Below, one piece after another: positions 1-64,000 of a stretch of 64,000 nucleotides of DNA; the first letter of the stretch is position 1; each line of letters begins with the position of its first letter. Position numbers and translations under genes: made by a program. Source of the stretch: Planococcus shenhongbingii (GTDB lineage Bacteria > Bacillota > Bacilli > Bacillales_A > Planococcaceae); the NCBI RefSeq assembly GCF_030413635.1, contig NZ_CP129235.1, forward strand, positions 2,108,001-2,172,000, read 5' to 3'. The notes beneath the pieces are model-generated. The model saw only the letters and a program-made list of their open reading frames with translations, was not told where the DNA came from and ran no database searches.

Positions 1-321
1 AAACAAGGTGCCGGGCTTTACGTGAACGGCCATAATCACTGCAATTCCCTCGCCGCCCGAGAGCAATGGACTTTTCTTCAATTGTCAGCAGCACTTGATG
101 ACCAAGCAGTCCGGATTATTGAAGTTACCGATTCTTTCATCTCCATAGACTCAGTGACAATCGATGACGCTAAACTTCGGAAGCATGCAGAAGCAATAGG
201 AAATGCTATAAAGCATTTTACATTAAAACAAGAAACAGTCGAAAAAGCGGCTTATTTCAAGTATATGATCCCAGTGCCGGTTCCCGCTGAAGTCCCTCCT
301 CAAGAAAAAGTTAAATTGTAG
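1..321 (+). CDS. Metallophosphoesterase family protein, C-terminal part (cut by window edge)
   Basis: The reading frame is open from base 1 and ends with a TAG at 319-321, so this is the last ~106 residues of a longer protein. The visible start contains YVNGHNH, the GHxH-type metal-binding motif that closes calcineurin-like phosphoesterase domains, followed by a short beta-rich tail with FLQLSAAL and VRIIEV. In the family the two histidines bind the dinuclear metal centre. A GTG at 22 could be read as a start but would remove the strand before the motif, so I treat the gene as continuing leftwards. The substrate cannot be told from this fragment. It is followed by a strong terminator. Confidence 0.65.
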   Translation, partial: KQGAGLYVNGHNHCNSLAAREQWTFLQLSAALDDQAVRIIEVTDSFISIDSVTIDDAKLRKHAEAIGNAIKHFTLKQETVEKAAYFKYMIPVPVPAEVPPQEKVKL

Positions 322-347
322 TTCTTTAACCTGAAATTTATATAAAA

Positions 348-387
348 AAGAACCGCGTGCTCTAGTAAAACAGGGCACGCGGTTCTT
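348..387. terminator. Rho-independent terminator, convergent genes
   Basis: Thirteen-base stem AAGAACCGCGTGC paired with GCACGCGGTTCTT. An A-run on the left serves as the T-run for the minus strand. It lies between the phosphoesterase and the converging flavodoxin-like gene. Confidence 0.8.
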
Positions 388-491
388 GTCGCTGGATCAA
401 TAATACAGACATTTCCGGAGACTTTGTAGATTATTTGGAAAGATTTCGACTCTGCTCCTATTAATAAAATGCCGGATACCTTGCTTCGCCG

Positions 492-1115
492 TTACTCTAA
501 TGTATTTCCTTCAGCTGGAATAGGGTTGTTTTTAAGCAATCCAGCTAAATGATAAGTGTTGTAGGCTAACCGTTCTACTGCTGCTTTTGTAAAATCATTA
601 TCCCTTCCTGCTTCAATATAAGAAGCTCCTGGCCCTGCTTCTCCCACCCAATAAGCATCGACATTCGGCGGAATCAAATAACCAATGTGCGACAGGCCAT
701 ATAACAAGGAAGCTGATGCGTGTTTAGCGCCGTCTTCATTGCCGGTCACCAACGCTCCTCCAACTTTATTATAAAAAACAGCCTGTCCTTTATCATTAGT
801 GACACTGCTGCTGCCGTACAGCCGTTCAATAGCGAGCGTAGCAAGTGAACTCTTTTCACCAAGCCAAAGCGGTGTTCCGATGATTAAAATATCAGCAGCT
901 TTCACTTTTTCCAAAATCGATGGCCACTGATCTTCACTGCCCATATCTTCCTGCACGCCAAAAGCAATGTGGTAGTCTGCCAACCGAACTATTTCGGATT
1001 CCACGCCTAACTGTTTATAATGTACTTGTACATCTTTAATTAACCCTTCAGTGTTGGAAACTTCATCCGAGCTTTTTAATGAACAGTTTAAAAATAATGC
1101 CTTCAATTGCTGCAT
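492..1115 (-). CDS. Flavodoxin-like NAD(P)H-dependent FMN reductase family protein
   Basis: About 207 residues. The N-terminus (KALFLNCSLK) is the first beta-strand and phosphate loop of the flavodoxin-like fold. ADILIIGTPLWLGEKSS matches the 'GTPIWxG' FMN-binding loop, and GGALVTGNEDGAKHA is the second flavin-contacting segment of NADPH-dependent FMN reductase/WrbA-type proteins. Expected to bind FMN and reduce quinones or flavins in the cytosol; the natural substrate is unknown. I chose the ATG at 1115, nine bases after AAAGGA; an in-frame ATG at 1145 lacks a ribosome site. It appears monocistronic. Confidence 0.75.
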   Translation of the reverse strand: MQQLKALFLNCSLKSSDEVSNTEGLIKDVQVHYKQLGVESEIVRLADYHIAFGVQEDMGSEDQWPSILEKVKAADILIIGTPLWLGEKSSLATLAIERLYGSSSVTNDKGQAVFYNKVGGALVTGNEDGAKHASASLLYGLSHIGYLIPPNVDAYWVGEAGPGASYIEAGRDNDFTKAAVERLAYNTYHLAGLLKNNPIPAEGNTLE

Positions 1116-1324
1116 ATTTTCATTTCCTTTCTTTAAGTAAGTCACTTATTCAGAGAATCCCTACATGATTACTTCTTCCCTGTCCACTGTTAATTAAACT
1201 GCTCTGCAATAGTTCATTTTTTCATCTGATCTGAAATAATTACAGTTAAAATTGAAATACGCATTGGTAAAGGTTGAATACGCTACTTCAGCAAGTTAAT
1301 CTTACATAACAAGTATTCAAACAC

Positions 1325-1366
1325 AAAATGCCGCTGCTGGAGTCCTCGACTCCAACAGCGGCATTT
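1325..1366. terminator. Strong hairpin terminator downstream of sensor kinase
   Basis: ATGCCGCTG-TGGAGTC paired with GACTCCA-CAGCGGCAT around a three-base loop, followed by a T-rich run on the plus strand and TTTTG on the minus strand. It can serve the minus-strand two-component operon. No plus-strand gene precedes it. Confidence 0.65.
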
Positions 1367-1372
1367 TTCTTT

Positions 1373-1550
1373 TCAAGTCAAAAGCAACTCTATGCCCAGC
1401 ATACCGCAGAACAGCCAATAAACCAGCTTCGCTTCATCTTCACTTCCCGGCTCAAGATGAAATGTCCAGAATGCAATCGAAATAATGATTCAGTGACTCT
1501 TCTTCAAAATCAGGAAATTCTATAAGATCTGGTTCAAAGCTTTTCCTGAA
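1373..1550 (-). pseudogene. Possible remnant of a small gene behind the sensor kinase
   Basis: In another frame than the kinase, the minus strand reads IEFPDFEEESLNHYFDCILD. After a shift of one base it continues as FHLEPGSEDEAKLVYWLFCG and ends at 1375. Both pieces look coding (acidic, amphipathic) but no single frame holds them. It could be a frameshifted small protein or an old C-terminal extension of the kinase. Not recognised. Confidence 0.25.
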
Positions 1551-2935
1551 GGATGCATGGTTTTTGAAGCTTCCGCTATGAAAGGAATCCTTGCTCTAAA
1601 AACAGAACCTTCTCCAGTATTGCTTTCAACTGTGATTTCTCCATTATGTGCCGTCGTTATGGACTTCGCGATAGATAAGCCAAGCCCATAACCGCCTTCT
1701 TTGCGGGAACGCATTTTATCGGCCCGGAAAAAGCGGTCAAAAATCCGTTTCTGGTCTTCCGGAGAGATTCCGATTCCTGAGTCTGACACAGACAGGACGA
1801 ATTCACATTGCTTTTTGTTATTATGCTGTTCAAGAGCAATTTCCACGCGGCCTCCAGCCGGAGTGTATTTAATAGCGTTATCCGTCAATATATACATCAG
1901 CTGGATAAGCTTATCGCGATCCCCGGCCACTTCCAGCTGCTCCGGTGCAACCAGTTTTAAGCAGATTTCTTTTTGAGATACGTATTCGCTGAATGATTCA
2001 ATCATTTGCTCTGCTGCCGGGCGTATATCGAAACGCTCTTTTTTTAACTGTGTTGCAGCTTGTTCGGAATCAGACCTGGCTAGTGCCAGCAACTCTGTGA
2101 TCAAACCCGACATCCGTTTGACCTCATGCTTTAAAGTGCCCAGCATTTTCTCTTTAAACGGATTGGATTTATCCACCTCCATTCCAAGTGCTTCCACTGC
2201 TGATAAAATAACGCTGAGAGGAGTCCTCAATTCGTGCGAGGCGTTCGATACAAACTCTTTCTGCAAATTATACGCTTCTTTAGCCGGTTCGAGCGCCCGT
2301 TTAGACATCCAACGGCTCAATGCAACACCAACAACAGCAAACACGAGTGCAATGGACACAAAAATCAGAACAACCCACTTGATCATGCTGCTGTAAAATG
2401 TATTATCGATTGCCATGTACATCATGGCGATCCGTTCTCCATTATGAATGACCGGCCGTGCAAGCACCATCACTTCCAAATCCATTTCAGAAAAGTCCTC
2501 CAGGAATGGATCGTTTTCCGGAATGCCGATTTCCACTCGTTTGACTTCAATATTGTCTGTCATCCATCCATCAATAACATCTAAGTATAATTCTCGCAAC
2601 TCTTCATGGTCATCATTATTGATGATCAACTCTCCGTTAACATCAGTAATGTAATAAAAGACCTGATTTCCGGTTAGCGCACGGCGCTCCTGCTCTCTCC
2701 ACGCTCCACCGCTGCCATCAAGCGCACGTTCCGCCATATTGACTTCCCGGTCAGACAGAATGCGAAGCGTCTGGTCCTGATCATTGGTAACGACGATGTA
2801 AAATACGAACAGCGCCAATGCCACAAAAGCAGCGAGGAATAAAGTGAGAATGGTGCTGTAAAAAAGCGTCAGGCGGTTCCGTGTCTGGGCAAAGACATCC
2901 TTTTCGCTCTTTCTAAGCAGTTTAGGTTTTTTCAA
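1520..2935 (-). CDS. Two-component sensor histidine kinase
   Basis: 471 residues. A cytosolic leader is followed by a first membrane helix (about 25-50), an extracellular sensor region of roughly 140 residues with many acidic residues, and a second helix (about 190-212). HisKA follows with NASHELRTPLS, where H is the phosphorylated residue. The ATPase domain has the N box (DNAIKYTP), G1 (DSGIGI), F box (FDRFFRAD) and G2 (GYGLGLSI). The kinase autophosphorylates and passes phosphate to the response regulator, whose gene overlaps its start by 14 bases. The signal is unknown; the acidic outer domain could see cations or envelope stress, which is a guess. Confidence 0.9.
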   Translation of the reverse strand: MKKPKLLRKSEKDVFAQTRNRLTLFYSTILTLFLAAFVALALFVFYIVVTNDQDQTLRILSDREVNMAERALDGSGGAWREQERRALTGNQVFYYITDVNGELIINNDDHEELRELYLDVIDGWMTDNIEVKRVEIGIPENDPFLEDFSEMDLEVMVLARPVIHNGERIAMMYMAIDNTFYSSMIKWVVLIFVSIALVFAVVGVALSRWMSKRALEPAKEAYNLQKEFVSNASHELRTPLSVILSAVEALGMEVDKSNPFKEKMLGTLKHEVKRMSGLITELLALARSDSEQAATQLKKERFDIRPAAEQMIESFSEYVSQKEICLKLVAPEQLEVAGDRDKLIQLMYILTDNAIKYTPAGGRVEIALEQHNNKKQCEFVLSVSDSGIGISPEDQKRIFDRFFRADKMRSRKEGGYGLGLSIAKSITTAHNGEITVESNTGEGSVFRARIPFIAEASKTMHPSGKALNQIL

Positions 2936-3599
2936 CTTTATAACCTACTCCCCTAATCGTTTCGATCAAACTGCCGCTTTCCTCACCGTCGATTTTCTTG
3001 CGCAGCAATTTAACCGTCGCATCGATGGTTTTCATCGACACATCCGTATCGAATCCCCAAATGCGGTCAAAAATCAATTCCCTTGTCAGTACAGTTCCCC
3101 TGTTTTGGACCAGCATGTCCAAAAGCTGAAACTCCCTGGGCGTCAGATTGATTTGATGATTCCCGCGGCTGACAGAATGTGCAGTACGATTTATATTTAA
3201 TCCGTTCACTTCTACGACTTCCTCCTGCAGCGGAGAGTATGTGCGCCTGGCCAAAGCCCGCAGCCGTGCCCATAGTTCTTCGATTTCAAAAGGCTTTGCC
3301 AAATAATCATCCGCTCCGGCATCAAGGCCTTCTACACGATCCATCAATGCGTCTTTGGCAGTGAGCATTAATATCGCTCCGCCATATCCGCTCTGCCTAA
3401 GTTTTTTGCAGATAAAGATGCCATCTCCATTCGGCATCATCCAGTCGAGTAAGATAACATCGTAAAACGATGCAGCGGCATAGTCATAAGCATCTTCCCC
3501 TTCGGTCACCCAGTCGACCGTTTTGGCTCCTTTTTTCTTCAATAAATGAACGATTAATTCACCGAGCATTTCATCATCTTCCGCCAATAAAATCTTCAC
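2922..3599 (-). CDS. OmpR/PhoB-family response regulator
   Basis: 225 residues. The receiver domain (1-115) has the acidic pair in AEDD, the phosphorylated Asp in DVILLDWMMPNGDG, and the conserved Thr and Lys (MLTAKD, YLAKPF). A C-terminal winged helix (about 130-225) has LTPREFQLLDML and TIRGVGYKV. It acts as a DNA-binding output partner of the kinase, with which it forms one overlapping operon. The start is the GTG at 3599, six bases after GAAGGGTG; a TTG at 3617 is in frame but lies before the ribosome site. Confidence 0.92.
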   Translation of the reverse strand: MKILLAEDDEMLGELIVHLLKKKGAKTVDWVTEGEDAYDYAAASFYDVILLDWMMPNGDGIFICKKLRQSGYGGAILMLTAKDALMDRVEGLDAGADDYLAKPFEIEELWARLRALARRTYSPLQEEVVEVNGLNINRTAHSVSRGNHQINLTPREFQLLDMLVQNRGTVLTRELIFDRIWGFDTDVSMKTIDATVKLLRKKIDGEESGSLIETIRGVGYKVEKT

Positions 3600-4195
3600 A
3601 GCAAACACCCTTCCCAACGGCGTTATTATTTCTAATTCCAGTACACCACATGAAGGTTAAGATTAGATTAAATTTTTCTTCTCAATCGATATTTTTTTGG
3701 CACTTTACATATTTTGCTCTAAATTAAAACAAGCAATACCGCATAAGTATCCGGTATAACTTGTTTTTGAGTTACCTTATGTTTAGATTGTATAACATGA
3801 TGTTGAACCGGCCTAGCACGTGGCCTCAACTGCCAAGCGCTTCCGCCAGATTCCACGTTGAATTTTCGGTATAGCCGTTGTCAAACTTCGCTATCGAATA
3901 GGCATTAAAATCTCCCCCTGTCGCATACTCCAGCACTATTCCAAGCAATTTGATGCCAGTTCGTTTTTCAATGATTCAGTAATTGTGCTTGCCGCTCAAT
4001 CGGGAGCTTCATTTTTTATTCGCCTCTTTATCAATTTGATTTCTTTTCCATACCATCACTTTAAAAGGCTTAGATGAAAATTAAGTGAAAATCCAACGGT
4101 TTCCTTACGAAATAAAAAAGCCTTCTTCAAAATCGAAGAAGACTTTCCGCTAATAAAGTTATTAATTCCACTTTTTCTATACGTCTTTCCATCTT
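3600..4195. other. Intergenic region with a short coding remnant
   Basis: No intact gene. On the minus strand around 3830-3960 the frame GGDFNAYSIAKFDNGYTEN reads on to NLAEALGS and a stop but is broken upstream, so it looks like the tail of a lost gene I cannot name. A hairpin at about 4115-4147 (AAAGCCTTCTTC / GAAGAAGACTTT) probably terminates fabH. Confidence 0.4.
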
Positions 4196-5179
4196 TTAAA
4201 TCGTCCAGTTGATAATCATCCCTGCATGAGTCAAACCGCCGCCAAATCCATATAAGAGAAGTTTGTCATCGGCTTTGATGTTGCCTTCACGCACTCCTTT
4301 ATCCAATGACAACGGAATCGAAGCTGCAGAAGTATTCCCGTAATACTCAAGGCTATAAATCGTCCGGTCAAGTGGAAGGCCGTTTCTGTTGCAGATCGAT
4401 TCAATGATGCGTAAGTTGGCACTATGCGGAACAAACCAATCCACTTGCTCATTGGTAAAACCGGCTTTTTCCATCAATGCTTTCATGCCTTTGGGCACCG
4501 TATTGACTGCCCATTTATAGACTTCCCGCCCATTTTGAGTAACAAATCCATTTACCGCCAATTCGTTGCCAAACATTTGATTGGAAAGATCCGTACAATA
4601 AAGATTTTTTGCCAATTCCCCGTCCGTCCCCATATGTGAAGCAATAAAGCTTGGCTTTTCTTCATCGAATTCGACAAGCACGGCACCGCCGCCGTCTCCA
4701 AACAAAATGCAAGTCGAGCGGTCACTGTAATCAAGGATTTTAGAAAATGTTTCAGCGCCAATCACCAAAATCTTTCGGTTTAATCCCGAAGTAATCAAGC
4801 CGTTCGCCATATGCAAACCATACGCAAATCCGGAACAAGCTGCATTCAAATCAATGGCACCTGTATTTTTTATGCCAAGTTTTGCCTGTACAAGCGCAGA
4901 GACGCTCGGCGTTTTAAAATCAGGAGTCATCGTACAGACAATGATCATATCCACATCCTCTAGGGATTTCTGGTAGCGTTCCATTAAATTTTCAACAGCT
5001 TTAAAGCTGATGTCGCTTGTGAATTCATTATCTGCTGCAATCCGGCGTTCTTTTATTCCAGTCCGTTGGACAATCCATTCATCATTTGTTTCCACTAATT
5101 CTTCCAGGTGGTGATTCGTCAGCCTCTTCTCCGGTACGTAAGATCCGATAGCTGTAATTCTTGCTTTTGAAGTAATCAT
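4196..5179 (-). CDS. fabH: Beta-ketoacyl-ACP synthase III (FabH type)
   Basis: 327 residues, the usual length. It condenses acyl-CoA primer with malonyl-ACP to start fatty acid synthesis in the cytosol. The thiolase-fold catalytic triad is complete: Cys in AACSGFAYG, His in VPHSANLRI, Asn in YGNTSAAS. N-terminal GSYVPEKRLTN and the EWIVQRTGI loop are typical. In Bacilli there are often two FabH copies; this free-standing gene resembles the FabHB kind, which is not certain. A FapR-type palindrome 47 bases upstream of the ATG indicates malonyl-CoA-dependent control. Ribosome site GAAGGGG is six bases before the ATG. Confidence 0.93.
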   Translation of the reverse strand: MITSKARITAIGSYVPEKRLTNHHLEELVETNDEWIVQRTGIKERRIAADNEFTSDISFKAVENLMERYQKSLEDVDMIIVCTMTPDFKTPSVSALVQAKLGIKNTGAIDLNAACSGFAYGLHMANGLITSGLNRKILVIGAETFSKILDYSDRSTCILFGDGGGAVLVEFDEEKPSFIASHMGTDGELAKNLYCTDLSNQMFGNELAVNGFVTQNGREVYKWAVNTVPKGMKALMEKAGFTNEQVDWFVPHSANLRIIESICNRNGLPLDRTIYSLEYYGNTSAASIPLSLDKGVREGNIKADDKLLLYGFGGGLTHAGMIINWTI

Positions 5180-5225
5180 GTATTTCGCCCCTTCTTGATG
5201 TCCTCGCTCTATTCTACCATCAACT

Positions 5226-5244
5226 ATTAGTATTAGGTACTAAT
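5226..5244 (-). promoter_or_regulatory. FapR operator
   Basis: The minus strand reads ATTAGTACCTAATACTAAT, matching the FapR box of Bacillales (ATTAGTACCTGNTACTAAT) at nearly every position. FapR represses fatty acid and phospholipid genes and is released by malonyl-CoA. Position in front of fabH fits the known regulon. Confidence 0.88.
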
Positions 5245-5545
5245 ATCATTGTACAATGCGGTTTTTCGTATACACATTAATTGCCGTAACGGTAATAGAG
5301 AAACCTAGCTATGGAATTCAAGTATCAGAACAGATAAAAGCTGATAGTACTTTTAATGTGAACCGATAAAAATAAGGATTCCAAAAAAGCTTATATTTAC
5401 AGTCTCAGAATTGAGGTTATTATGGTATCTTCATACCTCATTATTCAACTAATAAATTTCCATCTTTTCCATCATCATTTAAATTTTACAGACAATTCAG
5501 AAATTATTTTTTATACTAAACTTAGAAAAAGAAGGGAGATGCTAC

Positions 5546-6295
5546 ATGAATAAACTATTCAAGATTTTTATTGCCGTGTTGATTGCATTATCGCTTGGAA
5601 CGCCTTCCGCTTTTGCAAAATCGGATCAAGGCAAAGAGTCGCTCGTCGCTTTAGGTGATTCTATACCTTTAGGCTTTAACCTTAGTCAAAAGAACAACAA
5701 CCCTGCCAAAATCGCTTTCCCGTCTTTATTAGCCGACGAAGCCGATTTGCGGGTACGCAATCTGGGAGTACCAAGATGGCAGAGTCAGGATTTGCTCACA
5801 GCCCTGGAAACAAATCAAAAGTTCCGCCAAGCTGTCAGCCACGCTGATTATGTAACAATTACCATCGGAAACAACGATTTCCTGGACATTTTAAGAACAG
5901 CAAATGCCGAGAGTGGCGGGAATCCGCAGCTATTCCAGCAATTGCTTGCACAAAAGCTGGCGAACAGTGATGTATTTGCGAATGTCGCTGACATCATTGG
6001 AGAAATACGGTCACTGACCGATGCTCCCATCGTCCTGTACAACATTTACAATCCGTTCCAATTGAATAACCCGCTGCATCAAATTGCAGATCAATTCTTG
6101 CCACAGATTAACGCTGCTTTCGCAGGTATCGCGAATACTTATAGCGGCGTCGTATTGGCTGATGCCTATAGCGCCTTTGGCGATAACCAAGCGCAATATG
6201 TCTTGCCGGGGGATATTCATCCGACTGCTGCAGGCCAGGAAGTCCTGGCAGAAATCGGGTTGCAAGCGCTTAATGCTAATTACGTGAACAATTAA
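5546..6295 (+). CDS. Secreted SGNH/GDSL-family esterase
   Basis: 249 residues with a signal peptide (lysine, hydrophobic stretch, cleavage near AFA-KS). SGNH blocks: block I VALGDSIPLG with the nucleophile Ser, block III GNNDF with the oxyanion Asn, block V DIHPTAAGQ with the catalytic Asp and His. The block II glycine is likely in VRNLGVP. Expected to be an extracellular lipase/esterase or acyl-hydrolase. A clear paralogue with a lipoprotein signal is at 50978-51703; both share LYNIYNPF and LADAYSAF. Ribosome site AGAAGGGAG precedes the ATG. Confidence 0.85.
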   Translation: MNKLFKIFIAVLIALSLGTPSAFAKSDQGKESLVALGDSIPLGFNLSQKNNNPAKIAFPSLLADEADLRVRNLGVPRWQSQDLLTALETNQKFRQAVSHADYVTITIGNNDFLDILRTANAESGGNPQLFQQLLAQKLANSDVFANVADIIGEIRSLTDAPIVLYNIYNPFQLNNPLHQIADQFLPQINAAFAGIANTYSGVVLADAYSAFGDNQAQYVLPGDIHPTAAGQEVLAEIGLQALNANYVNN

Positions 6296-6298
6296 ACG

Positions 6299-6338
6299 AA
6301 AAAACAGCAGCCTTTTAAATAGAAAGGCTGCTGTTTTT
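6299..6338 (+). terminator. Terminator of the SGNH esterase gene
   Basis: AAAACAGCAGCCTTT pairs with AAAGGCTGCTGTTTTT followed by CTTTTT. Confidence 0.85.
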
Positions 6339-6390
6339 CTTTTTAAATGCCTTTTACTGGATTGAAAATTATCAATTCCAGGCTTTCTCC

Positions 6391-7107
6391 TTATATATCC
6401 GTCTTGCTGATTAAAGGCGCTTCAATAATATAACGATCAGGCGCAGCTCCTATGAACCGGAATGGATAACAAGTAGTGAGTGTCAGAGTCGGTTCCTCTT
6501 TATTAACGATTACGGTTCGGTCCTCGGCATTTGTAATCCAGGTCTTCTTTATCTCATATTCATACTGAACTCCTTCAAACTGCACATACATCTTGGCTCC
6601 TTCTTTTAATTCACCAAGTTCACGGAAAACTGTATCCCGGTGTCCGGACAGCACGGTATGACCGAGCCTATCTGGAGGCGTCGTGAATTCTCCCACATGA
6701 TAGCCTACTCCTTGTGTCAAGGTCTCGTCATCTGTTCCCCAATACAACGGGTATTTCATATCGATCGCAGGTATAAGAAGCCATCCGATATTTGCACCTC
6801 GATCATACTCTTCATAATTACGTGATTTTGGTTTTTCAATTCTTTCTTCCCGCTTTGTTTGATTTGAATGTATGAGTACTTCTTTCTCAAGAAAGTCTCC
6901 GTTTTTTTCGCTTGGAACTTCTTCTATTTTATACTGCTCAACAACTGATTTTTCTTCTTCCAGCTTTGTGGTTTTATCCGCTTTGACAATATCATTTTTG
7001 CCAATAGCTTCTTTGCCAGAAGAACTCTCATTCACCCATGAAAACCCGTTCCACCCAGCAAAGATTAGTCCTGTTGAAATGAGTATCAATGCAAGTTTCT
7101 TCCTCAC
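6391..7107 (-). CDS. Class D sortase
   Basis: 238 residues. An N-terminal membrane anchor (about 5-24) is followed by a charged linker and the sortase barrel (about 100-235). Catalytic His is in LSGHRDTVF, Cys in TLTTCYPF, Arg in GAAPDRYI. The 'GHRDTVFRELGELKEG' and 'TLTTCYPF' patterns are those of class D (BaSrtD-like) enzymes. These cleave LPxTA-type signals and attach proteins to peptidoglycan at the outer membrane face. The divergent neighbour at 7284 carries a matching C-terminal sorting signal, so it is the probable substrate. Confidence 0.88.
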   Translation of the reverse strand: MRKKLALILISTGLIFAGWNGFSWVNESSSGKEAIGKNDIVKADKTTKLEEEKSVVEQYKIEEVPSEKNGDFLEKEVLIHSNQTKREERIEKPKSRNYEEYDRGANIGWLLIPAIDMKYPLYWGTDDETLTQGVGYHVGEFTTPPDRLGHTVLSGHRDTVFRELGELKEGAKMYVQFEGVQYEYEIKKTWITNAEDRTVIVNKEEPTLTLTTCYPFRFIGAAPDRYIIEAPLISKTDI

Positions 7108-7215
7108 TGCCTCTCCTCCTAAAATGCAATATAAAAGATTATTAGTTTGTATAAGAAGGAAGTAAAATACTTTACCTTAGAATAAAATATTCATTTTATC
7201 AGAATTTTAACTTTT

Positions 7216-7243
7216 TTGAGATAAATGTGTTATAAATTATAGT
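7216..7243 (+). promoter_or_regulatory. Probable sigma-A promoter of the CHRD protein gene
   Basis: TTGAGA at 7216-7221 and TATAGT at 7238-7243, spaced 16 bases, about 40 bases before the start codon. Confidence 0.5.
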
Positions 7244-7283
7244 ATCGTCGAATGGCGAAATATGCAATAGAGGAGATTGGTAT

Positions 7284-7877
7284 ATGAAGAAAAGAATGGT
7301 TTTGCCGTTGACTGCAGTGTTGGCAGTCGCAGGATTTGCAGGGTCAGTTTTTGCAGCTCACGAAGGCCAGGAGTTCATGGCGGAAATGACCCCTGATCAG
7401 GAACCCATGGAAGTGGAAAGCAATGCATCAGGAGACGCCCAAATTGAATTCAGCGAAGACGGTTCGTCCTTGGAGTATACGGTAAATGCCCAGAACTTGG
7501 AGAATACATTAGCAGGTCATTTCCATAGTGCTCCTCCTGGTGAAAACGGGCCCGTAGAATTGCTTCTATTCGAGAATGCAGAGCCAACGGATTATAACGG
7601 AGAAGTAGCAAGCGGCACACTGACTGAAGCCGACTTAGCCGGAGACATGAGTTGGGATCAGTTTACTGAAGCACTTGTAGCAGGCGATGTTTACGTGAAC
7701 CTTCATACAGAACAGTATCCTGAAGGGGAAATTCGCGGCCAGGTTGTAATGGCTGGCGGCGGTGACGAAATGCCGACCACGGCTTCAAACGGACCTCTTT
7801 TTACAATGCTTGGCCTGCTGGCAGCGGTGACAGGTGGATTTATGCTCATCAGCTGGCGCAGTAAAAAAGCAGCTTAG
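7284..7877 (+). CDS. Cell-wall-anchored CHRD-domain protein
   Basis: 197 residues. Signal peptide (1-24, cleavage near VFA-AH), then one CHRD domain (about 25-155) with GHFHSAPPGENGPV and VYVNLHTEQYPEGEIRGQV. The C-terminus has the sorting signal MPTTA, a 20-residue hydrophobic stretch and RSKKAA. The pentapeptide resembles the LPNTA type of class D sortases rather than LPxTG. CHRD domains occur in extracellular proteins; their bacterial function is not established. Divergent from the class D sortase with 176 bases between. GAGGAG ribosome site. Confidence 0.85.
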   Translation: MKKRMVLPLTAVLAVAGFAGSVFAAHEGQEFMAEMTPDQEPMEVESNASGDAQIEFSEDGSSLEYTVNAQNLENTLAGHFHSAPPGENGPVELLLFENAEPTDYNGEVASGTLTEADLAGDMSWDQFTEALVAGDVYVNLHTEQYPEGEIRGQVVMAGGGDEMPTTASNGPLFTMLGLLAAVTGGFMLISWRSKKAA

Positions 7878-7890
7878 TTTTTCTATCAGG

Positions 7891-7946
7891 AGCTGAACTT
7901 CCAGACAGCTATCGCCATCATCTATGATACAAGTTCAGCTTTTTTC
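7891..7946 (+). terminator. Terminator of the CHRD protein gene
   Basis: AGCTGAACTT (7891-7900) pairs with AAGTTCAGCT (7931-7940), followed by TTTTTCC. The 3' arm lies inside the end of the converging GNAT gene. Confidence 0.6.
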
Positions 7947-8412
7947 CTGTTCTCCTCATTTCTTTTTACCATCGTAATAAATTCAACACGATCAGTACTA
8001 AACCTATTTTCCTTAACAAAGCCCAGTTTTTCATAAAGATGAATTGCCCGTTTATTAAATGAAGCGACAGTCAGCCGGACCGGAAGCCCTGGATGACTTT
8101 CTTCTATAAGAATATAGGACGAACCGAAAGCCGTTCCTTGCCCTTTGCCGACTAGTTTTGGATTCATTCCCAGACCCATATCGATGAAAGACTCTCGGTA
8201 AACATTATACCGGTGCCCGCGCTCGTTCCCACACAGAAAAACCCCGCTAATTCTTTAACTTCATTGAGCAATGCAAAATATGTCCCATTGAGAAGTTCAG
8301 AGATTCCTTCATCAGTTAAATCATTGTTATAAAAATCATAAGGTGCTGTGTATTTCCACTTCAGTACCTCTTCAGCTAGTATTCTATTCATTGCCTCTGT
8401 CCGCAAATTCAA
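7922..8412 (-). pseudogene. GNAT N-acetyltransferase, frameshifted
   Basis: The N-terminal half (from ATG at 8412) reads RILAEEVLKWKYTAPYDFYN and ELAGFFCVGTSA, then runs into a stop. The C-terminal half, in another frame, carries YNVYRESFIDMGLGMNPKL, the acetyl-CoA loop GKGQGTAF and RAIHLYEKLGFV. Joined, they give a normal GNAT of about 160 residues. One base is missing or extra around 8208-8222, in a GC-rich run (ACCGGTGCCCGCGCTCG). It is either a real inactivation or a sequencing error. Acceptor substrate unknown. Confidence 0.75.
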
Positions 8413-8637
8413 ATTGAGTCATTCTTGCTTTTGTATTCCTATTATTACATATCTTACAAACTCTACTACTTTCTTCAATAGTAATTTGTATCTTGATTTT
8501 TCTATGATTTTTTATTTTGCTTATGGCCTGCTTTGGCTTTTCCACTTGTATGATTGGTATAGCTCATCTATTATAGAAGAAAAAAGTTTGCATAAATAAT
8601 ATTCAAACCATCTATTGCAGGTTTAGGGGGATAAAAG

Positions 8638-9234
8638 ATGTACCATATTAGAGGAAAAAAACTGCTGAAGAAAGAAGAAAAGGTGATTTACCGCAGCAAA
8701 TTAGAGGATTTGGAAGAAGAAAGTGCAAAGATTACTTTTGAGCTGAAGAAAATAATTGCTCAAGCCTCTGATGATGTCCTTTTTTTATGCATTGGTTCAG
8801 ATCGTTCTACAGGAGATTCCTATGGCCCTTTGGTCGGGACCCTGCTTAAAGAAAGCCTCATTCCGTATCCTGTCTATGGAACTTTGTCAGAGCCTGTCCA
8901 TGCCTTAAATCTGCAGAAAGTATTAAAAGGTATAAAAAGAAATCATAAAAATTCAATCGTTATAGGAATCGATGCTGGCCTTGGTGATTACCATCAAATT
9001 GGCTCTATTTACTTAAAAGAAGGGCCATTCAAACCGGGCAAAGCGTTAAACAAAGGGCTTCATGACATCGGTGATTACCATTTGACAGCAGTGGTAAACT
9101 ATCTGGATGCTCAATTCCCCCATCATTCTTTAAACAGCACCAGATTAGATACTGTTATGAACTTAGCTAAGGCCACTGTGAAAATGATAGTGGACGCTAA
9201 TAATCAAATAAAAATAGAAGAGCTTCAAAATTGA
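8638..9234 (+). CDS. yyaC: Sporulation protein YyaC (DUF1256)
   Basis: 198 residues, close to B. subtilis YyaC. Core motifs: LFLCIGSDRSTGDSYGPLVG, GTLSEPVHA and IVIGIDAGLG, an alpha/beta fold resembling the germination protease and hydrogenase maturation peptidase folds. In Bacillales it is expressed in sporulation; its substrate is unsettled. It implies a spore-forming ancestry of the organism. GGGGGATA ribosome site. Monocistronic with its own terminator. Confidence 0.85.
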   Translation: MYHIRGKKLLKKEEKVIYRSKLEDLEEESAKITFELKKIIAQASDDVLFLCIGSDRSTGDSYGPLVGTLLKESLIPYPVYGTLSEPVHALNLQKVLKGIKRNHKNSIVIGIDAGLGDYHQIGSIYLKEGPFKPGKALNKGLHDIGDYHLTAVVNYLDAQFPHHSLNSTRLDTVMNLAKATVKMIVDANNQIKIEELQN

Positions 9235-9255
9235 AAGTCTGAATAACCAAAAATG

Positions 9256-9301
9256 AAAAAGGTGAAGAATAAGCTGATCATCAGCAAATTCTTCACCTTT
9301 T
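9256..9301. terminator. Terminator of yyaC
   Basis: AAAAAGGTGAAGAAT pairs with ATTCTTCACCTTTT around the loop; T/A runs flank both sides so it can act on both strands. Confidence 0.8.
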
Positions 9302-9353
9302 ATCTATGTTTTAAGTTGCTTAATATCCGTGATTTTTTCTAAGCTCTCGCTGC

Positions 9354-9554
9354 CTATTTCTTGTCTCTCAAATACTTTTCAATATTCACCAAGCTTTCAT
9401 ACCAGGCTTTCTCTGACCTGCTTTCCGCCACTTCACTTCTAAACGGCAAATCGGTGGATCTAGTTTCCGGTAAAGAAGCTCTGGCATTATCCCAGTGGCT
9501 ATGAGAGTAGAATTTTTCGGTTGTAAGCTTGCTTAAATATTCTTCATTTTTCAT
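9354..9554 (-). CDS. Small hypothetical protein (66 aa)
   Basis: Charged, soluble, no membrane segment; aromatic residues cluster at FYSHSHWDNARA and AWYESLVNIEKYL. Its start overlaps the end of the next small gene by 11 bases, suggesting translational coupling. Not recognised. Confidence 0.5.
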   Translation of the reverse strand: MKNEEYLSKLTTEKFYSHSHWDNARASLPETRSTDLPFRSEVAESRSEKAWYESLVNIEKYLRDKK

Positions 9555-9699
9555 CGCTTTCAGCCTTGGCAGCTTTAGTATATTGATTTACTCTTTCCTC
9601 TTTGTATTGCTTATAGCCTTTGATAAATTCCTGATACATTTGCAAATAAGATGTAGTTTGGCCATTCACTCTTTTTTCTTCTCTGATTACAGCATTCAT
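9544..9699 (-). CDS. Small hypothetical protein (51 aa)
   Basis: Predicted amphipathic helix rich in Lys, Glu, Gln and Tyr (YLQMYQEFIKGYKQYKEE). The ATG at 9699 has an ideal AAGGAGG site nine bases upstream, which makes expression credible; upstream in-frame starts at 9708 and 9735 lie in or before that site. Likely the first gene of a two-gene unit with 9354-9554. Not recognised. Confidence 0.55.
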   Translation of the reverse strand: MNAVIREEKRVNGQTTSYLQMYQEFIKGYKQYKEERVNQYTKAAKAESDEK

Positions 9700-9902
9700 A
9701 TAATTCATCCTCCTTGGTATGGTTCCGCTTGTCATTCTTCTCTAATCCATGGCAGTCATTTCATTTCCTTTAAACCTTACTATCAGCTCGAAAAGTAATA
9801 TATTTCGAAAAATGCTATTATTTCGAATTCTATTTCGGCTAAAAAATTATAGCTTTAAATAGAATCCGTTAGTTCCTACTTTAGCTAATGCGTGAAATGA
9901 TG

Positions 9903-10265
9903 TCAGGTGATGAAATTTTCCCTATGGGATTTGCTGTGAAATGGAGTTACAAAAAAAAGTTCTTTCGGACAGTGCTTGGACAATTGATACAAATTATAGA
10001 AGACATTTTGCGTGAGTTCATACCGCTGCATGCAGTTTGGCATTGCTTTCACTTTTTCAGAGGCTTGTTCCAACTGTACTTCATCTATTTTGACCCATAC
10101 AGTCTGTACTTCCGTTTGTTTCTCTCCTTCTTTTTCATGAAGGATTTCCCGTGTCAGACGCGCAAAGAATGTTATAAAAGATGAACCATTTTCAATATGT
10201 ACATCTTTTGATTTAAAAAAATAATAGCCAACTGACTTTTGAGGTATATGCTGCATTTGTGCCAT
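9903..10265 (-). CDS. Hypothetical protein (120 aa)
   Basis: Soluble alpha/beta-looking protein: VGYYFFKSKDVHIENGSS, VQTVWVKIDEVQLEQASEKV, then a Phe/Tyr-rich C-terminus with several Cys and His. The ATG at 10265 has AAAGGGGAG seven bases upstream; the in-frame TTG at 10292 precedes it. Lies 83 bases after 10349-10759 on the same strand. Not recognised. Confidence 0.5.
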   Translation of the reverse strand: MAQMQHIPQKSVGYYFFKSKDVHIENGSSFITFFARLTREILHEKEGEKQTEVQTVWVKIDEVQLEQASEKVKAMPNCMQRYELTQNVFYNLYQLSKHCPKELFFVTPFHSKSHRENFIT

Positions 10266-10348
10266 CCATTTGCTCCCCTTTACACTTTTCAATCCGGATT
10301 CTCAAAAATAATAAGGCCATTTCCTTTTTCTTTCTTTATCAAAGGTGT

Positions 10349-10759
10349 TTATGCAAGAGATTTAAGCGCTCCGACAAGGCGTTCTGCAAAATTTATCGGA
10401 GATTCCTGTGACTTTATGCGAATGCAATACATTCCACGCTCCATTGAAAGTTGCTGTGAAAAGTTTGTCGGAAACAAGATGGAATGCTGGATAAGAGCCG
10501 ATGTGAAATTCGGCAGTTCCTCAGGCAAAAGAAAAATTTCAGCCTCGTTTACAGCTTGTCCATCGTTTTCGAGGGAACTGATGGAGACCTTCAAATCTAG
10601 GGCCCATCTTACATATACCTTTGAGTTTCTCTGTGCTTCGGCCGTTCTCTTTTTTTTGAACTGACAGATCTCCGAATCTGTCTCAACTTCTATATCCAGC
10701 AACTTGCTTACTTTTTCAATAATGAATACTTGTGAATCAGTGTCTACCACTTCAACCAT
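10349..10759 (-). CDS. Hypothetical protein (136 aa)
   Basis: Soluble protein with an acidic N-terminus (VVDTDSQVFIIEKVSKLLDI), a central strand-rich section and the tail INFAERLVGALKSLA, compatible with a C-terminal helix. The ATG at 10759 follows GGGGTGG at good spacing; the TTG at 10795 is less likely. Probably transcribed with 9903-10265. Not recognised. Confidence 0.5.
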   Translation of the reverse strand: MVEVVDTDSQVFIIEKVSKLLDIEVETDSEICQFKKKRTAEAQRNSKVYVRWALDLKVSISSLENDGQAVNEAEIFLLPEELPNFTSALIQHSILFPTNFSQQLSMERGMYCIRIKSQESPINFAERLVGALKSLA

Positions 10760-11526
10760 TCCTTCCACCCCTTGTTGAATAATCCCTGCGTCCAAATAGA
10801 CAATTATTTAGAAAATTCAATAATTTATTATTAAACATAAATGACAAAATTTTATACTTTTTACCCACAACTCTTGTTTCTGTATCATCAAAACTTTGTT
10901 TTTCAATACCTTAAGCCTATAATATGTCATAAAATATGTAAAGGGTTATAGAATATTCTTTTAATTCTGAAATCTAAAATGTTTTTCTCATATATCTTCT
11001 TACATTGTCGAAAATATATTTCTAAAAAATGTTCCGATTCCTTTCCCAGTTCCGCTTTTTTAAAAAAAGTTTTATCAACATACTAGAACTGCTGGATGGC
11101 TGATTTATGCAAATAGTTGCACAGTAATGCATAATTATAAAAATAACGGGTTTCTACTATGGAACTGCACACCGGACAAAGATCAAATGTAATTCATTTC
11201 TGTCTTTGATCTTCCCAAAAAAAGCGGAGAAGACTGCAATGTCAGCCTCTCCGCTTTCTTAATGTGATGGTTTTTTCAATTATTTTTCTCTATTTTCCGC
11301 TATAGCATAATAAGCAAACAATTTTACTGAAATTTTATTAAGATAAAAAAACATTGTTGTTTTTTTGAAAAATCAGCTTTACATTTTCAATGATAAGCTA
11401 AGTTTTATAAAACACCAATGTCGAATTTTGTTTTTAAAAAGACCCTAATTTTAAAAAATACTAAAATTTGTATAGTAAACGCAAAGAAAAAAATCCAAAT
11501 TATGTATGGCTGATTTTTAATCAGAT
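10760..11526. other. AT-rich intergenic region
   Basis: No gene seen on either strand. The left part is very AT-rich and probably holds the promoter of the small minus-strand genes. The centre has the hairpin at 11218-11260. Short frames at 11405-11690 are shadows of the protease gene. Confidence 0.5.
11218..11260. terminator. Hairpin terminator
   Basis: AAAAGCGGAGA pairs with TCTCCGCTTT, followed by CTTAATG; the minus strand also has a T-run. It lies about 265 bases downstream of the CPBP gene. Confidence 0.65.
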
Positions 11527-12354
11527 TTACAAAGAAATGATTCCGCTTAAAACCATGAGCATATTTAGCATCCCATGCCAAAAAATTGAAGGCCCAATGC
11601 TTTTTGATTTGATGGTAATGCCCCCGAAGAACATCCCTCCTATCGAAAAAGCAAGGCATATAACCCAAGAGAAACCAAGTGAATAATGCTGTAAGCCGAA
11701 TCCTATACTCGTCAACAGGACTGCCCAGCGATCACCAAATAACTCTGAAAAGCGGCTCAACAAAATACCTCTCCAAATCATTTCTTCTAAAAACGCGTTC
11801 GTTAGTGAAAAGATAACAGCCAGCAACATTACTTCCCGGGTATGAGACCAGCCGTTCAGAAATATTAAAGGCATGAATATGGCGAAATTGACAGTTAATG
11901 CAATCATAAGGAAAATGCTCACTTTTACGCGATGAAATCCCGTCCAGATAAAAGGAAAGTAGATGAATTCATTCCACACTGGTTTTCTCCAATATTTGAT
12001 AAGTCGAGCATCAGAGAAAAAACCCAATCCAAGCAGCGGCACAAAAACGCAAAGTAAAGATACTCGATTTAAAAACAGCTGCCACTCTTTGGGCTGGATT
12101 TGATCAATCCATTGAGAATTTGCGAACATATACAAGTAAAAGCCTGCTCCAAAAGCCAATTGTATGAGAAAGAAAGAATTTAAGTGCTTTTCAGTCCTGG
12201 AAAATAAGGCAAAGGAGAAAAACAGCCATATGGCTGCAAGAAAGTGATTTTCAAGTTGAAGTGAAATAATCAGGAAAGTAAATAATAACAAATACAAGGT
12301 GTTTCGGAAAAATAAATTATGTATATTACTCCCTCCCTCAAATTTCCTACACAC
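11527..12354 (-). CDS. CPBP-family intramembrane protease
   Basis: 275 residues with about eight hydrophobic helices. CPBP (Abi/CAAX protease) motifs are present: motif 1 FLEEMIWRGIL with the EExxxR signature, motif 2 GFGLQHYSLG with the conserved His, and motif 3 IFWHGMLNML. These define a membrane-embedded glutamic protease; substrates in Bacilli range from bacteriocin immunity to unknown. Start is uncertain: GTG at 12354 has no ribosome site, whereas GAGGGAGGG at about 12336-12344 sits six bases before an ATA codon, so the original ATG may have mutated. Confidence 0.8.
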   Translation of the reverse strand: MCRKFEGGSNIHNLFFRNTLYLLLFTFLIISLQLENHFLAAIWLFFSFALFSRTEKHLNSFFLIQLAFGAGFYLYMFANSQWIDQIQPKEWQLFLNRVSLLCVFVPLLGLGFFSDARLIKYWRKPVWNEFIYFPFIWTGFHRVKVSIFLMIALTVNFAIFMPLIFLNGWSHTREVMLLAVIFSLTNAFLEEMIWRGILLSRFSELFGDRWAVLLTSIGFGLQHYSLGFSWVICLAFSIGGMFFGGITIKSKSIGPSIFWHGMLNMLMVLSGIISL

Positions 12355-12471
12355 TTCATACGGATTAACGCTTTAAAAAGATTCACTTTTCCGAATAATA
12401 CGTTTCACTTCCTCAACTTAAGCTTGCATTAATTTTGAAATAATCTATGAAGCTGATTCCAAAAGCATTAA

Positions 12472-12530
12472 AAAAGCATCTTCGATTCGCCGTCTTAGGT
12501 TATTAAACCTTGCGAATGAAGATGCTTCTT
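12472..12530 (-). terminator. Terminator of the DsbA-IDEAL operon
   Basis: AAGCATCTTCgATTCGC pairs with GCGAATgAAGATGCTT; a T6 run follows on the minus strand. Confidence 0.75.
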
Positions 12531-12567
12531 CAGGATTTATTGTTTAAAATATGTGTTTTCCAACTGC

Positions 12568-12894
12568 TTAGTTCACAGATTGCTTCTTCGAGTTCAACTC
12601 CGCAGAAAGCTCATTGAACCATTCTTTATCACCTGTTGACAACGCCAGATCAATAAGGAATTCCAACTGCCCGGCATCTTTGGATTTTGCTGATGGAATG
12701 CTTTCAACTTGTTTGATCGGCAAAGGAATTGTTTTTCCAATCAGTTCTTCATTATCGCTTTCAGCTACTACGACGTATACGGCTTCCTGGATGATATTCA
12801 TGGAATCGATGAAACCGATGATCAACTCATCATTGCGGGTTACGCCTTTCACCCAGTCACTAATTTTTAAAATCGTTTTATTGTCATTTATCAT
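12568..12894 (-). CDS. IDEAL-domain protein
   Basis: 108 residues. The C-terminal segment QLEFLIDLALSTGDKEWFNE matches the IDEAL domain (I-D-x-A-L, then D and F), a short protein-interaction motif found at the end of several small Bacillales proteins. The N-terminal 65 residues are beta-rich (GDWVKG/IGFIDSM-type) and resemble the small regulatory-like partners of such proteins. AGAAGGTG precedes the ATG at 12894. It lies 26 bases downstream of the DsbA-like gene and is probably co-transcribed. Role unknown. Confidence 0.75.
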   Translation of the reverse strand: MINDNKTILKISDWVKGVTRNDELIIGFIDSMNIIQEAVYVVVAESDNEELIGKTIPLPIKQVESIPSAKSKDAGQLEFLIDLALSTGDKEWFNELSAELNSKKQSVN

Positions 12895-12920
12895 AGGTTT
12901 ACACCTTCTTTCATTATATT

Positions 12921-13568
12921 TCAACAGAATCCGCCGGGTCCGCAAGCCATTCCTTCAAAAAGGACTTTTGGTTTTTGCTTTCCCAGTTCGTCTTCGATGA
13001 TTTGCTCAATCTTTTCCTTCGACTGGATGCCGGAAACTGCCATCTCGCCAATTACAAATGTAGGTACAGCAGTAATTCCCGCTTCTTCAGCTTGCTTTAG
13101 GGCCAGTTGATGTGCTTCTTTGTATTTCCGAAATTTCAAAGCTTCACGGTACTGTTGTTCATCCAATCCAACTTCTCCGGCAAGCTTCGTCAATATCTCA
13201 CTATCCCCGATATCCAGTCCTTCTTGGAAAAAGGCTTTTAACAAACGCTCATTATATGCGGCAGCTTTCCCATTTTCCTTAGCATACTGATAGCCTTCAA
13301 AAGCCAAATGGGTATGCGGCTGCGGTGACACATCGGGCAATACGATATCGATCCCCATACTTTCTGCCATAGGAAATACAGATTGTGCCCAAGTTGTTTG
13401 CAGATAGTCGTCTTCAGGGCGCAGAGTAGGATTGGGTGCAGGCCGCAACTCGAACGGCATCCATTCTACTTCGATGTCTTTATTTTTAATGGCTTCCGCT
13501 AACGGTTGTTCTGCCAAGAAACAAAATGGGCACACATAGTCTGAATACACTTTGACTTTTAAAGCCAT
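12921..13568 (-). CDS. DsbA-family oxidoreductase, FrnE-like
   Basis: 215 residues with no signal peptide, so cytosolic. Thioredoxin fold with the redox motif CPFC at YVCPFCFLAE, a long helical insertion, and the cis-proline loop TAVPTF. FrnE-type proteins act as disulphide isomerases or 2-hydroxychromene-2-carboxylate-isomerase-like enzymes and often answer oxidative stress. The C-terminal MACGPGGFC adds an extra Cys pair. The ATG at 13568 follows AAAGGTGG; the longer GTG start falls within that site. Confidence 0.85.
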   Translation of the reverse strand: MALKVKVYSDYVCPFCFLAEQPLAEAIKNKDIEVEWMPFELRPAPNPTLRPEDDYLQTTWAQSVFPMAESMGIDIVLPDVSPQPHTHLAFEGYQYAKENGKAAAYNERLLKAFFQEGLDIGDSEILTKLAGEVGLDEQQYREALKFRKYKEAHQLALKQAEEAGITAVPTFVIGEMAVSGIQSKEKIEQIIEDELGKQKPKVLFEGMACGPGGFC

Positions 13569-13915
13569 ATTGGAAACCACCTTTCATTTTTCAGAAGTTT
13601 ATTAAAACAAAAACTATATTATAGTAACTTTAAAACAATGTATTTAAACTGAATCATCATTTGCATAAACCAGAGAAACCGGTATCCCAATGTCGTTTTC
13701 TCTAAACCGCCTTTATTTATAGAGATTAAATTCCCAAGCGGTTTATTTTGAACTTAAAAGCTGACCTTTTATTAAGCTATTAAGTAAAACTCTACGCGTT
13801 CATAAGTTATATTACAATTTATTTGCCTTGTTTTAGAGTTAAGCTCTCTTTTCTTCACACTTCCTGCTTTTATTGAAAGAAGCTTCGTTAATCTGTCTAG
13901 CTATACATACTAAAT
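13569..13915. other. Intergenic region, weak terminator
   Basis: No gene. TAAACCGC (13703-13710) can pair with GCGGTTTA (13738-13745), a weak terminator for the GH3 gene. The rest is AT-rich and must carry the DsbA-IDEAL promoter. Confidence 0.4.
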
Positions 13916-16036
13916 TCAGTTATAAGATAAGCCGTGACCTAGCTTGTAAATATTGCCATCGTTGTCTTCATAAGCATAGGTAAGCCCTTCCGGCATATAG
14001 AGGTCTTTGTCGTAGCCTGGCACGTCATTTCTTGAAACACAATTGCCTTTTTCATCTACAGCAATAACTGTTTCACTGGCTGGCAATGTCAATGGCAAAA
14101 CACCTGCTGGTTGGCTGTCTCCTGCAATAACTTCAAATTGCGCCTTATAGAACGTGTCATAGCCAGCAATCAAGGCATCCGCCAAAGGCTCAACATTTTC
14201 TAGTATCCAAGGCAAGGTGATATTCACACTCATAATTACTTTGCCGCCGCGGCCATGCAAATCAGCAACAATATCTTTCAAACGGTCCATACCGGTCAAA
14301 GTCGTTTCTTCATAGTCTGTGCCGTCCAGAGCTTTCACTGTCTTTTTTTCGCATAGGTCGAGTTCCAAAAGCCCGGGAGTTGCAGAGAAATAGGCGCCGG
14401 AAATCGGATGCAAAAACAAAATTGCGGCATCCGCTTCGCTGAAATGTTCCGTCAGCGACAGTTTCCCTAACTCCTCGCCTTCTTTTCGAGCTTTTGCGGT
14501 ATAAATCGCCGCCCGTTCTGGATCTTTATGAAAAACCTCCACATAGATCTTTTTGCCGTCCAGCTTTTCCGCTGTCAACGGCAAAGTTTCCTGCTGATTT
14601 TTCAAAACTGTAACCGACTTTTTATGGGCTTCATAAGCCGCTTCCCAGTGGGCCGGTGTTTCCACTACTGCAGCAGCATATTCCGGCGATACATATGTCC
14701 GGTCATCAAACAGCCCCAATGTGAACATTTCCGTCAACAGGCGCGTATTCGCTTCATTGATCCGCTCTTCACTGATCCAGCCTTTTACGACAGCTGACTT
14801 AAGATTTTCAATATCATTGGTATCGGCGATTAAATCAGTCCCGGCATTGACTGCTTTCGCAAAACGTTCAGCTTCACTTAGCCCTTCTACGCCCCAAGGC
14901 ATTTTATTGATAATGCCGCTGTCACTGTTGATATAGCCTTTGAAACCTAATTTGCCTCTGAGAATATCGTTTAAAAAGTAATGGTTGAATGCAAAGCCTA
15001 CTTCTTCAAAAGGAATGTCTTCCCCTCCAAGTTTCTGGCCAGCGCTTTTATCAATGCTTGGAATTGAATAATAAGGCATGATGGACGAAGTTCCATGCTC
15101 AACCGCAGCTTGGAATGGCGGCAAATGATACTTTTCCAAACTTCCAGGCGTCGGATATAAATTCCATTTTCCTTCTTCATAATGCGGATCAAACCCATTC
15201 TCTCTTGGCCCCCCGCCAGGAAAATGCTTCGTGGTCATCGCTATGCTGTGCTTTCCAAGCTTATCCCCTTGAAAACCTCTGAGGATACGCCCAATCGCGT
15301 CGGATATAAATACCGGATCTTCGCCGAACGTACCGTAAATCCGCTGCCATCGTGGATCTGTAACCGTATCCGCCATATACATATAGCCTTTCCTTAAACC
15401 GGCAGCGTCCCATTCATCATGAGCAATTTCAGCAAACTGGCTGATCAGCGACGCATCGCCGCCTTTTTTCATGTCTCCTTTAGCGGCTGCAGCAAGGCCC
15501 AGTGTTCCGGGCCATGTAGAAAAAATCCCTGACGCGTCATTCATGCCAAAAACAGGTTCTGAATGTTCATTGCGTGAATTGGATGCGATTAAGCAAGGAA
15601 TGCCCAAGCGCGTGCTTTCGCAGACTTCATTCATCGTATTGACCCATTCCGCCGTCTCGGCTGGGCCCCAATTGTCTCTTAGTATAAAATGCCGCAAATG
15701 CATTTTTTCAATTGTATGAGAAGTCCCATATATTTTTGTAGCCGCAAAAATATTCTCACTTTCTTCTACAATTGCTTCATCCAACACCCCATTATGGCTT
15801 GTCTTGATTTTATCTTTTTGGGTAAGCCCCATCTGGCGGGAATTGATAAGCATCATCCCAACTTTTTCATCCAAATTCATCAATGTTACCAAGTTTTCTG
15901 CGCGTTCTCTAGGGCTCAGCCGCCAATCCTCATAAGGATCCAGTTTCCCATCGCCGTTCAAGTCTTTAAATTTCAATCCATCTACCTCGATAAGTTTCTT
16001 CGATTTAACTTGTAACTCCGGTTGCTCTTTGTTCAT
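13916..16036 (-). CDS. Glycoside hydrolase family 3 beta-glycosidase
   Basis: 706 residues, no signal peptide, so intracellular or non-classically secreted. Near residue 30 DLNGDGKLDPYEDW is a near-perfect EF-hand/dockerin-like calcium loop in front of the GH3 barrel. Barrel motifs: ERAENLVTLMNLDEKVGMM, TKHFPGGGPRENGFDPHY and KGYINSDSGII, whose Asp is the likely nucleophile. The second alpha/beta domain starts near residue 480 (KKSVTVLKNQQETLPL). Likely removes beta-glucosyl or xylosyl residues; substrate unknown. ATG at 16036 with AAAGGAG upstream; the in-frame GTG overlaps that site. Confidence 0.88.
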   Translation of the reverse strand: MNKEQPELQVKSKKLIEVDGLKFKDLNGDGKLDPYEDWRLSPRERAENLVTLMNLDEKVGMMLINSRQMGLTQKDKIKTSHNGVLDEAIVEESENIFAATKIYGTSHTIEKMHLRHFILRDNWGPAETAEWVNTMNEVCESTRLGIPCLIASNSRNEHSEPVFGMNDASGIFSTWPGTLGLAAAAKGDMKKGGDASLISQFAEIAHDEWDAAGLRKGYMYMADTVTDPRWQRIYGTFGEDPVFISDAIGRILRGFQGDKLGKHSIAMTTKHFPGGGPRENGFDPHYEEGKWNLYPTPGSLEKYHLPPFQAAVEHGTSSIMPYYSIPSIDKSAGQKLGGEDIPFEEVGFAFNHYFLNDILRGKLGFKGYINSDSGIINKMPWGVEGLSEAERFAKAVNAGTDLIADTNDIENLKSAVVKGWISEERINEANTRLLTEMFTLGLFDDRTYVSPEYAAAVVETPAHWEAAYEAHKKSVTVLKNQQETLPLTAEKLDGKKIYVEVFHKDPERAAIYTAKARKEGEELGKLSLTEHFSEADAAILFLHPISGAYFSATPGLLELDLCEKKTVKALDGTDYEETTLTGMDRLKDIVADLHGRGGKVIMSVNITLPWILENVEPLADALIAGYDTFYKAQFEVIAGDSQPAGVLPLTLPASETVIAVDEKGNCVSRNDVPGYDKDLYMPEGLTYAYEDNDGNIYKLGHGLSYN

Positions 16037-16192
16037 GGTAAACTCCACTCCTTTAAAGCTTATGACTGCAACGTTCTTCTTTACACTAGTCTTCCATAAT
16101 CAAATACATAATCTAACCCTAACAAAGTTTGATCGTCAGTTCTAATAAAGAGAGCTTGTCACTTCCTTTTATTGCAATACCCTTTCCCAATA

Positions 16193-16241
16193 AAAAAACG
16201 CGTTCCGGAATCTCAGCAAAGAGAATTCCAGAACGCGTTTT
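16193..16241 (-). terminator. Terminator of catabolic operon A
   Basis: AAACGCGTTCcGGAATCTC pairs with GAGAATTCcAGAACGCGTTT; seven Ts follow on the minus strand. Confidence 0.85.
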
Positions 16242-16265
16242 ACAAATAAAATTTCACGAAGAAAA

Positions 16266-17771
16266 TTAAACTTTTTCAGCCACTTCAGTTTTCACATATT
16301 GGGCAGCCTGTTCACCCGCAATTTTTCCAAATACAGCCCCCGCCATCAATCCTGCGCCGCCTGGGTAATTATCGTAGAACAATCCCCCAGCCGCTTCACC
16401 GGCAGCATACAAACCGTTGATCTTCTGGTACGTCGTGTTTTGGACTTCTGCCTGTTCGTTGATTTTCAATCCGCCGAATGTGAACGTGATGCCGCAAGTT
16501 ACGGCATAGGCTTCAAACGGAGCAGTGTCGATGCGGTTCGCCCAATTGGTCTTAGGCACCTCAAGCCCTTCCGTTCCCCGGCCGTCTTTTTCGTTCGGAT
16601 TAAACGGCACTGCTTCATCGATTGCTGCATTGTACTCAGCAATTTCCTTGAGGAATTTTTCTTTATTGACGCCTTCCATTTTAGCGGCTAGTTCTTCAAG
16701 CGAGTTCGCTTTCACCTTGGTCACTTGTTTGCCTTTATACTCTTCGCGCAGCAAATGAGAAACTTTGCCGTCGAAGATCTGCCAAGCGCAATTGTCTTTT
16801 TGTTCCAAGATCAAGCGGCCGTATTTGGCATACGTATAATTCCGGAAATCGGCGCCTTCATCCAAGAAGCGCTGGCCGTCCGTATTAACTAAGATGCCGA
16901 AAGGATAGCTCAGCCGCTGGAAACCCTCTTGAAAATCAGGCAAGTAACGGTCTCCCGTCACGGCATGCGCCATCGACCAGTTGCCAGCTGACAGCGCGCC
17001 GATATCCAAAGCCATCTGGATGCCTTCACCCGTATTGTAGCGGCTGCCCCGCGTATGGACAACATCCCATTTAGGACCGAGGTATTTGGTGCGCATTTCA
17101 ACATTGGCATGGAAACCACCGGAAGCCATGACAACTGCTTTTGCACGGATGATTTTGCTGCGCCCTTGTTCTTTCACTTTGACGCCTTGAATCCCGTCGT
17201 CATCTTGCAGCAATTTAACGGCCATCGTGTCGTATAAGATTCGTACGCCTTGGCGTGTTGCTTCGTTATGAAGCGCTTCAACCAATCCATGGCCGCCGCC
17301 GACTGATTCCAGGATCATGCCGCCCCAAAACTTGAAAATGCCATTGATTTTAAAAGCTTGCCGGCCGTAAATGGGAATGAAATTAATGTGGTGCTGTGTC
17401 AGCCACTTCATCGTTTCAAAACTTTCACCCGTTAGAATCGAAGCTAATTCAGGATCAGTCTTGTAATTAGTCATGCGGCAAAGGTCTTCATAATACTGCT
17501 CTTCACTATAACTTCCGAAATCCGTCATACGGAGATCCTCTTCTTCAAGATCCGGGATGATCGCCTGTATGTCTTCTGTTCCGTTATACGCAAAACGAAT
17601 CGAACCATGGGTGTATGTGGTATTGCCGCCTTTTTCTTTTTCAGGCGACTTTTCAAGGACCATGACGCGCGCACCTTGTTCCTGCGCAGCCAGAGCTGCA
17701 CACATCGCCGCGTTGCCGGCACCTATAATCACCACATCCGTTTCATATTGGTACTCTGTTCTGGACTCCAT
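16266..17771 (-). CDS. FAD-dependent dehydrogenase, TcuA/fumarate reductase-like
   Basis: About 501 residues. The N-terminal Rossmann motif DVVIIGAGNAAMCAALAAQ and VLEK bind FAD; GGNTTYTHGS is the substrate-loop pattern of TcuA-like proteins. The C-terminus has ITFTFGGLKIN, GLYAAGEAAGG and PGGAGLMAG. The fold is that of fumarate reductase flavoproteins, tricarballylate dehydrogenase, 3-ketosteroid and 4-oxocyclohexanecarboxylate desaturases. In a meta-cleavage operon a ring-desaturating role is the most sensible inference. It is last in operon A, directly after the hydrolase. ATG at 17771 follows GGGAAGTGG; an ATG at 17786 is also possible. Confidence 0.8.
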   Translation of the reverse strand: MESRTEYQYETDVVIIGAGNAAMCAALAAQEQGARVMVLEKSPEKEKGGNTTYTHGSIRFAYNGTEDIQAIIPDLEEEDLRMTDFGSYSEEQYYEDLCRMTNYKTDPELASILTGESFETMKWLTQHHINFIPIYGRQAFKINGIFKFWGGMILESVGGGHGLVEALHNEATRQGVRILYDTMAVKLLQDDDGIQGVKVKEQGRSKIIRAKAVVMASGGFHANVEMRTKYLGPKWDVVHTRGSRYNTGEGIQMALDIGALSAGNWSMAHAVTGDRYLPDFQEGFQRLSYPFGILVNTDGQRFLDEGADFRNYTYAKYGRLILEQKDNCAWQIFDGKVSHLLREEYKGKQVTKVKANSLEELAAKMEGVNKEKFLKEIAEYNAAIDEAVPFNPNEKDGRGTEGLEVPKTNWANRIDTAPFEAYAVTCGITFTFGGLKINEQAEVQNTTYQKINGLYAAGEAAGGLFYDNYPGGAGLMAGAVFGKIAGEQAAQYVKTEVAEKV

Positions 17772-17789
17772 ATGGCCACTTCCCATTGC

Positions 17790-18641
17790 TTATATTTTCT
17801 TTTTGAAGAATGATTGGATGAGTTCATGGAAACTGTCTTTCTTCTCAAGCTGCGCCCAATGGCCGCATTGCCCGAAAACATGCAGCTGTGCATTTTTCAA
17901 ATGCTGGGCCAAATAATAACTTGACTCGACTGAGCAAACTTTATCGTTCAAGCCATGGACCAAAAGCACTTCGTTCTCGATGCGGTTCAGCGCCACAACC
18001 GGCACCGGAACAGCAGCTGTGGAGAAAATCGAATCGTTTGAGCGGTGCACTTCCGGCTGCATCGCTGTGTCAAAGCGGACATCCAGAATGCTGTCGATGA
18101 CCGGCTGCATCGCTTTTTCGTCATAAACAAACCAGCTCATAATCTGCTTTAATTTCTTTTTGGAAGGATTGTCATAAAACCCTTTCGCGCGCGCCAGTTC
18201 AAAACTCAATTTGGTATTAGGCGTGCCTCCAGGACCCATCAGCACCACTTGATCAAAACGTTCCGGGTATTCCAGCAATAATTCAATAGCGATTGAACAG
18301 CCAAGTGAATTGCCGACCACATGCACTTTTTCAAGTTTCAAATGGTCCAGCAGTTCAATTGTCTGCTTGACCCATTGATCCGTCCATTGCTGGCGATTTT
18401 TCAGCGGTACGTCGGGATGGCTGCTTTTGCCAAAACCGTATAGATCCGGCGCTAAGCAATGAAAGTTTTCTCCCACTTCTTCAAGCGCTCTCCGCCAATT
18501 GGCGAAAGCTGTCACTCCTGGACCTGAACCGTGCAAGAACAAAATCGTCTCCGTGTTCTGTTCGCCTGAACGGTTTAAATAAGTAGCAAAATTCTCTGTT
18601 TGAACAATTTCCTGTGTCACGGTATTTGTCAATAAAGTCAT
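17790..18641 (-). CDS. Meta-cleavage product hydrolase (alpha/beta fold)
   Basis: 283 residues, the size of BphD/HsaD/MhpC. Oxyanion loop LHGSGPGVTAFANW, nucleophile Ser in VVGNSLGCSIA, acid Asp in LVHGLNDKV and His in CGHWAQLE are all in order. Such enzymes cleave the C-C bond of the ring-fission product of an extradiol dioxygenase, giving 2-hydroxypenta-2,4-dienoate and a carboxylic acid. The substrate side chain is unknown. Paralogue of 37960-38817 (shared HGSGPG, GNSLG and CGHWAQ). Separated from the upstream dioxygenase by a structured repeat. Confidence 0.87.
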   Translation of the reverse strand: MTLLTNTVTQEIVQTENFATYLNRSGEQNTETILFLHGSGPGVTAFANWRRALEEVGENFHCLAPDLYGFGKSSHPDVPLKNRQQWTDQWVKQTIELLDHLKLEKVHVVGNSLGCSIAIELLLEYPERFDQVVLMGPGGTPNTKLSFELARAKGFYDNPSKKKLKQIMSWFVYDEKAMQPVIDSILDVRFDTAMQPEVHRSNDSIFSTAAVPVPVVALNRIENEVLLVHGLNDKVCSVESSYYLAQHLKNAQLHVFGQCGHWAQLEKKDSFHELIQSFFKKKI

Positions 18642-18700
18642 TTTTTTGCCCCTTTCTATTGTCGATATAAATTGAAATTAAGAATTATCCTTTTATATAA

Positions 18701-18871
18701 CGCTTCGGCTGCTTTGGGTAAGGCAAAGACTTGTGCTCCTGCGCAAGCTCGTCGCAAATGAGGTGACCAAAGCTTTTGGGCACCTCATTGACTTCCGCAA
18801 GAAGCCAGGCAGATTATCTGTCTTCTTGCTTCGCCTTGCCCGTGGACGCGCCTTCGCTGGAGAAGCTTTTT
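18701..18871 (+). repeat. Structured dispersed repeat, copy 1
   Basis: About 170 bases closely resembling 21387-21560: a GC-rich start (CGCTTCGGC), the head TGCTCCTGC...GCTCGTCGC, a hairpin AATGAGGTG...CACCTCATT, a diverged middle, and a tail (GGACGCGCC, GCTGGAGAAGCT). Core is 18734-18789. It interrupts operon A between hydrolase and dioxygenase. Confidence 0.8.
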
Positions 18872-18955
18872 AAAAGAGAGAGAATTACTTAGATAGCTTT
18901 TTGATGATTTCTCTCTTAAAAGGGTTGAATCAAGGTTTAGCTTGTAACATTTTCT

Positions 18956-19909
18956 TTACAATGCCTCAATCGTCTCTTTTACAAGCTCTTTGTTTGTGAT
19001 GCTGTCGCCCCAATACGTATTGCCGAAAGCACGTTCACTTTCATGCCAATGGATTGGCTCCCAGTCAGGTTCGAATATCAAATAACTGCCCGTGAACAAT
19101 TCTACGCGGCAGCCGCTGCCTGGATCCGTTACATATAAGTACAGGGCTTGGGAAATGGAATGTTTTCCAGGACCCACGAATTCAAAATTATGTTCCCGCA
19201 GAATATCAGCTGCGCGCAGAATATCCTGTGAGTCGTCCAGCCAGTAAGAGATATGGTGCAGACGCGCTTTCGTCGGAGTTTCCGGCCGTGAAACGAGCGC
19301 CACGTCGTGCACTAATTGCGTAACGCTCATCCAGCCAGCCAGTACATCTCCCGCATCGTTCGCTAAAAACTCACGCATTTTAAACCCGAGTATATTTTCC
19401 ATAAAGGAATAAGTGTCGGATGAATCTGCCGAAGTATGGAGATTGACGTGATCCAGCCGGCGAGGCGACACCCCTTTTGCCCAGGATTTATACGTCTGAT
19501 TTTTCAGTACGGAACGGCGATGCTCATCCACCGGCGGCCGCTCCACATCATAGTAAAAGTGGAAGGTATGGCCGCTTGGCACTTGAAATGCAATGGATGC
19601 TCCGATGCCCGGCGTTTTCCAGGCTTCTACATCGCTTGCTGCCACACCGTTCGTTTCCAGAAGCTCTTTAAAGCCTTGGACGTCCTCTTTTTTCTTGGTG
19701 CGCCAGCCGATATGCTTTACATAGCCGCGGTCCCCTTGTTCAATGGACAAGGTATGATGCTGAAAGTCTCCCCATGCCCGCAAATAATGGACCCCGTCTT
19801 TTTCTTCAGTTTCTTCCAAACCGATTACGTCTTTGAAGAATATCAGCGACTTTTCCAAATCGGCCGATACCAATGAAATATAACCCAGTTTTGCAATTTC
19901 AGGTTTCAC
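18956..19909 (-). CDS. Extradiol catechol dioxygenase A (VOC family)
   Basis: 317 residues with two VOC modules. The catalytic C-terminal module holds the Fe(II) ligands His (RRLDHVNLH), His (LHHISYW) and Glu (CRVELFTG), plus a conserved Tyr. It opens a catechol ring next to the hydroxyls with O2. Closely similar to the products of 30638-31591 and 35681-36634 (all begin PEIAKLG and share GVHYLRAWGDF and YLIFEPDWEP). The start is a GTG at 19909 with AAAGGAGG upstream; a TTG at 19930 precedes that site. A cre-like site lies just upstream. Confidence 0.9.
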   Translation of the reverse strand: MKPEIAKLGYISLVSADLEKSLIFFKDVIGLEETEEKDGVHYLRAWGDFQHHTLSIEQGDRGYVKHIGWRTKKKEDVQGFKELLETNGVAASDVEAWKTPGIGASIAFQVPSGHTFHFYYDVERPPVDEHRRSVLKNQTYKSWAKGVSPRRLDHVNLHTSADSSDTYSFMENILGFKMREFLANDAGDVLAGWMSVTQLVHDVALVSRPETPTKARLHHISYWLDDSQDILRAADILREHNFEFVGPGKHSISQALYLYVTDPGSGCRVELFTGSYLIFEPDWEPIHWHESERAFGNTYWGDSITNKELVKETIEAL

Positions 19910-19937
19910 CGTAAAACCTCCTTTAACCAATTGTTTT

Positions 19938-19952
19938 TTGTAAGCGTGTACA
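19938..19952 (+). promoter_or_regulatory. cre-like CcpA site before dioxygenase A
   Basis: TTGTAAGCGTGTACA matches the cre consensus WTGNAANCGNWNNCW at all fixed positions except the central W, which is G. It lies 29 bases before the GTG start. Confidence 0.55.
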
Positions 19953-19962
19953 TTTCAAAGTA

Positions 19963-21165
19963 TTAATAACGGATTGCATTCGATTCGAGCCCTGCCAATA
20001 CCCGTCCGAAGTTTTCTTTTGTAATGATCGGCGATAAAGAACGGTGAGAGTGCAAAACCAGAAAATCGAGCAGGATTCGCTGCATTGGATGTCCGTTATA
20101 CGCAAAACCGGATCCACTTGCTGACATCAGTAAATCCATCGCTTCTTTCAACAATTGATTGGCATAGCCGATATCCGCTAACGTTTTCACGCGAGCATGG
20201 CGGCCCATGTATTCTTTTGCTTGTGCGCTGGCATCCAAATCATCTGCGACTTTAAAGTAGAACATCTCTGCCGTTTCAATTTTCAATTCCGCTTCCGCTA
20301 TAATGGAGTGTGTGCTTGCCGCATCTTTAATAAATTCGACACCCATATGTGCTGCTCGTCGATTCGGCAAACCTTGTTTGAAAAATTCCATTGCTGAACG
20401 CAGCATTCCCACTCCTGGCAAACCAAGCGACAAAATCAATGCCGGGAAAAGCGCTGTATGATAAAGCGGAATATCACGCAAATGGGCAGATTCAAAATTC
20501 CCGTCAAGCGCTTTGACGAACGATGTACAGCGGTGATCTGGAACAAAGACATTATGCATTTTCACACTATTGCTGCCTGTTCCTTTCAAGCCCATTACAT
20601 TCCAGTCATCCATGATTTCCATTTCGCTGAATGGAAGCGTCATCAACACCTGGTCAACCATCTTGCCTTCGTCATTTAGGATTGGCATGCCGAAATATCC
20701 CCATGTGGCGTGTTGAGATCCTGAGCAGAACATCCAGAACCCTTCTTCTATCAAATAGCCGCCGTCCACTTTTTTGGCGATGCATTTGCGCGGTTCGTAA
20801 ACTCCTGCAAAAAGCACATCGTCTTCATCTTGCCCGAATATTTCTTTATGCGTTTTCTCACTGAATGACTCGGCCACCATCAATTCACGTATGGCACACA
20901 GTGCCACGATCCAGCCAGTAGACCCACAGCCTTTTGAAATCTCAACAATTGCTTCACTGTAAGTACGCATATTCTGTTCCTGCCCGCCATAGCGTTTAGG
21001 GCGAAGCATTTTAAACAATCCCAATGCTTTCAATTCATTCATCGTCGCTTCAGGAATACGGCCGATTTCATCCGTTTCTTTTGCGCGTTCTCTCAAAGAC
21101 GGAATCAGCGATTTTGCCGCTGCTACCACGTCGACTTTGCTTTCATGTTGGATTACAGGATTCAT
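19963..21165 (-). CDS. Flavin-dependent monooxygenase A, acyl-CoA dehydrogenase fold (HsaA/HpaB-like)
   Basis: 400 residues. RIPEATMNELKALGLFKMLRP and PKRYGG mark the acyl-CoA dehydrogenase fold; MDDWNVMGLKGTGSNSVKM is typical of group D oxygenases such as HsaA and p-hydroxyphenylacetate hydroxylase C2. There is no catalytic base Glu motif of true acyl-CoA dehydrogenases. It would use reduced flavin from a partner reductase (gene at 35172) and O2 to add an ortho hydroxyl to a phenol. Paralogue of 36700-37893. First gene of operon A. ATG at 21165 follows AGAGGAGTGG. Confidence 0.85.
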   Translation of the reverse strand: MNPVIQHESKVDVVAAAKSLIPSLRERAKETDEIGRIPEATMNELKALGLFKMLRPKRYGGQEQNMRTYSEAIVEISKGCGSTGWIVALCAIRELMVAESFSEKTHKEIFGQDEDDVLFAGVYEPRKCIAKKVDGGYLIEEGFWMFCSGSQHATWGYFGMPILNDEGKMVDQVLMTLPFSEMEIMDDWNVMGLKGTGSNSVKMHNVFVPDHRCTSFVKALDGNFESAHLRDIPLYHTALFPALILSLGLPGVGMLRSAMEFFKQGLPNRRAAHMGVEFIKDAASTHSIIAEAELKIETAEMFYFKVADDLDASAQAKEYMGRHARVKTLADIGYANQLLKEAMDLLMSASGSGFAYNGHPMQRILLDFLVLHSHRSLSPIITKENFGRVLAGLESNAIRY

Positions 21166-21386
21166 ATTCGTTCCACTCCTCTGCATCATTTTCTTTCTAT
21201 ACTCAATTTAAAGAAATTTCAGAATTAATTAAAGATGAAAAACCATTCGATTTCCGTACTTTTTCCAATAAAAACTATTAGTTTTTTTCTTAAGAATCTT
21301 CTTTTCTATCATTTTTCCGTTAATTCTTTTTAATAAATGCGTATGAGCAGTAGGAAATTGAATTTAATTGGAGTCATTGTGTGCAC

Positions 21387-21560
21387 CGCTTCGGCCGCTT
21401 AGGGTAAGGCAAAGATTGGTGCTCCTGCGCAAGCTCGTCGCAAATGAGGTACCCAAACTGTTGGGCACCTCATTGACTCCCGCCATGAGCCGAGAAGAAC
21501 ACACGTCTCATAGCTCCGTCTCGCCCTTGGACGCGCCGGCGCTGGAGAAGCTCTTTAAAA
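21387..21560 (+). repeat. Structured dispersed repeat, copy 2
   Basis: Same layout as 18701-18871, direct orientation: head TGCTCCTGCGCAAGCTCGTC, hairpin AATGAGGTaCCCAA...TTGGGcACCTCATT (core 21420-21474), tail GGACGCGCCGGCGCTGGAG. Lies upstream of operon A. Copies 1 and 2 bracket the monooxygenase-dioxygenase pair. Confidence 0.8.
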
Positions 21561-21915
21561 AATGAAACCTGAAATTGCTCTATTGTTCTATAAAAGATTT
21601 GGCATAACGGAACAAACCCACAGAAATAAAATGTGCTCTATAGCAGGGATAATCTTTATTGGAGTGAATGGTACTTACAAACTCCAACCTATCGATTTCT
21701 AGCTAAATCATGCACCAGCAGCAAGCGTGAATTGTTCGTTCAACTTAAACACTTGATGTAAAAATACAAAACGGCGGCACGCCGTGGGACTATGTATTAT
21801 CAATTTCTTCTATAAGAAGTGATTTTACCGTTTATTACTGCCATAAAAGCTGCTCACCAAGCGACCGAACGACCTTAATAATACTGTCTTTTTAAATACA
21901 GAATATAAAAAGAAA
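21561..21915. other. Intergenic region without recognisable gene
   Basis: No coding frame with a ribosome site on either strand. Together with 21166-21386 (AT-rich, presumed operon A promoter) and the repeat it makes up 819 bases between operon A and the regulator gene. Confidence 0.4.
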
Positions 21916-21953
21916 CCATCCAAAAAAGTCAGTGAAAAGACTTTTCTGGATGG
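21916..21953 (-). terminator. Terminator of the V4R-PucR regulator gene
   Basis: CCATCCAaAAAAGTC pairs with GACTTTTcTGGATGG; the minus strand continues into TTTCTTTTT. Confidence 0.75.
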
Positions 21954-21984
21954 CCTCTTGCATACAGTTGGCAGTTGGGAAGTT

Positions 21985-23817
21985 CTATACATCAATATCG
22001 CCGAGAATTTTCAATGCGTCCAGCATCAGCAGAAGCTCATAGGCCACAGCTGGGTTGCGCAAATCTTTGTCCAGCAATTTTTCAATGCGCGTGATGCGGT
22101 ACATCAGCCCGCTCATCGACAGAGATAAATCGCTGATCGATTGTTGAAGGTTTCCGCCATTCAGCAAGAACACATACAGCGTCTTTAACAATTCGTCTCG
22201 CTTATGGTCTTTCAGTTCGAAAATTGGATTTAATTCTTTTTTGGCGATGCGCCGGATGGTCAGCATGTTTTTTGAATTGATCAACGAACCGATGATGCTG
22301 ACTTCTTCAAAAGACGCGATTTTATCGGCTGTATTCAAGCGCAGCGCAACTCTTGATTCTTCAAGCCCTTCATCGATCGTCTCGATGGTTTCATGCTGGC
22401 TGCTCATGCCAACTTGAAAAGCAATATGGCGGTGTTCATGGCTTAAATGCTTAAGGATATTTTCCAGCATATAGTTGAGCCGGTCCACTTTCGGCAGCAG
22501 CATGACAATCGAACCTTCGTATTCGGTAATCAGAATCTTATAACTTTGCATTTCCAAATACCGCGTGATCGACTGGATGATTTGGTCGAGGAGCTCTACT
22601 TTTGTGACGTCCAGATGTTCAGATATGCATTTTAAACTGGCAATGAAAAACGGCTCTTTCAAATCGATGCCCATATAGTATCCTCGGTAGACAATGCTTG
22701 GAACTGAGGAATACTGCTTTTGTAGTAATTGCTCAAAGAAGTAGGCTTTGATGTTTTCCACCGCTTCCAAGCTGGTTTTTTCATTCAAAAAGTAAAGAGC
22801 TGCTGAAGTTGCTGCGCGCTGGATAAACATCGTTTCATTTTCCGCTTCGGCATCTTTGTCCAAATAGAAAAAAGTGATATAGCCGATCGGCTTTTTCTGG
22901 ACGATAATCGGCGACACAAGCCGCTTATGGACCTTCCCCCGGATCACAAAGGTCTTATCATATGATGAATAAAGGATTTTACCGCTTTTAGTTTTATTGA
23001 TGGAGTTCAAGAAATCTTCACTGAAAACCTTATACTGGATCTCATCGATTCCCCGGTACACTCTCGGATGGAAATTCAAATCTTCAATCGAGACCGGAAT
23101 ATTCAAAGCTTCATAAATGGTGCTGATCATCTCTTCAATTGAGTCGCCATCGGATAATCTTGTCGTCAGCGTTTCATGGAAGGCAGATGCTTTTTCGATG
23201 AAATTTTTACGGTCGAGCAATTGTTCATACGTATAATTGAGTTCATCGATAAACCGGCTTTCCTGGTACAACTGGATTTCTTCTTTCATATCCTCATTGT
23301 CCCAATCCTCTTCCAGCTTCATTTCAAACGTGCACGTGGCATCCCCTTTGCCTCGGCATTCTATTTCCCGGAGAAAGACGCGGCGGCCAGTAATCGTTGA
23401 AGTGAAACCGCTCCCAAAACCTGTCAGCGTATGGCAGACTGGGCAATCTGATATCCCGTGGTTTTTAACATGTTCAGCCACTTCGAAGGAATCCACCCAT
23501 TCCCCTTTTGCCGAAATTCTTTCCACTTCCCCGTGTTCATCCACAATCACTTCCCGCTTGGATATCAGCTCGGATATCTGGCCGGTTTCATAATGCAGTG
23601 CTCCGGCTTTTTCCAGCATTTCTTCGGTCGTGCCGCCGACTTTCAGCACATCTATTGCATGGGCTTTCCCCAGATTCCAACCATATCGAAGCAAAAATGA
23701 TTTTGCGCGCTGAACTCCCAGGTTTTCAATCAACTCTTTTCTTAATAACCCGAAAGTGGCAGAAGTCGTCGAGATTTTTTTATCTTCACTTTGATCAAAT
23801 GTTTCCAGTTTTCTCAT
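21985..23817 (-). CDS. Aromatic-sensing regulator: XylR-N/V4R domain plus PucR-type HTH
   Basis: 610 residues. Residues about 15-190 are the XylR_N/V4R sensor of phenol-responsive activators. The zinc ligands of the PoxR/MopR type are present with exact spacing: Cys (second of CPVC), 23 residues to Glu, then E-x2-C-x7-C in EIECRGKGDATC. The middle (about 230-370) looks like a GAF-type region. The C-terminus (LLNGGNLQQSISDLSLSMSG, then YRITRIEKLL) is a PucR helix-turn-helix. The sigma-54 AAA+ module of XylR/DmpR is absent. Probable activator of the surrounding catabolic operons. ATG at 23817 with AAGGGGGA. Confidence 0.85.
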   Translation of the reverse strand: MRKLETFDQSEDKKISTTSATFGLLRKELIENLGVQRAKSFLLRYGWNLGKAHAIDVLKVGGTTEEMLEKAGALHYETGQISELISKREVIVDEHGEVERISAKGEWVDSFEVAEHVKNHGISDCPVCHTLTGFGSGFTSTITGRRVFLREIECRGKGDATCTFEMKLEEDWDNEDMKEEIQLYQESRFIDELNYTYEQLLDRKNFIEKASAFHETLTTRLSDGDSIEEMISTIYEALNIPVSIEDLNFHPRVYRGIDEIQYKVFSEDFLNSINKTKSGKILYSSYDKTFVIRGKVHKRLVSPIIVQKKPIGYITFFYLDKDAEAENETMFIQRAATSAALYFLNEKTSLEAVENIKAYFFEQLLQKQYSSVPSIVYRGYYMGIDLKEPFFIASLKCISEHLDVTKVELLDQIIQSITRYLEMQSYKILITEYEGSIVMLLPKVDRLNYMLENILKHLSHEHRHIAFQVGMSSQHETIETIDEGLEESRVALRLNTADKIASFEEVSIIGSLINSKNMLTIRRIAKKELNPIFELKDHKRDELLKTLYVFLLNGGNLQQSISDLSLSMSGLMYRITRIEKLLDKDLRNPAVAYELLLMLDALKILGDIDV

Positions 23818-23972
23818 GAAAATCCCCCTTGTAGCCATAGTGGTCTCTAAGAACAAAACTCCAGAACTTTTTCCCATCCCTTTTCGCAAAGCATAATAAA
23901 TAAATGCTTATACGAATTATACGAAATATTTAGATATAATTCTCATTTATTTTTTTGACAGAGGCACATAAC

Positions 23973-24000
23973 AAAAAAACCTCCGGCCAGGAGCCGGAGG
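23973..24000 (-). terminator. Terminator of catabolic operon B
   Basis: CCTCCGGC-cagga-GCCGGAGG with seven Ts following on the minus strand. Confidence 0.88.
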
Positions 24001-24013
24001 CATTTCTGCAAAG

Positions 24014-24862
24014 TCAGATATTGACGCCCGCTTTAACAGATAGGCCGTAATCCAGGCCGGCATGAATATCGCTTTCCTGGTTGTAGAACGCACGCAGTTT
24101 TTTCACTGCGTCTTCTGGCGGCTTTGCATTGAAATACCCTTTGCGGGTAAGCGTTACGCCTGAATTCACTTTAAGGTCTGTTAAGCTTTCACACATCTTG
24201 ATTCCCGCTGCAAAAGAATCCACAACCGGCACATCGCCGATCCGGGAAATCCCATGTGCAGCTAAAAAGACATTCAATGGCCCTTCGCCAGGTACGATCA
24301 CATCAGCGCCAAGAGCGATTGCTTTCTCCGCACTTGCGATAAAGCTGTCGATGACCGGCTGGGGATTTTCAAAGCCTGCCAGTACATCGTAGAAACCGAT
24401 GGAAGTCTGGACGATCGGCCCTAATTTATTGCCAAGGCCGTAGCGTTCCGCATTGCTGCGCAATTGATCCGCCAGCGGCTCCAGGAAATTAACGATGCCG
24501 ATGCGGTCCCCGAGCATGGAGGCAATATGGAAAGAAGCCTGCCCATATCCAATCACCGGAATATCAACCAATGTCCGTGCCTCAAGCAAACCGACATCCG
24601 GAATAGTGCCGATAAACATACAATCGTAGCCGGCGCTTTCCGCAATTAACGCATTGCGGATAAATTGCTCTTTATGCAAGTTCTGCAAATAAGCATAAGT
24701 GATAAAATGGCCTGGATAATCGCTCGGATACGTTTCACTTGCCATGCCGTGAAGCACAACTTCCACATCCGGCCGTGCCACTTTCTGGATGTGGCTGATG
24801 ACCGCATCCCGATAAGCCGGCACTTGTTCAATAGACGTCAAACTCTGATGCCAAATTTTCAA
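24014..24862 (-). CDS. Asp/Glu/hydantoin racemase-fold protein lacking catalytic cysteines
   Basis: 282 residues. The fold is suggested by MKIWHQSLTSIEQ, the central GYGQASFHIASMLGDRIGIV and VIVPGEGPLNVFLAAHG. In active racemases and maleate isomerase each half supplies a Cys; here the first spot reads MFIGTIPDVG and the second PGEGPLN, so both are replaced. A two-base racemase mechanism is therefore unlikely. It may be a decarboxylase, isomerase or hydrolase acting on a ring-derived acid. Last gene of operon B. Start ATG at 24862 lies 14 bases after the preceding stop. Confidence 0.7.
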   Translation of the reverse strand: MKIWHQSLTSIEQVPAYRDAVISHIQKVARPDVEVVLHGMASETYPSDYPGHFITYAYLQNLHKEQFIRNALIAESAGYDCMFIGTIPDVGLLEARTLVDIPVIGYGQASFHIASMLGDRIGIVNFLEPLADQLRSNAERYGLGNKLGPIVQTSIGFYDVLAGFENPQPVIDSFIASAEKAIALGADVIVPGEGPLNVFLAAHGISRIGDVPVVDSFAAGIKMCESLTDLKVNSGVTLTRKGYFNAKPPEDAVKKLRAFYNQESDIHAGLDYGLSVKAGVNI

Positions 24863-24876
24863 AACCCTCAGTCCCC

Positions 24877-26256
24877 CTAAAGAACAGCCTGTTTTTTTAA
24901 TGCGGCTTGAACGGCTATCCTGCCAAAAATAGCGGCTTTGCCGAGTGAACTTCCTGTCATATAACCCGCACCGTGAAATCCGCCCGCAATTTCGCCGGCA
25001 GCGTATAAGCCTTCAATCGGTTCATTGAACGCATTCAAGACGCGGGCGGATTTGTCGACACTGACGCCCGCATACGTCGCAAGCATCGCCACTGTTGTCC
25101 GCATTGCGTAAAACGGTGCGTTGTGGATCGGTGTTGGTGTTCCGAAATGATGCGTTAAGGTAGTGCGGCCGTATTTCTGGTCTCCGCCGTTTTGGATATC
25201 TCTATTATATTCCTTAACAGTGGTTTTCAGCTTTTCAGCAGGAACTTGAATGATTTCTGCAAGCTCCTCCAGCGTTTCCGCTTTTTCAATTAATCCGAGA
25301 GCCAATAGCTTTTCGAAATCGTAAAGAGCATCACCTGGAACGCCTTGGTCCATAATAGGCTGATCCCAAATCTGATAAGTGATTCGTTCCGGCTGCAGCA
25401 AAGCCTCCGTACCAATCAGCTTATAAGAAATCGATTCATTAACGAAACGCTCTGCAAATTTATTGATGATGATGGCGCCTTTATAAAACGCCAATGCCTG
25501 CGATTTTCTGGGACCGTCTGCGGTTGGATGAAAGCCATATGTCCCTTTTAAATAAGGGAAATCACGCAGCCATGCACCTTGTTCGCTGGCCAGTTTGATG
25601 CCGTCTCCGACATTCCCTTTGCCGCCGATGCGAATGGCACCGGTTAATTGTGGCGCAAAATTCTCAAGCAATTCCTCGCTTTTCGAAAAGCCGCCTGAAG
25701 TGAGCAATACAGCGTTCTCAGCTGATGCTGTTTTTGTCTTGCCGGCATGTTCAAAAACCACTTGTGAAACACGCTCATTTTCATCTTTACGCAGACGCTT
25801 GACGACCGCTCCTGTTCTAAATTCCACAGTTCCGGATGCTGCTGCCGCCTCATACAAAGCGGTAATAGCCTGCTGCGGCGTAATGGTGTGGCCCCGCGGA
25901 ACACTGTGGCCGCTTACTGCCTGGACTTTATGGAACTGGACCCCAGTGGAAACGAGCCATTCATAAGTTTCAAATTGGTGTTCGCCATAGGCTTCCACCA
26001 ATTCAATTTCGTTCTTTCCTTCGCCGACAGCGAGCATATCTTCAACCAGAAATTCTGATTTATCGTCGATGCCTTCTTGTTTCTGGAGATCGGTTCCGGC
26101 GAACGCCATATAGCGTCCACTGAGCAATGAACTCCCCCCAAAATCTTTCTCTTTCTCAAGCACCAAAACAGAAGCTCCTTGTGCAGCTGCTTCCGCCGCT
26201 GCACATAAGCCAGCCATACCGGCACCGACAATGATCAAGTTATAAGTATCTTGCAT
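24877..26256 (-). CDS. FAD-dependent dehydrogenase, fumarate reductase/KstD-like (operon B, second)
   Basis: About 459 residues. FAD motif NLIIVGAGMAGLCAAAEAA, FGGSSLLSGRY loop, GHTITPQQAITALYEA, and C-terminal ATYAGVSVD, GLYAAGEIAGGFHG and TGSSLGKAAIFGR. Same superfamily as the enzymes at 16266 and 27486 but clearly diverged from both. Likely a ring desaturase or a 2-enoate reductase-type flavoprotein; substrate unknown. ATG at 26256 lies five bases after the GlcG stop; the longer frame to 26313 would overlap that gene. Confidence 0.8.
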   Translation of the reverse strand: MQDTYNLIIVGAGMAGLCAAAEAAAQGASVLVLEKEKDFGGSSLLSGRYMAFAGTDLQKQEGIDDKSEFLVEDMLAVGEGKNEIELVEAYGEHQFETYEWLVSTGVQFHKVQAVSGHSVPRGHTITPQQAITALYEAAAASGTVEFRTGAVVKRLRKDENERVSQVVFEHAGKTKTASAENAVLLTSGGFSKSEELLENFAPQLTGAIRIGGKGNVGDGIKLASEQGAWLRDFPYLKGTYGFHPTADGPRKSQALAFYKGAIIINKFAERFVNESISYKLIGTEALLQPERITYQIWDQPIMDQGVPGDALYDFEKLLALGLIEKAETLEELAEIIQVPAEKLKTTVKEYNRDIQNGGDQKYGRTTLTHHFGTPTPIHNAPFYAMRTTVAMLATYAGVSVDKSARVLNAFNEPIEGLYAAGEIAGGFHGAGYMTGSSLGKAAIFGRIAVQAALKKQAVL

Positions 26257-26261
26257 AGGCT

Positions 26262-26711
26262 TTACACTACCTTTGAAGTCAATTCGCTTAACACTTCTAA
26301 AGCCGCTTCGCATACTTGCATATCATGAGAGTAATGGCCGCCGCTGACACCGATGCCGCCAATCAATTCATCGTTGATTTTGATTGGATAACCGCCACCG
26401 AAAATCACTAGACGCTCTGTATGGACCAAGCCATGCAAAAGGGGTGGATCGTCTTTCAAACGGTCGTACCATTCATGAGTGGCACGGTTATACGTTGCTG
26501 CAGAGAACGCTTTGTTCTGTGCAATATCCAGGCTCAATACAGGTGCATTGTCCATTGCCGAAAAAGCTTTCAAGTTACCGACACGGTCCACGATGGCGAT
26601 GCTGAACGGTATGCCCATTTCCTTGCCTTTTTCTGCTGCTGCTTCCAGTAATTTTGTGGCTAATGCCAGGCTAATGTTTTTCGACTCGATTGCTGTGATG
26701 AATTCGCTAAT
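26262..26711 (-). CDS. GlcG/HbpS-family heme-binding-like protein, probable ATT start
   Basis: About 150 residues. Motifs: SLALATKLLEAAAEKGKE, PFSIAIVDRVGNLKAF, ALSLDIAQNKAFSA-like, and GGYPIKINDELIGGIGVSGG, all typical of the GlcG/HbpS family, found beside many catabolic oxidoreductases and sometimes binding heme. The first ATG (26618) would remove the conserved first helix. The frame upstream is open to a TAG at 26718-26720 and has no ATG, GTG or TTG. AAAAGGGG at 26721-26728 is nine bases before ATT at 26711, which I take as start; ATT at 26717 is closer. Confidence 0.7.
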   Translation of the reverse strand: MSEFITAIESKNISLALATKLLEAAAEKGKEMGIPFSIAIVDRVGNLKAFSAMDNAPVLSLDIAQNKAFSAATYNRATHEWYDRLKDDPPLLHGLVHTERLVIFGGGYPIKINDELIGGIGVSGGHYSHDMQVCEAALEVLSELTSKVV

Positions 26712-26732
26712 TTTAATCTACCCCTTTTAGTT

Positions 26733-27467
26733 TTATTGTTGTGAAACTGCGACCGGCTGGCCGTATCCGAACGCTTCAATCGAAGAAGCAGTGACGGCTT
26801 TCATTTTCGGTAAACAAAGATCAACGATGACGTGCGCGATATCAATCGGCTGCAGCCAGCTGGATTTGTTTACTCCGGCGCCAAGCACCGCCATCATTTG
26901 CGTATCGACCGGACCAGGACAAACGGCGTTTACCCGGACCCCATAAGGCTTCAACTCTTCGCCTAATGCTTTTGAAAATCCGATAATGGCATGTTTGGAT
27001 GAAATATAGGCGCTGCGGTTCGGTCCGCCTTTTGTGCCCCAAATAGAAGAAATATTAATGATGACGCCTTCTCTTCTTTCGATCATTTCCGGAACGACCG
27101 CTTTGCTTAAATAAAACGGTGCATGGACATTGATGTCATGGACCCATTTCCATTCTTCGACGGACAGTTCCGTGATCGGCTTCATGCTCATAACTCCGGC
27201 ATTGTTGATCAAAATGTCAATTTTCCCGAAGCGCTGTTTCACTTGTTCAATTGCCCGGTCTACTGCTTGTTCATCTCCGACATCGCAAGTGACTGCAATG
27301 GCTTCTAAGCCGTATTGCTCTTCGATTGCCTGGACGACTTCCTTGCATTCTTCTTCGCTTCTGGCACAAACTGCCACATTGGCTCCGTAAGAAGCCAGCA
27401 GCAGGCTTGTTTCACGGCCGATTCCCCGGCCGCCGCCTGTAACGAATGCCACTTTTCCTGTTAACAT
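26733..27467 (-). CDS. Short-chain dehydrogenase/reductase
   Basis: 244 residues, classical SDR length. Cofactor loop VTGGGRGIGR, NNAG motif (INNAGVMSM), catalytic Ser (INISSIWG) and YISSK (Tyr and Lys). The first acidic/basic residue after strand 2 (CARSEE) suggests NADP(H). In this operon a role in oxidising a ring alcohol to a ketone, or a diol to a catechol, is inferred. The ATG at 27467 follows AAGGAGGTG; the frame's GTG at 27476 is part of that site. Confidence 0.88.
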   Translation of the reverse strand: MLTGKVAFVTGGGRGIGRETSLLLASYGANVAVCARSEEECKEVVQAIEEQYGLEAIAVTCDVGDEQAVDRAIEQVKQRFGKIDILINNAGVMSMKPITELSVEEWKWVHDINVHAPFYLSKAVVPEMIERREGVIINISSIWGTKGGPNRSAYISSKHAIIGFSKALGEELKPYGVRVNAVCPGPVDTQMMAVLGAGVNKSSWLQPIDIAHVIVDLCLPKMKAVTASSIEAFGYGQPVAVSQQ

Positions 27468-27485
27468 ATGCTTCACCTCCTTATG

Positions 27486-28907
27486 TTACGAATAAGTTTT
27501 CACCGTTGAAGCGATATACTGAACCGCATGCTCTCCTGCACGTTTTCCGAACACGAGGCTGCGCAGCACAGATGTGCCGCCTGGATATTTGCCGTAATAC
27601 AGACCGGTCATTTCTCCAGCTGCGTATAATCCCGGAATCGGTTCGTTGTCATTGGAAACGACGCGGCCATGGATATCCGTAGCGATTCCGCCATTGGTGA
27701 AAACATTGCAGCAGACGATTGGATAAGCGATAAAAGGACCTTGATCAATCGGAATCGCCCAGTTGGATTTTGGCGGTTCAATGCCGACTGCCTGCTTGCC
27801 GTCTTTTACATTCCATAAGAATTGTCCAGGCTGCACAGCTTGGTTAAATTCTTCGACCGTTTTTTTCAAGTTTTCCGGTTTGATGTTCAACTGCTCTGCC
27901 AAGCCCTCGATCGTATCAGAAACAATCGGCGGCTGTTCGGTTTGCAGCGCTTCCTCGTAATTCGGGATATCATACATTTTCTGATCCGTAATCATATAGG
28001 CGATATGGCCAGGCTGATCATAGAAGATTTTTCGCGCCACGGCTTCGTACTGCTCGTCGATTGTCGCTTCCCCTTCATCGGTGAAGCGTTCTCCGCGCTG
28101 GTTCACCAGAATGGCGTATGGGTAAGTCATGACGCCTGCTTCTTCGCGTTTACTGCGTGGGTCGACCGGTTCGGCGTGGAACGAATCCCACTGGCCGGTT
28201 CCTTTAGCTCCTAATTGCTGCGCCATACGGATCCCTTCGCCTTTATTGTAATAGCCACCTTCCGCAACCGGCGGAATCTTATGGGCATCCCGGCCGATAT
28301 ACTGGGCCATCATTTCCTGGCTGCCTTGGAAGCCGCCAGCTGCCAAAATAACGGAATTCACTTTTAGTGCCAGACTTTCTCCGCCTTTGACTCGGATTTT
28401 CAGGCTTTCAACAGCACCTTCTTCATCGAGTTTCAAGTCCCAGGCTGTCGCTTCATAAATAATTTCAACATTCAGCGCCCGTGCGCGCAGCGACAGCGTA
28501 TCGATTAAAGCGCGTCCGCCGCCAACCGGCAATAGCCGAGGTTTTGAAGCAGTTAAGAACATTGTCGGCAAATAACCGAATTCGACGCCTTTCGATTCAA
28601 CCCAGCGCAATGTAGGCCCAGCTTCATCATATAAAGTCTCAATGTACGCACGGTCAGAAAAATTATCCGAAAAAGCGAGCATATCTTCTTTGAAGTTTGC
28701 TGCTGGTTGATCGATGTTTTCCATTCGCATATAAGCGGCTGTCCAACGCGAATTGCCGCCGCGGTTGTCAAAATCGGCCCGTTCAATAATGGCGATTCTG
28801 ATATTCTTGTTTTGTTCTTTCGCTTTTTCCGCCGCTGACAAAGCCGCTGCTGTACCTGCAGCTCCACAGCCAATAATGGCGATATCATAATCCACTTCTC
28901 TTGTCAT
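27486..28907 (-). CDS. FAD-dependent dehydrogenase, TcuA-like (operon B, first)
   Basis: 473 residues. DIAIIGCGAAGTAAALSAAE, IIERADF and RGGNSRWTAAYMRM mirror the TcuA-like flavoprotein at 16266 (shared GEGIRMA, NVFTNGGI and GLYAAGEMTG). The C-terminal KYPGGTSVLRSLVFG closes the flavin site. Its start overlaps the preceding gene's stop by four bases, showing tight coupling. Probable desaturase acting on an alicyclic acid or ketone; substrate unknown. Confidence 0.82.
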   Translation of the reverse strand: MTREVDYDIAIIGCGAAGTAAALSAAEKAKEQNKNIRIAIIERADFDNRGGNSRWTAAYMRMENIDQPAANFKEDMLAFSDNFSDRAYIETLYDEAGPTLRWVESKGVEFGYLPTMFLTASKPRLLPVGGGRALIDTLSLRARALNVEIIYEATAWDLKLDEEGAVESLKIRVKGGESLALKVNSVILAAGGFQGSQEMMAQYIGRDAHKIPPVAEGGYYNKGEGIRMAQQLGAKGTGQWDSFHAEPVDPRSKREEAGVMTYPYAILVNQRGERFTDEGEATIDEQYEAVARKIFYDQPGHIAYMITDQKMYDIPNYEEALQTEQPPIVSDTIEGLAEQLNIKPENLKKTVEEFNQAVQPGQFLWNVKDGKQAVGIEPPKSNWAIPIDQGPFIAYPIVCCNVFTNGGIATDIHGRVVSNDNEPIPGLYAAGEMTGLYYGKYPGGTSVLRSLVFGKRAGEHAVQYIASTVKTYS

Positions 28908-29800
28908 CGTTTCGGCGCCTCCTCTGCTCTATCAAATTCAAGGTACTCTTTTTCCCATTGCTTGATTTGCTTAAGCTTAAACAGTTCTTGCCTTTCTTCC
29001 CATGTACAGATCAAATCGTGGATATTTTGCTGCGATCGCTCCTGCTTTAAGACACGCAAGCTTTCCTGTATCCCTTTAATGGCGGAGCGCAGCACCGTAT
29101 TGGCGCAAAGCATGATTTGGAAGCCCATTTCCTCCGCTTCCTCCAGCGATACAAGCGGCGTACTGCCACCTTCTACCATATTGATGATATGCGGAATATC
29201 GGGTACGTTTGCGGTAATTTCCATCAATTGCGCGATGGTTGTCGGCGCTTCCACAAAAATCACATCAGCGCCAGCTTCTTTATAAGCATTTGCCCGATCC
29301 AGCGCTTCGCCCATACCGTACACAGCCAAAGCGTCCGTCCGTGCAATGATGGAGAGATTATCGTCTTTCCGTGTATCCACTGCCGCCTTAATTTTGTAGA
29401 TCATCTCTTCTTTTGAAATGACTTGCTTCCCGCCAAAATGGCCGCATTTCTTCGGCGCCACTTGATCTTCAAACTGGATAGCGGAAGCGCCCGCCCGTTC
29501 GAGCTGTTTCACGGTGCGCATTAAATTGATGGCATTACCGAATCCGGTATCGCCATCAACGACAATCGGCACATTCGTGACGTCCGACATCCGGCTGACC
29601 ACGTCCGCAATTTCTGTGACAGCCGTTAACCCTACATCCGCCCAGCCAAGCTGAGCATTCGAGATTCCAGCTCCTGTCGCATAAATGGCGGGAAATCCTG
29701 ATTCTTCTATTAAACGCGCCGTCATGCCGTCATATGCTCCTGGCAAAATAAATGCATTTGGCTGCTGAAGCAGCGCTTTGAATTGTTTGTTCTTTGACAT
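28904..29800 (-). CDS. Isocitrate lyase/PEP mutase superfamily protein (PrpB/oxaloacetate hydrolase-like)
   Basis: 298 residues. PGAYDGMTARLIEESGF, VPIVVDGDTGFGNA (Mg-binding Asp), IQFEDQ and PKKCGHFGGKQVI, whose KKCGH includes the catalytic Cys of lyases, then IIARTDA. The family cleaves C-C bonds of 2-hydroxyacids (methylisocitrate, dimethylmalate) or hydrolyses oxaloacetate. Here it may split a branched acid left after ring cleavage, which is an inference. ATG at 29800 follows AAGGATGG; an ATG at 29818 directly at the upstream stop is possible. Confidence 0.82.
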   Translation of the reverse strand: MSKNKQFKALLQQPNAFILPGAYDGMTARLIEESGFPAIYATGAGISNAQLGWADVGLTAVTEIADVVSRMSDVTNVPIVVDGDTGFGNAINLMRTVKQLERAGASAIQFEDQVAPKKCGHFGGKQVISKEEMIYKIKAAVDTRKDDNLSIIARTDALAVYGMGEALDRANAYKEAGADVIFVEAPTTIAQLMEITANVPDIPHIINMVEGGSTPLVSLEEAEEMGFQIMLCANTVLRSAIKGIQESLRVLKQERSQQNIHDLICTWEERQELFKLKQIKQWEKEYLEFDRAEEAPKR

Positions 29801-29817
29801 CCAACCATCCTTTGTCA

Positions 29818-30618
29818 TTAAGTCATTAAACTGAAAGCAGTTTCTTCCACTTCTTTATGCCATTTGATTGTCATCATCCGATCGGAGATAAAACCAACTC
29901 GGTTGAAATTGATTTGCTGGTCAGCTGTCACTTGCAGAATGCCTACGATTTCCCGGTCATGGCATTTCACCGTGGCGACATATTCGCCGCGAGCCGGCAA
30001 AGTATATTGCGGCAATAATCCATTCTCCGGACACCATTCCACCGTGTAAGGTTCGCCAAGCAGGTTCTGGATAAATTCGATATCCCCTACTGCCAGGCTT
30101 TCACGGATTCGGGTTGAACTGATTTTGTCGCCGCAAAGATCGACTTTTGCAACTTCGGTAACGCCATAATTGCCATTGCCATGTGCATAAAGCGTGTTGA
30201 CATTGCCGGCTCCTTTGAAACCATAAGTGTAGTCATAGCCGCAAACCACATGCTTTGCTCCAAGCCCTGCCAAATACTGTTCAGCGAATAATTGAGGAGA
30301 AAGAGAAGCGAAATCCAAACTGAATTCAACAATCAAGAAATAATCGACGCCCAGCTCTTTTAGCCTCTGCTGCTTTTTTTCCAATGGCATAAGATACTCG
30401 ACTCTTTTTTGCCCTTTTGACAACACGCTCTTCGGATGCGGGAAAAAACTCATGACCGATAAAGGCAAGCCCAGTTCATCCGCTTTTCTTCGGGCTGTTT
30501 CAATCACTTTCCGATGTCCTTTATGAAGTCCGTCAAAAAATCCCAAAGCGATTACATGCGGCGGAAGCGTTTGCTGACAGTGCTGCAAATTGGCGTGATT
30601 GATCTCGATTGTTTTCAT
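29818..30618 (-). CDS. FAD synthetase (RibF N-terminal domain without riboflavin kinase)
   Basis: 266 residues. IALGFFDGLHKGHRKVI is the nucleotidyltransferase HxGH-type motif; CGYDYTYGFKGAGN and ISSTRIRESL complete the FMN adenylyltransferase site of RibF. The C-terminal third keeps only a faint kinase-domain outline (LLGEPYTVEW, PARGEYVATV) and lacks the G-x-PTAN motif that binds riboflavin. The protein should adenylate FMN to FAD only. Placement among FAD enzymes suggests dedicated cofactor supply for the pathway. Directly between dioxygenase B and the PEP mutase-like gene. Confidence 0.82.
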   Translation of the reverse strand: MKTIEINHANLQHCQQTLPPHVIALGFFDGLHKGHRKVIETARRKADELGLPLSVMSFFPHPKSVLSKGQKRVEYLMPLEKKQQRLKELGVDYFLIVEFSLDFASLSPQLFAEQYLAGLGAKHVVCGYDYTYGFKGAGNVNTLYAHGNGNYGVTEVAKVDLCGDKISSTRIRESLAVGDIEFIQNLLGEPYTVEWCPENGLLPQYTLPARGEYVATVKCHDREIVGILQVTADQQINFNRVGFISDRMMTIKWHKEVEETAFSLMT

Positions 30619-30637
30619 AGCGTTTCGCCTCTCTTCC

Positions 30638-31591
30638 TTATTTTGCTTCGATTGTGATATTGTTCAATTCCTTGTCCTGGACAGTATCGCCCCAATACGT
30701 ATTGCCGAATGCCCGATCTTTCATTGTCCATTCCACCGGTTCCCAATCAGGTTCAAAAATCAAATAGCCGCCCGTGAATAATTCGACTCGGAAGCCGCTG
30801 CCGGGATCCATGACATATAAGTAAAGCGCCTGCGAAATACCATGCTTGCCTGGCCCGATAAAATCGATATTATGTTCGCGGAGAATATCGGCTGCCCTCA
30901 AGATATCCTGGGAATCATCCGACCAATACGATATGTGGTGGATGCGCGCCGGCGTCGGCAAAGATGGTTTTTGTGCGACTGCAATATCATGCACCAGCTG
31001 GGTAACACTCATCCAGCCGGCGATAACGTCGCCATTGTCATCCCGCAAATACTCCCGCATATTAAAGCCCAATTGTTTTAGGAAGTCATAGGTGATGCCT
31101 GCATCTGTGGAAGTGTGGATATTGACATGGTCAAGTCTTCTTGGTGACACACCTTTAGCCCACGATTTGTAAGTCTGGTTTTTCAAAATCGACTTCCGGC
31201 TTTCTTCGACTGCCGGGCGTTCAACATCGTAATATAATTCAAAAGTGTGGCCGCTCGGCAATTTAAAACGAATGGCTTCGCCAATGCCTGGAGTCGTTCC
31301 AGCAGCCAGGTAGTCCACCGGTATCCCGTCTTGATCCAGTAATTCTCTAAACCCTTCCACGTCTTCCCGATTTTTCGTACGCCAGCCGATATATTTCACA
31401 TGGCCGCTGTCGCCTTTTTCAATAGATAAAGTATGGTGCTGAAAATCACCCCATGCCCGCAAATAATGGACGCCATCGATGACCGTTGTTTCTTCGAGCC
31501 CGATCACTTCTTTAAAGAAATGCAAAGATTTTTCTAAATCTGGAGTAACCAATGCCACATAGCCTAATTTCGCAATTTCCGGATTGCCCAT
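30638..31591 (-). CDS. Extradiol catechol dioxygenase B (VOC family)
   Basis: 317 residues. Iron ligands His155 (RRLDHVNIH), His218 or 219 (IHHISYW) and Glu270 (FRVELFTG). Nearest in sequence to dioxygenase A at 18956 (same GVHYLRAWGDFQHHTLSIE), less so to C at 35681. First gene of operon B. GCGGGGAT ribosome site before the ATG and a cre box 16 bases upstream of the start. Three such enzymes in one region imply a mixture of catechols or sequential ring openings. Confidence 0.9.
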   Translation of the reverse strand: MGNPEIAKLGYVALVTPDLEKSLHFFKEVIGLEETTVIDGVHYLRAWGDFQHHTLSIEKGDSGHVKYIGWRTKNREDVEGFRELLDQDGIPVDYLAAGTTPGIGEAIRFKLPSGHTFELYYDVERPAVEESRKSILKNQTYKSWAKGVSPRRLDHVNIHTSTDAGITYDFLKQLGFNMREYLRDDNGDVIAGWMSVTQLVHDIAVAQKPSLPTPARIHHISYWSDDSQDILRAADILREHNIDFIGPGKHGISQALYLYVMDPGSGFRVELFTGGYLIFEPDWEPVEWTMKDRAFGNTYWGDTVQDKELNNITIEAK

Positions 31592-31606
31592 TTTATCCCC
31601 GCCTTT

Positions 31607-31621
31607 TGTATGCGTTTACAA
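31607..31621 (-). promoter_or_regulatory. cre site (CcpA) before operon B
   Basis: The minus strand reads TTGTAAACGCATACA, a full match to the consensus WTGNAANCGNWNNCW. Located 16-30 bases before the dioxygenase B start codon, so bound CcpA would block transcription. Confidence 0.7.
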
Positions 31622-31849
31622 TTACTTTTAAAGAATTTGTAGAATATACTGAAATATTACACAAATAAAAAACTACATACTAGAGTAGAAATTATTCGAT
31701 TCCGAAGAATTTTTCCGTTGGTTTTTGTTGGTTTTTGATTTTCGAACTTGTTACGATCTAAAAAATAGCGAATATTTTTTCCTTCCTAGCGTCTTAAGTA
31801 TATTGAGTAAGTTTAGAATCTGTTTTAGTGTGAACTTTCTTAATCGATA

Positions 31850-32345
31850 TTCCGCCAATCAACTCCGCTTGCCGCGGGCGAGCGCCAAGCAGCTTCGCCG
31901 CTTTGCTCCTGTCTCTGTCTCTGCATCGCTGCGCTAGCTTCGAGACATGAAAGAGCGTTACAGGGTCTCGGCTGTCTCGTCGCTGCGCTGCCCCCGCAGG
32001 CAAGACATTAGCTGAAGCCTGCGAGACTGAGTCTTTGCGAAGAGCTTGCGCAGGAGCAGTCTGTTTGGCTCCATATCTAAAGAGCACGCACAAACATTTG
32101 AGAGCTTTCCGAAACCGTCACACTTTTAGAGAGTCTCTGAAAGTGACAAAAGAGAGCTGAATGCAGCGGAAGGCGGCGAGGGCAAACATTGTGCTCCTGC
32201 ATCGCTGCGCTAGCTTCGTCGCAAACGAATCATGCAAAACTACTTTTGCATGATTCGCTTCCTGCGGGAATAGGGCGAGTCCTGAGACCCCGGAGGGAGC
32301 GCCAGCGAGCGAGGAGGCTTAGGCCGCCCCCCGCGAAAAGCGTCC
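31850..32345 (+). repeat. GC-rich repeat field including structured repeat copy 3
   Basis: Between operons B and C, about 870 bases hold no gene. The centre is markedly GC-rich against AT-rich flanks. Sub-blocks: GCATCGCTGCGCTAGCTTCG twice (about 31922 and 32200), and the core 32192-32257 with the same head as other copies and hairpin CGAATCATGCAAAA/TTTTGCATGATTCG. The end (GGGCGAGTCCTGAGACCCCG, then CGCGAAAAGCGTCCGCC) resembles the GC-rich dispersed repeats common in Bacillaceae intergenic regions. Confidence 0.75.
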
Positions 32346-32392
32346 GCCTAGAGCGAAATGTAAGAAGAACAAAAAGCTTTATTCTTAACCTA

Positions 32393-32428
32393 AAAAAACG
32401 CTGGAAAGATTTCTCTTCCCAGCGTTTT
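32393..32428 (-). terminator. Terminator of catabolic operon C
   Basis: AAAACGCTGGaAAGA pairs with TCTTcCCAGCGTTTT; T-run follows on the minus strand. Confidence 0.82.
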
Positions 32429-32464
32429 GCTTACCTATAGAATTCCATTATTCACGAATGCTGC

Positions 32465-33478
32465 TTAAAGTGCTTGCTTTACAGCAAAACTTTGAGCCAC
32501 ATCGTAAATCAAATCTTCCTGGCCGCCAACCGCTTTCATGCGGCCGAGTTCCACGAGGATATCGCGTTCATCGACGCCGAATTTCTTGGCAGCTGTTTGC
32601 GTATGCAATAAGAAACTGGAATAGACGCCTGAATAGCCCATGATCAAACTGGATCCGGTGATTTCCTGCGGACGCTGCATGAAAGGGGCCACTACATCAT
32701 TTGCTACATCCATGATCGAATACAGATCAATGCCCGTCTGATAGCCGAGGCGCTCAAGCACCGCGACCATCACTTCCGTCTGTGTATTGCCGCTGCCTGC
32801 ACCTAATGCGCGCAGGCTGCCGTCGATATATGTAGCACCTGCTTGGACTGCTGCTACGGTATTCGCCATTGCCATCGATAGATTATTATGGCCATGGAAG
32901 CCGATTTCACAGCCGACAGATTGTTTCAAAGCACTGATGCGCTCTGTCACTTCATGCGGCAGCATATAACCCGCTGAATCCGTGACATAAATAACTTCCG
33001 CGCCGTAGCTTTCAAAAAGCTTGGCTTGTTCGACGATTTTCTCCACCGAGGCCATATGCGCCATCATCAGAAACCCGACCGTCTTCAAGCCCAGTTCGCG
33101 CCCGAGCGCAATGTGCTGCGCTGCGACGTCCGCTTCTGTGACATGCGTCGCGACACGCACCATTTCGGCTCCGGCTTTTACCGCATCCTGCAAATCTTCT
33201 TTGATGCCGATGCCAGGAATAAGCAGCACCGAAACTTTTGACGTCTTGCAGACACTTGCTGCCGCTTCGATCAATTTCAGTTCATCCACTTTCGATAAGC
33301 CGTATTGCAGCGAAGAACCACCCAGACCATCTCCGTGCGACACTTCAAAATAATTCACGCCAGCCTGATCAAGGCCTTTTGCTGTATCAATCACTTGCTG
33401 TTCCGTAAAAGCATGCCTCATTGCATGGCTTCCGTCGCGCAAAGTGACATCCAATATTTCAAATGAGCGCTGTGACAT
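32465..33478 (-). CDS. 4-hydroxy-2-oxovalerate aldolase
   Basis: 337 residues, the length of DmpG/BphI/MhpE/HsaF. DVTLRDGSHAMRHAFT (metal Asp and catalytic Arg), YVTDSAGYM, and metal-binding GFHGHNNLSMA. It splits 4-hydroxy-2-oxovalerate to pyruvate and acetaldehyde. The latter is passed through a tunnel to the acylating dehydrogenase encoded 12 bases upstream. Last gene of operon C. GGAGGGAAATCGG before the ATG. Confidence 0.93.
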   Translation of the reverse strand: MSQRSFEILDVTLRDGSHAMRHAFTEQQVIDTAKGLDQAGVNYFEVSHGDGLGGSSLQYGLSKVDELKLIEAAASVCKTSKVSVLLIPGIGIKEDLQDAVKAGAEMVRVATHVTEADVAAQHIALGRELGLKTVGFLMMAHMASVEKIVEQAKLFESYGAEVIYVTDSAGYMLPHEVTERISALKQSVGCEIGFHGHNNLSMAMANTVAAVQAGATYIDGSLRALGAGSGNTQTEVMVAVLERLGYQTGIDLYSIMDVANDVVAPFMQRPQEITGSSLIMGYSGVYSSFLLHTQTAAKKFGVDERDILVELGRMKAVGGQEDLIYDVAQSFAVKQAL

Positions 33479-33490
33479 CCGATTTCCCTC

Positions 33491-34369
33491 CTACACTTCA
33501 GCGGCTGCAAGCTGTTTCGCAAATTCGTTTGCTACTTTGGCCGCGGCTGCTGTCATAATATCCAGATTTCCTGAGTAAGGCGGGAAGAAATCGCCTGCCC
33601 CTTCCACTTCTAAAAAGACCGATACTTTCCGGCCATCGAATTGCGGAGTTCCGCGCAAGCGGTAGCCCGGCACGTAGCTTTGCACGTCTTTCACCATGTC
33701 ATGAATCGAAGCGATAATGTCTTCTTCTTTTCCATCTTCAGCAATTAAGGCGTGAACTGTATCCCGCATAATAATCGGCGGTTCAGCTGGATTCAAAATG
33801 ATGATCGCTTTGCCTTTTTTGGCGCCGCCCACTTGTTCAATTGCTTTAGAAGTGGTGCGCGTGAACTCGTCAATATTGGCGCGGGTGCCCGGTCCAGCAC
33901 TTTTGCTTGAAACGGTCGCCACAATTTCAGCATATTCCACATCCACTACGCGGTTGATGGCGTTGACGATTGGAATCGTCGCCTGGCCGCCGCAAGTCAC
34001 CATATTCAAATTGGGCTCAGAAAAATGCTCATTTAAATTCACCGTCGGAACGGTAAACGGCCCGATTGCAGCCGGTGTCAAGTCGATGACTTTTTTGCCT
34101 GCCGCCACCAATAGCTCGCTATGGTGCTTATGTGCTTTAGCGGAAGTGGCGTCAAAGACGATATCAACCAAATCCAGGCGTTTCATCAAACCGTCAATGC
34201 CGTCTGCAACGACTGTATATCCACGGTCTGCTGCGCGTTTCAGTCCTTCCGATTCAGGGTCGATGCCGACCATAACACTCATTTCAAGCGCATCGCTGCG
34301 TTCGATTTTGTACATTAAATCAGTGCCGATATTACCGGAACCGATGATGCCCACCTTTAATTTTCTCAC
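33491..34369 (-). CDS. Acetaldehyde dehydrogenase (acetylating)
   Basis: 292 residues. NAD loop [20 protein letters not shown], catalytic Cys in [10 protein letters not shown], and [16 protein letters not shown] are diagnostic for DmpF/BphJ/MhpF/HsaG. It converts acetaldehyde, NAD+ and CoA to acetyl-CoA in a complex with the aldolase. Starts with a GTG that overlaps the hydratase stop by four bases. Confidence 0.94.
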
Positions 34370-35157
34370 ACTTTTTCACCTTCCCTTACAAACGAAATGG
34401 CGACTTCACCCAGTTCACTGAAATCGGCTTTAAACACATCATCCGCTTCAAACGGCACAGCTTTGGATAATGCACCGGCTAAGATGAAATAGCCAGCGCG
34501 CAGCGTAATGCCGTATTCCGCTACAGCATTGGCAAGCCAAGCCACCGCTTTTGCCGGATGGCCCATGACCGCTTCACCTTTAGCGGAATCAAATACTTCC
34601 CCGTTGCGGTAAACCGTCATTTCAACTGTAGCCAAATCCACAGCTGTTGGAGAAGTTCTCTTGCTTCCGAGAATCGCACCCGCTGATGATCCATTATCTG
34701 CTACGGTGTCTTCAAATTTGAACTGCCAGTTTTCAATGCGGCTGTCGATGATTTCAATTGCCGGCACGACGTAATCGGTGGCCGCCAAAACATCTTCTAC
34801 TGTTACGCCAGGACCTTCAAGATCTTCTTTGAGAATAAAAGCGATTTCGAATTCCACTTTCGGCTGGATAAATTGATCCATATTGACGGCTTTTTCTTCA
34901 CCGTAAACCATCGAATCAAGAACATGGCCATAATCAGGTGTTCTGACATTGAACATGTCCTGCATCACTTTGCTCGTCAAGCCGATTTTCAACCCTTTGA
35001 TTTCAGCTCCTTGCTGCAGCTTTTCCTGGATCTGCAGCAACTGGATCTGGTAAGCATCCTCAACGGAAATTTCTTCTGCTGAGGATGTAAAAGGAGGAAT
35101 CGGTGTTTTATCTTTTTCAGCTTGCGCCAAACGATTTGCTGCTTTTTGAATATCCAT
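34366..35157 (-). CDS. 2-keto-4-pentenoate hydratase
   Basis: 263 residues of the fumarylacetoacetase-like hydratase family (MhpD/BphH/HsaE). [27 protein letters not shown] (metal Glu residues), [12 protein letters not shown] and [16 protein letters not shown] are characteristic. It hydrates 2-hydroxypenta-2,4-dienoate to 4-hydroxy-2-oxovalerate. Strong AAGGAGG site; 14 bases after the flavin reductase gene and coupled to the acetaldehyde dehydrogenase. Confidence 0.93.
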
Positions 35158-35171
35158 CCTTTTCCTCCTTT

Positions 35172-35648
35172 TTACAAAACGGGTGTTTTCTCTGCTAAAG
35201 CATGGTATTGGCCGCTGAAGAAAATCAACGGATTGCCTTCTTCCAACCGGATATCCAGCACTTCACCAATCAATAATGTATGGTCTCCTTCGATATGTTC
35301 AGCGACCACTTTGCAGCTGACTTGTGCTAAAGCTTTAGGAACGACCGGAAGTCCGGCAAGTTCAGCAAACTCGATTTTACTGTCGTCTTTCATTTGACCG
35401 GCAAACATTCTTGAATAATTTTCCTGATCTGCTGCCAGTATATTTACTGCGAACTTTTGCGATACTTTTACTTTTTCCAAAAAGCGCGCTTTGTGTCCAA
35501 TTGAGACAACTACCAATTTCGGTGTTAATGAAACCGACATAAATGCATTGGCAGTCATTCCTGCTGGCTCGTTTTCAAATTCCGTTGTCAGTACCGTGAC
35601 TCCTGTTGTGAATTTTCCCATTGCGTCTCTAAATAAACGATCATCCAT
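35172..35648 (-). CDS. Flavin reductase (HsaB/HpaC-like)
   Basis: 158 residues of the flavin reductase-like domain: FRDAMGKFTTGVTVLTTE, GMTANAFMSVSLTPKLVVVS and GDHTLLIGEVLDI. It should supply reduced flavin to the acyl-CoA-dehydrogenase-fold monooxygenases at 36700 and 19963. It is the only such reductase visible, so both oxygenases may share it. 32 bases downstream of dioxygenase C. Confidence 0.9.
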   Translation of the reverse strand: MDDRLFRDAMGKFTTGVTVLTTEFENEPAGMTANAFMSVSLTPKLVVVSIGHKARFLEKVKVSQKFAVNILAADQENYSRMFAGQMKDDSKIEFAELAGLPVVPKALAQVSCKVVAEHIEGDHTLLIGEVLDIRLEEGNPLIFFSGQYHALAEKTPVL

Positions 35649-35680
35649 AAAATTTCCTCCTCTATTTTCGGTTTTATATT

Positions 35681-36634
35681 TTATGCTTTGATGGTTGGAT
35701 TATTTTCTGTTTTAGTATCCGTCTGGTCGCCCCAGTAAGTAAAGCCGATGTCCATTTCATCCAATGTCCAGACGATCGGTTCCCAGTCCGGTTCAAAAAT
35801 TAAGTAACCGTTCGTGAAGATTTCAACTCGGACACCGCTGCCCGGGTCAATGGCATAAATATACATTGCTTGCGAAATTCCATGCTTTCCTGGTCCGACG
35901 AAAAAGATGCCGTTCTCTTTCAAAATATCCGCTGCCCGCAGCAGGTCCTGTGCATTGTCCAGCCAATAGGAAATGTGGTGAACTTCATTTGTGGAAGCAG
36001 CATTTGGATCATGGCTGACTGCCACATCATGCACCAATGCCGTAACACTCAACCAGGCTGCAACCAAACTTCCGTCCGGTGCTTCTACGCATTCGCGCAT
36101 CTGGAATCCTAATTTGTCCATCAGGAAATCCGCCAGTTCGTTTGCCGGCAAGGATGACAACAAGTTGACGTGATCGATCCGGCGCGGGGAAACACCGCGT
36201 GCCCATGATTTATGTGTCTGATTTTTCAGCACCGAACGGCTCTTCGGATCCGCCAATGTCTTTTCCATTTCATAATAGATTTCCAATGTATGTCCGCTTG
36301 GCATTTTGAAACGGAACGCTTTGCCTTGTCCAGCTTCTATACCTTCTTCGTTCCACGTGATTGGTGTGCCCGACTCTTCCAGAATTTTCGCAAAACCTTC
36401 TACGTCTTCCGGTTTTTTCGTACGCCATGCAATATGGTCCAGCTTTGCTTCGTCGCCTTGACGAATGGTCAAGGTATGATGCTCAAAATCGCCCCATGCC
36501 CGGAGGTAATGCACTCCGTCTTTTTCTTCTGTTTCTTCAAGTCCTAAAACTTCTTTAAAGAACCACAGTGATTTTTCAAGATCTGTAGATACTAAACCAA
36601 AATGCCCTAATTTCGCGATTTCTGGAATTGCCAT
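35681..36634 (-). CDS. Extradiol catechol dioxygenase C (VOC family)
   Basis: 317 residues. Iron ligands His (RRIDHVNLL), His (VHHISYW) and Glu (VRVEIFTN). Compared with A and B it differs in several pocket segments, for example HVNLLSS instead of HVN[IL]HTS, and lacks the second His there. It may therefore prefer another catechol. Middle of operon C after monooxygenase C. GGGGGAAATTC before the ATG. Confidence 0.9.
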   Translation of the reverse strand: MAIPEIAKLGHFGLVSTDLEKSLWFFKEVLGLEETEEKDGVHYLRAWGDFEHHTLTIRQGDEAKLDHIAWRTKKPEDVEGFAKILEESGTPITWNEEGIEAGQGKAFRFKMPSGHTLEIYYEMEKTLADPKSRSVLKNQTHKSWARGVSPRRIDHVNLLSSLPANELADFLMDKLGFQMRECVEAPDGSLVAAWLSVTALVHDVAVSHDPNAASTNEVHHISYWLDNAQDLLRAADILKENGIFFVGPGKHGISQAMYIYAIDPGSGVRVEIFTNGYLIFEPDWEPIVWTLDEMDIGFTYWGDQTDTKTENNPTIKA

Positions 36635-36699
36635 TTGAATTTCCCCCTTATGATTGGTTAATAATTATAGTAGATAAATTTAATTCCGATTCTGTTTCA

Positions 36700-37893
36700 T
36701 TAAACGAAATAAGTATTAGGCTCTTGTCCGCACATCACTCGTCCGTAAGTTTCGATCAAGCTGGATGGTGTGATGAAACCGTGCAGGTGCATCGACAGGA
36801 AATCGCGGTAGACCAGCTGGAACAAGTTGTTATTGTAAGAGAACACTGATCCAGCGGCTTCTGTCAGTATGTCGACCGCTTCTTTGCAGAGCTGATTAAC
36901 GTAGCCGAAATCCGCTTTCATGCGAATGCCTTCTTCCATCGTCAGCTCCAGCCCTCTCACTGAGTAATCATCGAGCATATCGACTGCCCGGTATAAGTGA
37001 AGTTCAGCAGAGTCGATTTTCAACTGTGCTTGCGCCACTTGCAGGTGGGTGATCGGCGCTTCGCTCATTTTGTTATAGAAGGTATTGCCGATTCCCGCTT
37101 TTCCGACGCGTTCCATGTGAAGGTCCAGCGCCGCCTGCGCCAAGCCTAAAGCCGGTGCGACGATTGACAAGGTCAATGATGGAACGAAAGGTGTTTGGTA
37201 AAGCGGGATATCTTTTAACGGTTCGATCATGTATTCGCCTTGTCTCGCCAAACGGTCTAGCGATACGCGGTGTTCCGGTAGGAAGACATTTTCCACTCGA
37301 ACACTATTGCTGCCTGATCCTTTTAATCCCATTACGTTCCAGTCATTGAGAACCGTCACTTCATGTCTTGGAAGCACCATGATCGCCATTTCCATTCCGC
37401 CGTTTTCATCAGCTACCGGGAATCCAAAGTAAAACCAGTCTGCATGCGGGCTTCCTGATACGAATGGCCACTGCGCTTCTTTAATGAAGTAGCCGCCATC
37501 CGCTTTTTCAATTTCACATTTAATGGGTTTAAAGTTCCCCGCCAAAATGACATCTTCTCCAGGCCCGAAGATTTCATCCAGCGCCTGCTGCCCGAATGCA
37601 TAAGAGATCATGTAATCGCGGATATTGCTCAATGACACAAACCAGCCGGCCGAACCGTTGCCCCGTGAAATTTCAGTTACCACTTCGGTGAATGTCCGCA
37701 TATTCGTCTGATGCCCTCCGAAGATTTCCGGACGAAGTACTTTTAATAAGCCATTTTTTTGAAGATCATGTACCAATTCATCCGGTATTGCACTGTTGCG
37801 GTCAATGTCAAAACTCAAGTCTCTCAATTTCGGAATCAACGCTGTGCCGTTTTCAACCAGTTGCTTTTTAATATCTGTCGCCATTTGAGTCAA
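36700..37893 (-). CDS. Flavin-dependent monooxygenase C, acyl-CoA dehydrogenase fold (HsaA/HpaB-like)
   Basis: About 397 residues; paralogue of 19963-21165. IPDELVHDLQKNGLLKVLRPE, GNGSAGWFVSL and LNDWNVMGLKGSGSNSVRVE are shared with it. Expected to hydroxylate a phenol with reduced flavin from the reductase in the same operon. Start taken as TTG at 37893, eight bases after AAGGGGTG; an ATG follows at 37884 and an ATG at 37914 precedes the site. Confidence 0.83.
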   Translation of the reverse strand: MTQMATDIKKQLVENGTALIPKLRDLSFDIDRNSAIPDELVHDLQKNGLLKVLRPEIFGGHQTNMRTFTEVVTEISRGNGSAGWFVSLSNIRDYMISYAFGQQALDEIFGPGEDVILAGNFKPIKCEIEKADGGYFIKEAQWPFVSGSPHADWFYFGFPVADENGGMEMAIMVLPRHEVTVLNDWNVMGLKGSGSNSVRVENVFLPEHRVSLDRLARQGEYMIEPLKDIPLYQTPFVPSLTLSIVAPALGLAQAALDLHMERVGKAGIGNTFYNKMSEAPITHLQVAQAQLKIDSAELHLYRAVDMLDDYSVRGLELTMEEGIRMKADFGYVNQLCKEAVDILTEAAGSVFSYNNNLFQLVYRDFLSMHLHGFITPSSLIETYGRVMCGQEPNTYFV

Positions 37894-37959
37894 TATAGCC
37901 ACACCCCTTATCATTTTTTATCTATTTCTGTCATTTGACTGGCTGTTCGATAATATTGA

Positions 37960-38817
37960 TTAAATCTTGTTCAGTACTTTATTGCGGTCAAAGAAGTCAT
38001 GAGTCAATTTAACAAATTGCTCTTTCTGCTCGATTTGTGCCCAGTGCCCGCAGCGTTTGAAAACATGCAGTTCGGCGTTTTCCAGATAATCCATCACATA
38101 CAGGCTGCTCGCTAATGGAACAAAACGGTCCTGGTGGCCGTGGATCAAAAGGAATTCATGCTTCATGCGTTTCAAGGCAGATGGCGGGACGAGCATATCT
38201 GATAATTGCGTGTTCTTGAAGTTTGCTTCATAAGATCTAAGAACTTCCGGACGGTTAAACATTTCCATGCGCTGTTCCACAATGGCATCTAATTTATCTT
38301 CCATGCCGGTCGTGTCATAAAGGAACCAGCTCAACAAGTTGCGCAGCGATTTCGCTGTCGGGTCTTTATGGAAATTCGCCAGTTTGCTGAGTTCCGGAGT
38401 CGGTTCAGTCAATCCGCCGCCTGCTCCCATCAATACGATGCGGTCAAAGCGGGCTGGCGTATCCATCGCAAGGAATAAGGAAATGACGCCGCCAAGTGAG
38501 TTTCCGACCAAATGCGCTGTTCCGACATTTAAGCTGTCCATCAAGTTCAACACTTGTTCGATTCGCAAGTTCATCCATTGAACACCATTCGACGGATATT
38601 CTATCGGATGATCCGTCTCGCCAAACCCAACAAGATCCGGTGCCACTACATGATAGTCGTTGGCATAATGCGCCAGCACATCCTGCCAGTTCGAGCTGGC
38701 ACTTGCACCCGGGCCGCTGCCGTGAAGGAAGAGGATCGTTTCGCTGTTGCCCACTCCACCTTCATGGATCAATGTTTCGTATGTTCCTGTTTTCACTTTG
38801 CGTGTCGTAATCGGCAT
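37960..38817 (-). CDS. Meta-cleavage product hydrolase C (alpha/beta fold)
   Basis: 285 residues. LHGSGPGASASSNW, nucleophile Ser in VGNSLGGVIS, acid in HGHQDRFV, and RCGHWAQIE His. More canonical than the operon A homologue (GNSLGG versus GNSLGC). First gene of operon C, with the ribosome site AAAGGAG and a perfect 14-base palindrome 20 bases before its ATG. Releases 2-hydroxypentadienoate for the hydratase of the same operon. Confidence 0.9.
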   Translation of the reverse strand: MPITTRKVKTGTYETLIHEGGVGNSETILFLHGSGPGASASSNWQDVLAHYANDYHVVAPDLVGFGETDHPIEYPSNGVQWMNLRIEQVLNLMDSLNVGTAHLVGNSLGGVISLFLAMDTPARFDRIVLMGAGGGLTEPTPELSKLANFHKDPTAKSLRNLLSWFLYDTTGMEDKLDAIVEQRMEMFNRPEVLRSYEANFKNTQLSDMLVPPSALKRMKHEFLLIHGHQDRFVPLASSLYVMDYLENAELHVFKRCGHWAQIEQKEQFVKLTHDFFDRNKVLNKI

Positions 38818-38836
38818 TTATATCTGCTCCTTTTTC

Positions 38837-38850
38837 ACTAAAATTTTAGT
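38837..38850. promoter_or_regulatory. Putative GntR operator before operon C
   Basis: ACTAAAATTTTAGT, a perfect palindrome 20 bases upstream of the first operon C start codon. The same 12-base core lies before the GntR gene at 39863. Confidence 0.65.
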
Positions 38851-38918
38851 TTTAAGAATTTATCCTGGATTAATCACTAAATCAGCTGTTTTTAAATTAA
38901 AACGCGTTAACTGAAATT

Positions 38919-38930
38919 CTAATATTTTAG
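38919..38930. promoter_or_regulatory. Degenerate copy of the GntR palindrome
   Basis: CTAATATTTTAG, one mismatch to the CTAAAATTTTAG core. It is followed by TATAGCTAAA, about 100 bases upstream of the operon C start. Confidence 0.35.
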
Positions 38931-39204
38931 TATAGCTAAATTTCGTCGCAAATTTATTGTTATCTGCTGCCAAACCATTTTGAACTTCCGAGAAATAAAA
39001 CGCTTACATTTCAAGTGAAGATGACCTGCTAATTGTTCTGGTCCTCCTTCCTGGTTTTCTCTTTCGGCTTTCTGTGGTTCTTGTTTCTGATTCTATGCTG
39101 AATATCATAAACTTTCAATCAATTTTGAAAACTCAATAAATAGTTGCTTAATTCTTTTTCGTTTTCTGTATAAAACTTACTGAAAACTGACCCGTTTTCG
39201 GCTT

Positions 39205-39840
39205 TTAGACATTCACTTGCTTGTATTTTTCGGTAATAAATTGCGCAACTCGCATCAAATGCTTTCTCACTAAAAGTTCCGTCAGCTTTGTATCCCGGTC
39301 TTTCAATGCGTAGTAAATCATCCGGTGTTCTGCTTGGGATTGTTCACGGTTGCCGCCTTGGAACAATTCTTCCGAGATATTGACGTAGTTCAAATAATCC
39401 CAATTGATTTTATTCGACCGAAAAGCAAAATCGTTGTTTGCCGCTTTGCAGATGACAGTGTGGAATTGCACATTCAAGGCTTCATATTTATCGGCTGCCA
39501 AGCTGGGATTTTCCATTCTTTCAAGCACTTCTTTCAGCTCTTCCAGCTGAAATTCACTAACTGAACGAGCTGCCTGCTCGGCAAGAAACACATCAATGGC
39601 CAAACATAATTGCAGCCGGTCAAAGATTTCCTTTTGATCAGGCCGCCGGACAAACACACCCACTTGCGGTGTAATCGTGATATACCCTTCCCGTTCCAAT
39701 TGTGCCAACGCTTTGTGGACCGGAGTCCGGCTCATGTTCATCTGCGCTGCCAGTTCATTAATGCTGATCGATTCCTGCATGGTGAATCTTCCTTGGACAA
39801 TCATATTCTTGATGTTCTTATAAGCTTGTTCTTCTTTCAT
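39205..39840 (-). CDS. GntR/FadR-family transcriptional regulator
   Basis: 211 residues. N-terminal winged helix with INELAAQMNMSRTPVHKALAQLEREGY; C-terminal all-helical FCD domain with DVFLAEQAA, NVQFHTVICKAAN and EHRMIYYALKDRD, which hold the usual metal/ligand His residues. Probably represses operon C and itself, released by a pathway acid. The ATG at 39840 has GGAGGGGT in front; the 66 extra codons upstream in frame are not part of the protein. Divergent from the MmgE/PrpD gene. Confidence 0.88.
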   Translation of the reverse strand: MKEEQAYKNIKNMIVQGRFTMQESISINELAAQMNMSRTPVHKALAQLEREGYITITPQVGVFVRRPDQKEIFDRLQLCLAIDVFLAEQAARSVSEFQLEELKEVLERMENPSLAADKYEALNVQFHTVICKAANNDFAFRSNKINWDYLNYVNISEELFQGGNREQSQAEHRMIYYALKDRDTKLTELLVRKHLMRVAQFITEKYKQVNV

Positions 39841-39862
39841 AAAAACCCCTCCGCTTTTCCAA

Positions 39863-39876
39863 GCTAAAATTTTAGT
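39863..39876. promoter_or_regulatory. Putative GntR operator before its own gene
   Basis: GCTAAAATTTTAGT, with palindromic core CTAAAATTTTAG, 23 bases upstream of the GntR start codon. Suggests autoregulation. Confidence 0.65.
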
Positions 39877-40135
39877 CTGGCTGAATTCCTTAAAAACATA
39901 ATTTTCAGACATCGTATTCGAACTATAATGGAGAGCTGTTTCTTTTGTCAATATCTCATGTATCCGGACTCTTGCGGCTTCATCAAAAAATTGCAAAATG
40001 AAGAACGGTTCCTCTACGTGGCCGTTCTTTAATTTCATTGAGTTTAAATTATCCGTTAGATGATTCTTTCAATAAAACCATTGTCCAGAAGTTTCCTTAA
40101 GGTTAGTATGGAACTACTATTTGGAAAAGGAAGTG

Positions 40136-41476
40136 ATGGATTTGCCACTAAGCATGGAATTGGTCCAAGCGATCCGCGTTCGCCAAAACAACGGGTTGCC
40201 TGAAGAAATCCTGGAGAAAGCAAGGTTGCATATTAAAGATACTGTCGCGATTTCACTTGCCGCCTATAAAAGAGCGCCCATCGCCAGGCAAGCGATTGCC
40301 GCTTTATCCATAGGCACATCAGGCTCCGCCAAAGTGATTGGCAGCTCTCTCCGCCTTCCGCCTGGCCACGCGGCTTTTTCCAATACCGCTTTGGCCCATG
40401 CGCTGGATTTTGATGACATCAACGATTTGTCCAGAATCCATCCGACTCCCGTGACGTTGGCTGCGGCAATAGCAGCGGCTGATATTGGAAAATCGCCAGC
40501 CGTCGATCTGGTGACAGCTGTGGCCCTTGGAAATGAAATCTTGTGCCGAATGGGCCGCGCGGTTGAACCGAAAGGCATCGGTGCCGATGCAAACTGGTTC
40601 TTGAGCCAGCTTTTTGGATATTTTGGTGCAGCCATCACCGCTGGACTCGTTCTCGGATTGAGCGATGAGGAGCTTGTACACGCTATCGGACTTGCTTATA
40701 TGCAGGCAGCAGGAGGAAAAGAAGCCGGCGTCGGTACTGGTTCCCAGGCCAGGTCGATTTATCCGGCCTTTGCTTCGATGGGAGGCGTTCAAGCCGCCTT
40801 ATTGGCCAGCCAAGGAGTGACGGCTCCAGCAAGCAGTTTGGACGGGCCGACAGGATTTTTCCCAATTTATTTCGGCCAGAATCTGGACGTCCATCAGCGG
40901 GAAATTTTGCTCGATACGGACAGCTGGACTTTTTCCGACACGTCCATCAAGCTTTTCCCCAGCTGCCGCTATTCCCATCCCTTTATCAAATCCGCTTTGA
41001 TTCTCCGGGACAAAATGGACTTGAGTGAAATTAAAAAGATTGTCATCGGCGTCAATGAAACTGCCGCTATGCTTTGCCGCCCTTTAGCCGATCGCTGCCG
41101 CCCACGGACATTGCAGGACGCCAAGTTCAGCATTCCGTTCATGGTGGCTTTCACTTTTGTCCATGGCCGGGTGGATTTAAACAACCTGACTGAAAAAGCC
41201 CTGGACGATCCGGAAGTTTTGCAGCTGGCGGCTTTAATCGAAGTGGAACCGACACAACACGATGCCCCGGGTTTGCCGCCAGGCGATATCCGCGTGTTTT
41301 CAGAAGCACAAGAGCATCAATACACGCATATCCTTGGCCCTGAAACTGTTGTCGATGAAGTGAAGGATAAATTCATTCAATGCTGCAAGTATGCTGGTAT
41401 CGCAGCACCGGATATTTTATGGGAGAAACTTTCCCGCCAGATGGATTATGGGTTAGTAAATGCTTGTATTATATAA
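40136..41476 (+). CDS. MmgE/PrpD-family protein
   Basis: About 446 residues. LEKARLHIKDTVAISLAA, AFSNTALAHALDFDDIND, THPTP-like IHPTPVTLAAA, and KLFPSCRYSHPFI match the MmgE/PrpD family (2-methylcitrate dehydratase, cis-aconitate decarboxylase, and many uncharacterised members). The conserved HALDFDD catalytic loop is intact. Presumably dehydrates or isomerises an organic acid of the pathway. The only plus-strand gene of the region, divergent from gntR. Start uncertain: ATG 40136, TTG 40142 or ATG 40154 behind AAAAGGAAG. Confidence 0.8.
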   Translation: MDLPLSMELVQAIRVRQNNGLPEEILEKARLHIKDTVAISLAAYKRAPIARQAIAALSIGTSGSAKVIGSSLRLPPGHAAFSNTALAHALDFDDINDLSRIHPTPVTLAAAIAAADIGKSPAVDLVTAVALGNEILCRMGRAVEPKGIGADANWFLSQLFGYFGAAITAGLVLGLSDEELVHAIGLAYMQAAGGKEAGVGTGSQARSIYPAFASMGGVQAALLASQGVTAPASSLDGPTGFFPIYFGQNLDVHQREILLDTDSWTFSDTSIKLFPSCRYSHPFIKSALILRDKMDLSEIKKIVIGVNETAAMLCRPLADRCRPRTLQDAKFSIPFMVAFTFVHGRVDLNNLTEKALDDPEVLQLAALIEVEPTQHDAPGLPPGDIRVFSEAQEHQYTHILGPETVVDEVKDKFIQCCKYAGIAAPDILWEKLSRQMDYGLVNACII

Positions 41477-41527
41477 GTATGGTTGAATAGAGGGAATTTC
41501 ATCAGCTAATAAATTTAGGGACATAAA

Positions 41528-41566
41528 AAAGGAGTTGTCCCAAAAGTAATTTGGGACAACTCCTTT
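41528..41566. terminator. Strong hairpin between convergent genes
   Basis: AAAGGAGTTGTCCCAAA pairs perfectly with TTTGGGACAACTCCTTT around AGTAA. Acts as terminator for MmgE/PrpD and LacI genes, and is also the hairpin part of structured repeat copy 4. Confidence 0.8.
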
Positions 41567-41597
41567 GCGACGAAGCTAGCGCAGCGATGCAGGAGCA
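41567..41597 (-). repeat. Structured repeat copy 4, inverted exact 31-nt head
   Basis: The reverse complement is identical over 31 bases to 32192-32222 (head TGCTCCTGC through CTTCGTCGC). As in the other copies the head is followed by AAA and a hairpin, here 41528-41566. Confidence 0.85.
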
Positions 41598-41647
41598 ATA
41601 GTATTAACCTACGCTTTATTGGACAGCCCCTTTACTAATTTTCTAAC

Positions 41648-42661
41648 TTAAAATTGCTGTTCAACAAATAGAGGAAGTGTTGTATTGCGTTCAAATAACG
41701 ATACTTCTTTCTTTACATGCTGAGACTCTGATTTTTTCCTGTTGATGGCATTGAGCAATATGGAGACGGCTTCTTGGCCAAGTTCTTCATTCGTGTCAGT
41801 AACTCCAACCGAAGTCAGCCCAATAGCCGGATGGACGCCAAATTCAGAATTGCCAAGTCCGATGATGCTGATATCTTCCGGGACTTTCCGACCGGCAGTC
41901 TGATAGAACTCCATCAACTGGATGGCAATTTTATCTGTTGACGCTACAATTGCGGTCGGTTTTTTCTTAAGATTTTGCAGCTTTTCAAAAGCTTCATATA
42001 ATGATGCTTTGTCAGTATCTGTAATCACCAAGCGCTTTTTCCGGATTTTGTGCTTATTCGCTTGCAAAGCATGGATGGCTCCAAGCAGGCCGTCTTTGTT
42101 CGTTTGGCTAGTGAGCGTCCCTCCAATCCAAGCGATTTCCTGATGACCTGTTTCGATTAAATGACTAACAGCTGAATAAGCCGCTTCCGCATTATTCATG
42201 CATACCGAATAACTGCTGTTCGGGTGGTCAGCATTCAACAGTACAAAAGGAATGGATGATTGATTCATTTTTTCAACAAGCCGGTCCTCGACCACCAGAG
42301 CTGAAATGATTACACCTGCTGTTCCTTCAGAAACCAATTCATCAAATAAAGCTTCCTTACTGACTGGTGCATCCAAATGAATATTCACGAATAGTCCTTG
42401 TTTTGCAGCGCCATCCACTATCGAGAGCATTGCTCCGTTGAATAGGACTGAATCATTTGCAGCTGCTAAAACTCTAATCGTGTTAACTGCTTTTGGCTTA
42501 TTCATTTTTTCTTTCGCTTCTGCTGAATAACCATATTCATCAATGGCTGCCATTACTTTATTGTATGTTTCCTTTTTGACTTGATTAGGTTTATTCAATA
42601 CTCTTGAAACCGTGGTTTGAGAAACCCCTGCGTATTTTGCGATTGCTATAGTCGATACCAT
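41648..42661 (-). CDS. LacI-family transcriptional regulator
   Basis: 337 residues. N-terminal HTH TIAIAKYAGVSQTTVSRVLNKP with hinge helix, then a periplasmic-binding-protein-like sensor (HLIETGHQEIAWIGG, PTAIVASTDKIA, PEDISIIGLGNSEFG). Usually binds a sugar or sugar derivative. No sugar genes lie next to it, so the target is unknown. ATG at 42661 follows GGAAGAG; 28 codons upstream in frame are excluded. Confidence 0.87.
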   Translation of the reverse strand: MVSTIAIAKYAGVSQTTVSRVLNKPNQVKKETYNKVMAAIDEYGYSAEAKEKMNKPKAVNTIRVLAAANDSVLFNGAMLSIVDGAAKQGLFVNIHLDAPVSKEALFDELVSEGTAGVIISALVVEDRLVEKMNQSSIPFVLLNADHPNSSYSVCMNNAEAAYSAVSHLIETGHQEIAWIGGTLTSQTNKDGLLGAIHALQANKHKIRKKRLVITDTDKASLYEAFEKLQNLKKKPTAIVASTDKIAIQLMEFYQTAGRKVPEDISIIGLGNSEFGVHPAIGLTSVGVTDTNEELGQEAVSILLNAINRKKSESQHVKKEVSLFERNTTLPLFVEQQF

Positions 42662-42936
42662 TAGCTCTTCCTTTCTGAATAACATTCCCTCTTTTGATTT
42701 ACGTATCTCTTTAACCATAACACGAATTAATGAATAATTAACCATTTATTAAATTTTTACATGAATTATTATCCAATGAATATTGAATAACAAGAATCAC
42801 ATGCATTTATACTCTGACAAACTCCGTTGCCAGCATTTTTTTACGAGTGCAGAATTCCACGAGGTCTTTGCCGTTAGCACTTGAATTAGACGCTTTGTCC
42901 ATTTTTCCTTCAATCTTTTTAAAGGGCCTAATAAAA

Positions 42937-42975
42937 AGAGTCCGATGCTAGGCAAACTGCCTAGCATCGGACTCT
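42937..42975 (-). terminator. Terminator of ppdK
   Basis: Eighteen-base perfect stem AGAGTCCGATGCTAGGCA with loop AAC; T5 follows on the minus strand. Confidence 0.92.
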
Positions 42976-42984
42976 CACTATTTT

Positions 42985-45651
42985 CTAGATAATAATAAAT
43001 TCTTCTTTTTTCAGATTATTTTTTATCGCGGCTTGAGCGGCTGCCAGGCGCGCCAACGGAACGCGGTATGGTGAGCAGCTGACATAGTCCAGCCCTTGCA
43101 GGCAGCAAAACTCAATTGAACTCGTTTCTCCGCCATGTTCTCCGCAAATCCCTGTTTTCAAGGCCGGCTTGGTTTGTTTGCCAAGTTTAATGCCGGTTTT
43201 GATCAGTTCTCCCACACCGGCTTGGTCGAGTACGGCAAATGGATTGTCCGTCAAAATCTTGTTTTCCACGTAATCTTTCAAAAACTTGCCTTCTGCATCA
43301 TCCCGGCTGTAACCGAATGTGGTTTGCGTTAAATCGTTGGTGCCGAAAGAGAAAAAGTCGGCTTCCGTCGCGATTTCATCCGCGGTAAGCGCCGCACGCG
43401 GCACTTCGATCATGGTCCCGACGGTATAATCGATTTGTACGCCTGTCTTCGCTTGGACGGCAGCTGCCGTGTCAATGACCAGCTGGCGCATAATTTTCAA
43501 TTCGTTCACATGGCCCACCAGCGGAATCATGATTTCCGGTATGACGGTGATGCCTTTGCTTTCCAATAATGCGGCAGTATTGAAGATGGCTTCTGCCTGC
43601 ATCTGATAAATCTCAGGGAAACTAATGCCCAAGCGGACTCCCCGGTGGCCGAGCATCGGATTGGATTCATCCAATTGGCGGACGCGTTTTAGCAGTTTTT
43701 CTTTTTCAGCGAGTTCTTTGGAACCCGGTTTGGTTATTTGCAATTTGGCCACTTCCACAGCCAAATGTTCTTTGTCCGGCAAGAATTCATGAAGCGGAGG
43801 GTCCAGAAGGCGAATCGTTACCGGAAGTCCTTGCATCGCTTCAAAAATCCCTTCATAATCGCTTTCCTGCATCGGCAATAATTTAGCTAAAGCCAGTTTT
43901 CGCTGCTCTTCCGTTTCCGCTAAAATCATTTGCTGAACAATGGGAACTCGGTCAGCTTCCATGAACATATGTTCAGTCCGGCATAAACCGATGCCTTCTG
44001 CTCCAAATTCCAATGCTTTTTTTGCATCTTTCGGATTGTCTGCATTAGCCCGCACATCCAGTGTCCGTTCTTCGTCTGCCCATGACAGCAACAGCTCAAA
44101 TTCTTTTGAAAGTTCAGGGTCGATCATCGGGATTTCCCCTATGATAATTTCTCCTGTTCCGCCGTCAATTGTAATCGTATCCAATCGTTTTACGACGGTT
44201 TCCCCCACTTGGAACTGCTGCAGCTGCATATCGATTTTCAGCGCTTCACAGCCGCAAATGCAGGATTTCCCCATGCCTCTCGCGACAACCGCGGCATGGC
44301 TTGTCATGCCGCCCCGGCTGGTGACGACGCCTTGTGCCGCATGAATGCCATGGATGTCATCAGGTGTGGTTTCGGTGCGGACTAAAATCACTTTTTCGCC
44401 TTCATTGTTCAATTGTTCGGCTTCATCCGGGTCAAAAACGACGCGTCCTGTCGCTGCTCCCGGAGATGCCGGCAAGCCTTTTGCCAAGATGATTTTCTCA
44501 AATTTATCGTCAATGCGGCGGTGAAGCAGCTGGTTCAGCTGTTCCGGTTCTACGCGAAGGATCGCTTCTTTTTTGGAAATCACGCCTTCTTCCACCATTT
44601 CGACTGCAATTCGAAGTGCTGCCTGGGCGGTCCGTTTGCCATTCCGGGTTTGAAGGATAAACAGTTCTCCATGCTCCACTGTAAATTCAATATCCTGCAT
44701 ATCCTGGTAATGCTCTTCTAGGCGGCGGCACACTTCGATGAACTGTTCGAATACTTGTGGCATATCCTGCTGCAGCGTCTGGATTGGATTCGGCGTGCGA
44801 ATGCCCGCCACCACGTCCTCGCCTTGTGCATTGATTAGGTACTCCCCGTACAGCAACGATTCGCCTGTTGATGGATTTCGCGTAAATGCCACTCCTGTCC
44901 CGGAGTCTTCTCCCATATTGCCAAACACCATGCTCTGGATATTGACAGCCGTCCCGTAATGGCTCGGAATCTTATTCAACTGGCGGTATACAATCGCCCG
45001 CTGGTTATTCCAGGAATCAAATACAGCGTTGATCGATAGGAACAGCTGCTGCATCGGATCTTGCGGAAAATCTTCTTTCGTATGTTTTTTTACGATCTGT
45101 TTATAGGTGGAAATGACTTCTTTCCAATCTTCAGCAGATAGTTCGGGATCGCTGTGGTACCCTTTTGCTTCCCTAATTTTTTCCAGCTGCTGTTCAAAGT
45201 AAAAGACATCAATTTCCAGTACCACGTTCGAGAACATTTGAATGAACCGGCGGTAGGAATCATAAGCAAAACGCGGATTGCTGGTTAAGCGGGCTACCGC
45301 TTCTACGGTTTGATCATTCATTCCGAGATTCAAGACGGTGTCCATCATGCCCGGCATTGAAAATACAGATCCGGAACGGACCGACACAAGCAACGGGTTG
45401 ACGGTGCTGCCCAATTTCTTGCCGGTCTGCGCTTCCAAACGAGCCAGCGATGCCAGAATTTCCGCTTTCACTTCTTCTTGGATGCGCTTTCCCGAATCGT
45501 AATAATCGTTGCAGGCTTTGGAGGAAATCGTGAAGCCATAAGGAACCGGCAAGCCGATATTTGTCATTTCCGCTAAGTTAGCCCCTTTTCCTCCCAGAAT
45601 TTCCTTCATGCCGCTATTTCCTTCGTCAAACATATACACTTTTTTATCCAT
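42985..45651 (-). CDS. ppdK: Pyruvate, phosphate dikinase
   Basis: 888 residues. N-terminal ATP-grasp domain (GGKGANLAEMTNIGLPVP), central swivelling phosphohistidine domain SRGGMTSHAAVVARGMG with catalytic His and the regulatory Thr two residues before it, and C-terminal PEP/pyruvate barrel with GTNDLTQTTFGYSRDD and catalytic Cys in GICGEHGG. Interconverts pyruvate and PEP with ATP and phosphate; would allow gluconeogenesis from pyruvate made by the aromatic pathway. Downstream of its regulator in one operon. ATG at 45651 (GTG at 45657 is within the leader). Confidence 0.96.
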   Translation of the reverse strand: MDKKVYMFDEGNSGMKEILGGKGANLAEMTNIGLPVPYGFTISSKACNDYYDSGKRIQEEVKAEILASLARLEAQTGKKLGSTVNPLLVSVRSGSVFSMPGMMDTVLNLGMNDQTVEAVARLTSNPRFAYDSYRRFIQMFSNVVLEIDVFYFEQQLEKIREAKGYHSDPELSAEDWKEVISTYKQIVKKHTKEDFPQDPMQQLFLSINAVFDSWNNQRAIVYRQLNKIPSHYGTAVNIQSMVFGNMGEDSGTGVAFTRNPSTGESLLYGEYLINAQGEDVVAGIRTPNPIQTLQQDMPQVFEQFIEVCRRLEEHYQDMQDIEFTVEHGELFILQTRNGKRTAQAALRIAVEMVEEGVISKKEAILRVEPEQLNQLLHRRIDDKFEKIILAKGLPASPGAATGRVVFDPDEAEQLNNEGEKVILVRTETTPDDIHGIHAAQGVVTSRGGMTSHAAVVARGMGKSCICGCEALKIDMQLQQFQVGETVVKRLDTITIDGGTGEIIIGEIPMIDPELSKEFELLLSWADEERTLDVRANADNPKDAKKALEFGAEGIGLCRTEHMFMEADRVPIVQQMILAETEEQRKLALAKLLPMQESDYEGIFEAMQGLPVTIRLLDPPLHEFLPDKEHLAVEVAKLQITKPGSKELAEKEKLLKRVRQLDESNPMLGHRGVRLGISFPEIYQMQAEAIFNTAALLESKGITVIPEIMIPLVGHVNELKIMRQLVIDTAAAVQAKTGVQIDYTVGTMIEVPRAALTADEIATEADFFSFGTNDLTQTTFGYSRDDAEGKFLKDYVENKILTDNPFAVLDQAGVGELIKTGIKLGKQTKPALKTGICGEHGGETSSIEFCCLQGLDYVSCSPYRVPLARLAAAQAAIKNNLKKEEFIII

Positions 45652-45737
45652 TCTCACTGCCTCCTATAAATTGATTACGCTAATAGATTGATGAATTTTA
45701 CGGTTTCATATTTTCTTATTTATTAAAAAAACATGTT

Positions 45738-46562
45738 TTATAATGAATAAACGTTTTTTTGCATATTAAGAATATCCATTACGTCATTGGCTGTTTCTTC
45801 AATGGCTTTATTCGATACATTAATGATCGGACAGCCGACCCGTTTCATAATTTTCTCTGCGTAATCCAATTCTTCTAAAATGCGGTCTAATTTGGCATAG
45901 GCAGCGTGCGGCTGCAGCCCCAGCTTTTTCAGCCTTTCCTTGCGGATGGCATTTAAACTATCTGGCTTGATGATTAAGCCGATGCATTTGCCTTTTGGAA
46001 GTTCAAAAAGCTCAGCAGGGGCAGGCACTTCCGGAACTAAAGGGATATTGGCTACTTTATAGCCTTTATAAGCCAAATACATCGATAAAGGCGTTTTCGA
46101 TGTCCGGGACACGCCGATCAGCACAATATCCGCTTTGGCGATCCCTTCAGTATCCCGGGCATCATCGTATTTTACGGCGAATTCAATCGCTTCGACTTTT
46201 TGGAAATACTTCTCATCCAGTTTCCGCGTAAGCCCCGGTTTATGTGCCGGTTCCCGCTTATATTTTTTGATGAAGACGTTCATAAGAGGAGACAGTAAAT
46301 CAACAGCTTCAATGTTTTCCTCGTGTGCCCGTTTATTCAGATAGTCCTTCAGTGCATCAATCACAAAGGTATAAACAACAATCGAATCGTCTTTTTTTGC
46401 TTTTAAAATGATTTGTTCAATATCTGCTTCTGAACTGACATGCGAAGTTTGGCGGATTTCAAAATCTTTTTCAATGAATTGCGCGGCTACTGCTTTGACT
46501 ACAAATTCAGCTGTTTCGCCAATTGAATCAGATAAGAGATAAACAATTTCTTTCTGGCTCAT
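45738..46562 (-). CDS. PPDK regulatory protein (kinase/pyrophosphorylase, DUF299)
   Basis: 274 residues. YLLSDSIGETAEFVVKA at the start, P-loop-like IGVSRTSKTPLSMYLAYKG, and VPEVPAPAELFELPKGK are the PDRP signature. The family adds phosphate from ADP to the Thr beside the PPDK catalytic His and removes it with phosphate. Being directly upstream of ppdK (86 bases) supports the PPDK rather than PEP synthase type. GGAGGAG ribosome site. Confidence 0.93.
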   Translation of the reverse strand: MSQKEIVYLLSDSIGETAEFVVKAVAAQFIEKDFEIRQTSHVSSEADIEQIILKAKKDDSIVVYTFVIDALKDYLNKRAHEENIEAVDLLSPLMNVFIKKYKREPAHKPGLTRKLDEKYFQKVEAIEFAVKYDDARDTEGIAKADIVLIGVSRTSKTPLSMYLAYKGYKVANIPLVPEVPAPAELFELPKGKCIGLIIKPDSLNAIRKERLKKLGLQPHAAYAKLDRILEELDYAEKIMKRVGCPIINVSNKAIEETANDVMDILNMQKNVYSL

Positions 46563-46598
46563 TCTGCATGCTCCTCCAGTTCATTTAATGGAATAAAA

Positions 46599-46628
46599 AA
46601 AATGCTCCGCTAAAAAGAAGAGCATTTT
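46599..46628. terminator. Terminator of ald
   Basis: AAAATGCTC pairs with GAGCATTTT; T-runs follow on both strands. Confidence 0.7.
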
Positions 46629-46692
46629 ATTTTTTTAGAAATAAAATTCAACAATCATTCATTTGTATTCAATGCATTTCTGCTGATAGATA

Positions 46693-47826
46693 TTAAACTA
46701 AAGAGAACTCTTTCTCAAAAACTTTTTCCGCTGAAACATATTCATACCCAAGATCTTTTGCTACTGCTTCATAAGTGATTTCCTTGTTAGCCACGTTCAA
46801 GCCCTGTTTCAACGCATCATTTTCAAGCATTGCTTTGTATAAGCCTTTGTTTGCGATTTGCAGCGCGTAAGGAACCGTAACATTTGTCAAAGCGATAGTA
46901 GACGTTCTTGGTACAGCACCAGGCATGTTCGCTACTGCGTAATGAACGACGCCGTGCTTGACATATGTCGGAGCGTCATGCGTTGTAATGTGGTCGACAG
47001 TTTCTACGATTCCGCCTTGGTCAACAGCCACATCGACAATGACAGATCCCGGTTTCATCGCTTTGACCATTTCTTCTGTTACAAGCTTCGGCGCTTTGGC
47101 ACCCGGAATAAGAACTGCTCCGATTAATAGGTCAGCTTCTGCCACGGCTTTAGCAATATTCAACGGATTGGACATCAAAGTTTGGATGTCATTGCCGAAA
47201 ATGTCTTCCAGCTGGCGCAAGCGATCAGCGCTTAAATCCATGATTGTCACTTTTGCTCCAAGGCCAACTGCGATTTTAGCCGCATTCATCCCAACAATTC
47301 CGCCGCCAATGATTGTCACTTTTCCGCGTTCCACTCCAGGAACCCCGCCTAAAAGAATGCCTTCGCCGCCATTTGTCTTCTGCAAGAACTGAGCACCGAT
47401 TTGTGAAGCCATGCGTCCCGCTACTTCACTCATTGGAGTCAAAAGTGGAAGTGTACGGTTAACTGTAACTGTTTCATAAGCAAGGGCAATCACGCCTTTA
47501 TCTATTAAGGCTTTTGCCAATTCCGGTTCTGCAGCAAGGTGAAGATATGTAAATAAAATCAAGCCTTCATGGAAATATGGGTACTCCTGTGGAAGCGGTT
47601 CCTTTACTTTCATGATCATATTGGACTGAGCCCATACATCTTTCGCGAGTTCAATGATTTGTGCACCTGCAGCCGAATAATCTTCATCCGTGAATCCGCT
47701 TCCAATTCCAGCATCTTTTTCGATTAAAACTTGATGGCCAGATTTCAGGAATGAAACCACTCCACTTGGTGTAAGCGCTACACGGTTCTCGTTGTTTTTA
47801 ATTTCCTTCGGCACTCCAATAATCAT
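46693..47826 (-). CDS. ald: Alanine dehydrogenase
   Basis: 377 residues. [20 protein letters not shown] start, catalytic Lys in MKVKEPLP, His in YLHLAAE, NAD loop [18 protein letters not shown], and C-terminal [20 protein letters not shown]. Reversibly deaminates L-alanine to pyruvate and ammonia with NAD+. Monocistronic. GAGGAGGAAG ribosome site. Confidence 0.96.
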
Positions 47827-48097
47827 TTAAATCTTCCTCCTCAAATTATGTATTCTCAGCAGTATACAATTTGTTGCTTGTTTAGGTCATTTAAGAATGA
47901 CTGCTAAGATTCTAGTCTAAGTATACGAAGTAAAACCTCGTACTTCATTAGACATAATGTTAAGTGCATACCCCTCTCCACAAGACAAAATGGTAATTTG
48001 TTTGAAAGTTTATTCTTTTGAGAGTGTTGAGACTTTGGTACATCATGTTTTAGTTTCTTAAACTTTCGGAGAAGTATTCGTATTTTCCTGTAGTGAA
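47827..48097. other. Intergenic, presumed ald promoter
   Basis: No gene. AT-rich and presumably contains the ald promoter on the minus strand; no clear operator seen. Confidence 0.4.
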
Positions 48098-48135
48098 AAA
48101 CACCTCCTCGGAATTTTTACTCCGTGGAAGTGTTT
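48098..48135 (-). terminator. Orphan terminator of the truncated protease
   Basis: AAACACcTCCtCGGA pairs imperfectly with TCCGtGGAaGTGTTT; lies 12 bases after the subtilase remnant's stop. Confidence 0.55.
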
Positions 48136-48146
48136 CTGTTTTTCTA

Positions 48147-48366
48147 TCAATCCAATGCGTCCACCGCGTCAATCAATCCGAATCCGGAGTATTTATCATA
48201 GCCAGTCTTGAACACATCTTCTGATGAAGACTGGATAATGTGTTTGACTTGGGCTGGTTTCAATTTGTCTTTGCCATGCTGCGCAATGATGACACCAGCA
48301 AGGCCCGCCACTTTTAGAGCAGCCATCGATGTCCCGGCTTTATAGCCGTAATTTGGCCTGCTAAAA
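48147..48366 (-). pseudogene. Subtilisin-like (S8) protease, C-terminal fragment
   Basis: About 70 residues remain: PNYGYKAGTSMAALKVAGLA carries the catalytic-Ser motif GTSMA, and the end GFGLIDAVDALD is the usual C-terminus of the domain. The frame stops at a TAA just upstream (about 48380); the Asp and His parts of the triad are absent. The motif's 'AAP' is now AAL. A dead remnant with its terminator still in place. Confidence 0.85.
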
Positions 48367-48449
48367 AGTTAAACGACGAAGTGCTTGATGGCACATGCGA
48401 AAATAGCTTTCCAAAGCATTTCTTTTATTAGCAGCGCAAGCAAACGCCG

Positions 48450-48495
48450 AAAAGCCATCTTCATGGAATCGATCGATTCCATGAAGATGGCTTTT
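48450..48495. repeat. Perfect 46-base palindrome
   Basis: The sequence from 48450 to 48495 is its own reverse complement (half: AAAAGCCATCTTCATGGAATC plus GA), with centre ATCGATCGAT and a fifth T beyond. Could be a loop-poor terminator for the minus-strand gene at 48618 or a duplicated IS scar. Confidence 0.7.
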
Positions 48496-48617
48496 TCAGT
48501 ATAGGGTTTTATCAAATGAAGGAAATTGCGTTGCACATTGGGATTCGGTCATAGCGAAAGCCAACACTTTACGAATGCACAACGAAGTTGAAGCATATAG
48601 GACAGCAGTACACTCCC

Positions 48618-48842
48618 TTATTTCCAATAATTATTTGCCGCTGCTACAGTTTGGAAATGCGTGGCAACGACATGGGAAGCCATTGTGAGACTATCGGCAT
48701 TTTCTGCGTACTCAGGCCGTAATTTTTCGCGGACTTCTGCTGAAGTTTGAGTGTAAGCAACGCCTTTCCTTGCTAATGTAAGAGCAAGTTCAAAACCTTT
48801 TTGCGGAGTATCCGTCTGTAAGCTAGTGAGCCAATCTGGCAT
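48618..48842 (-). CDS. Small hypothetical protein (74 aa)
   Basis: Soluble, helical-looking: TPQKGFELALTLARKGVAYT then EVREKLRPEYAENADSLTMA and ATHFQTVAAANNYW. No signal peptide or membrane helix. Excellent AAAGGAGATGAGTAT site before ATG at 48842, so expression is likely. Not recognised. Confidence 0.55.
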   Translation of the reverse strand: MPDWLTSLQTDTPQKGFELALTLARKGVAYTQTSAEVREKLRPEYAENADSLTMASHVVATHFQTVAAANNYWK

Positions 48843-49047
48843 ATACTCATCTCCTTTGATAGGGTAATGCCAATATACCTTTAAATTTCAAAATATTCAA
48901 ATTAATACTCAAAGTAGATGTTGTATTGCAGATTAACTGCATGAAAAACAGATTCCTGGAAAGGCTAAAAAATCCTTCAGATCAGTTTATTATCCAGAAT
49001 TTCTTCTATTGCCTGAATTTACTGGCCACATTAAAAAGGAATCATCC

Positions 49048-50760
49048 TCATAAATATTCCGGTTCCCCTAACTCAACAACGACGGATTTTTCAGCTTTCT
49101 CTGTTTCATCCCTGTCGAATAGCAACTCAATCACTCTGCCAGTTAAGTTAGGAACGATTTCATGTGAATAAGTGATTTCAGCTCTTTCCAGTTTTTTATG
49201 GGCATCTACGCCATACGGGCCAATATTGATGACAGGTATATTCAATTCCCTGATGTCTTCATAATTCACATAATGCTTTGTTCCCCATGCGGGATTGTTA
49301 TTGGACAATGCATGGATTCCTTCTTCATCATCACTGACTGCTACAAAACTCATATCGGAAATGTGGGGAAAGAAGTTTCTGATGACAATCGGTTGGGCGT
49401 AAAATGGTTGAATTTCTTCAACAGCTTGATTTAAAGCGTTGATTAACGCCTCTTCTTGCGGTGTTTTTCCGGTTATTTCAATTCTTGGCGAGTACAGAGA
49501 AGAATAAAATAAAATGATGGCAGGAGATTTATCTTTCATCCATTTCCATGCTTCTTCCACCACTTTAACGGAAAACATTCTGGTGTCCAATTCATTGTTT
49601 TCTAGAAGAGTCTCTTTGAATTCGGTCATATGGGAAATAAAACTTGATCCGTTTTCCCGGATCAACCCTTTTTCCATTTCTTCATAGCTCATTACTTTCG
49701 GTTTCCACGGGATACCTGGATACGGATCCCCGCTCATTTCACAAAATTGCTTGTATCTTTTTTCATAAGAAGCCAGTGCATTTTCAAAAGCTATCAGAGC
49801 CTGTTCTTTTAATTTGTCCAATACATCCTTTGGAGTCCAAGAATGAACAAAGAAGTTAAAGTATACATAGGCGGATAAAGCAGTCTGGACGGTATAGCTT
49901 GGTTTCATATCGGTCTGCTTCAATGTAACCGGTGGCACAGTGATTTCTCCAAAAGCTTCATCGCAAAGCTCCGGATTATAATTGATCTGCCTGGTTAATT
50001 CAGCAGCGATAAAGTTGGGATCCAGCCCTTCAAAACAAGAGCCCACATGCGTTTCCGCTCCTGTGATAAAGAAGGAAGGAAGTAATTTCCCTACCGTTCC
50101 CCGGTAGATATAGCGATTTGGATCATTTTCATGCCGGGGTGAAACAAAGTCCGCATTAATCGCTGCAATATAGTCAAATCCATATTCCTTTTTCCATTGC
50201 CTGAAAGCGGGCAATGCGGAAAGGATCCCATGTGAACCGTCTTCCTCATCGCATTCGGCCAGAAACACAATATTGCCTTCCAATTCATCGGTATGCTCAG
50301 AATAATACTTCAGAAGATATAAATTGCTGGCAACACCGCTCTTCATATCAAGGACACCCCGCCCAAAAAGCCAGTTCTCCGACTCTAAATGTTCTTTTGC
50401 GAAAGTGGGAAGCTGCTCGTCTTTAAGGCTCTTCTTCAACTTTACGGAATCAAAGGCATCCTCTTTCAACTGATTAAAATCCTCTACTCCGACTGTATCG
50501 AGGTGGCCCATCAATATGACTGTTCGGCGGCTCTCACCTTTTGTCCCTTTCACGAAAGCCAGTACATTGTATCTCTCCCGCTCATCTCCATGCGTTTGAG
50601 ATAACTGCACATGGTCCGGATTCGTTTTAAAGTAAGGAAAAGATGAAATCAAGGCATGCATTGATTTTGCAAGTTCCTTTTCCCCCTCAGTGTTCACGAT
50701 GCTTTCTATTTCAACCAATTGTTTCGTAATAGCCAACACTTCATCGCGACATGGTTTCAT
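49048..50760 (-). CDS. rocB: M20-family peptidase, RocB-like
   Basis: 570 residues, as in RocB of Bacilli. Metal sites: MGHLDTVGV (His, Asp), GRGVLDMKSG (bridging Asp), ECDEEDGSHG (general base Glu), and MSFVAVSDDEEG. RocB lies in arginine-degradation regulons in B. subtilis, but its reaction is unknown; it is an amidohydrolase/peptidase by fold. No roc partners are adjacent. GAAGGAG site before the ATG. The downstream region on the minus strand is short and AT-rich. Confidence 0.8.
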   Translation of the reverse strand: MKPCRDEVLAITKQLVEIESIVNTEGEKELAKSMHALISSFPYFKTNPDHVQLSQTHGDERERYNVLAFVKGTKGESRRTVILMGHLDTVGVEDFNQLKEDAFDSVKLKKSLKDEQLPTFAKEHLESENWLFGRGVLDMKSGVASNLYLLKYYSEHTDELEGNIVFLAECDEEDGSHGILSALPAFRQWKKEYGFDYIAAINADFVSPRHENDPNRYIYRGTVGKLLPSFFITGAETHVGSCFEGLDPNFIAAELTRQINYNPELCDEAFGEITVPPVTLKQTDMKPSYTVQTALSAYVYFNFFVHSWTPKDVLDKLKEQALIAFENALASYEKRYKQFCEMSGDPYPGIPWKPKVMSYEEMEKGLIRENGSSFISHMTEFKETLLENNELDTRMFSVKVVEEAWKWMKDKSPAIILFYSSLYSPRIEITGKTPQEEALINALNQAVEEIQPFYAQPIVIRNFFPHISDMSFVAVSDDEEGIHALSNNNPAWGTKHYVNYEDIRELNIPVINIGPYGVDAHKKLERAEITYSHEIVPNLTGRVIELLFDRDETEKAEKSVVVELGEPEYL

Positions 50761-50977
50761 TGATGACGACTCCTTCAGTTAGGTATTCAAAATTGCCCGT
50801 TAACAAAAGAATAACATAAACGGCCATTTCCTCTGCCAAGCTTTTCTATCATTATTCAGCAAAAAACGATCACTGTGCTTTCCAGGCGCGTTCATGATCT
50901 GCTGCATACTCAAAGAACACAGCGCCTCTGGCTGACGTTCATGTTATATTGGAAAAAAATAAAAAAGGAGATGCGCC

Positions 50978-51703
50978 ATGATAAAAATGAAGTGGGCCAT
51001 CAGGAATGCATTGATTGCCTTATCAGCCGTCTTTCTGAGCGCCTGTGCACAGGAAGGCGCCAATCAAGCGACACTTGTGGCTTTAGGTGATTCCATTACT
51101 TACGGCGCCAACCTTGAAGACAGCGGCCGGTCGGCTTATCCGTATTTAATCGGGAATGATGCCGGATTCGAAGTGCATAACCTGGCTGTATCAGGCTGGC
51201 AAACCGCACAGGTCAAGGAAGCCCTTCGCGAAGACGAAGAATATCGGCAAAAGGTCAAAGACGCGGATGTGATCGCCATGACAATCGGCGCAAACGATTT
51301 ACTGGAAATTCTCCGTCTTGCAGAATCTGCAAGTGCCGGTGACCCGGAACGGATGGAAGAAATCATGCGCCAAGAGCTCAGCAACGGCATTGTTTTCAGT
51401 GAAATCGGTAAACTTATTGAAGAAATCCAGTCACTGACAGACGCTCAAATCCTTCTTTATAATATTTACAACCCTTTTCCGCCTCACAGCAACATGCACC
51501 AAATCGGCGAGGCCCTTCTGCCCGATGTGAACACCGCTTTCCAGGAAGTTGCTGAAAGCTATGAGAACGTCTATCTGGCTGATGCCTATTCAGCTTTCCG
51601 CGACAAACAGGAAGACTATATTATTGCCGGCGATATTCACCCAACAGAAGAAGGACAGGCTGTACTTGCTGAAATTGGGCTGGAGGTTATAGAAACCGAG
51701 TAA
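50978..51703 (+). CDS. SGNH/GDSL-family esterase lipoprotein
   Basis: 241 residues. Lipoprotein signal with lipobox LSAC (Cys about 22). SGNH motifs LVALGDSITYGANL, HNLAVSGWQT, MTIGANDLLEIL and GDIHPTEEGQ. Paralogue of 5546-6295: both have SLTDA, LLYNIYNP and LADAYSAF, but this copy is lipid-anchored. AAAAAAGGAG site. Likely hydrolyses esters or acyl groups at the outer membrane face. Confidence 0.86.
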   Translation: MIKMKWAIRNALIALSAVFLSACAQEGANQATLVALGDSITYGANLEDSGRSAYPYLIGNDAGFEVHNLAVSGWQTAQVKEALREDEEYRQKVKDADVIAMTIGANDLLEILRLAESASAGDPERMEEIMRQELSNGIVFSEIGKLIEEIQSLTDAQILLYNIYNPFPPHSNMHQIGEALLPDVNTAFQEVAESYENVYLADAYSAFRDKQEDYIIAGDIHPTEEGQAVLAEIGLEVIETE

Positions 51704-51734
51704 AAAAGCATTGCGCAATCGGCAATGCTTTTTT
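51702..51734 (+). terminator. Terminator of the SGNH lipoprotein gene
   Basis: AAAAAAGCATTGC pairs with GCAATGCTTTTTT. Confidence 0.88.
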
Positions 51735-51935
51735 ACCTTTCTGGGTTTTATTTTGTCATTTTCATAAAAAACCTTTTGGCTAAGTCAATTTATTTAAACA
51801 TGAATTTTATTTCACTTGTAAAGTCTATCACTGACTGCGTTGAATCTCTCCCGTATTACTATCGTATAGCTTGGATTGTGTTCATCAAAGAAAGTCGGTT
51901 TCTAAATAAACAGGTCAATAGAAGATAAAAACTTG

Positions 51936-52904
51936 TCAATCCATCGTGATGACCACTTTTCCTTTAGCTTGCCCTTCTCCAAAATACTGGAGAGCATCGG
52001 CAGCCTTGAACAATGGATAGCTTTTATCGATAACAGGCACGATTTTGCCCCTTTCGAAAAGCTCTTTTATCACGTTTAAATCCTGTTGGTTTGGAAGATG
52101 GATGAGGATTCCCATCTTCTTTTTAGTCATTCGTGAAACCAATGGACCCAAAGATGCAAACTGAATAATTCGGGCCGTTGTGCCTCCAATTACTACATAG
52201 CGGCCTTTCGGTTTTAAAGAGCGTTTACAGTCGAAAATCGAGCGATTCGCGACAACGTCCAAGATCAAGTCATACTGCTCTCCATTTTCAGTGAAGTTTT
52301 CTTTTGTATAATCAATGACATGGTCTGCACCAATCGAACGCAGCATATCCAATTTCCCTGAATTGTCCACAGCGGTCACTTCCGCACCAAACAATTTTGC
52401 GATTTGCAGCGCAAACGTACCGACTCCCCCGCCAGCGCCATTTAACAAAACTTTTTGGCCTTTGCTTATCCTTCCTTTATAGCGGAGCCCTTGCAAAGCG
52501 AGGACTGCTGCTTGGGGAATAGCAGCTGCCTGTTCGTTTGTCATGTGTGCTGACTTCATCGCTAAGACATCTTCTCGGACACATACATACTCGGCAAAAC
52601 CGCCCCATCCGGCTCCTGAGATATCGCCAAATACCTCATCACCCGGCGAAAATTGCTTTACATTTCTGCCCGCCGCTGCGACCTGTCCTGCAATATCAGC
52701 ACCAAGTATTTGGTATTTCGGTGTAAAAAGCCCTCCTATCCGGTTCACTAAAGGTTTCCCTCTTAAAAGATCCCAGTCCCATGAGTTCACGGATGCCGCG
52801 CAGACTTTTATCAGAACTTCATTGTCCTTAGGCAAAGGTTTTTCGACCTCTTTGAATCGAAGAACTTCAGGCAACCCATATTTCGTTGCTACAAGTGCTT
52901 TCAT
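51936..52904 (-). CDS. NAD(P)-dependent MDR oxidoreductase (quinone oxidoreductase-like)
   Basis: 322 residues. GroES-like N-terminal domain with VCAASVNSWDWDLLRG and LGADIAGQVAAAG; no structural zinc Cys cluster, as in zeta-crystallin-type enzymes. Nucleotide loop LLNGAGGGVGTFALQIAK and DRDG-like C-terminus GKVVITMD. Likely reduces quinones or enones with NADPH. In other Bacilli such genes often lie beside MalT-like LuxR regulators, and here a remnant of one follows. AAAAGGAGAG site. Confidence 0.88.
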   Translation of the reverse strand: MKALVATKYGLPEVLRFKEVEKPLPKDNEVLIKVCAASVNSWDWDLLRGKPLVNRIGGLFTPKYQILGADIAGQVAAAGRNVKQFSPGDEVFGDISGAGWGGFAEYVCVREDVLAMKSAHMTNEQAAAIPQAAVLALQGLRYKGRISKGQKVLLNGAGGGVGTFALQIAKLFGAEVTAVDNSGKLDMLRSIGADHVIDYTKENFTENGEQYDLILDVVANRSIFDCKRSLKPKGRYVVIGGTTARIIQFASLGPLVSRMTKKKMGILIHLPNQQDLNVIKELFERGKIVPVIDKSYPLFKAADALQYFGEGQAKGKVVITMD

Positions 52905-52921
52905 TTTGCAACTCTCCTTTT

Positions 52922-53340
52922 TTAGGCAGGCGCTTCAGTTTCTGCGTTCACGAGAACAACTTCAGATATTTCTTTGGAATCAATCACATGGAAATCGTCA
53001 AAAACAAGGATGAATTTGGATGGAATGGCCGAGATGTCATTGATCAGAACCGTTAGAATCGGTTCGATTGGCGGTGGCTGTTGAGATTTAAACAGATCCA
53101 CTACGCCGGTTCCAACGTCTTCCTTAATCGTCTGCAATGCCGCAATAAAATAATCCAAGAAGCGTATAGGATCACTATCCCTTTTGTCCAACGACAGCCA
53201 TGCGACCTTTTGGCAGCAACCGGCTGCCCATTTGCTAATCAACGCCTTCTTGCCAAATCCAGCGAAGACGGCGATATGCGTCAGCTTACGATTCACTCCA
53301 GCATTAAGCAGTTCAAACAGGCCTGGACGCTAGAGACTAT
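52922..53340 (-). pseudogene. MalT-like LuxR-family regulator, N-terminal fragment
   Basis: Only the first ~130 of an expected ~800-900 residues remain: LFELLNAGVNRKLTHIAVFA, a degenerate Walker A (AGFGKKALISKW, where GKT is usual), VAWLSLDKRDSDPIRFLDYF and FILVFDDFHVIDSKEI (Walker B). Beyond that the frame turns to unrelated sequence and a stop at 52922. The upstream part has an in-frame stop (MAK*). Non-functional. Confidence 0.8.
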
Positions 53341-54183
53341 TTAGCCATGGCTGAGGAATATAAAGTTCGGTATATAAAATCTGAATATTCATAATTATAT
53401 ATTACCATGAAATCATTTTTCGTCCCATTAAGGTTTTTCCTTTAAACGAATACACCGATTACTATGGAAATTTCTTGGGCAAAAATACAGCCCCAAAAAT
53501 AAAAAAGGATTGACCAAGCGGGTGCTGCCTAAAATTGATGCCATGCTGAAAGGCTCTTGTCAATATCGGAGACACGATCAGGTCAAAAGACCGCACGGAA
53601 AAAGCCATTCTTTTAGAGAACGGCCTCGTCGACTCCAATGAAAACATTTTGTCGATGCAGAAATTGCTAAAGGGCTGTATGGCTGGTCTAGTATTCATTG
53701 TGGTTTATGAAAAATCGAAAAAAACTCTGGTGGAAATATGCAGTTAGTATACGTAGGAGCAAAGCCAGGAAGAGATTTAGGTTTAGGTAGAGGAATGTCT
53801 GTGGTAAAATATCACACACATTTTTACTGTTTTCACATTATACCAGAGGTACACAAATGTTCCCTGTGACCACCTCAATTATGAAAACTTTCCATTCACC
53901 TTAAAATTGCATGAGGAAATCGCTCTATTATTTGCTTCGTTGGATTCCTCTTGCAGTATTATTGCATATCTTGAATTGTGTCCAACATAGGGAGTAAATT
54001 AATCAGTGAGTAGATTTCAATTAACTCATTAAGTGAATGATGTAGATATCATGTAGTCCTGCTTATAAAACGAATGAAGAAGTTCGTCCCTAAGGGTGAA
54101 CTTCTCCATTTTCTTATCTTTTTAACTTAATTTCTATTGGACTTTATATCTGACAGTTCTGACACAAGCAAAACTGTAAGAAT
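53341..54183. other. Degenerate boundary between chromosome and defence island
   Basis: About 840 bases without an intact gene. On the plus strand NEYTDYYGNFLGKNTAPKI (from about 53445) and, in another frame, LLENGLVDSNENILSMQKLL (about 53610-53670) look like pieces of one broken protein that I cannot name. A 44-codon frame starts at 53737. An IS-end-like repeat lies at 53858-53990 and a weak hairpin (GAAGTTCgTCCC/GGGTGAACTTC) at about 54074-54100 after the nuclease gene. Confidence 0.45.
53858..53990 (+). repeat. IS-end-like repeat, left copy
   Basis: TGTTCCCTGTGACCACC then ATTATGAAAACTTTCCATTC and, 50 bases on, TGCATATCTTGAATTGTGTC. Matches 56737-56812 in the same orientation with substitutions and a 48-base insertion. 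Recalls the multiple terminal repeats of IS21-type elements. Confidence 0.45.
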
Positions 54184-55536
54184 TTATTCACTAAGCTCTT
54201 TTGCCAGCATTTTAACACTGTTATTTATTCTTTTAATATTACTTTCAAATTGATCACTGTTCGTTAATTGCTCAATGGCTGTATGTACTTGATCAACACT
54301 GGTCCAGTCTTTCACTTCAACTTGATCAGAGAAAATACGGGTATACATCGAATTCGAAGATTTTGAAGATGGTTTAATAGAATAGCCATTTTGTTCTAGA
54401 TAATGTAGCAACTTGAGTCGGATATCATATTCTAAGTTTCCAACTTCGATGATGATATTTAACCTGTTATTCGCTGCACGTTTCAAAAATATGATTAACC
54501 CCAACTTCAACCAATAAGGAGCTTTATCAGTTAACCGTTCTAATATTTCAGAATGATATTCCCACTCAGGATGGGTAAAGCTCGGACTAGATTTTGAAGC
54601 ATCAAACCGAAGCACCTTTTTTTGATTATCTTCTACTATAAATCTCTCAAAAGCTTTCTTAAGAGTTAAAGAGCCTTCTGTATAAATAAAATCAATTGCT
54701 TCTTTTGAAGCTTGGTAAGCTTTTCTCATCCATTCTTCTTCAGCACCACTTATATTCTTAAGCTGAAGTTTGTAAGGCTGGTGATGATTTAAGAATTTTA
54801 TGCCCGGGTTATTCAACAAATAGAGATATGTGATTGCTTCTCCATAAGATTCAAAAATCTCTTCAGCAAGAAGCAACCGCTCCGGGTCAGGAGCAAAACG
54901 TTCATGCAAAACCGCCAAATAATTTTTCAGGAACACAAATACTTCTTCACTGATGGATTCCTTATAAAACTGGAGAATAAACTCAAGAACGTTAGCTACG
55001 TCCGCGTAATTTAGAGTCCAATAAAGTTCGTTTGCCGGTTCTTCATCCAGCAATGTAAGAAATACAGGGATGATGGTATATCCAGGATATTCAGTTTCCA
55101 CATAATTCAAGTAATCATTCAACTGATTGGCGGACTGAGAAGAATAGAATTTGTTTTCAATAATGATGACAGTTTTGTTATCTTCTGAACTCAGTAATAA
55201 ATCGATATATCTTTTTTTGCTTGTCTGCTTTTCCCGTTCAACTTTCCAATCTGCAAATTTCAAACCAAGGATTTGCAGAAAAAACTCTGAATCAGTGATC
55301 AATGAATTGTTCTGAGGCTTCATCAGCATTTTGCTGATTATTTTTTCAACAAAGACGGAATTTAGTCCGTGGTTTTCTTCGTGGTCCAGTAACCAGGCCA
55401 AAATATTGGAATGTCTGATTTCATGACTGTCCATTCGCAGCACCTTTAGTGGATTAAACTTTTTAAACATCCGGTTCAGCTCTTCGAATTCTCTACTATG
55501 TATCAGGTTTGCGATGTTTTTTACTTCGATAGTCAT
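54184..55536 (-). CDS. PD-(D/E)XK nuclease superfamily protein
   Basis: 450 residues. The N-terminal half has RHSNILAWLLDHEENHGLNS and VEREKQTSKKRYIDLLLSSE, then the catalytic D...E-x-K arrangement in YIDLLL and VIIIENKFYSSQSANQL (ENK). These are typical of the PDDEXK_4 family. The C-terminal half is a mostly helical/beta domain without known motifs. Such proteins occur in phage-defence islands. The adjacent Mrr and BREX genes support that. ATG at 55536; the frame's GTG at 55551 lies in the leader. Confidence 0.78.
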   Translation of the reverse strand: MTIEVKNIANLIHSREFEELNRMFKKFNPLKVLRMDSHEIRHSNILAWLLDHEENHGLNSVFVEKIISKMLMKPQNNSLITDSEFFLQILGLKFADWKVEREKQTSKKRYIDLLLSSEDNKTVIIIENKFYSSQSANQLNDYLNYVETEYPGYTIIPVFLTLLDEEPANELYWTLNYADVANVLEFILQFYKESISEEVFVFLKNYLAVLHERFAPDPERLLLAEEIFESYGEAITYLYLLNNPGIKFLNHHQPYKLQLKNISGAEEEWMRKAYQASKEAIDFIYTEGSLTLKKAFERFIVEDNQKKVLRFDASKSSPSFTHPEWEYHSEILERLTDKAPYWLKLGLIIFLKRAANNRLNIIIEVGNLEYDIRLKLLHYLEQNGYSIKPSSKSSNSMYTRIFSDQVEVKDWTSVDQVHTAIEQLTNSDQFESNIKRINNSVKMLAKELSE

Positions 55537-55665
55537 CTCATAATAACCCACTTTCCATAAGTTAAGATTCTAAAATTTTACTTCTAAAATACCTTAATAG
55601 TTTTGTGCAAAGTGAATTTCATCTATACCGTCTAATTTATAAATAAAAATAATATGTAAACTAGA

Positions 55666-55700
55666 AGAACTACTAATTCTTTTTAAGAATTAGTAGTTCT
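55666..55700. terminator. Hairpin between the two nuclease genes
   Basis: AGAACTACTAATTCTT pairs perfectly with AAGAATTAGTAGTTCT around TTT; T-rich on both strands. Confidence 0.75.
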
Positions 55701-55765
55701 TTAATTCAGTTATGGTCTTTTATATAATTATCTAGGTAAAAAATTTTTTATATTAATTAGTGCAG

Positions 55766-56674
55766 TCAGTCTTCTCCAAAATAATCCTCATCCACTTTTT
55801 TAATCACAAAAGTCTCTTCATGACTAACACCAATATTGTAAGTAAACATAAATTCCGTAAGTGCATCACCATCAATTAATATGATTTTCTTATCAATCAT
55901 TTGCACGTATTCCTTCGCTCCATCTGAAAAAGTAGAAGTCGTTATGAACACTCCTTTTCTAGCACGTTTACCATCAAGGCTACCAGAGAATTTTTGAAGC
56001 TCTGGGCGGGTAACCGTATTCTCCCAACGCTTAGCTTGAAGATATATCATATCAAGGCCAAGAATATCTTCTTTGATTATTCCATCGATTCCCTCATCAC
56101 CAGATCGTCCAATTGCTTGGCCAGCGTCTTTCATCGTGCCACCGTATCCCATTGCTACAAGCAAGTCCACAACAAGTTTTTCGAAGAATAAAGGTGTGCC
56201 ATTCATAACTTTATCCAATAAGTCTTCTTTTGCTTCTTCTTTCAAAACCTTATAGTTGCGTTCAATTTCTTCTAAAGGGGTGCTTTCATTTTTCACAGGA
56301 GAGACAACTAGGTTCGATTCATCCTCTCCCTTATTTTTGAAAAGACGGAACTCCTGAAATTGCATAAGAAATGCATTATCTATTGATGTGACATTAGGAT
56401 CTGCAAGCACTTTTCTTCCTCGTTCCGTTATTACGAAGATTCCGGGACGAATGGTATTTAAGAGACCTGCTTTCTTTAAATACGTTCTTGTCCATCCTAC
56501 ACGATTATGTAAAATGCGCTGCTTGCCGCTTGGCAGTAATTCTTCTCGTTCCTGCTCAGTGAGATTAAACTCATCAGCTAGACGGTTATATGATTCGCGT
56601 AATGAATGCTCTTGTCCATCTTCAAGCATTTTTAAAAACGGGTACATGAATTCTTGATAGCCTGGTATTGTCAT
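55766..56674 (-). CDS. mrr: Mrr-type restriction endonuclease
   Basis: 302 residues. N-terminal winged-helix Mrr_N domain (PGYQEFMYPFLKMLEDG, LLNTIRPGIFVITERGR), linker, then Mrr catalytic domain (about 165-290): FFEKLVVDLLVAMGYGG, GRSGDEGIDGII (catalytic Asp), and IYLQAKRW (QxK). The domain order is that of E. coli Mrr, a modification-dependent type IV enzyme. Lies in the defence island between two IS-end-like repeats. GAGGTG precedes the ATG. Confidence 0.88.
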   Translation of the reverse strand: MTIPGYQEFMYPFLKMLEDGQEHSLRESYNRLADEFNLTEQEREELLPSGKQRILHNRVGWTRTYLKKAGLLNTIRPGIFVITERGRKVLADPNVTSIDNAFLMQFQEFRLFKNKGEDESNLVVSPVKNESTPLEEIERNYKVLKEEAKEDLLDKVMNGTPLFFEKLVVDLLVAMGYGGTMKDAGQAIGRSGDEGIDGIIKEDILGLDMIYLQAKRWENTVTRPELQKFSGSLDGKRARKGVFITTSTFSDGAKEYVQMIDKKIILIDGDALTEFMFTYNIGVSHEETFVIKKVDEDYFGED

Positions 56675-56736
56675 TACTACACCTCAATTCATATTTGCTA
56701 ATAAACTATAAGATTGTGGATATAACATCATTCAAA

Positions 56737-56812
56737 TGGTTCCAGTGAACAGCACGATTATGACAACTTGCCAATTATCATGAAAATGCATATCATGAAT
56801 TGTGCTCAACAC
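56737..56812 (+). repeat. IS-end-like repeat, right copy
   Basis: GGTTCCAGTGAACAGCACG, ATTATGACAACTTGCCAATT and TGCATATCATGAATTGTGCT, direct with 53858-53990. Together they bracket the PD-(D/E)XK and Mrr genes. Confidence 0.45.
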
Positions 56813-56870
56813 AAGGAAAACCATTTTCAAAACCAACAACTTTTAATATGGCAGAAATTCTTAAAAACTT

Positions 56871-57599
56871 TCATGAAACTACTTGATAAAAATTGAAAAT
56901 AATTTTATAAATTTCATTCATTTCATTTTTATCTATGGCTATTCTTTTACCATTAATATAGAAATTAAGGGCTGGCTCTAATACTTTTCTACTTTTTTGT
57001 TTAAAAGTCAGCACTTGTTTATAGGAATCTATTTCCAATTCTTTTAACTCAATCATTTTGACTTCTTCAAGTAAATCTAAAATGTAATTGTAGGATTTAA
57101 TATTAGTTTTCTTTAACTTTGATGTTACATTATGATATTCTTCTTCCAAGTATTCTGGCGGGAGATTCTCATAATGTTCATATCCTTTCTCATCAACATG
57201 TGTAATTACATTTTCATAAGGGTTTGGTATAGAATATAATTCATTATTTATTTTCTGAGCTTTATTAATTTCGTTAAATAGTTCTTCAGCGTTCTCTTTT
57301 AAATTTAGTAATATTTTCTGAGCTTCTTCCTTCTTTTCTCTAGAAATTCTATTATGCTCTCTTTGACTAATCCAGATAGCAATTAGTCCGGCAATAAGAG
57401 CTCCAGATAAAGAACCCCAAAAACTATCACTCAACCCAAATAAATTACCATCTATAGTTAGATTATTTAATGATAAACCGCTACTTACAATAAAAGAAAC
57501 TAGAGAAAAAATAATGAGTAAAAGAACTGCAATTACAAAATTCCTGAAGGTAAATGACATTCCGTCTTCTTGTTCTCTTTCATCTATTTTACCACTCAT
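56871..57599 (-). CDS. Two-helix membrane protein attached to the BREX operon
   Basis: 242 residues. Transmembrane segments at about 19-41 (FVIAVLLLIIFSLVSFIV) and 60-78 (GSLSGALIAGLIAIWIS), a short outside loop between, then a long charged cytosolic region with coiled-coil character (SREKKEEAQKILLNLKENAE). No catalytic motif recognised. It begins 13 bases after the brxL stop, with its ribosome site GAAGGTGG overlapping that end, so it is translated from the BREX transcript. More AT-rich than brxL. Possibly an accessory effector or anchor; unproven. Confidence 0.7.
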   Translation of the reverse strand: MSGKIDEREQEDGMSFTFRNFVIAVLLLIIFSLVSFIVSSGLSLNNLTIDGNLFGLSDSFWGSLSGALIAGLIAIWISQREHNRISREKKEEAQKILLNLKENAEELFNEINKAQKINNELYSIPNPYENVITHVDEKGYEHYENLPPEYLEEEYHNVTSKLKKTNIKSYNYILDLLEEVKMIELKELEIDSYKQVLTFKQKSRKVLEPALNFYINGKRIAIDKNEMNEIYKIIFNFYQVVS

Positions 57600-57612
57600 A
57601 TTTTATCCACCT

Positions 57613-59670
57613 TCAGCTAACCCCTAGCGCTTTATAAACCGCATCAACCGGATCCGAATAAAACACCGGCTGCACTTTCACTAACAAATCAGGCGGCACT
57701 GTCTGCAAATCCATGACAGAAGCAGCTGGAATCAACACTTTCTTCGCTCCTGCATCTACACAAACCTGCAACACATTCGCAAATTCTTCCACCTTAGCTA
57801 TCGTCCCACCTACTGTCATATTGCCGATAACAATAGTACTCTCTTGAACTGGCTTATCTAATGCACCCGAGCAAAGACCAATCAATTCAGCAATAGCCAA
57901 CTCATCTGTTAACCCAATCCCCTGCAAGTCACTAATATGCATCAGATAATCTTTCGTTTTAATAGCGATAGCATTGCTGATGCTTTTGCTGTTAGCCGTA
58001 AAGAAGCGGAATGCGGTGTCCAGGCTTTCACGAGCTTCACGTGAAGAACTCACTCCAGACTTGTCGAACTTGCCAGTGCCACTCACAACTTGATTTTCAA
58101 GTTTATATATACCAATCATCCCTGAATTACCATGACCCGCTACATAAACATGGCCGGGTTTTCCCATACCTTCCGGAATCAGTTTTCCGCCACCTTGTTC
58201 TGGCACGGAAGTATATTCTTCCTCTAATGTTTCTTTATCGATATAAGAGAACATGACATCGTAAAATTCCATGCCGCCGATTTTTTTGAGCTGCTCTTTT
58301 ACCCGGCGACGGCCTTCTAATGCATAATGCAAAATTTCTTCAATGTCTTCTTTTGTATAGATGCCGTTCGGATAAATGAGCTTCACCATTCCAGATACCG
58401 TTTTCCGGACCGCAATTGTATCCCGCTGGTTCAAGTTATTGCCTAACTTGAAATAGCGGTCAACCGAATCGGCAAATGAACGCTTGCGCATTTCTCTGAA
58501 AAATTCTGCGATATAATCGACAATAAAGCCATAGTTATCCGTAAAGAATTCCGGGCGCATTTTTGGGATTTCCCAGCCTGGTAAATAGTAATGCATGCGA
58601 TCAAAAAACGCCGTATCATTTGCCATTTCTTCAGGGAATGGTGCAAATAGATGGGAAGTCTTCAATAAGACATCGACACTTTGATTGATGTTACCGACAA
58701 AGACCATTGAAGCCGAAGCGTTCTTCTCTTCTTTCCCTCGTGCAAACGAGCCGGATGCCATATAATCTTTCATGATTTGGATGCCGTCTTTGTCTTTGAA
58801 ACGGATTCCTGCCACTTCATCAAACGTGACGCAATCCCACATGCCGACAAGTCCGATTTTACGTGAAGTCATGTTATAGAAAAGGTTGGCGACGGTAGAT
58901 TGGCCGCCTGAAACCAATATCGAATTCGGTGAAATCTCTTTATATACATGCGATTTCCCAGTCCCGCGTGGACCAAGTTCGCACATATTATAATTGTTTT
59001 CAACAAGAGGCACGAGACGCAATAAAAGATGCCATTTCACACGATCTTCTAAGTGGGTTGGCTCCATACCAGTCGAACGGATCAAGACATCAATCCATTC
59101 GTCTTTGGTAAACTCTTTTCTTCCTTCAAAAATTTCTTGAATATCCATATTCGGCATTTGGATAGGCTGCAGGCTGCTCACGCTGAACGGATTATTGTTT
59201 CGGGCTTCTTCGTCGTAATAATAATCGAGTTTTACCATGCACCATATTCCACCGACCAACAGCTTATCGTATTCTTTAACAAAGTTGGATCCTACTGGAA
59301 CGCCTTTTAACCCTAAGTTCGAGAATTCTGCTTCGTAAATATCCAACTTTGGATTTAAAACTACTGACACTTTATCGATGATCGAGTATTGACCTAATTC
59401 TCGGATACGCGATTTGATTTTCTCTGCTTCGTCAGGCCGCACAAAATTATCGGAAAGGATTTTCTTGACGCGTTCCACGCCTTCGCTAATGCTGTCTTCA
59501 TCATCGGTTGCTGCGTACATGCCAAGCAAATATTCCAGCACATAGACTGGAACGTTTGCCCCTTCTTTAATCAGCTTGGTCAAGTCTTTTCGGACTACAC
59601 GGCCCGCAAATGCACTGTTCAACTTTTTATCAAGATCAACTGTTAAGGATACTTCCGTTTTCCCTTCCAT
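57613..59670 (-). CDS. brxL: BREX system Lon-like AAA+ protein BrxL
   Basis: 685 residues. N-terminal domain, then the AAA+ core (about 215-420) with Walker A ELGPRGTGKSHVYKE, Walker B VTFDEVAGI, and sensor GNINQSVD. C-terminal Lon-like domain (about 560-685) with VGGTIAKVEEFANVLQ and AKKVLIPAAS. The stretch where Lon proteases carry the active Ser reads DLQGIGLTDELAIAE and shows no obvious Ser, so peptidase activity is doubtful. BrxL is the last core gene of BREX type 1. It lies 16 bases after pglZ. Confidence 0.93.
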   Translation of the reverse strand: MEGKTEVSLTVDLDKKLNSAFAGRVVRKDLTKLIKEGANVPVYVLEYLLGMYAATDDEDSISEGVERVKKILSDNFVRPDEAEKIKSRIRELGQYSIIDKVSVVLNPKLDIYEAEFSNLGLKGVPVGSNFVKEYDKLLVGGIWCMVKLDYYYDEEARNNNPFSVSSLQPIQMPNMDIQEIFEGRKEFTKDEWIDVLIRSTGMEPTHLEDRVKWHLLLRLVPLVENNYNMCELGPRGTGKSHVYKEISPNSILVSGGQSTVANLFYNMTSRKIGLVGMWDCVTFDEVAGIRFKDKDGIQIMKDYMASGSFARGKEEKNASASMVFVGNINQSVDVLLKTSHLFAPFPEEMANDTAFFDRMHYYLPGWEIPKMRPEFFTDNYGFIVDYIAEFFREMRKRSFADSVDRYFKLGNNLNQRDTIAVRKTVSGMVKLIYPNGIYTKEDIEEILHYALEGRRRVKEQLKKIGGMEFYDVMFSYIDKETLEEEYTSVPEQGGGKLIPEGMGKPGHVYVAGHGNSGMIGIYKLENQVVSGTGKFDKSGVSSSREARESLDTAFRFFTANSKSISNAIAIKTKDYLMHISDLQGIGLTDELAIAELIGLCSGALDKPVQESTIVIGNMTVGGTIAKVEEFANVLQVCVDAGAKKVLIPAASVMDLQTVPPDLLVKVQPVFYSDPVDAVYKALGVS

Positions 59671-59686
59671 TCACACACCTCCTCCA

Positions 59687-62245
59687 TTAAAAGTCAAAGT
59701 CACTGACGATACCTAGGTTAATCGAATACGGAATTTTGTCAGTAACCATCCCGGTTTCTGTATCTTTGATCATTAAATAATAGGTTTTGCTGCGGTCATA
59801 AGTGATACTCTTCAATACAAATCGCAATTTAAACGTCCGATCGGCCGGGTTATCGAAAGGACGGTCGCCGATAATCGTTTCTTCATTTGATAGAATCTCG
59901 CCATCTTGGTCGGCCATATAAATTAATACAGTGCGTGGCACCATTTTGTCTTCTACTTTTTCAGTTTGGAAGAACTCCAAATTAAAAATGCTGTTTGTTA
60001 TTTTTCTTGTAGTAGTGGTCAATTTGATATCCACTTTTCGAATCGCTTGTGAACCTCGTTGGCCAGATCGCTTGTTCTTGAACGATACAAGCGGTATGAC
60101 AACTTCTTGTAAACTTGCTCCTCCGTGGACAAAATTGACACCAGACCCTTGGATTTTATAGCGGATTGTTGCATTCGGCACATAAGCAGTCAATTGCTCT
60201 TCATTTTCTACTACTGATGTTAAGTCGATGGCTAACTGGCCTGACACTTCCCGTTTTTCTTTCGAAAGAATATAACGGCGCTTTATTTCAATCGCTTCAA
60301 TCGCTTCTTTTTCTATTTTATCGCTTTCCTCTAACGCATCCCGCTGATATAAGAACCCATGGTCAGCAGTGATATAAATATTTGTACCACTTAAATCGTC
60401 TCTAATAATTTTCACTAAATCAGAAAGTTCATTCAACGCTGTCTCCACCGCATTAAACGTTGACGTTTCAGTAGAAGCATTGTCTCCCACAGCATCAATC
60501 GTATCATGGTAGAGGTAGATCAATTTCTTCCCTTTGAATGTCTCTCGGCGGGCAGCTTTGTTCATAGAAAAAACACTGCGGAAATTAAATGCAATACTAT
60601 CTACAATTTTCGATTCAATGATTTTTTTGCGGTTTTCAAGTCCTGATGAGTCTTTTCCATCAACCAGCACTTTACCGTCTTTATCAAAATCCAAAGTCCG
60701 ATGCGGCAGCAGAGCCGCCATTCCAAGTTTCGTTACCGAAGGGACAACCCCGAGCATGTTTTGCATCTCAGAAATGCCTGTCGTTTCCGAATTCAAACGT
60801 TCTGCCAATTCCATTCCCACTTCGTATCGCATCGCGTCAGAAACAATGACAAACACTCGTTCATTGTTTTGCATATGCGGTGCTATGACCGAAGAATAGA
60901 AATTCTGTTGGCGTTGAATCCCCGGCAATGTCCATTGAGCTGTCATTTCTGAACGCACTGTTAGTGACCAATGGGAGCTTAACTCACCCATAAACCATTT
61001 TGAATACAAATTCTCGACCATTTCTTTCAACTTTTTCAATAACTCATGATTTGTATCTTCGTCATAAGCTACATAAAACTTGCGGTAATACGAATCCATC
61101 TTATAGTAATTGTTGATATAAGCTTCATAAACATCTATTGCTTGAATCCCGGTAATGCCTTGGCGATGTTCATTGTAAAACTCGTGCATTTTCACCGTAT
61201 AAAATAGCGCTTCATAGACTGCCGCATACTTCTCATAATAATGTTTCACACGTCTAAGTTTAATTAGCTTTTTATACTCCTCGTAATCTTCAAGCTTTTC
61301 AATAAGGCTATTGGCAATATGGATAATGATGGCCCGGTCAATATATGGAAAGATATCCGATTGCTTAAATTCTTCTAAAGGGCTGGCATTTATCATTTGA
61401 GAAATAGTGATTTCTTGCTCGACTATTTCAATATAGTCATTGAATCTAGAATAATCGCTTTTGTGATGCATCCAGTGGTCGATAAACACCAACGCATTGG
61501 TTTTGCTGCGCTTTGCAATAAAATCATTTAGCCCAGTTAAATACTTTTCATCTACCGAATGGCTGAATGCCGTTACCGACAAATGAATAAATAAAGTCTT
61601 GAGCGTTTTAACTTCACGTTCATATCCGCAATAGTTCGCTACGTATGACCAGAAAACATCTAGGTCAAAGAACCGCTCTATCAAAGAAAGATATTTATTT
61701 TCAGCATCATCTAATGTATCCATCAAAATGGTTTTTAAGACGTCTTCAAAATTCGGTGTCTTTAAATTACACAAAACACTCATAATCGAAAGCTCAATCA
61801 TCTCTTCGGTAAACGTCCCAATACCAAACGCAGCAAACTTTCTAAAGCGGTCTTTATTTTTAAAGAAACGCTCGTATTTTTTTACTGTCATGCGCAGCGA
61901 TGGATCTATATGTAAGTCACTTAAAATTAGCGATATCCGATCTGCATAAAAAGTTTTTGAATACAAAACAGTATCCGCCAACCAATTATCTTCTACACTT
62001 AAATCTAAATTTGTATAAATCAAATAAGAGGACGCTGAATCTTCTTCCTCCAGTAAATGTTTCGTATAAAACTGATTTTTATCAGTCAGCGAATGGACCT
62101 TTACTCCATCTATTACCAGTTCATCAATTTCTTCTGTAAACTCTTGATCTTTATCAACCCAAAAAACAAGCTTTCGCTGTTCTTCTTCTTTTAAGGGCTC
62201 TTTAAAAATGTCTGATAGCGCAGACGCGATTTGTACCATGTTCAT
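59687..62245 (-). CDS. pglZ: BREX type 1 PglZ (alkaline phosphatase superfamily)
   Basis: About 852 residues. N-terminal helical region; PglZ phosphatase-like core from about 460: VFVIVSDAMRYEVGMELAER (metal-binding Asp), YLYHDTIDAVGDNASTET and YITADHGFLYQ (Asp-His metal ligands). C-terminal beta domain with VNFVHGGASLQEVVIPLVSF. The order pglX-pglZ-brxL and the length fit the type A PglZ of BREX type 1. Start ATG at 62245 after GCAGGTG; GTG at 62254 is in the ribosome site. Confidence 0.94.
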   Translation of the reverse strand: MNMVQIASALSDIFKEPLKEEEQRKLVFWVDKDQEFTEEIDELVIDGVKVHSLTDKNQFYTKHLLEEEDSASSYLIYTNLDLSVEDNWLADTVLYSKTFYADRISLILSDLHIDPSLRMTVKKYERFFKNKDRFRKFAAFGIGTFTEEMIELSIMSVLCNLKTPNFEDVLKTILMDTLDDAENKYLSLIERFFDLDVFWSYVANYCGYEREVKTLKTLFIHLSVTAFSHSVDEKYLTGLNDFIAKRSKTNALVFIDHWMHHKSDYSRFNDYIEIVEQEITISQMINASPLEEFKQSDIFPYIDRAIIIHIANSLIEKLEDYEEYKKLIKLRRVKHYYEKYAAVYEALFYTVKMHEFYNEHRQGITGIQAIDVYEAYINNYYKMDSYYRKFYVAYDEDTNHELLKKLKEMVENLYSKWFMGELSSHWSLTVRSEMTAQWTLPGIQRQQNFYSSVIAPHMQNNERVFVIVSDAMRYEVGMELAERLNSETTGISEMQNMLGVVPSVTKLGMAALLPHRTLDFDKDGKVLVDGKDSSGLENRKKIIESKIVDSIAFNFRSVFSMNKAARRETFKGKKLIYLYHDTIDAVGDNASTETSTFNAVETALNELSDLVKIIRDDLSGTNIYITADHGFLYQRDALEESDKIEKEAIEAIEIKRRYILSKEKREVSGQLAIDLTSVVENEEQLTAYVPNATIRYKIQGSGVNFVHGGASLQEVVIPLVSFKNKRSGQRGSQAIRKVDIKLTTTTRKITNSIFNLEFFQTEKVEDKMVPRTVLIYMADQDGEILSNEETIIGDRPFDNPADRTFKLRFVLKSITYDRSKTYYLMIKDTETGMVTDKIPYSINLGIVSDFDF

Positions 62246-62318
62246 GACAGTCACCTGCTTTCTCTATCCATTATAAAACAAAGATACATCAGAAATCTCC
62301 GATGTATCTCTGTTTGTT

Positions 62319-64000
62319 TTATATTTTGGCAACTAGCCCTTCAAACTTCGCATAGTTCACTGCTACACCATCATCCAAATCAATTTCAATCTGCATATCG
62401 GCCATGTGGTGTAACTTTTCATCATATGCTTTCAATTCATCGATTTTCTTATCAAGGGACTTCAATTCTTTCTTAGCGTCAGTAATTTCTTTTATCGTCG
62501 AATTACCATTAATGATGTTAAGCAAGTCTCTTTTTTCGGCATCCATACGAATCTGGACTTCGTGTAAATAGTCAGTACGAATGCGTGAGAGTGTTGTCTT
62601 ATCGTAGCGGTGCAAATAGATTAGACAATTGAATGCTTTCTCTTTACCAGATGTGAACAACCAGTAAATCGGTCGCTTTTTATATACTTGTATATGATCT
62701 TTATAGAAATCATTTAAGAAATAACGACGTAAAGTTTCTCTCGCTGTTTCATTATTTTTACTGCCAATTATATTAGCAATATATTCTAAATTTGCTTCCA
62801 AATTTTTCATTCCAAATGTCACTTGAACAAACGAAATTATCTTATTAACAATATCATCTTCAAAATATGAACCTGTTAGTACTGGGATAATATTATCTTT
62901 GTCTGGCAAAAAAGTTTTATGGAGTAATGAATCAAACTTTCCACCTGCATAAATTAACTTTTCTTCATCTATCGAATATCTTCCTACAGCACAACCTACA
63001 GCGTAAGATATGAACTCCTTAATCAAATCAGTCTCTTTTATATCTTCAGTAACATTTTTTTTATTTTTTATTTTTTCACTAGTTTCATTTAATGGAAAAC
63101 CGTATATTTGATTGAATTTATTACTAATACTCATTTCAACTTCATGTAAATTTTCAATTAATTCTTTTCGGTTTTCCTTAAAAGCTTCTATTGCTTCATG
63201 AAGGGAACTTTTTTTTGTTTTCAACAAAACATTAGAAGAAAAATCCCAAGACGTTTCCTTATAATCCCATTCTATTTTAGATAACTTTATACATTCTTCA
63301 ACTTCAGTTTTTATAATGTCTATTAAAGCATTATCATTTGGTATTATTACAGGTAAAGATTTTATAGTTCCTACTTCATAATTTAATGTTGGGCTAAGGG
63401 CTTTTAATAATTCAGTTATGATAGAAGAATTCAATAATCCAAGTATATATAAAGTATTATCATTAAGTTCAAAAATAGTACATCCTGCCACATCAAAAAT
63501 AGTTCCATTTTCTTGAATTCTTACAGAAAAATCTCCTGCAGTTATTTTCGACCAAGTAATGCCCTGTTTAAAATAGTATTCCTGATTCCAACACTCACTA
63601 TTTTTCTTTTCTATTAAACCTTCTTTTAATCTATCTAATTTATTTTGTTTAATATTAAATCCATTATCTTCCCAGTCTACAATATATTCTAGATTTCCAT
63701 ACCATTTTCTATATGTTCCCCCTTTGTTATAAGGAACCCATTTTCCTGAACGAAGAGATAATTCTTCTGCGTTTCTTGCATCTTTAATAAACTTATTAAT
63801 ATCAACCTCATGCCACATTCTTACAAACTTTTCATTTTCACCTGTTGCTAAACCTATTCGCGGCTTACCGAATTCTTCCAGCTTGTTTGCGTTATCAAAA
63901 ATTTCTATCCATCTGACATCAAGCCAATATGACAATGGGGAATCAGGTATTAATCGAAATAAATCAGAAGAAAGGAGACTATATTTTCTGCTTGCCTTTA
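62319..64000 (-). CDS. pglX: BREX adenine-specific DNA methyltransferase PglX, C-terminal part (cut by window edge)
   Basis: About 560 C-terminal residues are visible and the frame is open to base 64000 (upstream reads SSDLFRLIPDSPLSYW). Recognition-type segments: TWSKITAGDFSVRIQENGTI, LYILGLLNSSIITELLKALS and FTSGKEKAFNCLIYLHRYDK, then a C-terminal coiled region (KKELKSLDKKIDELKAYDEK). The catalytic NPPY-containing half lies outside the window. PglX methylates the host motif that marks self DNA in BREX. TTG at 63935 is not a start. Noticeably AT-rich between 62690 and 63900. Confidence 0.9.
   Translation of the reverse strand, partial: KASRKYSLLSSDLFRLIPDSPLSYWLDVRWIEIFDNANKLEEFGKPRIGLATGENEKFVRMWHEVDINKFIKDARNAEELSLRSGKWVPYNKGGTYRKWYGNLEYIVDWEDNGFNIKQNKLDRLKEGLIEKKNSECWNQEYYFKQGITWSKITAGDFSVRIQENGTIFDVAGCTIFELNDNTLYILGLLNSSIITELLKALSPTLNYEVGTIKSLPVIIPNDNALIDIIKTEVEECIKLSKIEWDYKETSWDFSSNVLLKTKKSSLHEAIEAFKENRKELIENLHEVEMSISNKFNQIYGFPLNETSEKIKNKKNVTEDIKETDLIKEFISYAVGCAVGRYSIDEEKLIYAGGKFDSLLHKTFLPDKDNIIPVLTGSYFEDDIVNKIISFVQVTFGMKNLEANLEYIANIIGSKNNETARETLRRYFLNDFYKDHIQVYKKRPIYWLFTSGKEKAFNCLIYLHRYDKTTLSRIRTDYLHEVQIRMDAEKRDLLNIINGNSTIKEITDAKKELKSLDKKIDELKAYDEKLHHMADMQIEIDLDDGVAVNYAKFEGLVAKI

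Follow-up and report, generated by a model that had tools for sequence, protein, structure and literature searches.

What do the flavin enzymes do that share one gene block with a ring-opening pathway for phenols? The block occupies positions 16266-41476 (~25 kb) of the window, by which we mean the whole 64-kb stretch of Planococcus chromosome that was analysed. A preliminary description had counted three extradiol dioxygenases, two HsaA-like hydroxylases, two C-C hydrolases, one flavin reductase, a hydratase/aldolase/acetaldehyde dehydrogenase set, three flavoproteins and an SDR, and hmmscan recovered all of these enzyme classes in place, with the dioxygenases of type I and the flavoproteins of the TcuA or flavocytochrome c clade (Table 1). 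It had overlooked the FAD synthetase, the ICL-type lyase, the racemase-fold protein, HbpS, PrpD, and the V4R/PucR and GntR regulators. The ring-cleavage steps are standard textbook chemistry, unlike the module attached to them.

Table 1 Features of the gene block (positions in the window)
Feature	Position	Strand	Basis
A4 (TcuA1), TcuA-clade FAD dehydrogenase 1, 506 aa	16266..17786	-	NCBIfam NF006130, TIGR02485
A3, C-C (meta-cleavage product) hydrolase, HsaD/BphD-like	17790..18641	-	profile match; GNSLG
A2, type I extradiol dioxygenase	18956..19930	-	C23O model 277 bits vs cut-off 320; ligand motifs
A1, HsaA-like flavin-dependent phenol hydroxylase	19963..21189	-	HsaA model 234 bits vs cut-off 450
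V4R + XylR_N + PucR-HTH regulator, phenol-sensor architecture	21985..23889	-	PF06505, PF02830, PF13556; MobR-like
B8, Asp/Glu-racemase-fold protein, both catalytic Cys replaced (T86, E193)	24014..24862	-	PF01177; fold comparison
B7, flavocytochrome-c-clade FAD dehydrogenase, Tyr at FccA R402 and R544 positions	24877..26256	-	TIGR01813 294 bits vs 285
B6, HbpS/GlcG-like protein	26262..26618	-	PF03928; reading frame
B5, SDR oxidoreductase	26733..27476	-	profile match
B4 (TcuA2), TcuA-clade FAD dehydrogenase 2	27486..28907	-	NF006130 346 bits vs cut-off 369
B3, ICL/PEP-mutase superfamily C-C lyase with KKCGH	28904..29818	-	profile match, motif
B2, stand-alone FAD synthetase	29818..30618	-	PF06574; GLHKGH
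B1, type I extradiol dioxygenase	30638..31591	-	profile match, motifs
C7, 4-hydroxy-2-oxovalerate aldolase	32465..33478	-	TIGR03217 500 bits vs cut-off 286
C6, acetaldehyde dehydrogenase (acylating)	33491..34369	-	TIGR03215 470 bits vs cut-off 282
C5, 2-oxopent-4-enoate hydratase-like	34366..35157	-	TIGR03220 296 bits vs cut-off 409
C4, flavin reductase	35172..35648	-	PF01613
C3, type I extradiol dioxygenase	35681..36634	-	profile match, motifs
C2, HsaA-like phenol hydroxylase	36700..37914	-	profile match
C1, C-C hydrolase	37960..38817	-	profile match; GNSLG
GntR/FCD regulator	39205..40038	-	Pfam
D, MmgE/PrpD family protein	40121..41476	+	PF03972, PF19305

Because the block is collinear in five further genomes of the genus (6 of 46 sampled, its own included), it is not a chance assembly. 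A six-gene core was present in all 30 Bacillales loci found by TcuA2, and in 25 of these one or more genes for a hydroxylase, a dioxygenase or a hydrolase matched at ≥55%; in three of the remaining five, a dioxygenase with 76% identity lay some 10-30 kb away from the core (the same contig was checked in L053, and L056 and L060 were judged by coordinates). Planococcaceae and Bacillaceae commonly have this arrangement, and the claim that it is unfamiliar for Planococcaceae does not survive these counts. The module set (flavoproteins, SDR, PrpD-like protein and Cys-less racemase-fold protein) is found again in Bacillales and Variovorax and, at a greater distance, in Rhizobium. In the literature searched, including the available sections of PMC2590616, PMC3943285 and PMC12661438, we recognised no description of the flavoprotein module or assigned substrate, which may still be published. 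Rfam at the gathering threshold gave no riboswitch or other RNA match in the 64-kb window.

The meta-cleavage part

All three extradiol dioxygenases (A2, B1 and C3) share the stretches RR(L/I)DHVN, HHISYW and RVE(L/I)FT, which we take to be the site of the two His and one Glu iron ligands of type I enzymes, and the A2 stretches were aligned with solved enzymes. For catechol 2,3-dioxygenase, the available part of PMC3943285 names H153, H214 and E265. A hand-written PROSITE-style extradiol pattern found no match in any of the three, and all scored under the TIGR03211 catechol 2,3-dioxygenase cut-off of 320.2 (277, 280 and 305 bits). The GNSLG motif in both C-C hydrolases and an aldolase and acetaldehyde dehydrogenase beyond their curated cut-offs, with the hydratase under its own, bear out the meta-cleavage assignment of the preliminary description. 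Its statement that a Rieske dioxygenase is lacking also holds for the 30 window proteins covered by the NCBIfam scan (11.5-50.8 kb), which likewise included no P450, and entry through a phenol is supported.

From sequence, the meta-cleavage part is well supported: HsaA-like enzymes, fed by the flavin reductase, would add a hydroxyl group to a phenol, the resulting catechol would be opened by type I extradiol dioxygenases, C-C hydrolases would release an acid and 2-hydroxypenta-2,4-dienoate, and the hydratase, aldolase and acetaldehyde dehydrogenase would convert the latter to pyruvate and acetyl-CoA. The stand-alone FAD synthetase, in which Pfam matched no riboflavin kinase domain, may provide FAD.

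The hsa genes for the steroid A/B rings follow the same order of chemistry, namely flavin hydroxylase, reductase, extradiol dioxygenase, C-C hydrolase, hydratase, aldolase and dehydrogenase. Steroid degradation through hsa and KstD enzymes would account for the family resemblance to the HsaA, HsaB and HsaD types; however, the hydroxylases missed the HsaA equivalog cut-off of 450 (234 and 207 bits), HsaB was missed at 104 bits against 230, the C-C hydrolases missed HsaD at 188 and 198 against 400, and the dioxygenases, which are of the catechol 2,3-dioxygenase type, reached just 50, 50 and 37 bits against the HsaC cut-off of 450. KstD identity of the flavoproteins A4, B4 and B7 was rejected at 78-194 bits against curated equivalog cut-offs of 788-793, and we consider steroids an extremely unlikely substrate.

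A parallel in Bacillales is the phe operon of Geobacillus stearothermophilus, which in the available part of PMC2590616 is a meta-pathway with a two-component phenol hydroxylase, an extradiol dioxygenase, a hydratase, an aldolase and an acetaldehyde dehydrogenase, and has a gene for a 642-aa regulator inside the operon, resembling the Planococcus block in its meta-pathway enzymes and its internal regulator gene. Unlike the block, the gene content given there includes no TcuA-clade flavoprotein, SDR, lyase, racemase-fold protein or FAD synthetase, and the tautomerase, decarboxylase and ferredoxin genes of phe are a further difference (PMC2590616, same part).

The flavoproteins and B8

In cyclohexanecarboxylate aromatisation (chc), an SDR and FAD desaturases feed an aromatic pathway. 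The block shares this idea, and a Citricoccus B7 locus combines a P450, an FAD oxidoreductase, a ferredoxin, an SDR, two MFS pieces and B7; however, ChcC1/ChcC2 identity was rejected for A4, B4 and B7 (97-157 bits against curated cut-offs of 1000 and 900), and the earlier likening of these proteins to KstD or ChcC is not supported. In the TcuA model NF006130 (cut-off 369), A4 passes with 560 bits while B4 (346) and B7 (198) fail; in TIGR02485 (cut-off 372.55), A4, B4 and B7 all fail (270, 199 and 112 bits); and in the flavocytochrome c subfamily TIGR01813 (cut-off 285.45), B7 passes with 294 bits while A4 (201) and B4 (160) fail. A4 thus resembles TcuA in passing NF006130 and in shared Tyr positions but differs from it in failing TIGR02485, in having 37% identity to a TcuB-linked TcuA and two insertions, and in its partners: no TcuB was found among the 30 proteins scanned, whereas ETF genes lie beside the module in many relatives.

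By sequence, B7 comes closest among solved structures to urocanate and fumarate reductases, which raises the question of whether the flavoproteins are reductases of that type. In FccA, Arg402 is catalytic, and His504 and Arg544 bind carboxylate; B7 has Tyr, Leu and Tyr at these positions, and A4 and B4 likewise lack the two Arg. Pfam matched no cytochrome or FMN domain in B7. Identity as a fumarate/urocanate reductase was rejected on the missing residues, and a reductase role is very unlikely. A dehydrogenase function is probable for the flavoproteins because EtfBA genes accompany the core in Variovorax and in 20 of 30 Bacillales loci, and an Fe-S/CCG protein in a Mesobacillus locus counts in the same direction. 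We also rejected the argument that the Tyr pair proves ketone chemistry: TcuA proteins adjoining TcuB carry the same pair, so the active-site residues of B7 do not show such chemistry. In the one annotated 'kstD' used as a yardstick (L122), the expected Tyr was not seen in the alignment.

A B7 start at ~26256 fits better than the listed ATG at 26313 because that ATG falls within the preceding gene and the shorter frames of several homologues fit the inner Met. The true start of B6 is probably upstream, where the frame offers no ATG, GTG or TTG. Searches with B7 gave two matches in 398 Bacilli genomes (the window genome and G049) and none at 1e-130 in 396 genomes of the Pseudonocardia phylum, where four candidates were scored per genome and a blank answer that contains no positive is uninformative; like the search with B8, these gave too few matches for statistics on gene context.

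B8 has the fold of the Asp/Glu racemase superfamily by structure comparison, which shows fold and not function. In contrast to these racemases, allantoin/hydantoin racemases included, it carries T86 and E193 in place of both catalytic Cys, and the two residues are invariant in 36 aligned sequences, the window's own counted. B8 adjoins B7 in Bacillales, Variovorax and Rhizobium; in 398 Bacillota genomes, its only match was the window genome. Public records name several module members tricarballylate dehydrogenase or hydantoin/allantoin racemase, names that may mislead. The B3 lyase scored 291 bits against the methylisocitrate lyase PrpB cut-off of 354.4 (TIGR02317) and keeps KKCGH.

Proposed coupling of the module to ring cleavage

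We tentatively read the block, with a confidence somewhat short of even, as one catabolic unit of two coupled parts, the phenol meta-pathway and an ETF-linked flavoprotein module that makes the phenol. Alternatively, the substrate may already be phenolic and the module purely downstream, with TcuA1, TcuA2, B7, PrpD, the ICL-type lyase, the SDR and B8 degrading a branched acid from the C-C hydrolases and no aromatisation. This possible but rather unlikely reading draws on TcuA1 passing one TcuA cut-off, on the KKCGH kept in the lyase, on a TRAP DctM protein (Pfam) in one Bacillales locus, on PrpD, PrpF, LeuCD, CoA ester lyase or TTT genes near TcuA1 relatives in three of four loci viewed, and on the Variovorax module, which has TTT binding proteins alongside and no ring-cleavage gene nearby. 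Against it stand the neighbours of B7 relatives. Among eight loci viewed out of 11 records, a sample with no matched control, an SDR lay nearby in seven and a ring-cleavage gene in four, of two further types: a gentisate-dioxygenase-like cupin with FAH in V. boronicumulans and Sagittula, and a LigB-type gene in Rhodococcus X5 or an extradiol dioxygenase by annotation in Rhodococcus djl-6. The gentisate-dioxygenase-like proteins of these loci score under their cut-off (202 and 265 against 442), as does a 3-hydroxybenzoate-6-monooxygenase-like protein (374 against 459). Such proximity is hard to explain if the substrate of B7 is an acyclic product.

The other four loci, including Variovorax PBL-E5 and Rhizobium, had no recognisable ring-cleavage gene nearby, and a Variovorax plasmid carries core homologues without meta-cleavage genes in the vicinity. 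Together with the fact that regulators and gene units are separate within the window, this is what two independent pathways, a phenol meta-pathway and a carboxylate-dehydrogenation module co-inherited for ecological reasons only, would look like. We find such independence improbable, as the genes are interleaved in Planococcus and Neobacillus: TcuA1 sits within the unit of hydroxylase and hydrolase genes, and the module unit is headed by the FAD synthetase plus a dioxygenase or hydroxylase.

Within the two-part reading, we favour a division of labour: phenol formation would fall to B7, perhaps together with TcuA2, and the carboxylate side chain or fragment to TcuA1, PrpD and the ICL-type lyase. 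The SDR would make a ring ketone, B7, probably with TcuA2, would desaturate a carboxylated alicyclic ring to the phenol, and TcuA1, PrpD and the lyase would act on the side chain or released acid in the order substituted succinate, fumarate, hydroxy acid and C-C cleavage; B8, next to B7, may be a non-racemase, perhaps an isomerase or decarboxylase. The earlier proposal of aromatisation by the flavoproteins is partly supported, by their probable dehydrogenase role and by the association of the B7 clade with SDR and ring-cleavage genes, but not for TcuA1, whose relatives lie beside aliphatic carboxylate genes in three of the four loci viewed. A more specific and, in our estimate, unlikely version is an as yet undescribed aerobic pathway that would be common among soil Bacillales and occur in part in Proteobacteria. 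Here an ETF-linked flavoprotein of the B7 type would act together with the Thr/Glu racemase-fold enzyme to convert an alicyclic compound bearing a carboxylate into a phenol (e.g. by decarboxylating or tautomerising a dienone carboxylate), which dedicated extradiol enzymes would then open. Should B7 turn alicyclic acids into phenols, a large set of bacilli from soil would gain a carbon source with which they are not credited at present, and the active site of B8 would represent a new chemistry for a long-known fold. Separately, the regulator inside the block is of the phenol-sensor type, which we counted in favour of the two-part explanation.

Organization and enzymes of the block

We rate the block (16266-41476) as a meta-cleavage supercluster to which a conserved, uncharacterised module linked to ETF is attached; the core of this module comprises TcuA2, an SDR, an HbpS-like protein, the flavoprotein B7, the racemase-fold protein B8 and an ICL-type lyase. 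It lies on a 3.98-Mb chromosome (the window corresponds to G000:C1:2108001-2172000, where G000 is its genome) and contains 22 genes; the enzyme counts that a preliminary description had given for it were right. From the spacing of the genes, we infer that units A, B and C each form one transcript.

Layout of the block (window coordinates)
Feature	Position	Strand	Genes in order
Unit C	38817 to 32465	minus	hydrolase, hydroxylase, dioxygenase, flavin reductase, hydratase, acetaldehyde dehydrogenase, aldolase
Unit B	31591 to 24014		dioxygenase, FAD synthetase, ICL-type lyase, TcuA2, SDR, HbpS-like, B7 flavoprotein, racemase-fold B8
V4R/XylR_N/PucR regulator	after unit B, before unit A
Unit A	21189 to 16266		hydroxylase, dioxygenase, hydrolase, TcuA1
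GntR regulator and divergent PrpD gene	at block head

The three dioxygenases are mutually 58-72% identical and all have the His, His and Glu ligand stretches; they scored 277-305 bits with the catechol 2,3-dioxygenase model, below its cut-off of 320, and 37-50 bits with the HsaC model, the cut-off of which is 450. Identity is 39% between the two hydroxylases and 42% between the two C-C hydrolases. The aldolase and the acetaldehyde dehydrogenase scored above their cut-offs and the hydratase below. Because neither a hydroxymuconic semialdehyde dehydrogenase nor a tautomerase was found among the 30 window proteins scanned, the hydrolytic branch would be expected.

Of the four PF06574 proteins encoded by the genome, one is long (331-aa frame) and the others are short. 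All three short genes sit in meta-cleavage clusters, i.e. the block itself and two others recognised by BLAST similarity, in which the other genes are hydroxylase-, reductase-, dioxygenase-, hydrolase- and hydratase-like. Because each cluster has a short PF06574 gene, a dedicated FAD supply seems to be a standing feature of the meta-cleavage clusters of this strain. The two additional clusters (G000:C1 ~699000-709000, L097, and 3674600-3684400, L098) each have their own stand-alone FAD synthetase, a hydroxylase-like gene, a flavin reductase and a V4R-type regulator-like gene.

Intergenic repeats of ~200 bases, 77-82% alike, lie between cluster genes (18669-18875 and 21355-21560, with inverted pieces near 32034-32248 and 41541-41597) and occupy part of the wide gaps within and before unit A. 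On the 5' side of its first ATG, the HbpS-like frame (26262-26735) is open for another 33 codons, with no ATG, GTG or TTG among them, and the corresponding frames in other loci are longer; possibly, the gene uses a rare start codon.

Conservation in Planococcus and other Bacillales

Among 46 genomes sampled from the genus (G000-G045, including that of the window; G046 is from another genus), the block is intact in six (the window's own, G006, G045, G036, G038 and G012), and PrpD adjoins it in three of these (own, G006 and G045). In G029, tcuA1 is reduced to its last two thirds, accompanied by a piece of the GntR gene; this site (G029:C62:261259-262516), where the tcuA1 end is directly followed by the GntR fragment, is the scar of a large deletion. 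In G049, the block genes are split over two contigs.

The preliminary description regarded the arrangement as unfamiliar for Planococcaceae; to the contrary, it is common in Bacillales. A scan of genome contigs with TcuA2, which in Planococcus glaciei is 96% identical to that of the window, gave 33 loci, 30 from Bacillales and three from Pseudonocardia. Because all loci were retrieved by TcuA2, its presence is by selection while that of the other genes is not. At a threshold of at least 40% identity and at least half coverage, TcuA2, SDR, HbpS, B7 and B8 are each present in 30/30 Bacillales loci, the ICL-type lyase in 29 (30 without the threshold), the FAD synthetase in at least 26, EtfB and EtfA in at least 20 and PrpD in at least six; these counts are lower bounds because no stretch exceeds 21.4 kb. 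Four of the 30 loci (L041, L042, L043 and L062) appear to correspond to G006, G038, G012 and G049. The Pseudonocardia loci share TcuA2, with weak SDR matches in two and nothing else.

Of the 30 Bacillales loci, 25 include inside the stretch at least one hydroxylase, dioxygenase or hydrolase that reaches 55% identity. L062, one of the five without, is the split genome; in L053, L056 and L060, a dioxygenase with 76% identity lies some 10-30 kb away from the core, and in L053 the stretch with this dioxygenase also contains hydroxylase, reductase, hydratase and hydrolase genes; and in L054, a metagenome bin, dioxygenase matches reach only 34-36%. Transporters differ among the loci: according to Pfam, L054 encodes a TRAP DctM-type protein and L044 an MFS protein; judged only by resemblance, L042 and L046 have TRAP-like genes, L053, L056 and L060 have Opp-like ABC genes, and there are further MFS-like genes. 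Both Neobacillus drentensis loci (L053 and L060) contain a broken tcuA1 copy upstream of the Opp-like genes, and the L053 genome has an open copy a few kb further (L101).

Neighbourhoods of the flavoproteins beyond Bacilli

It had been proposed that an alicyclic substrate is aromatised by the KstD/TcuA-like flavoproteins and then meta-cleaved. This idea is plausible for B7 and perhaps TcuA2, and it is not favoured for TcuA1; genomic context, in few loci and without a matched control, sets B7 relatives apart from TcuA1 relatives. For B7, eight of 11 plasmid records were viewed (small numbers, likewise uncontrolled), and a ring-cleavage dioxygenase is present in four of them: V. boronicumulans (gentisate-dioxygenase-like, 202 bits versus 442 needed, with a 3-hydroxybenzoate-6-monooxygenase-like protein, 374 versus 459, and FAH), Sagittula (gentisate-dioxygenase-like, 265 versus 442, with FAH), Rhodococcus X5 (LigB domain) and Rhodococcus djl-6 (extradiol dioxygenase, by record annotation alone). 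No ring-cleavage gene was recognised in PBL-E5, Citricoccus, V. paradoxus or R. gallicum, the last an unannotated, partly scanned record. An SDR is present in seven of the eight loci; for V. boronicumulans, the candidate is an F420-oxidoreductase-like protein. An ICL/PEP-mutase protein lies near the B7 relative in four (Citricoccus, V. paradoxus, Sagittula and R. gallicum). The Citricoccus locus combines P450, FAD oxidoreductase, ferredoxin, SDR, two MFS pieces and B7.

By comparison, none of four TcuA1-relative loci has an annotated ring-cleavage gene. The neighbours are LeuCD and PrpF in Hydrogenophaga, ETF and a CoA ester lyase in Bradyrhizobium, and PrpD and PrpF in Paracoccus; the Ruegeria locus has no LeuCD, PrpF, PrpD, ETF or CoA ester lyase. 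Among three TcuA2-relative loci, one has a 2,5-dihydroxypyridine dioxygenase within 6 kb.

Two loci document that the module also occurs separately from the meta-pathway. A single stretch of the Variovorax sp. PBL-E5 plasmid encodes best-match homologues of PrpD (49%), TcuA1 (46%), TcuA2 (46%), SDR (34%), B8 (44%) and B7 (44%). Also encoded there are EtfBA, an isochorismatase-family protein and tripartite-tricarboxylate binding proteins, whereas the annotation of 36.8 kb of this plasmid shows no gene for ring cleavage. In Rhizobium gallicum, ~14 kb hold an ICL-type lyase (44%), an FAD protein, SDR (35%), B7 (38%), B8 (30%), a further SDR, TauD and PrpD-like proteins (25%).

Active-site residues and electron transfer

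At the positions of FccA Arg402, His504 and Arg544, which we take to be functional residues of fumarate reductase, B7 has Tyr, Leu and Tyr, and the equivalents of both Arg are also absent from TcuA1 and TcuA2. Tyr 297 and Tyr 451 are invariant in 11 B7-clade proteins. Tyr at both positions argues against fumarate-reductase chemistry; because TcuA proteins adjoining TcuB also have both, it does not distinguish a ring ketone from an acyclic acid. TcuA1 passed one of two TcuA models (560 versus 369) and failed the other (270 versus 373).

The ETF genes beside the module argue for the oxidation direction. In the genome of the window, the one match to ETF-alpha lies outside the block, at 1504467. 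In Mesobacillus (L067, 12392-14506), a 704-aa Fe-S/CCG protein is encoded between SDR and PrpD and is a candidate for the ETF:quinone oxidoreductase of the module.
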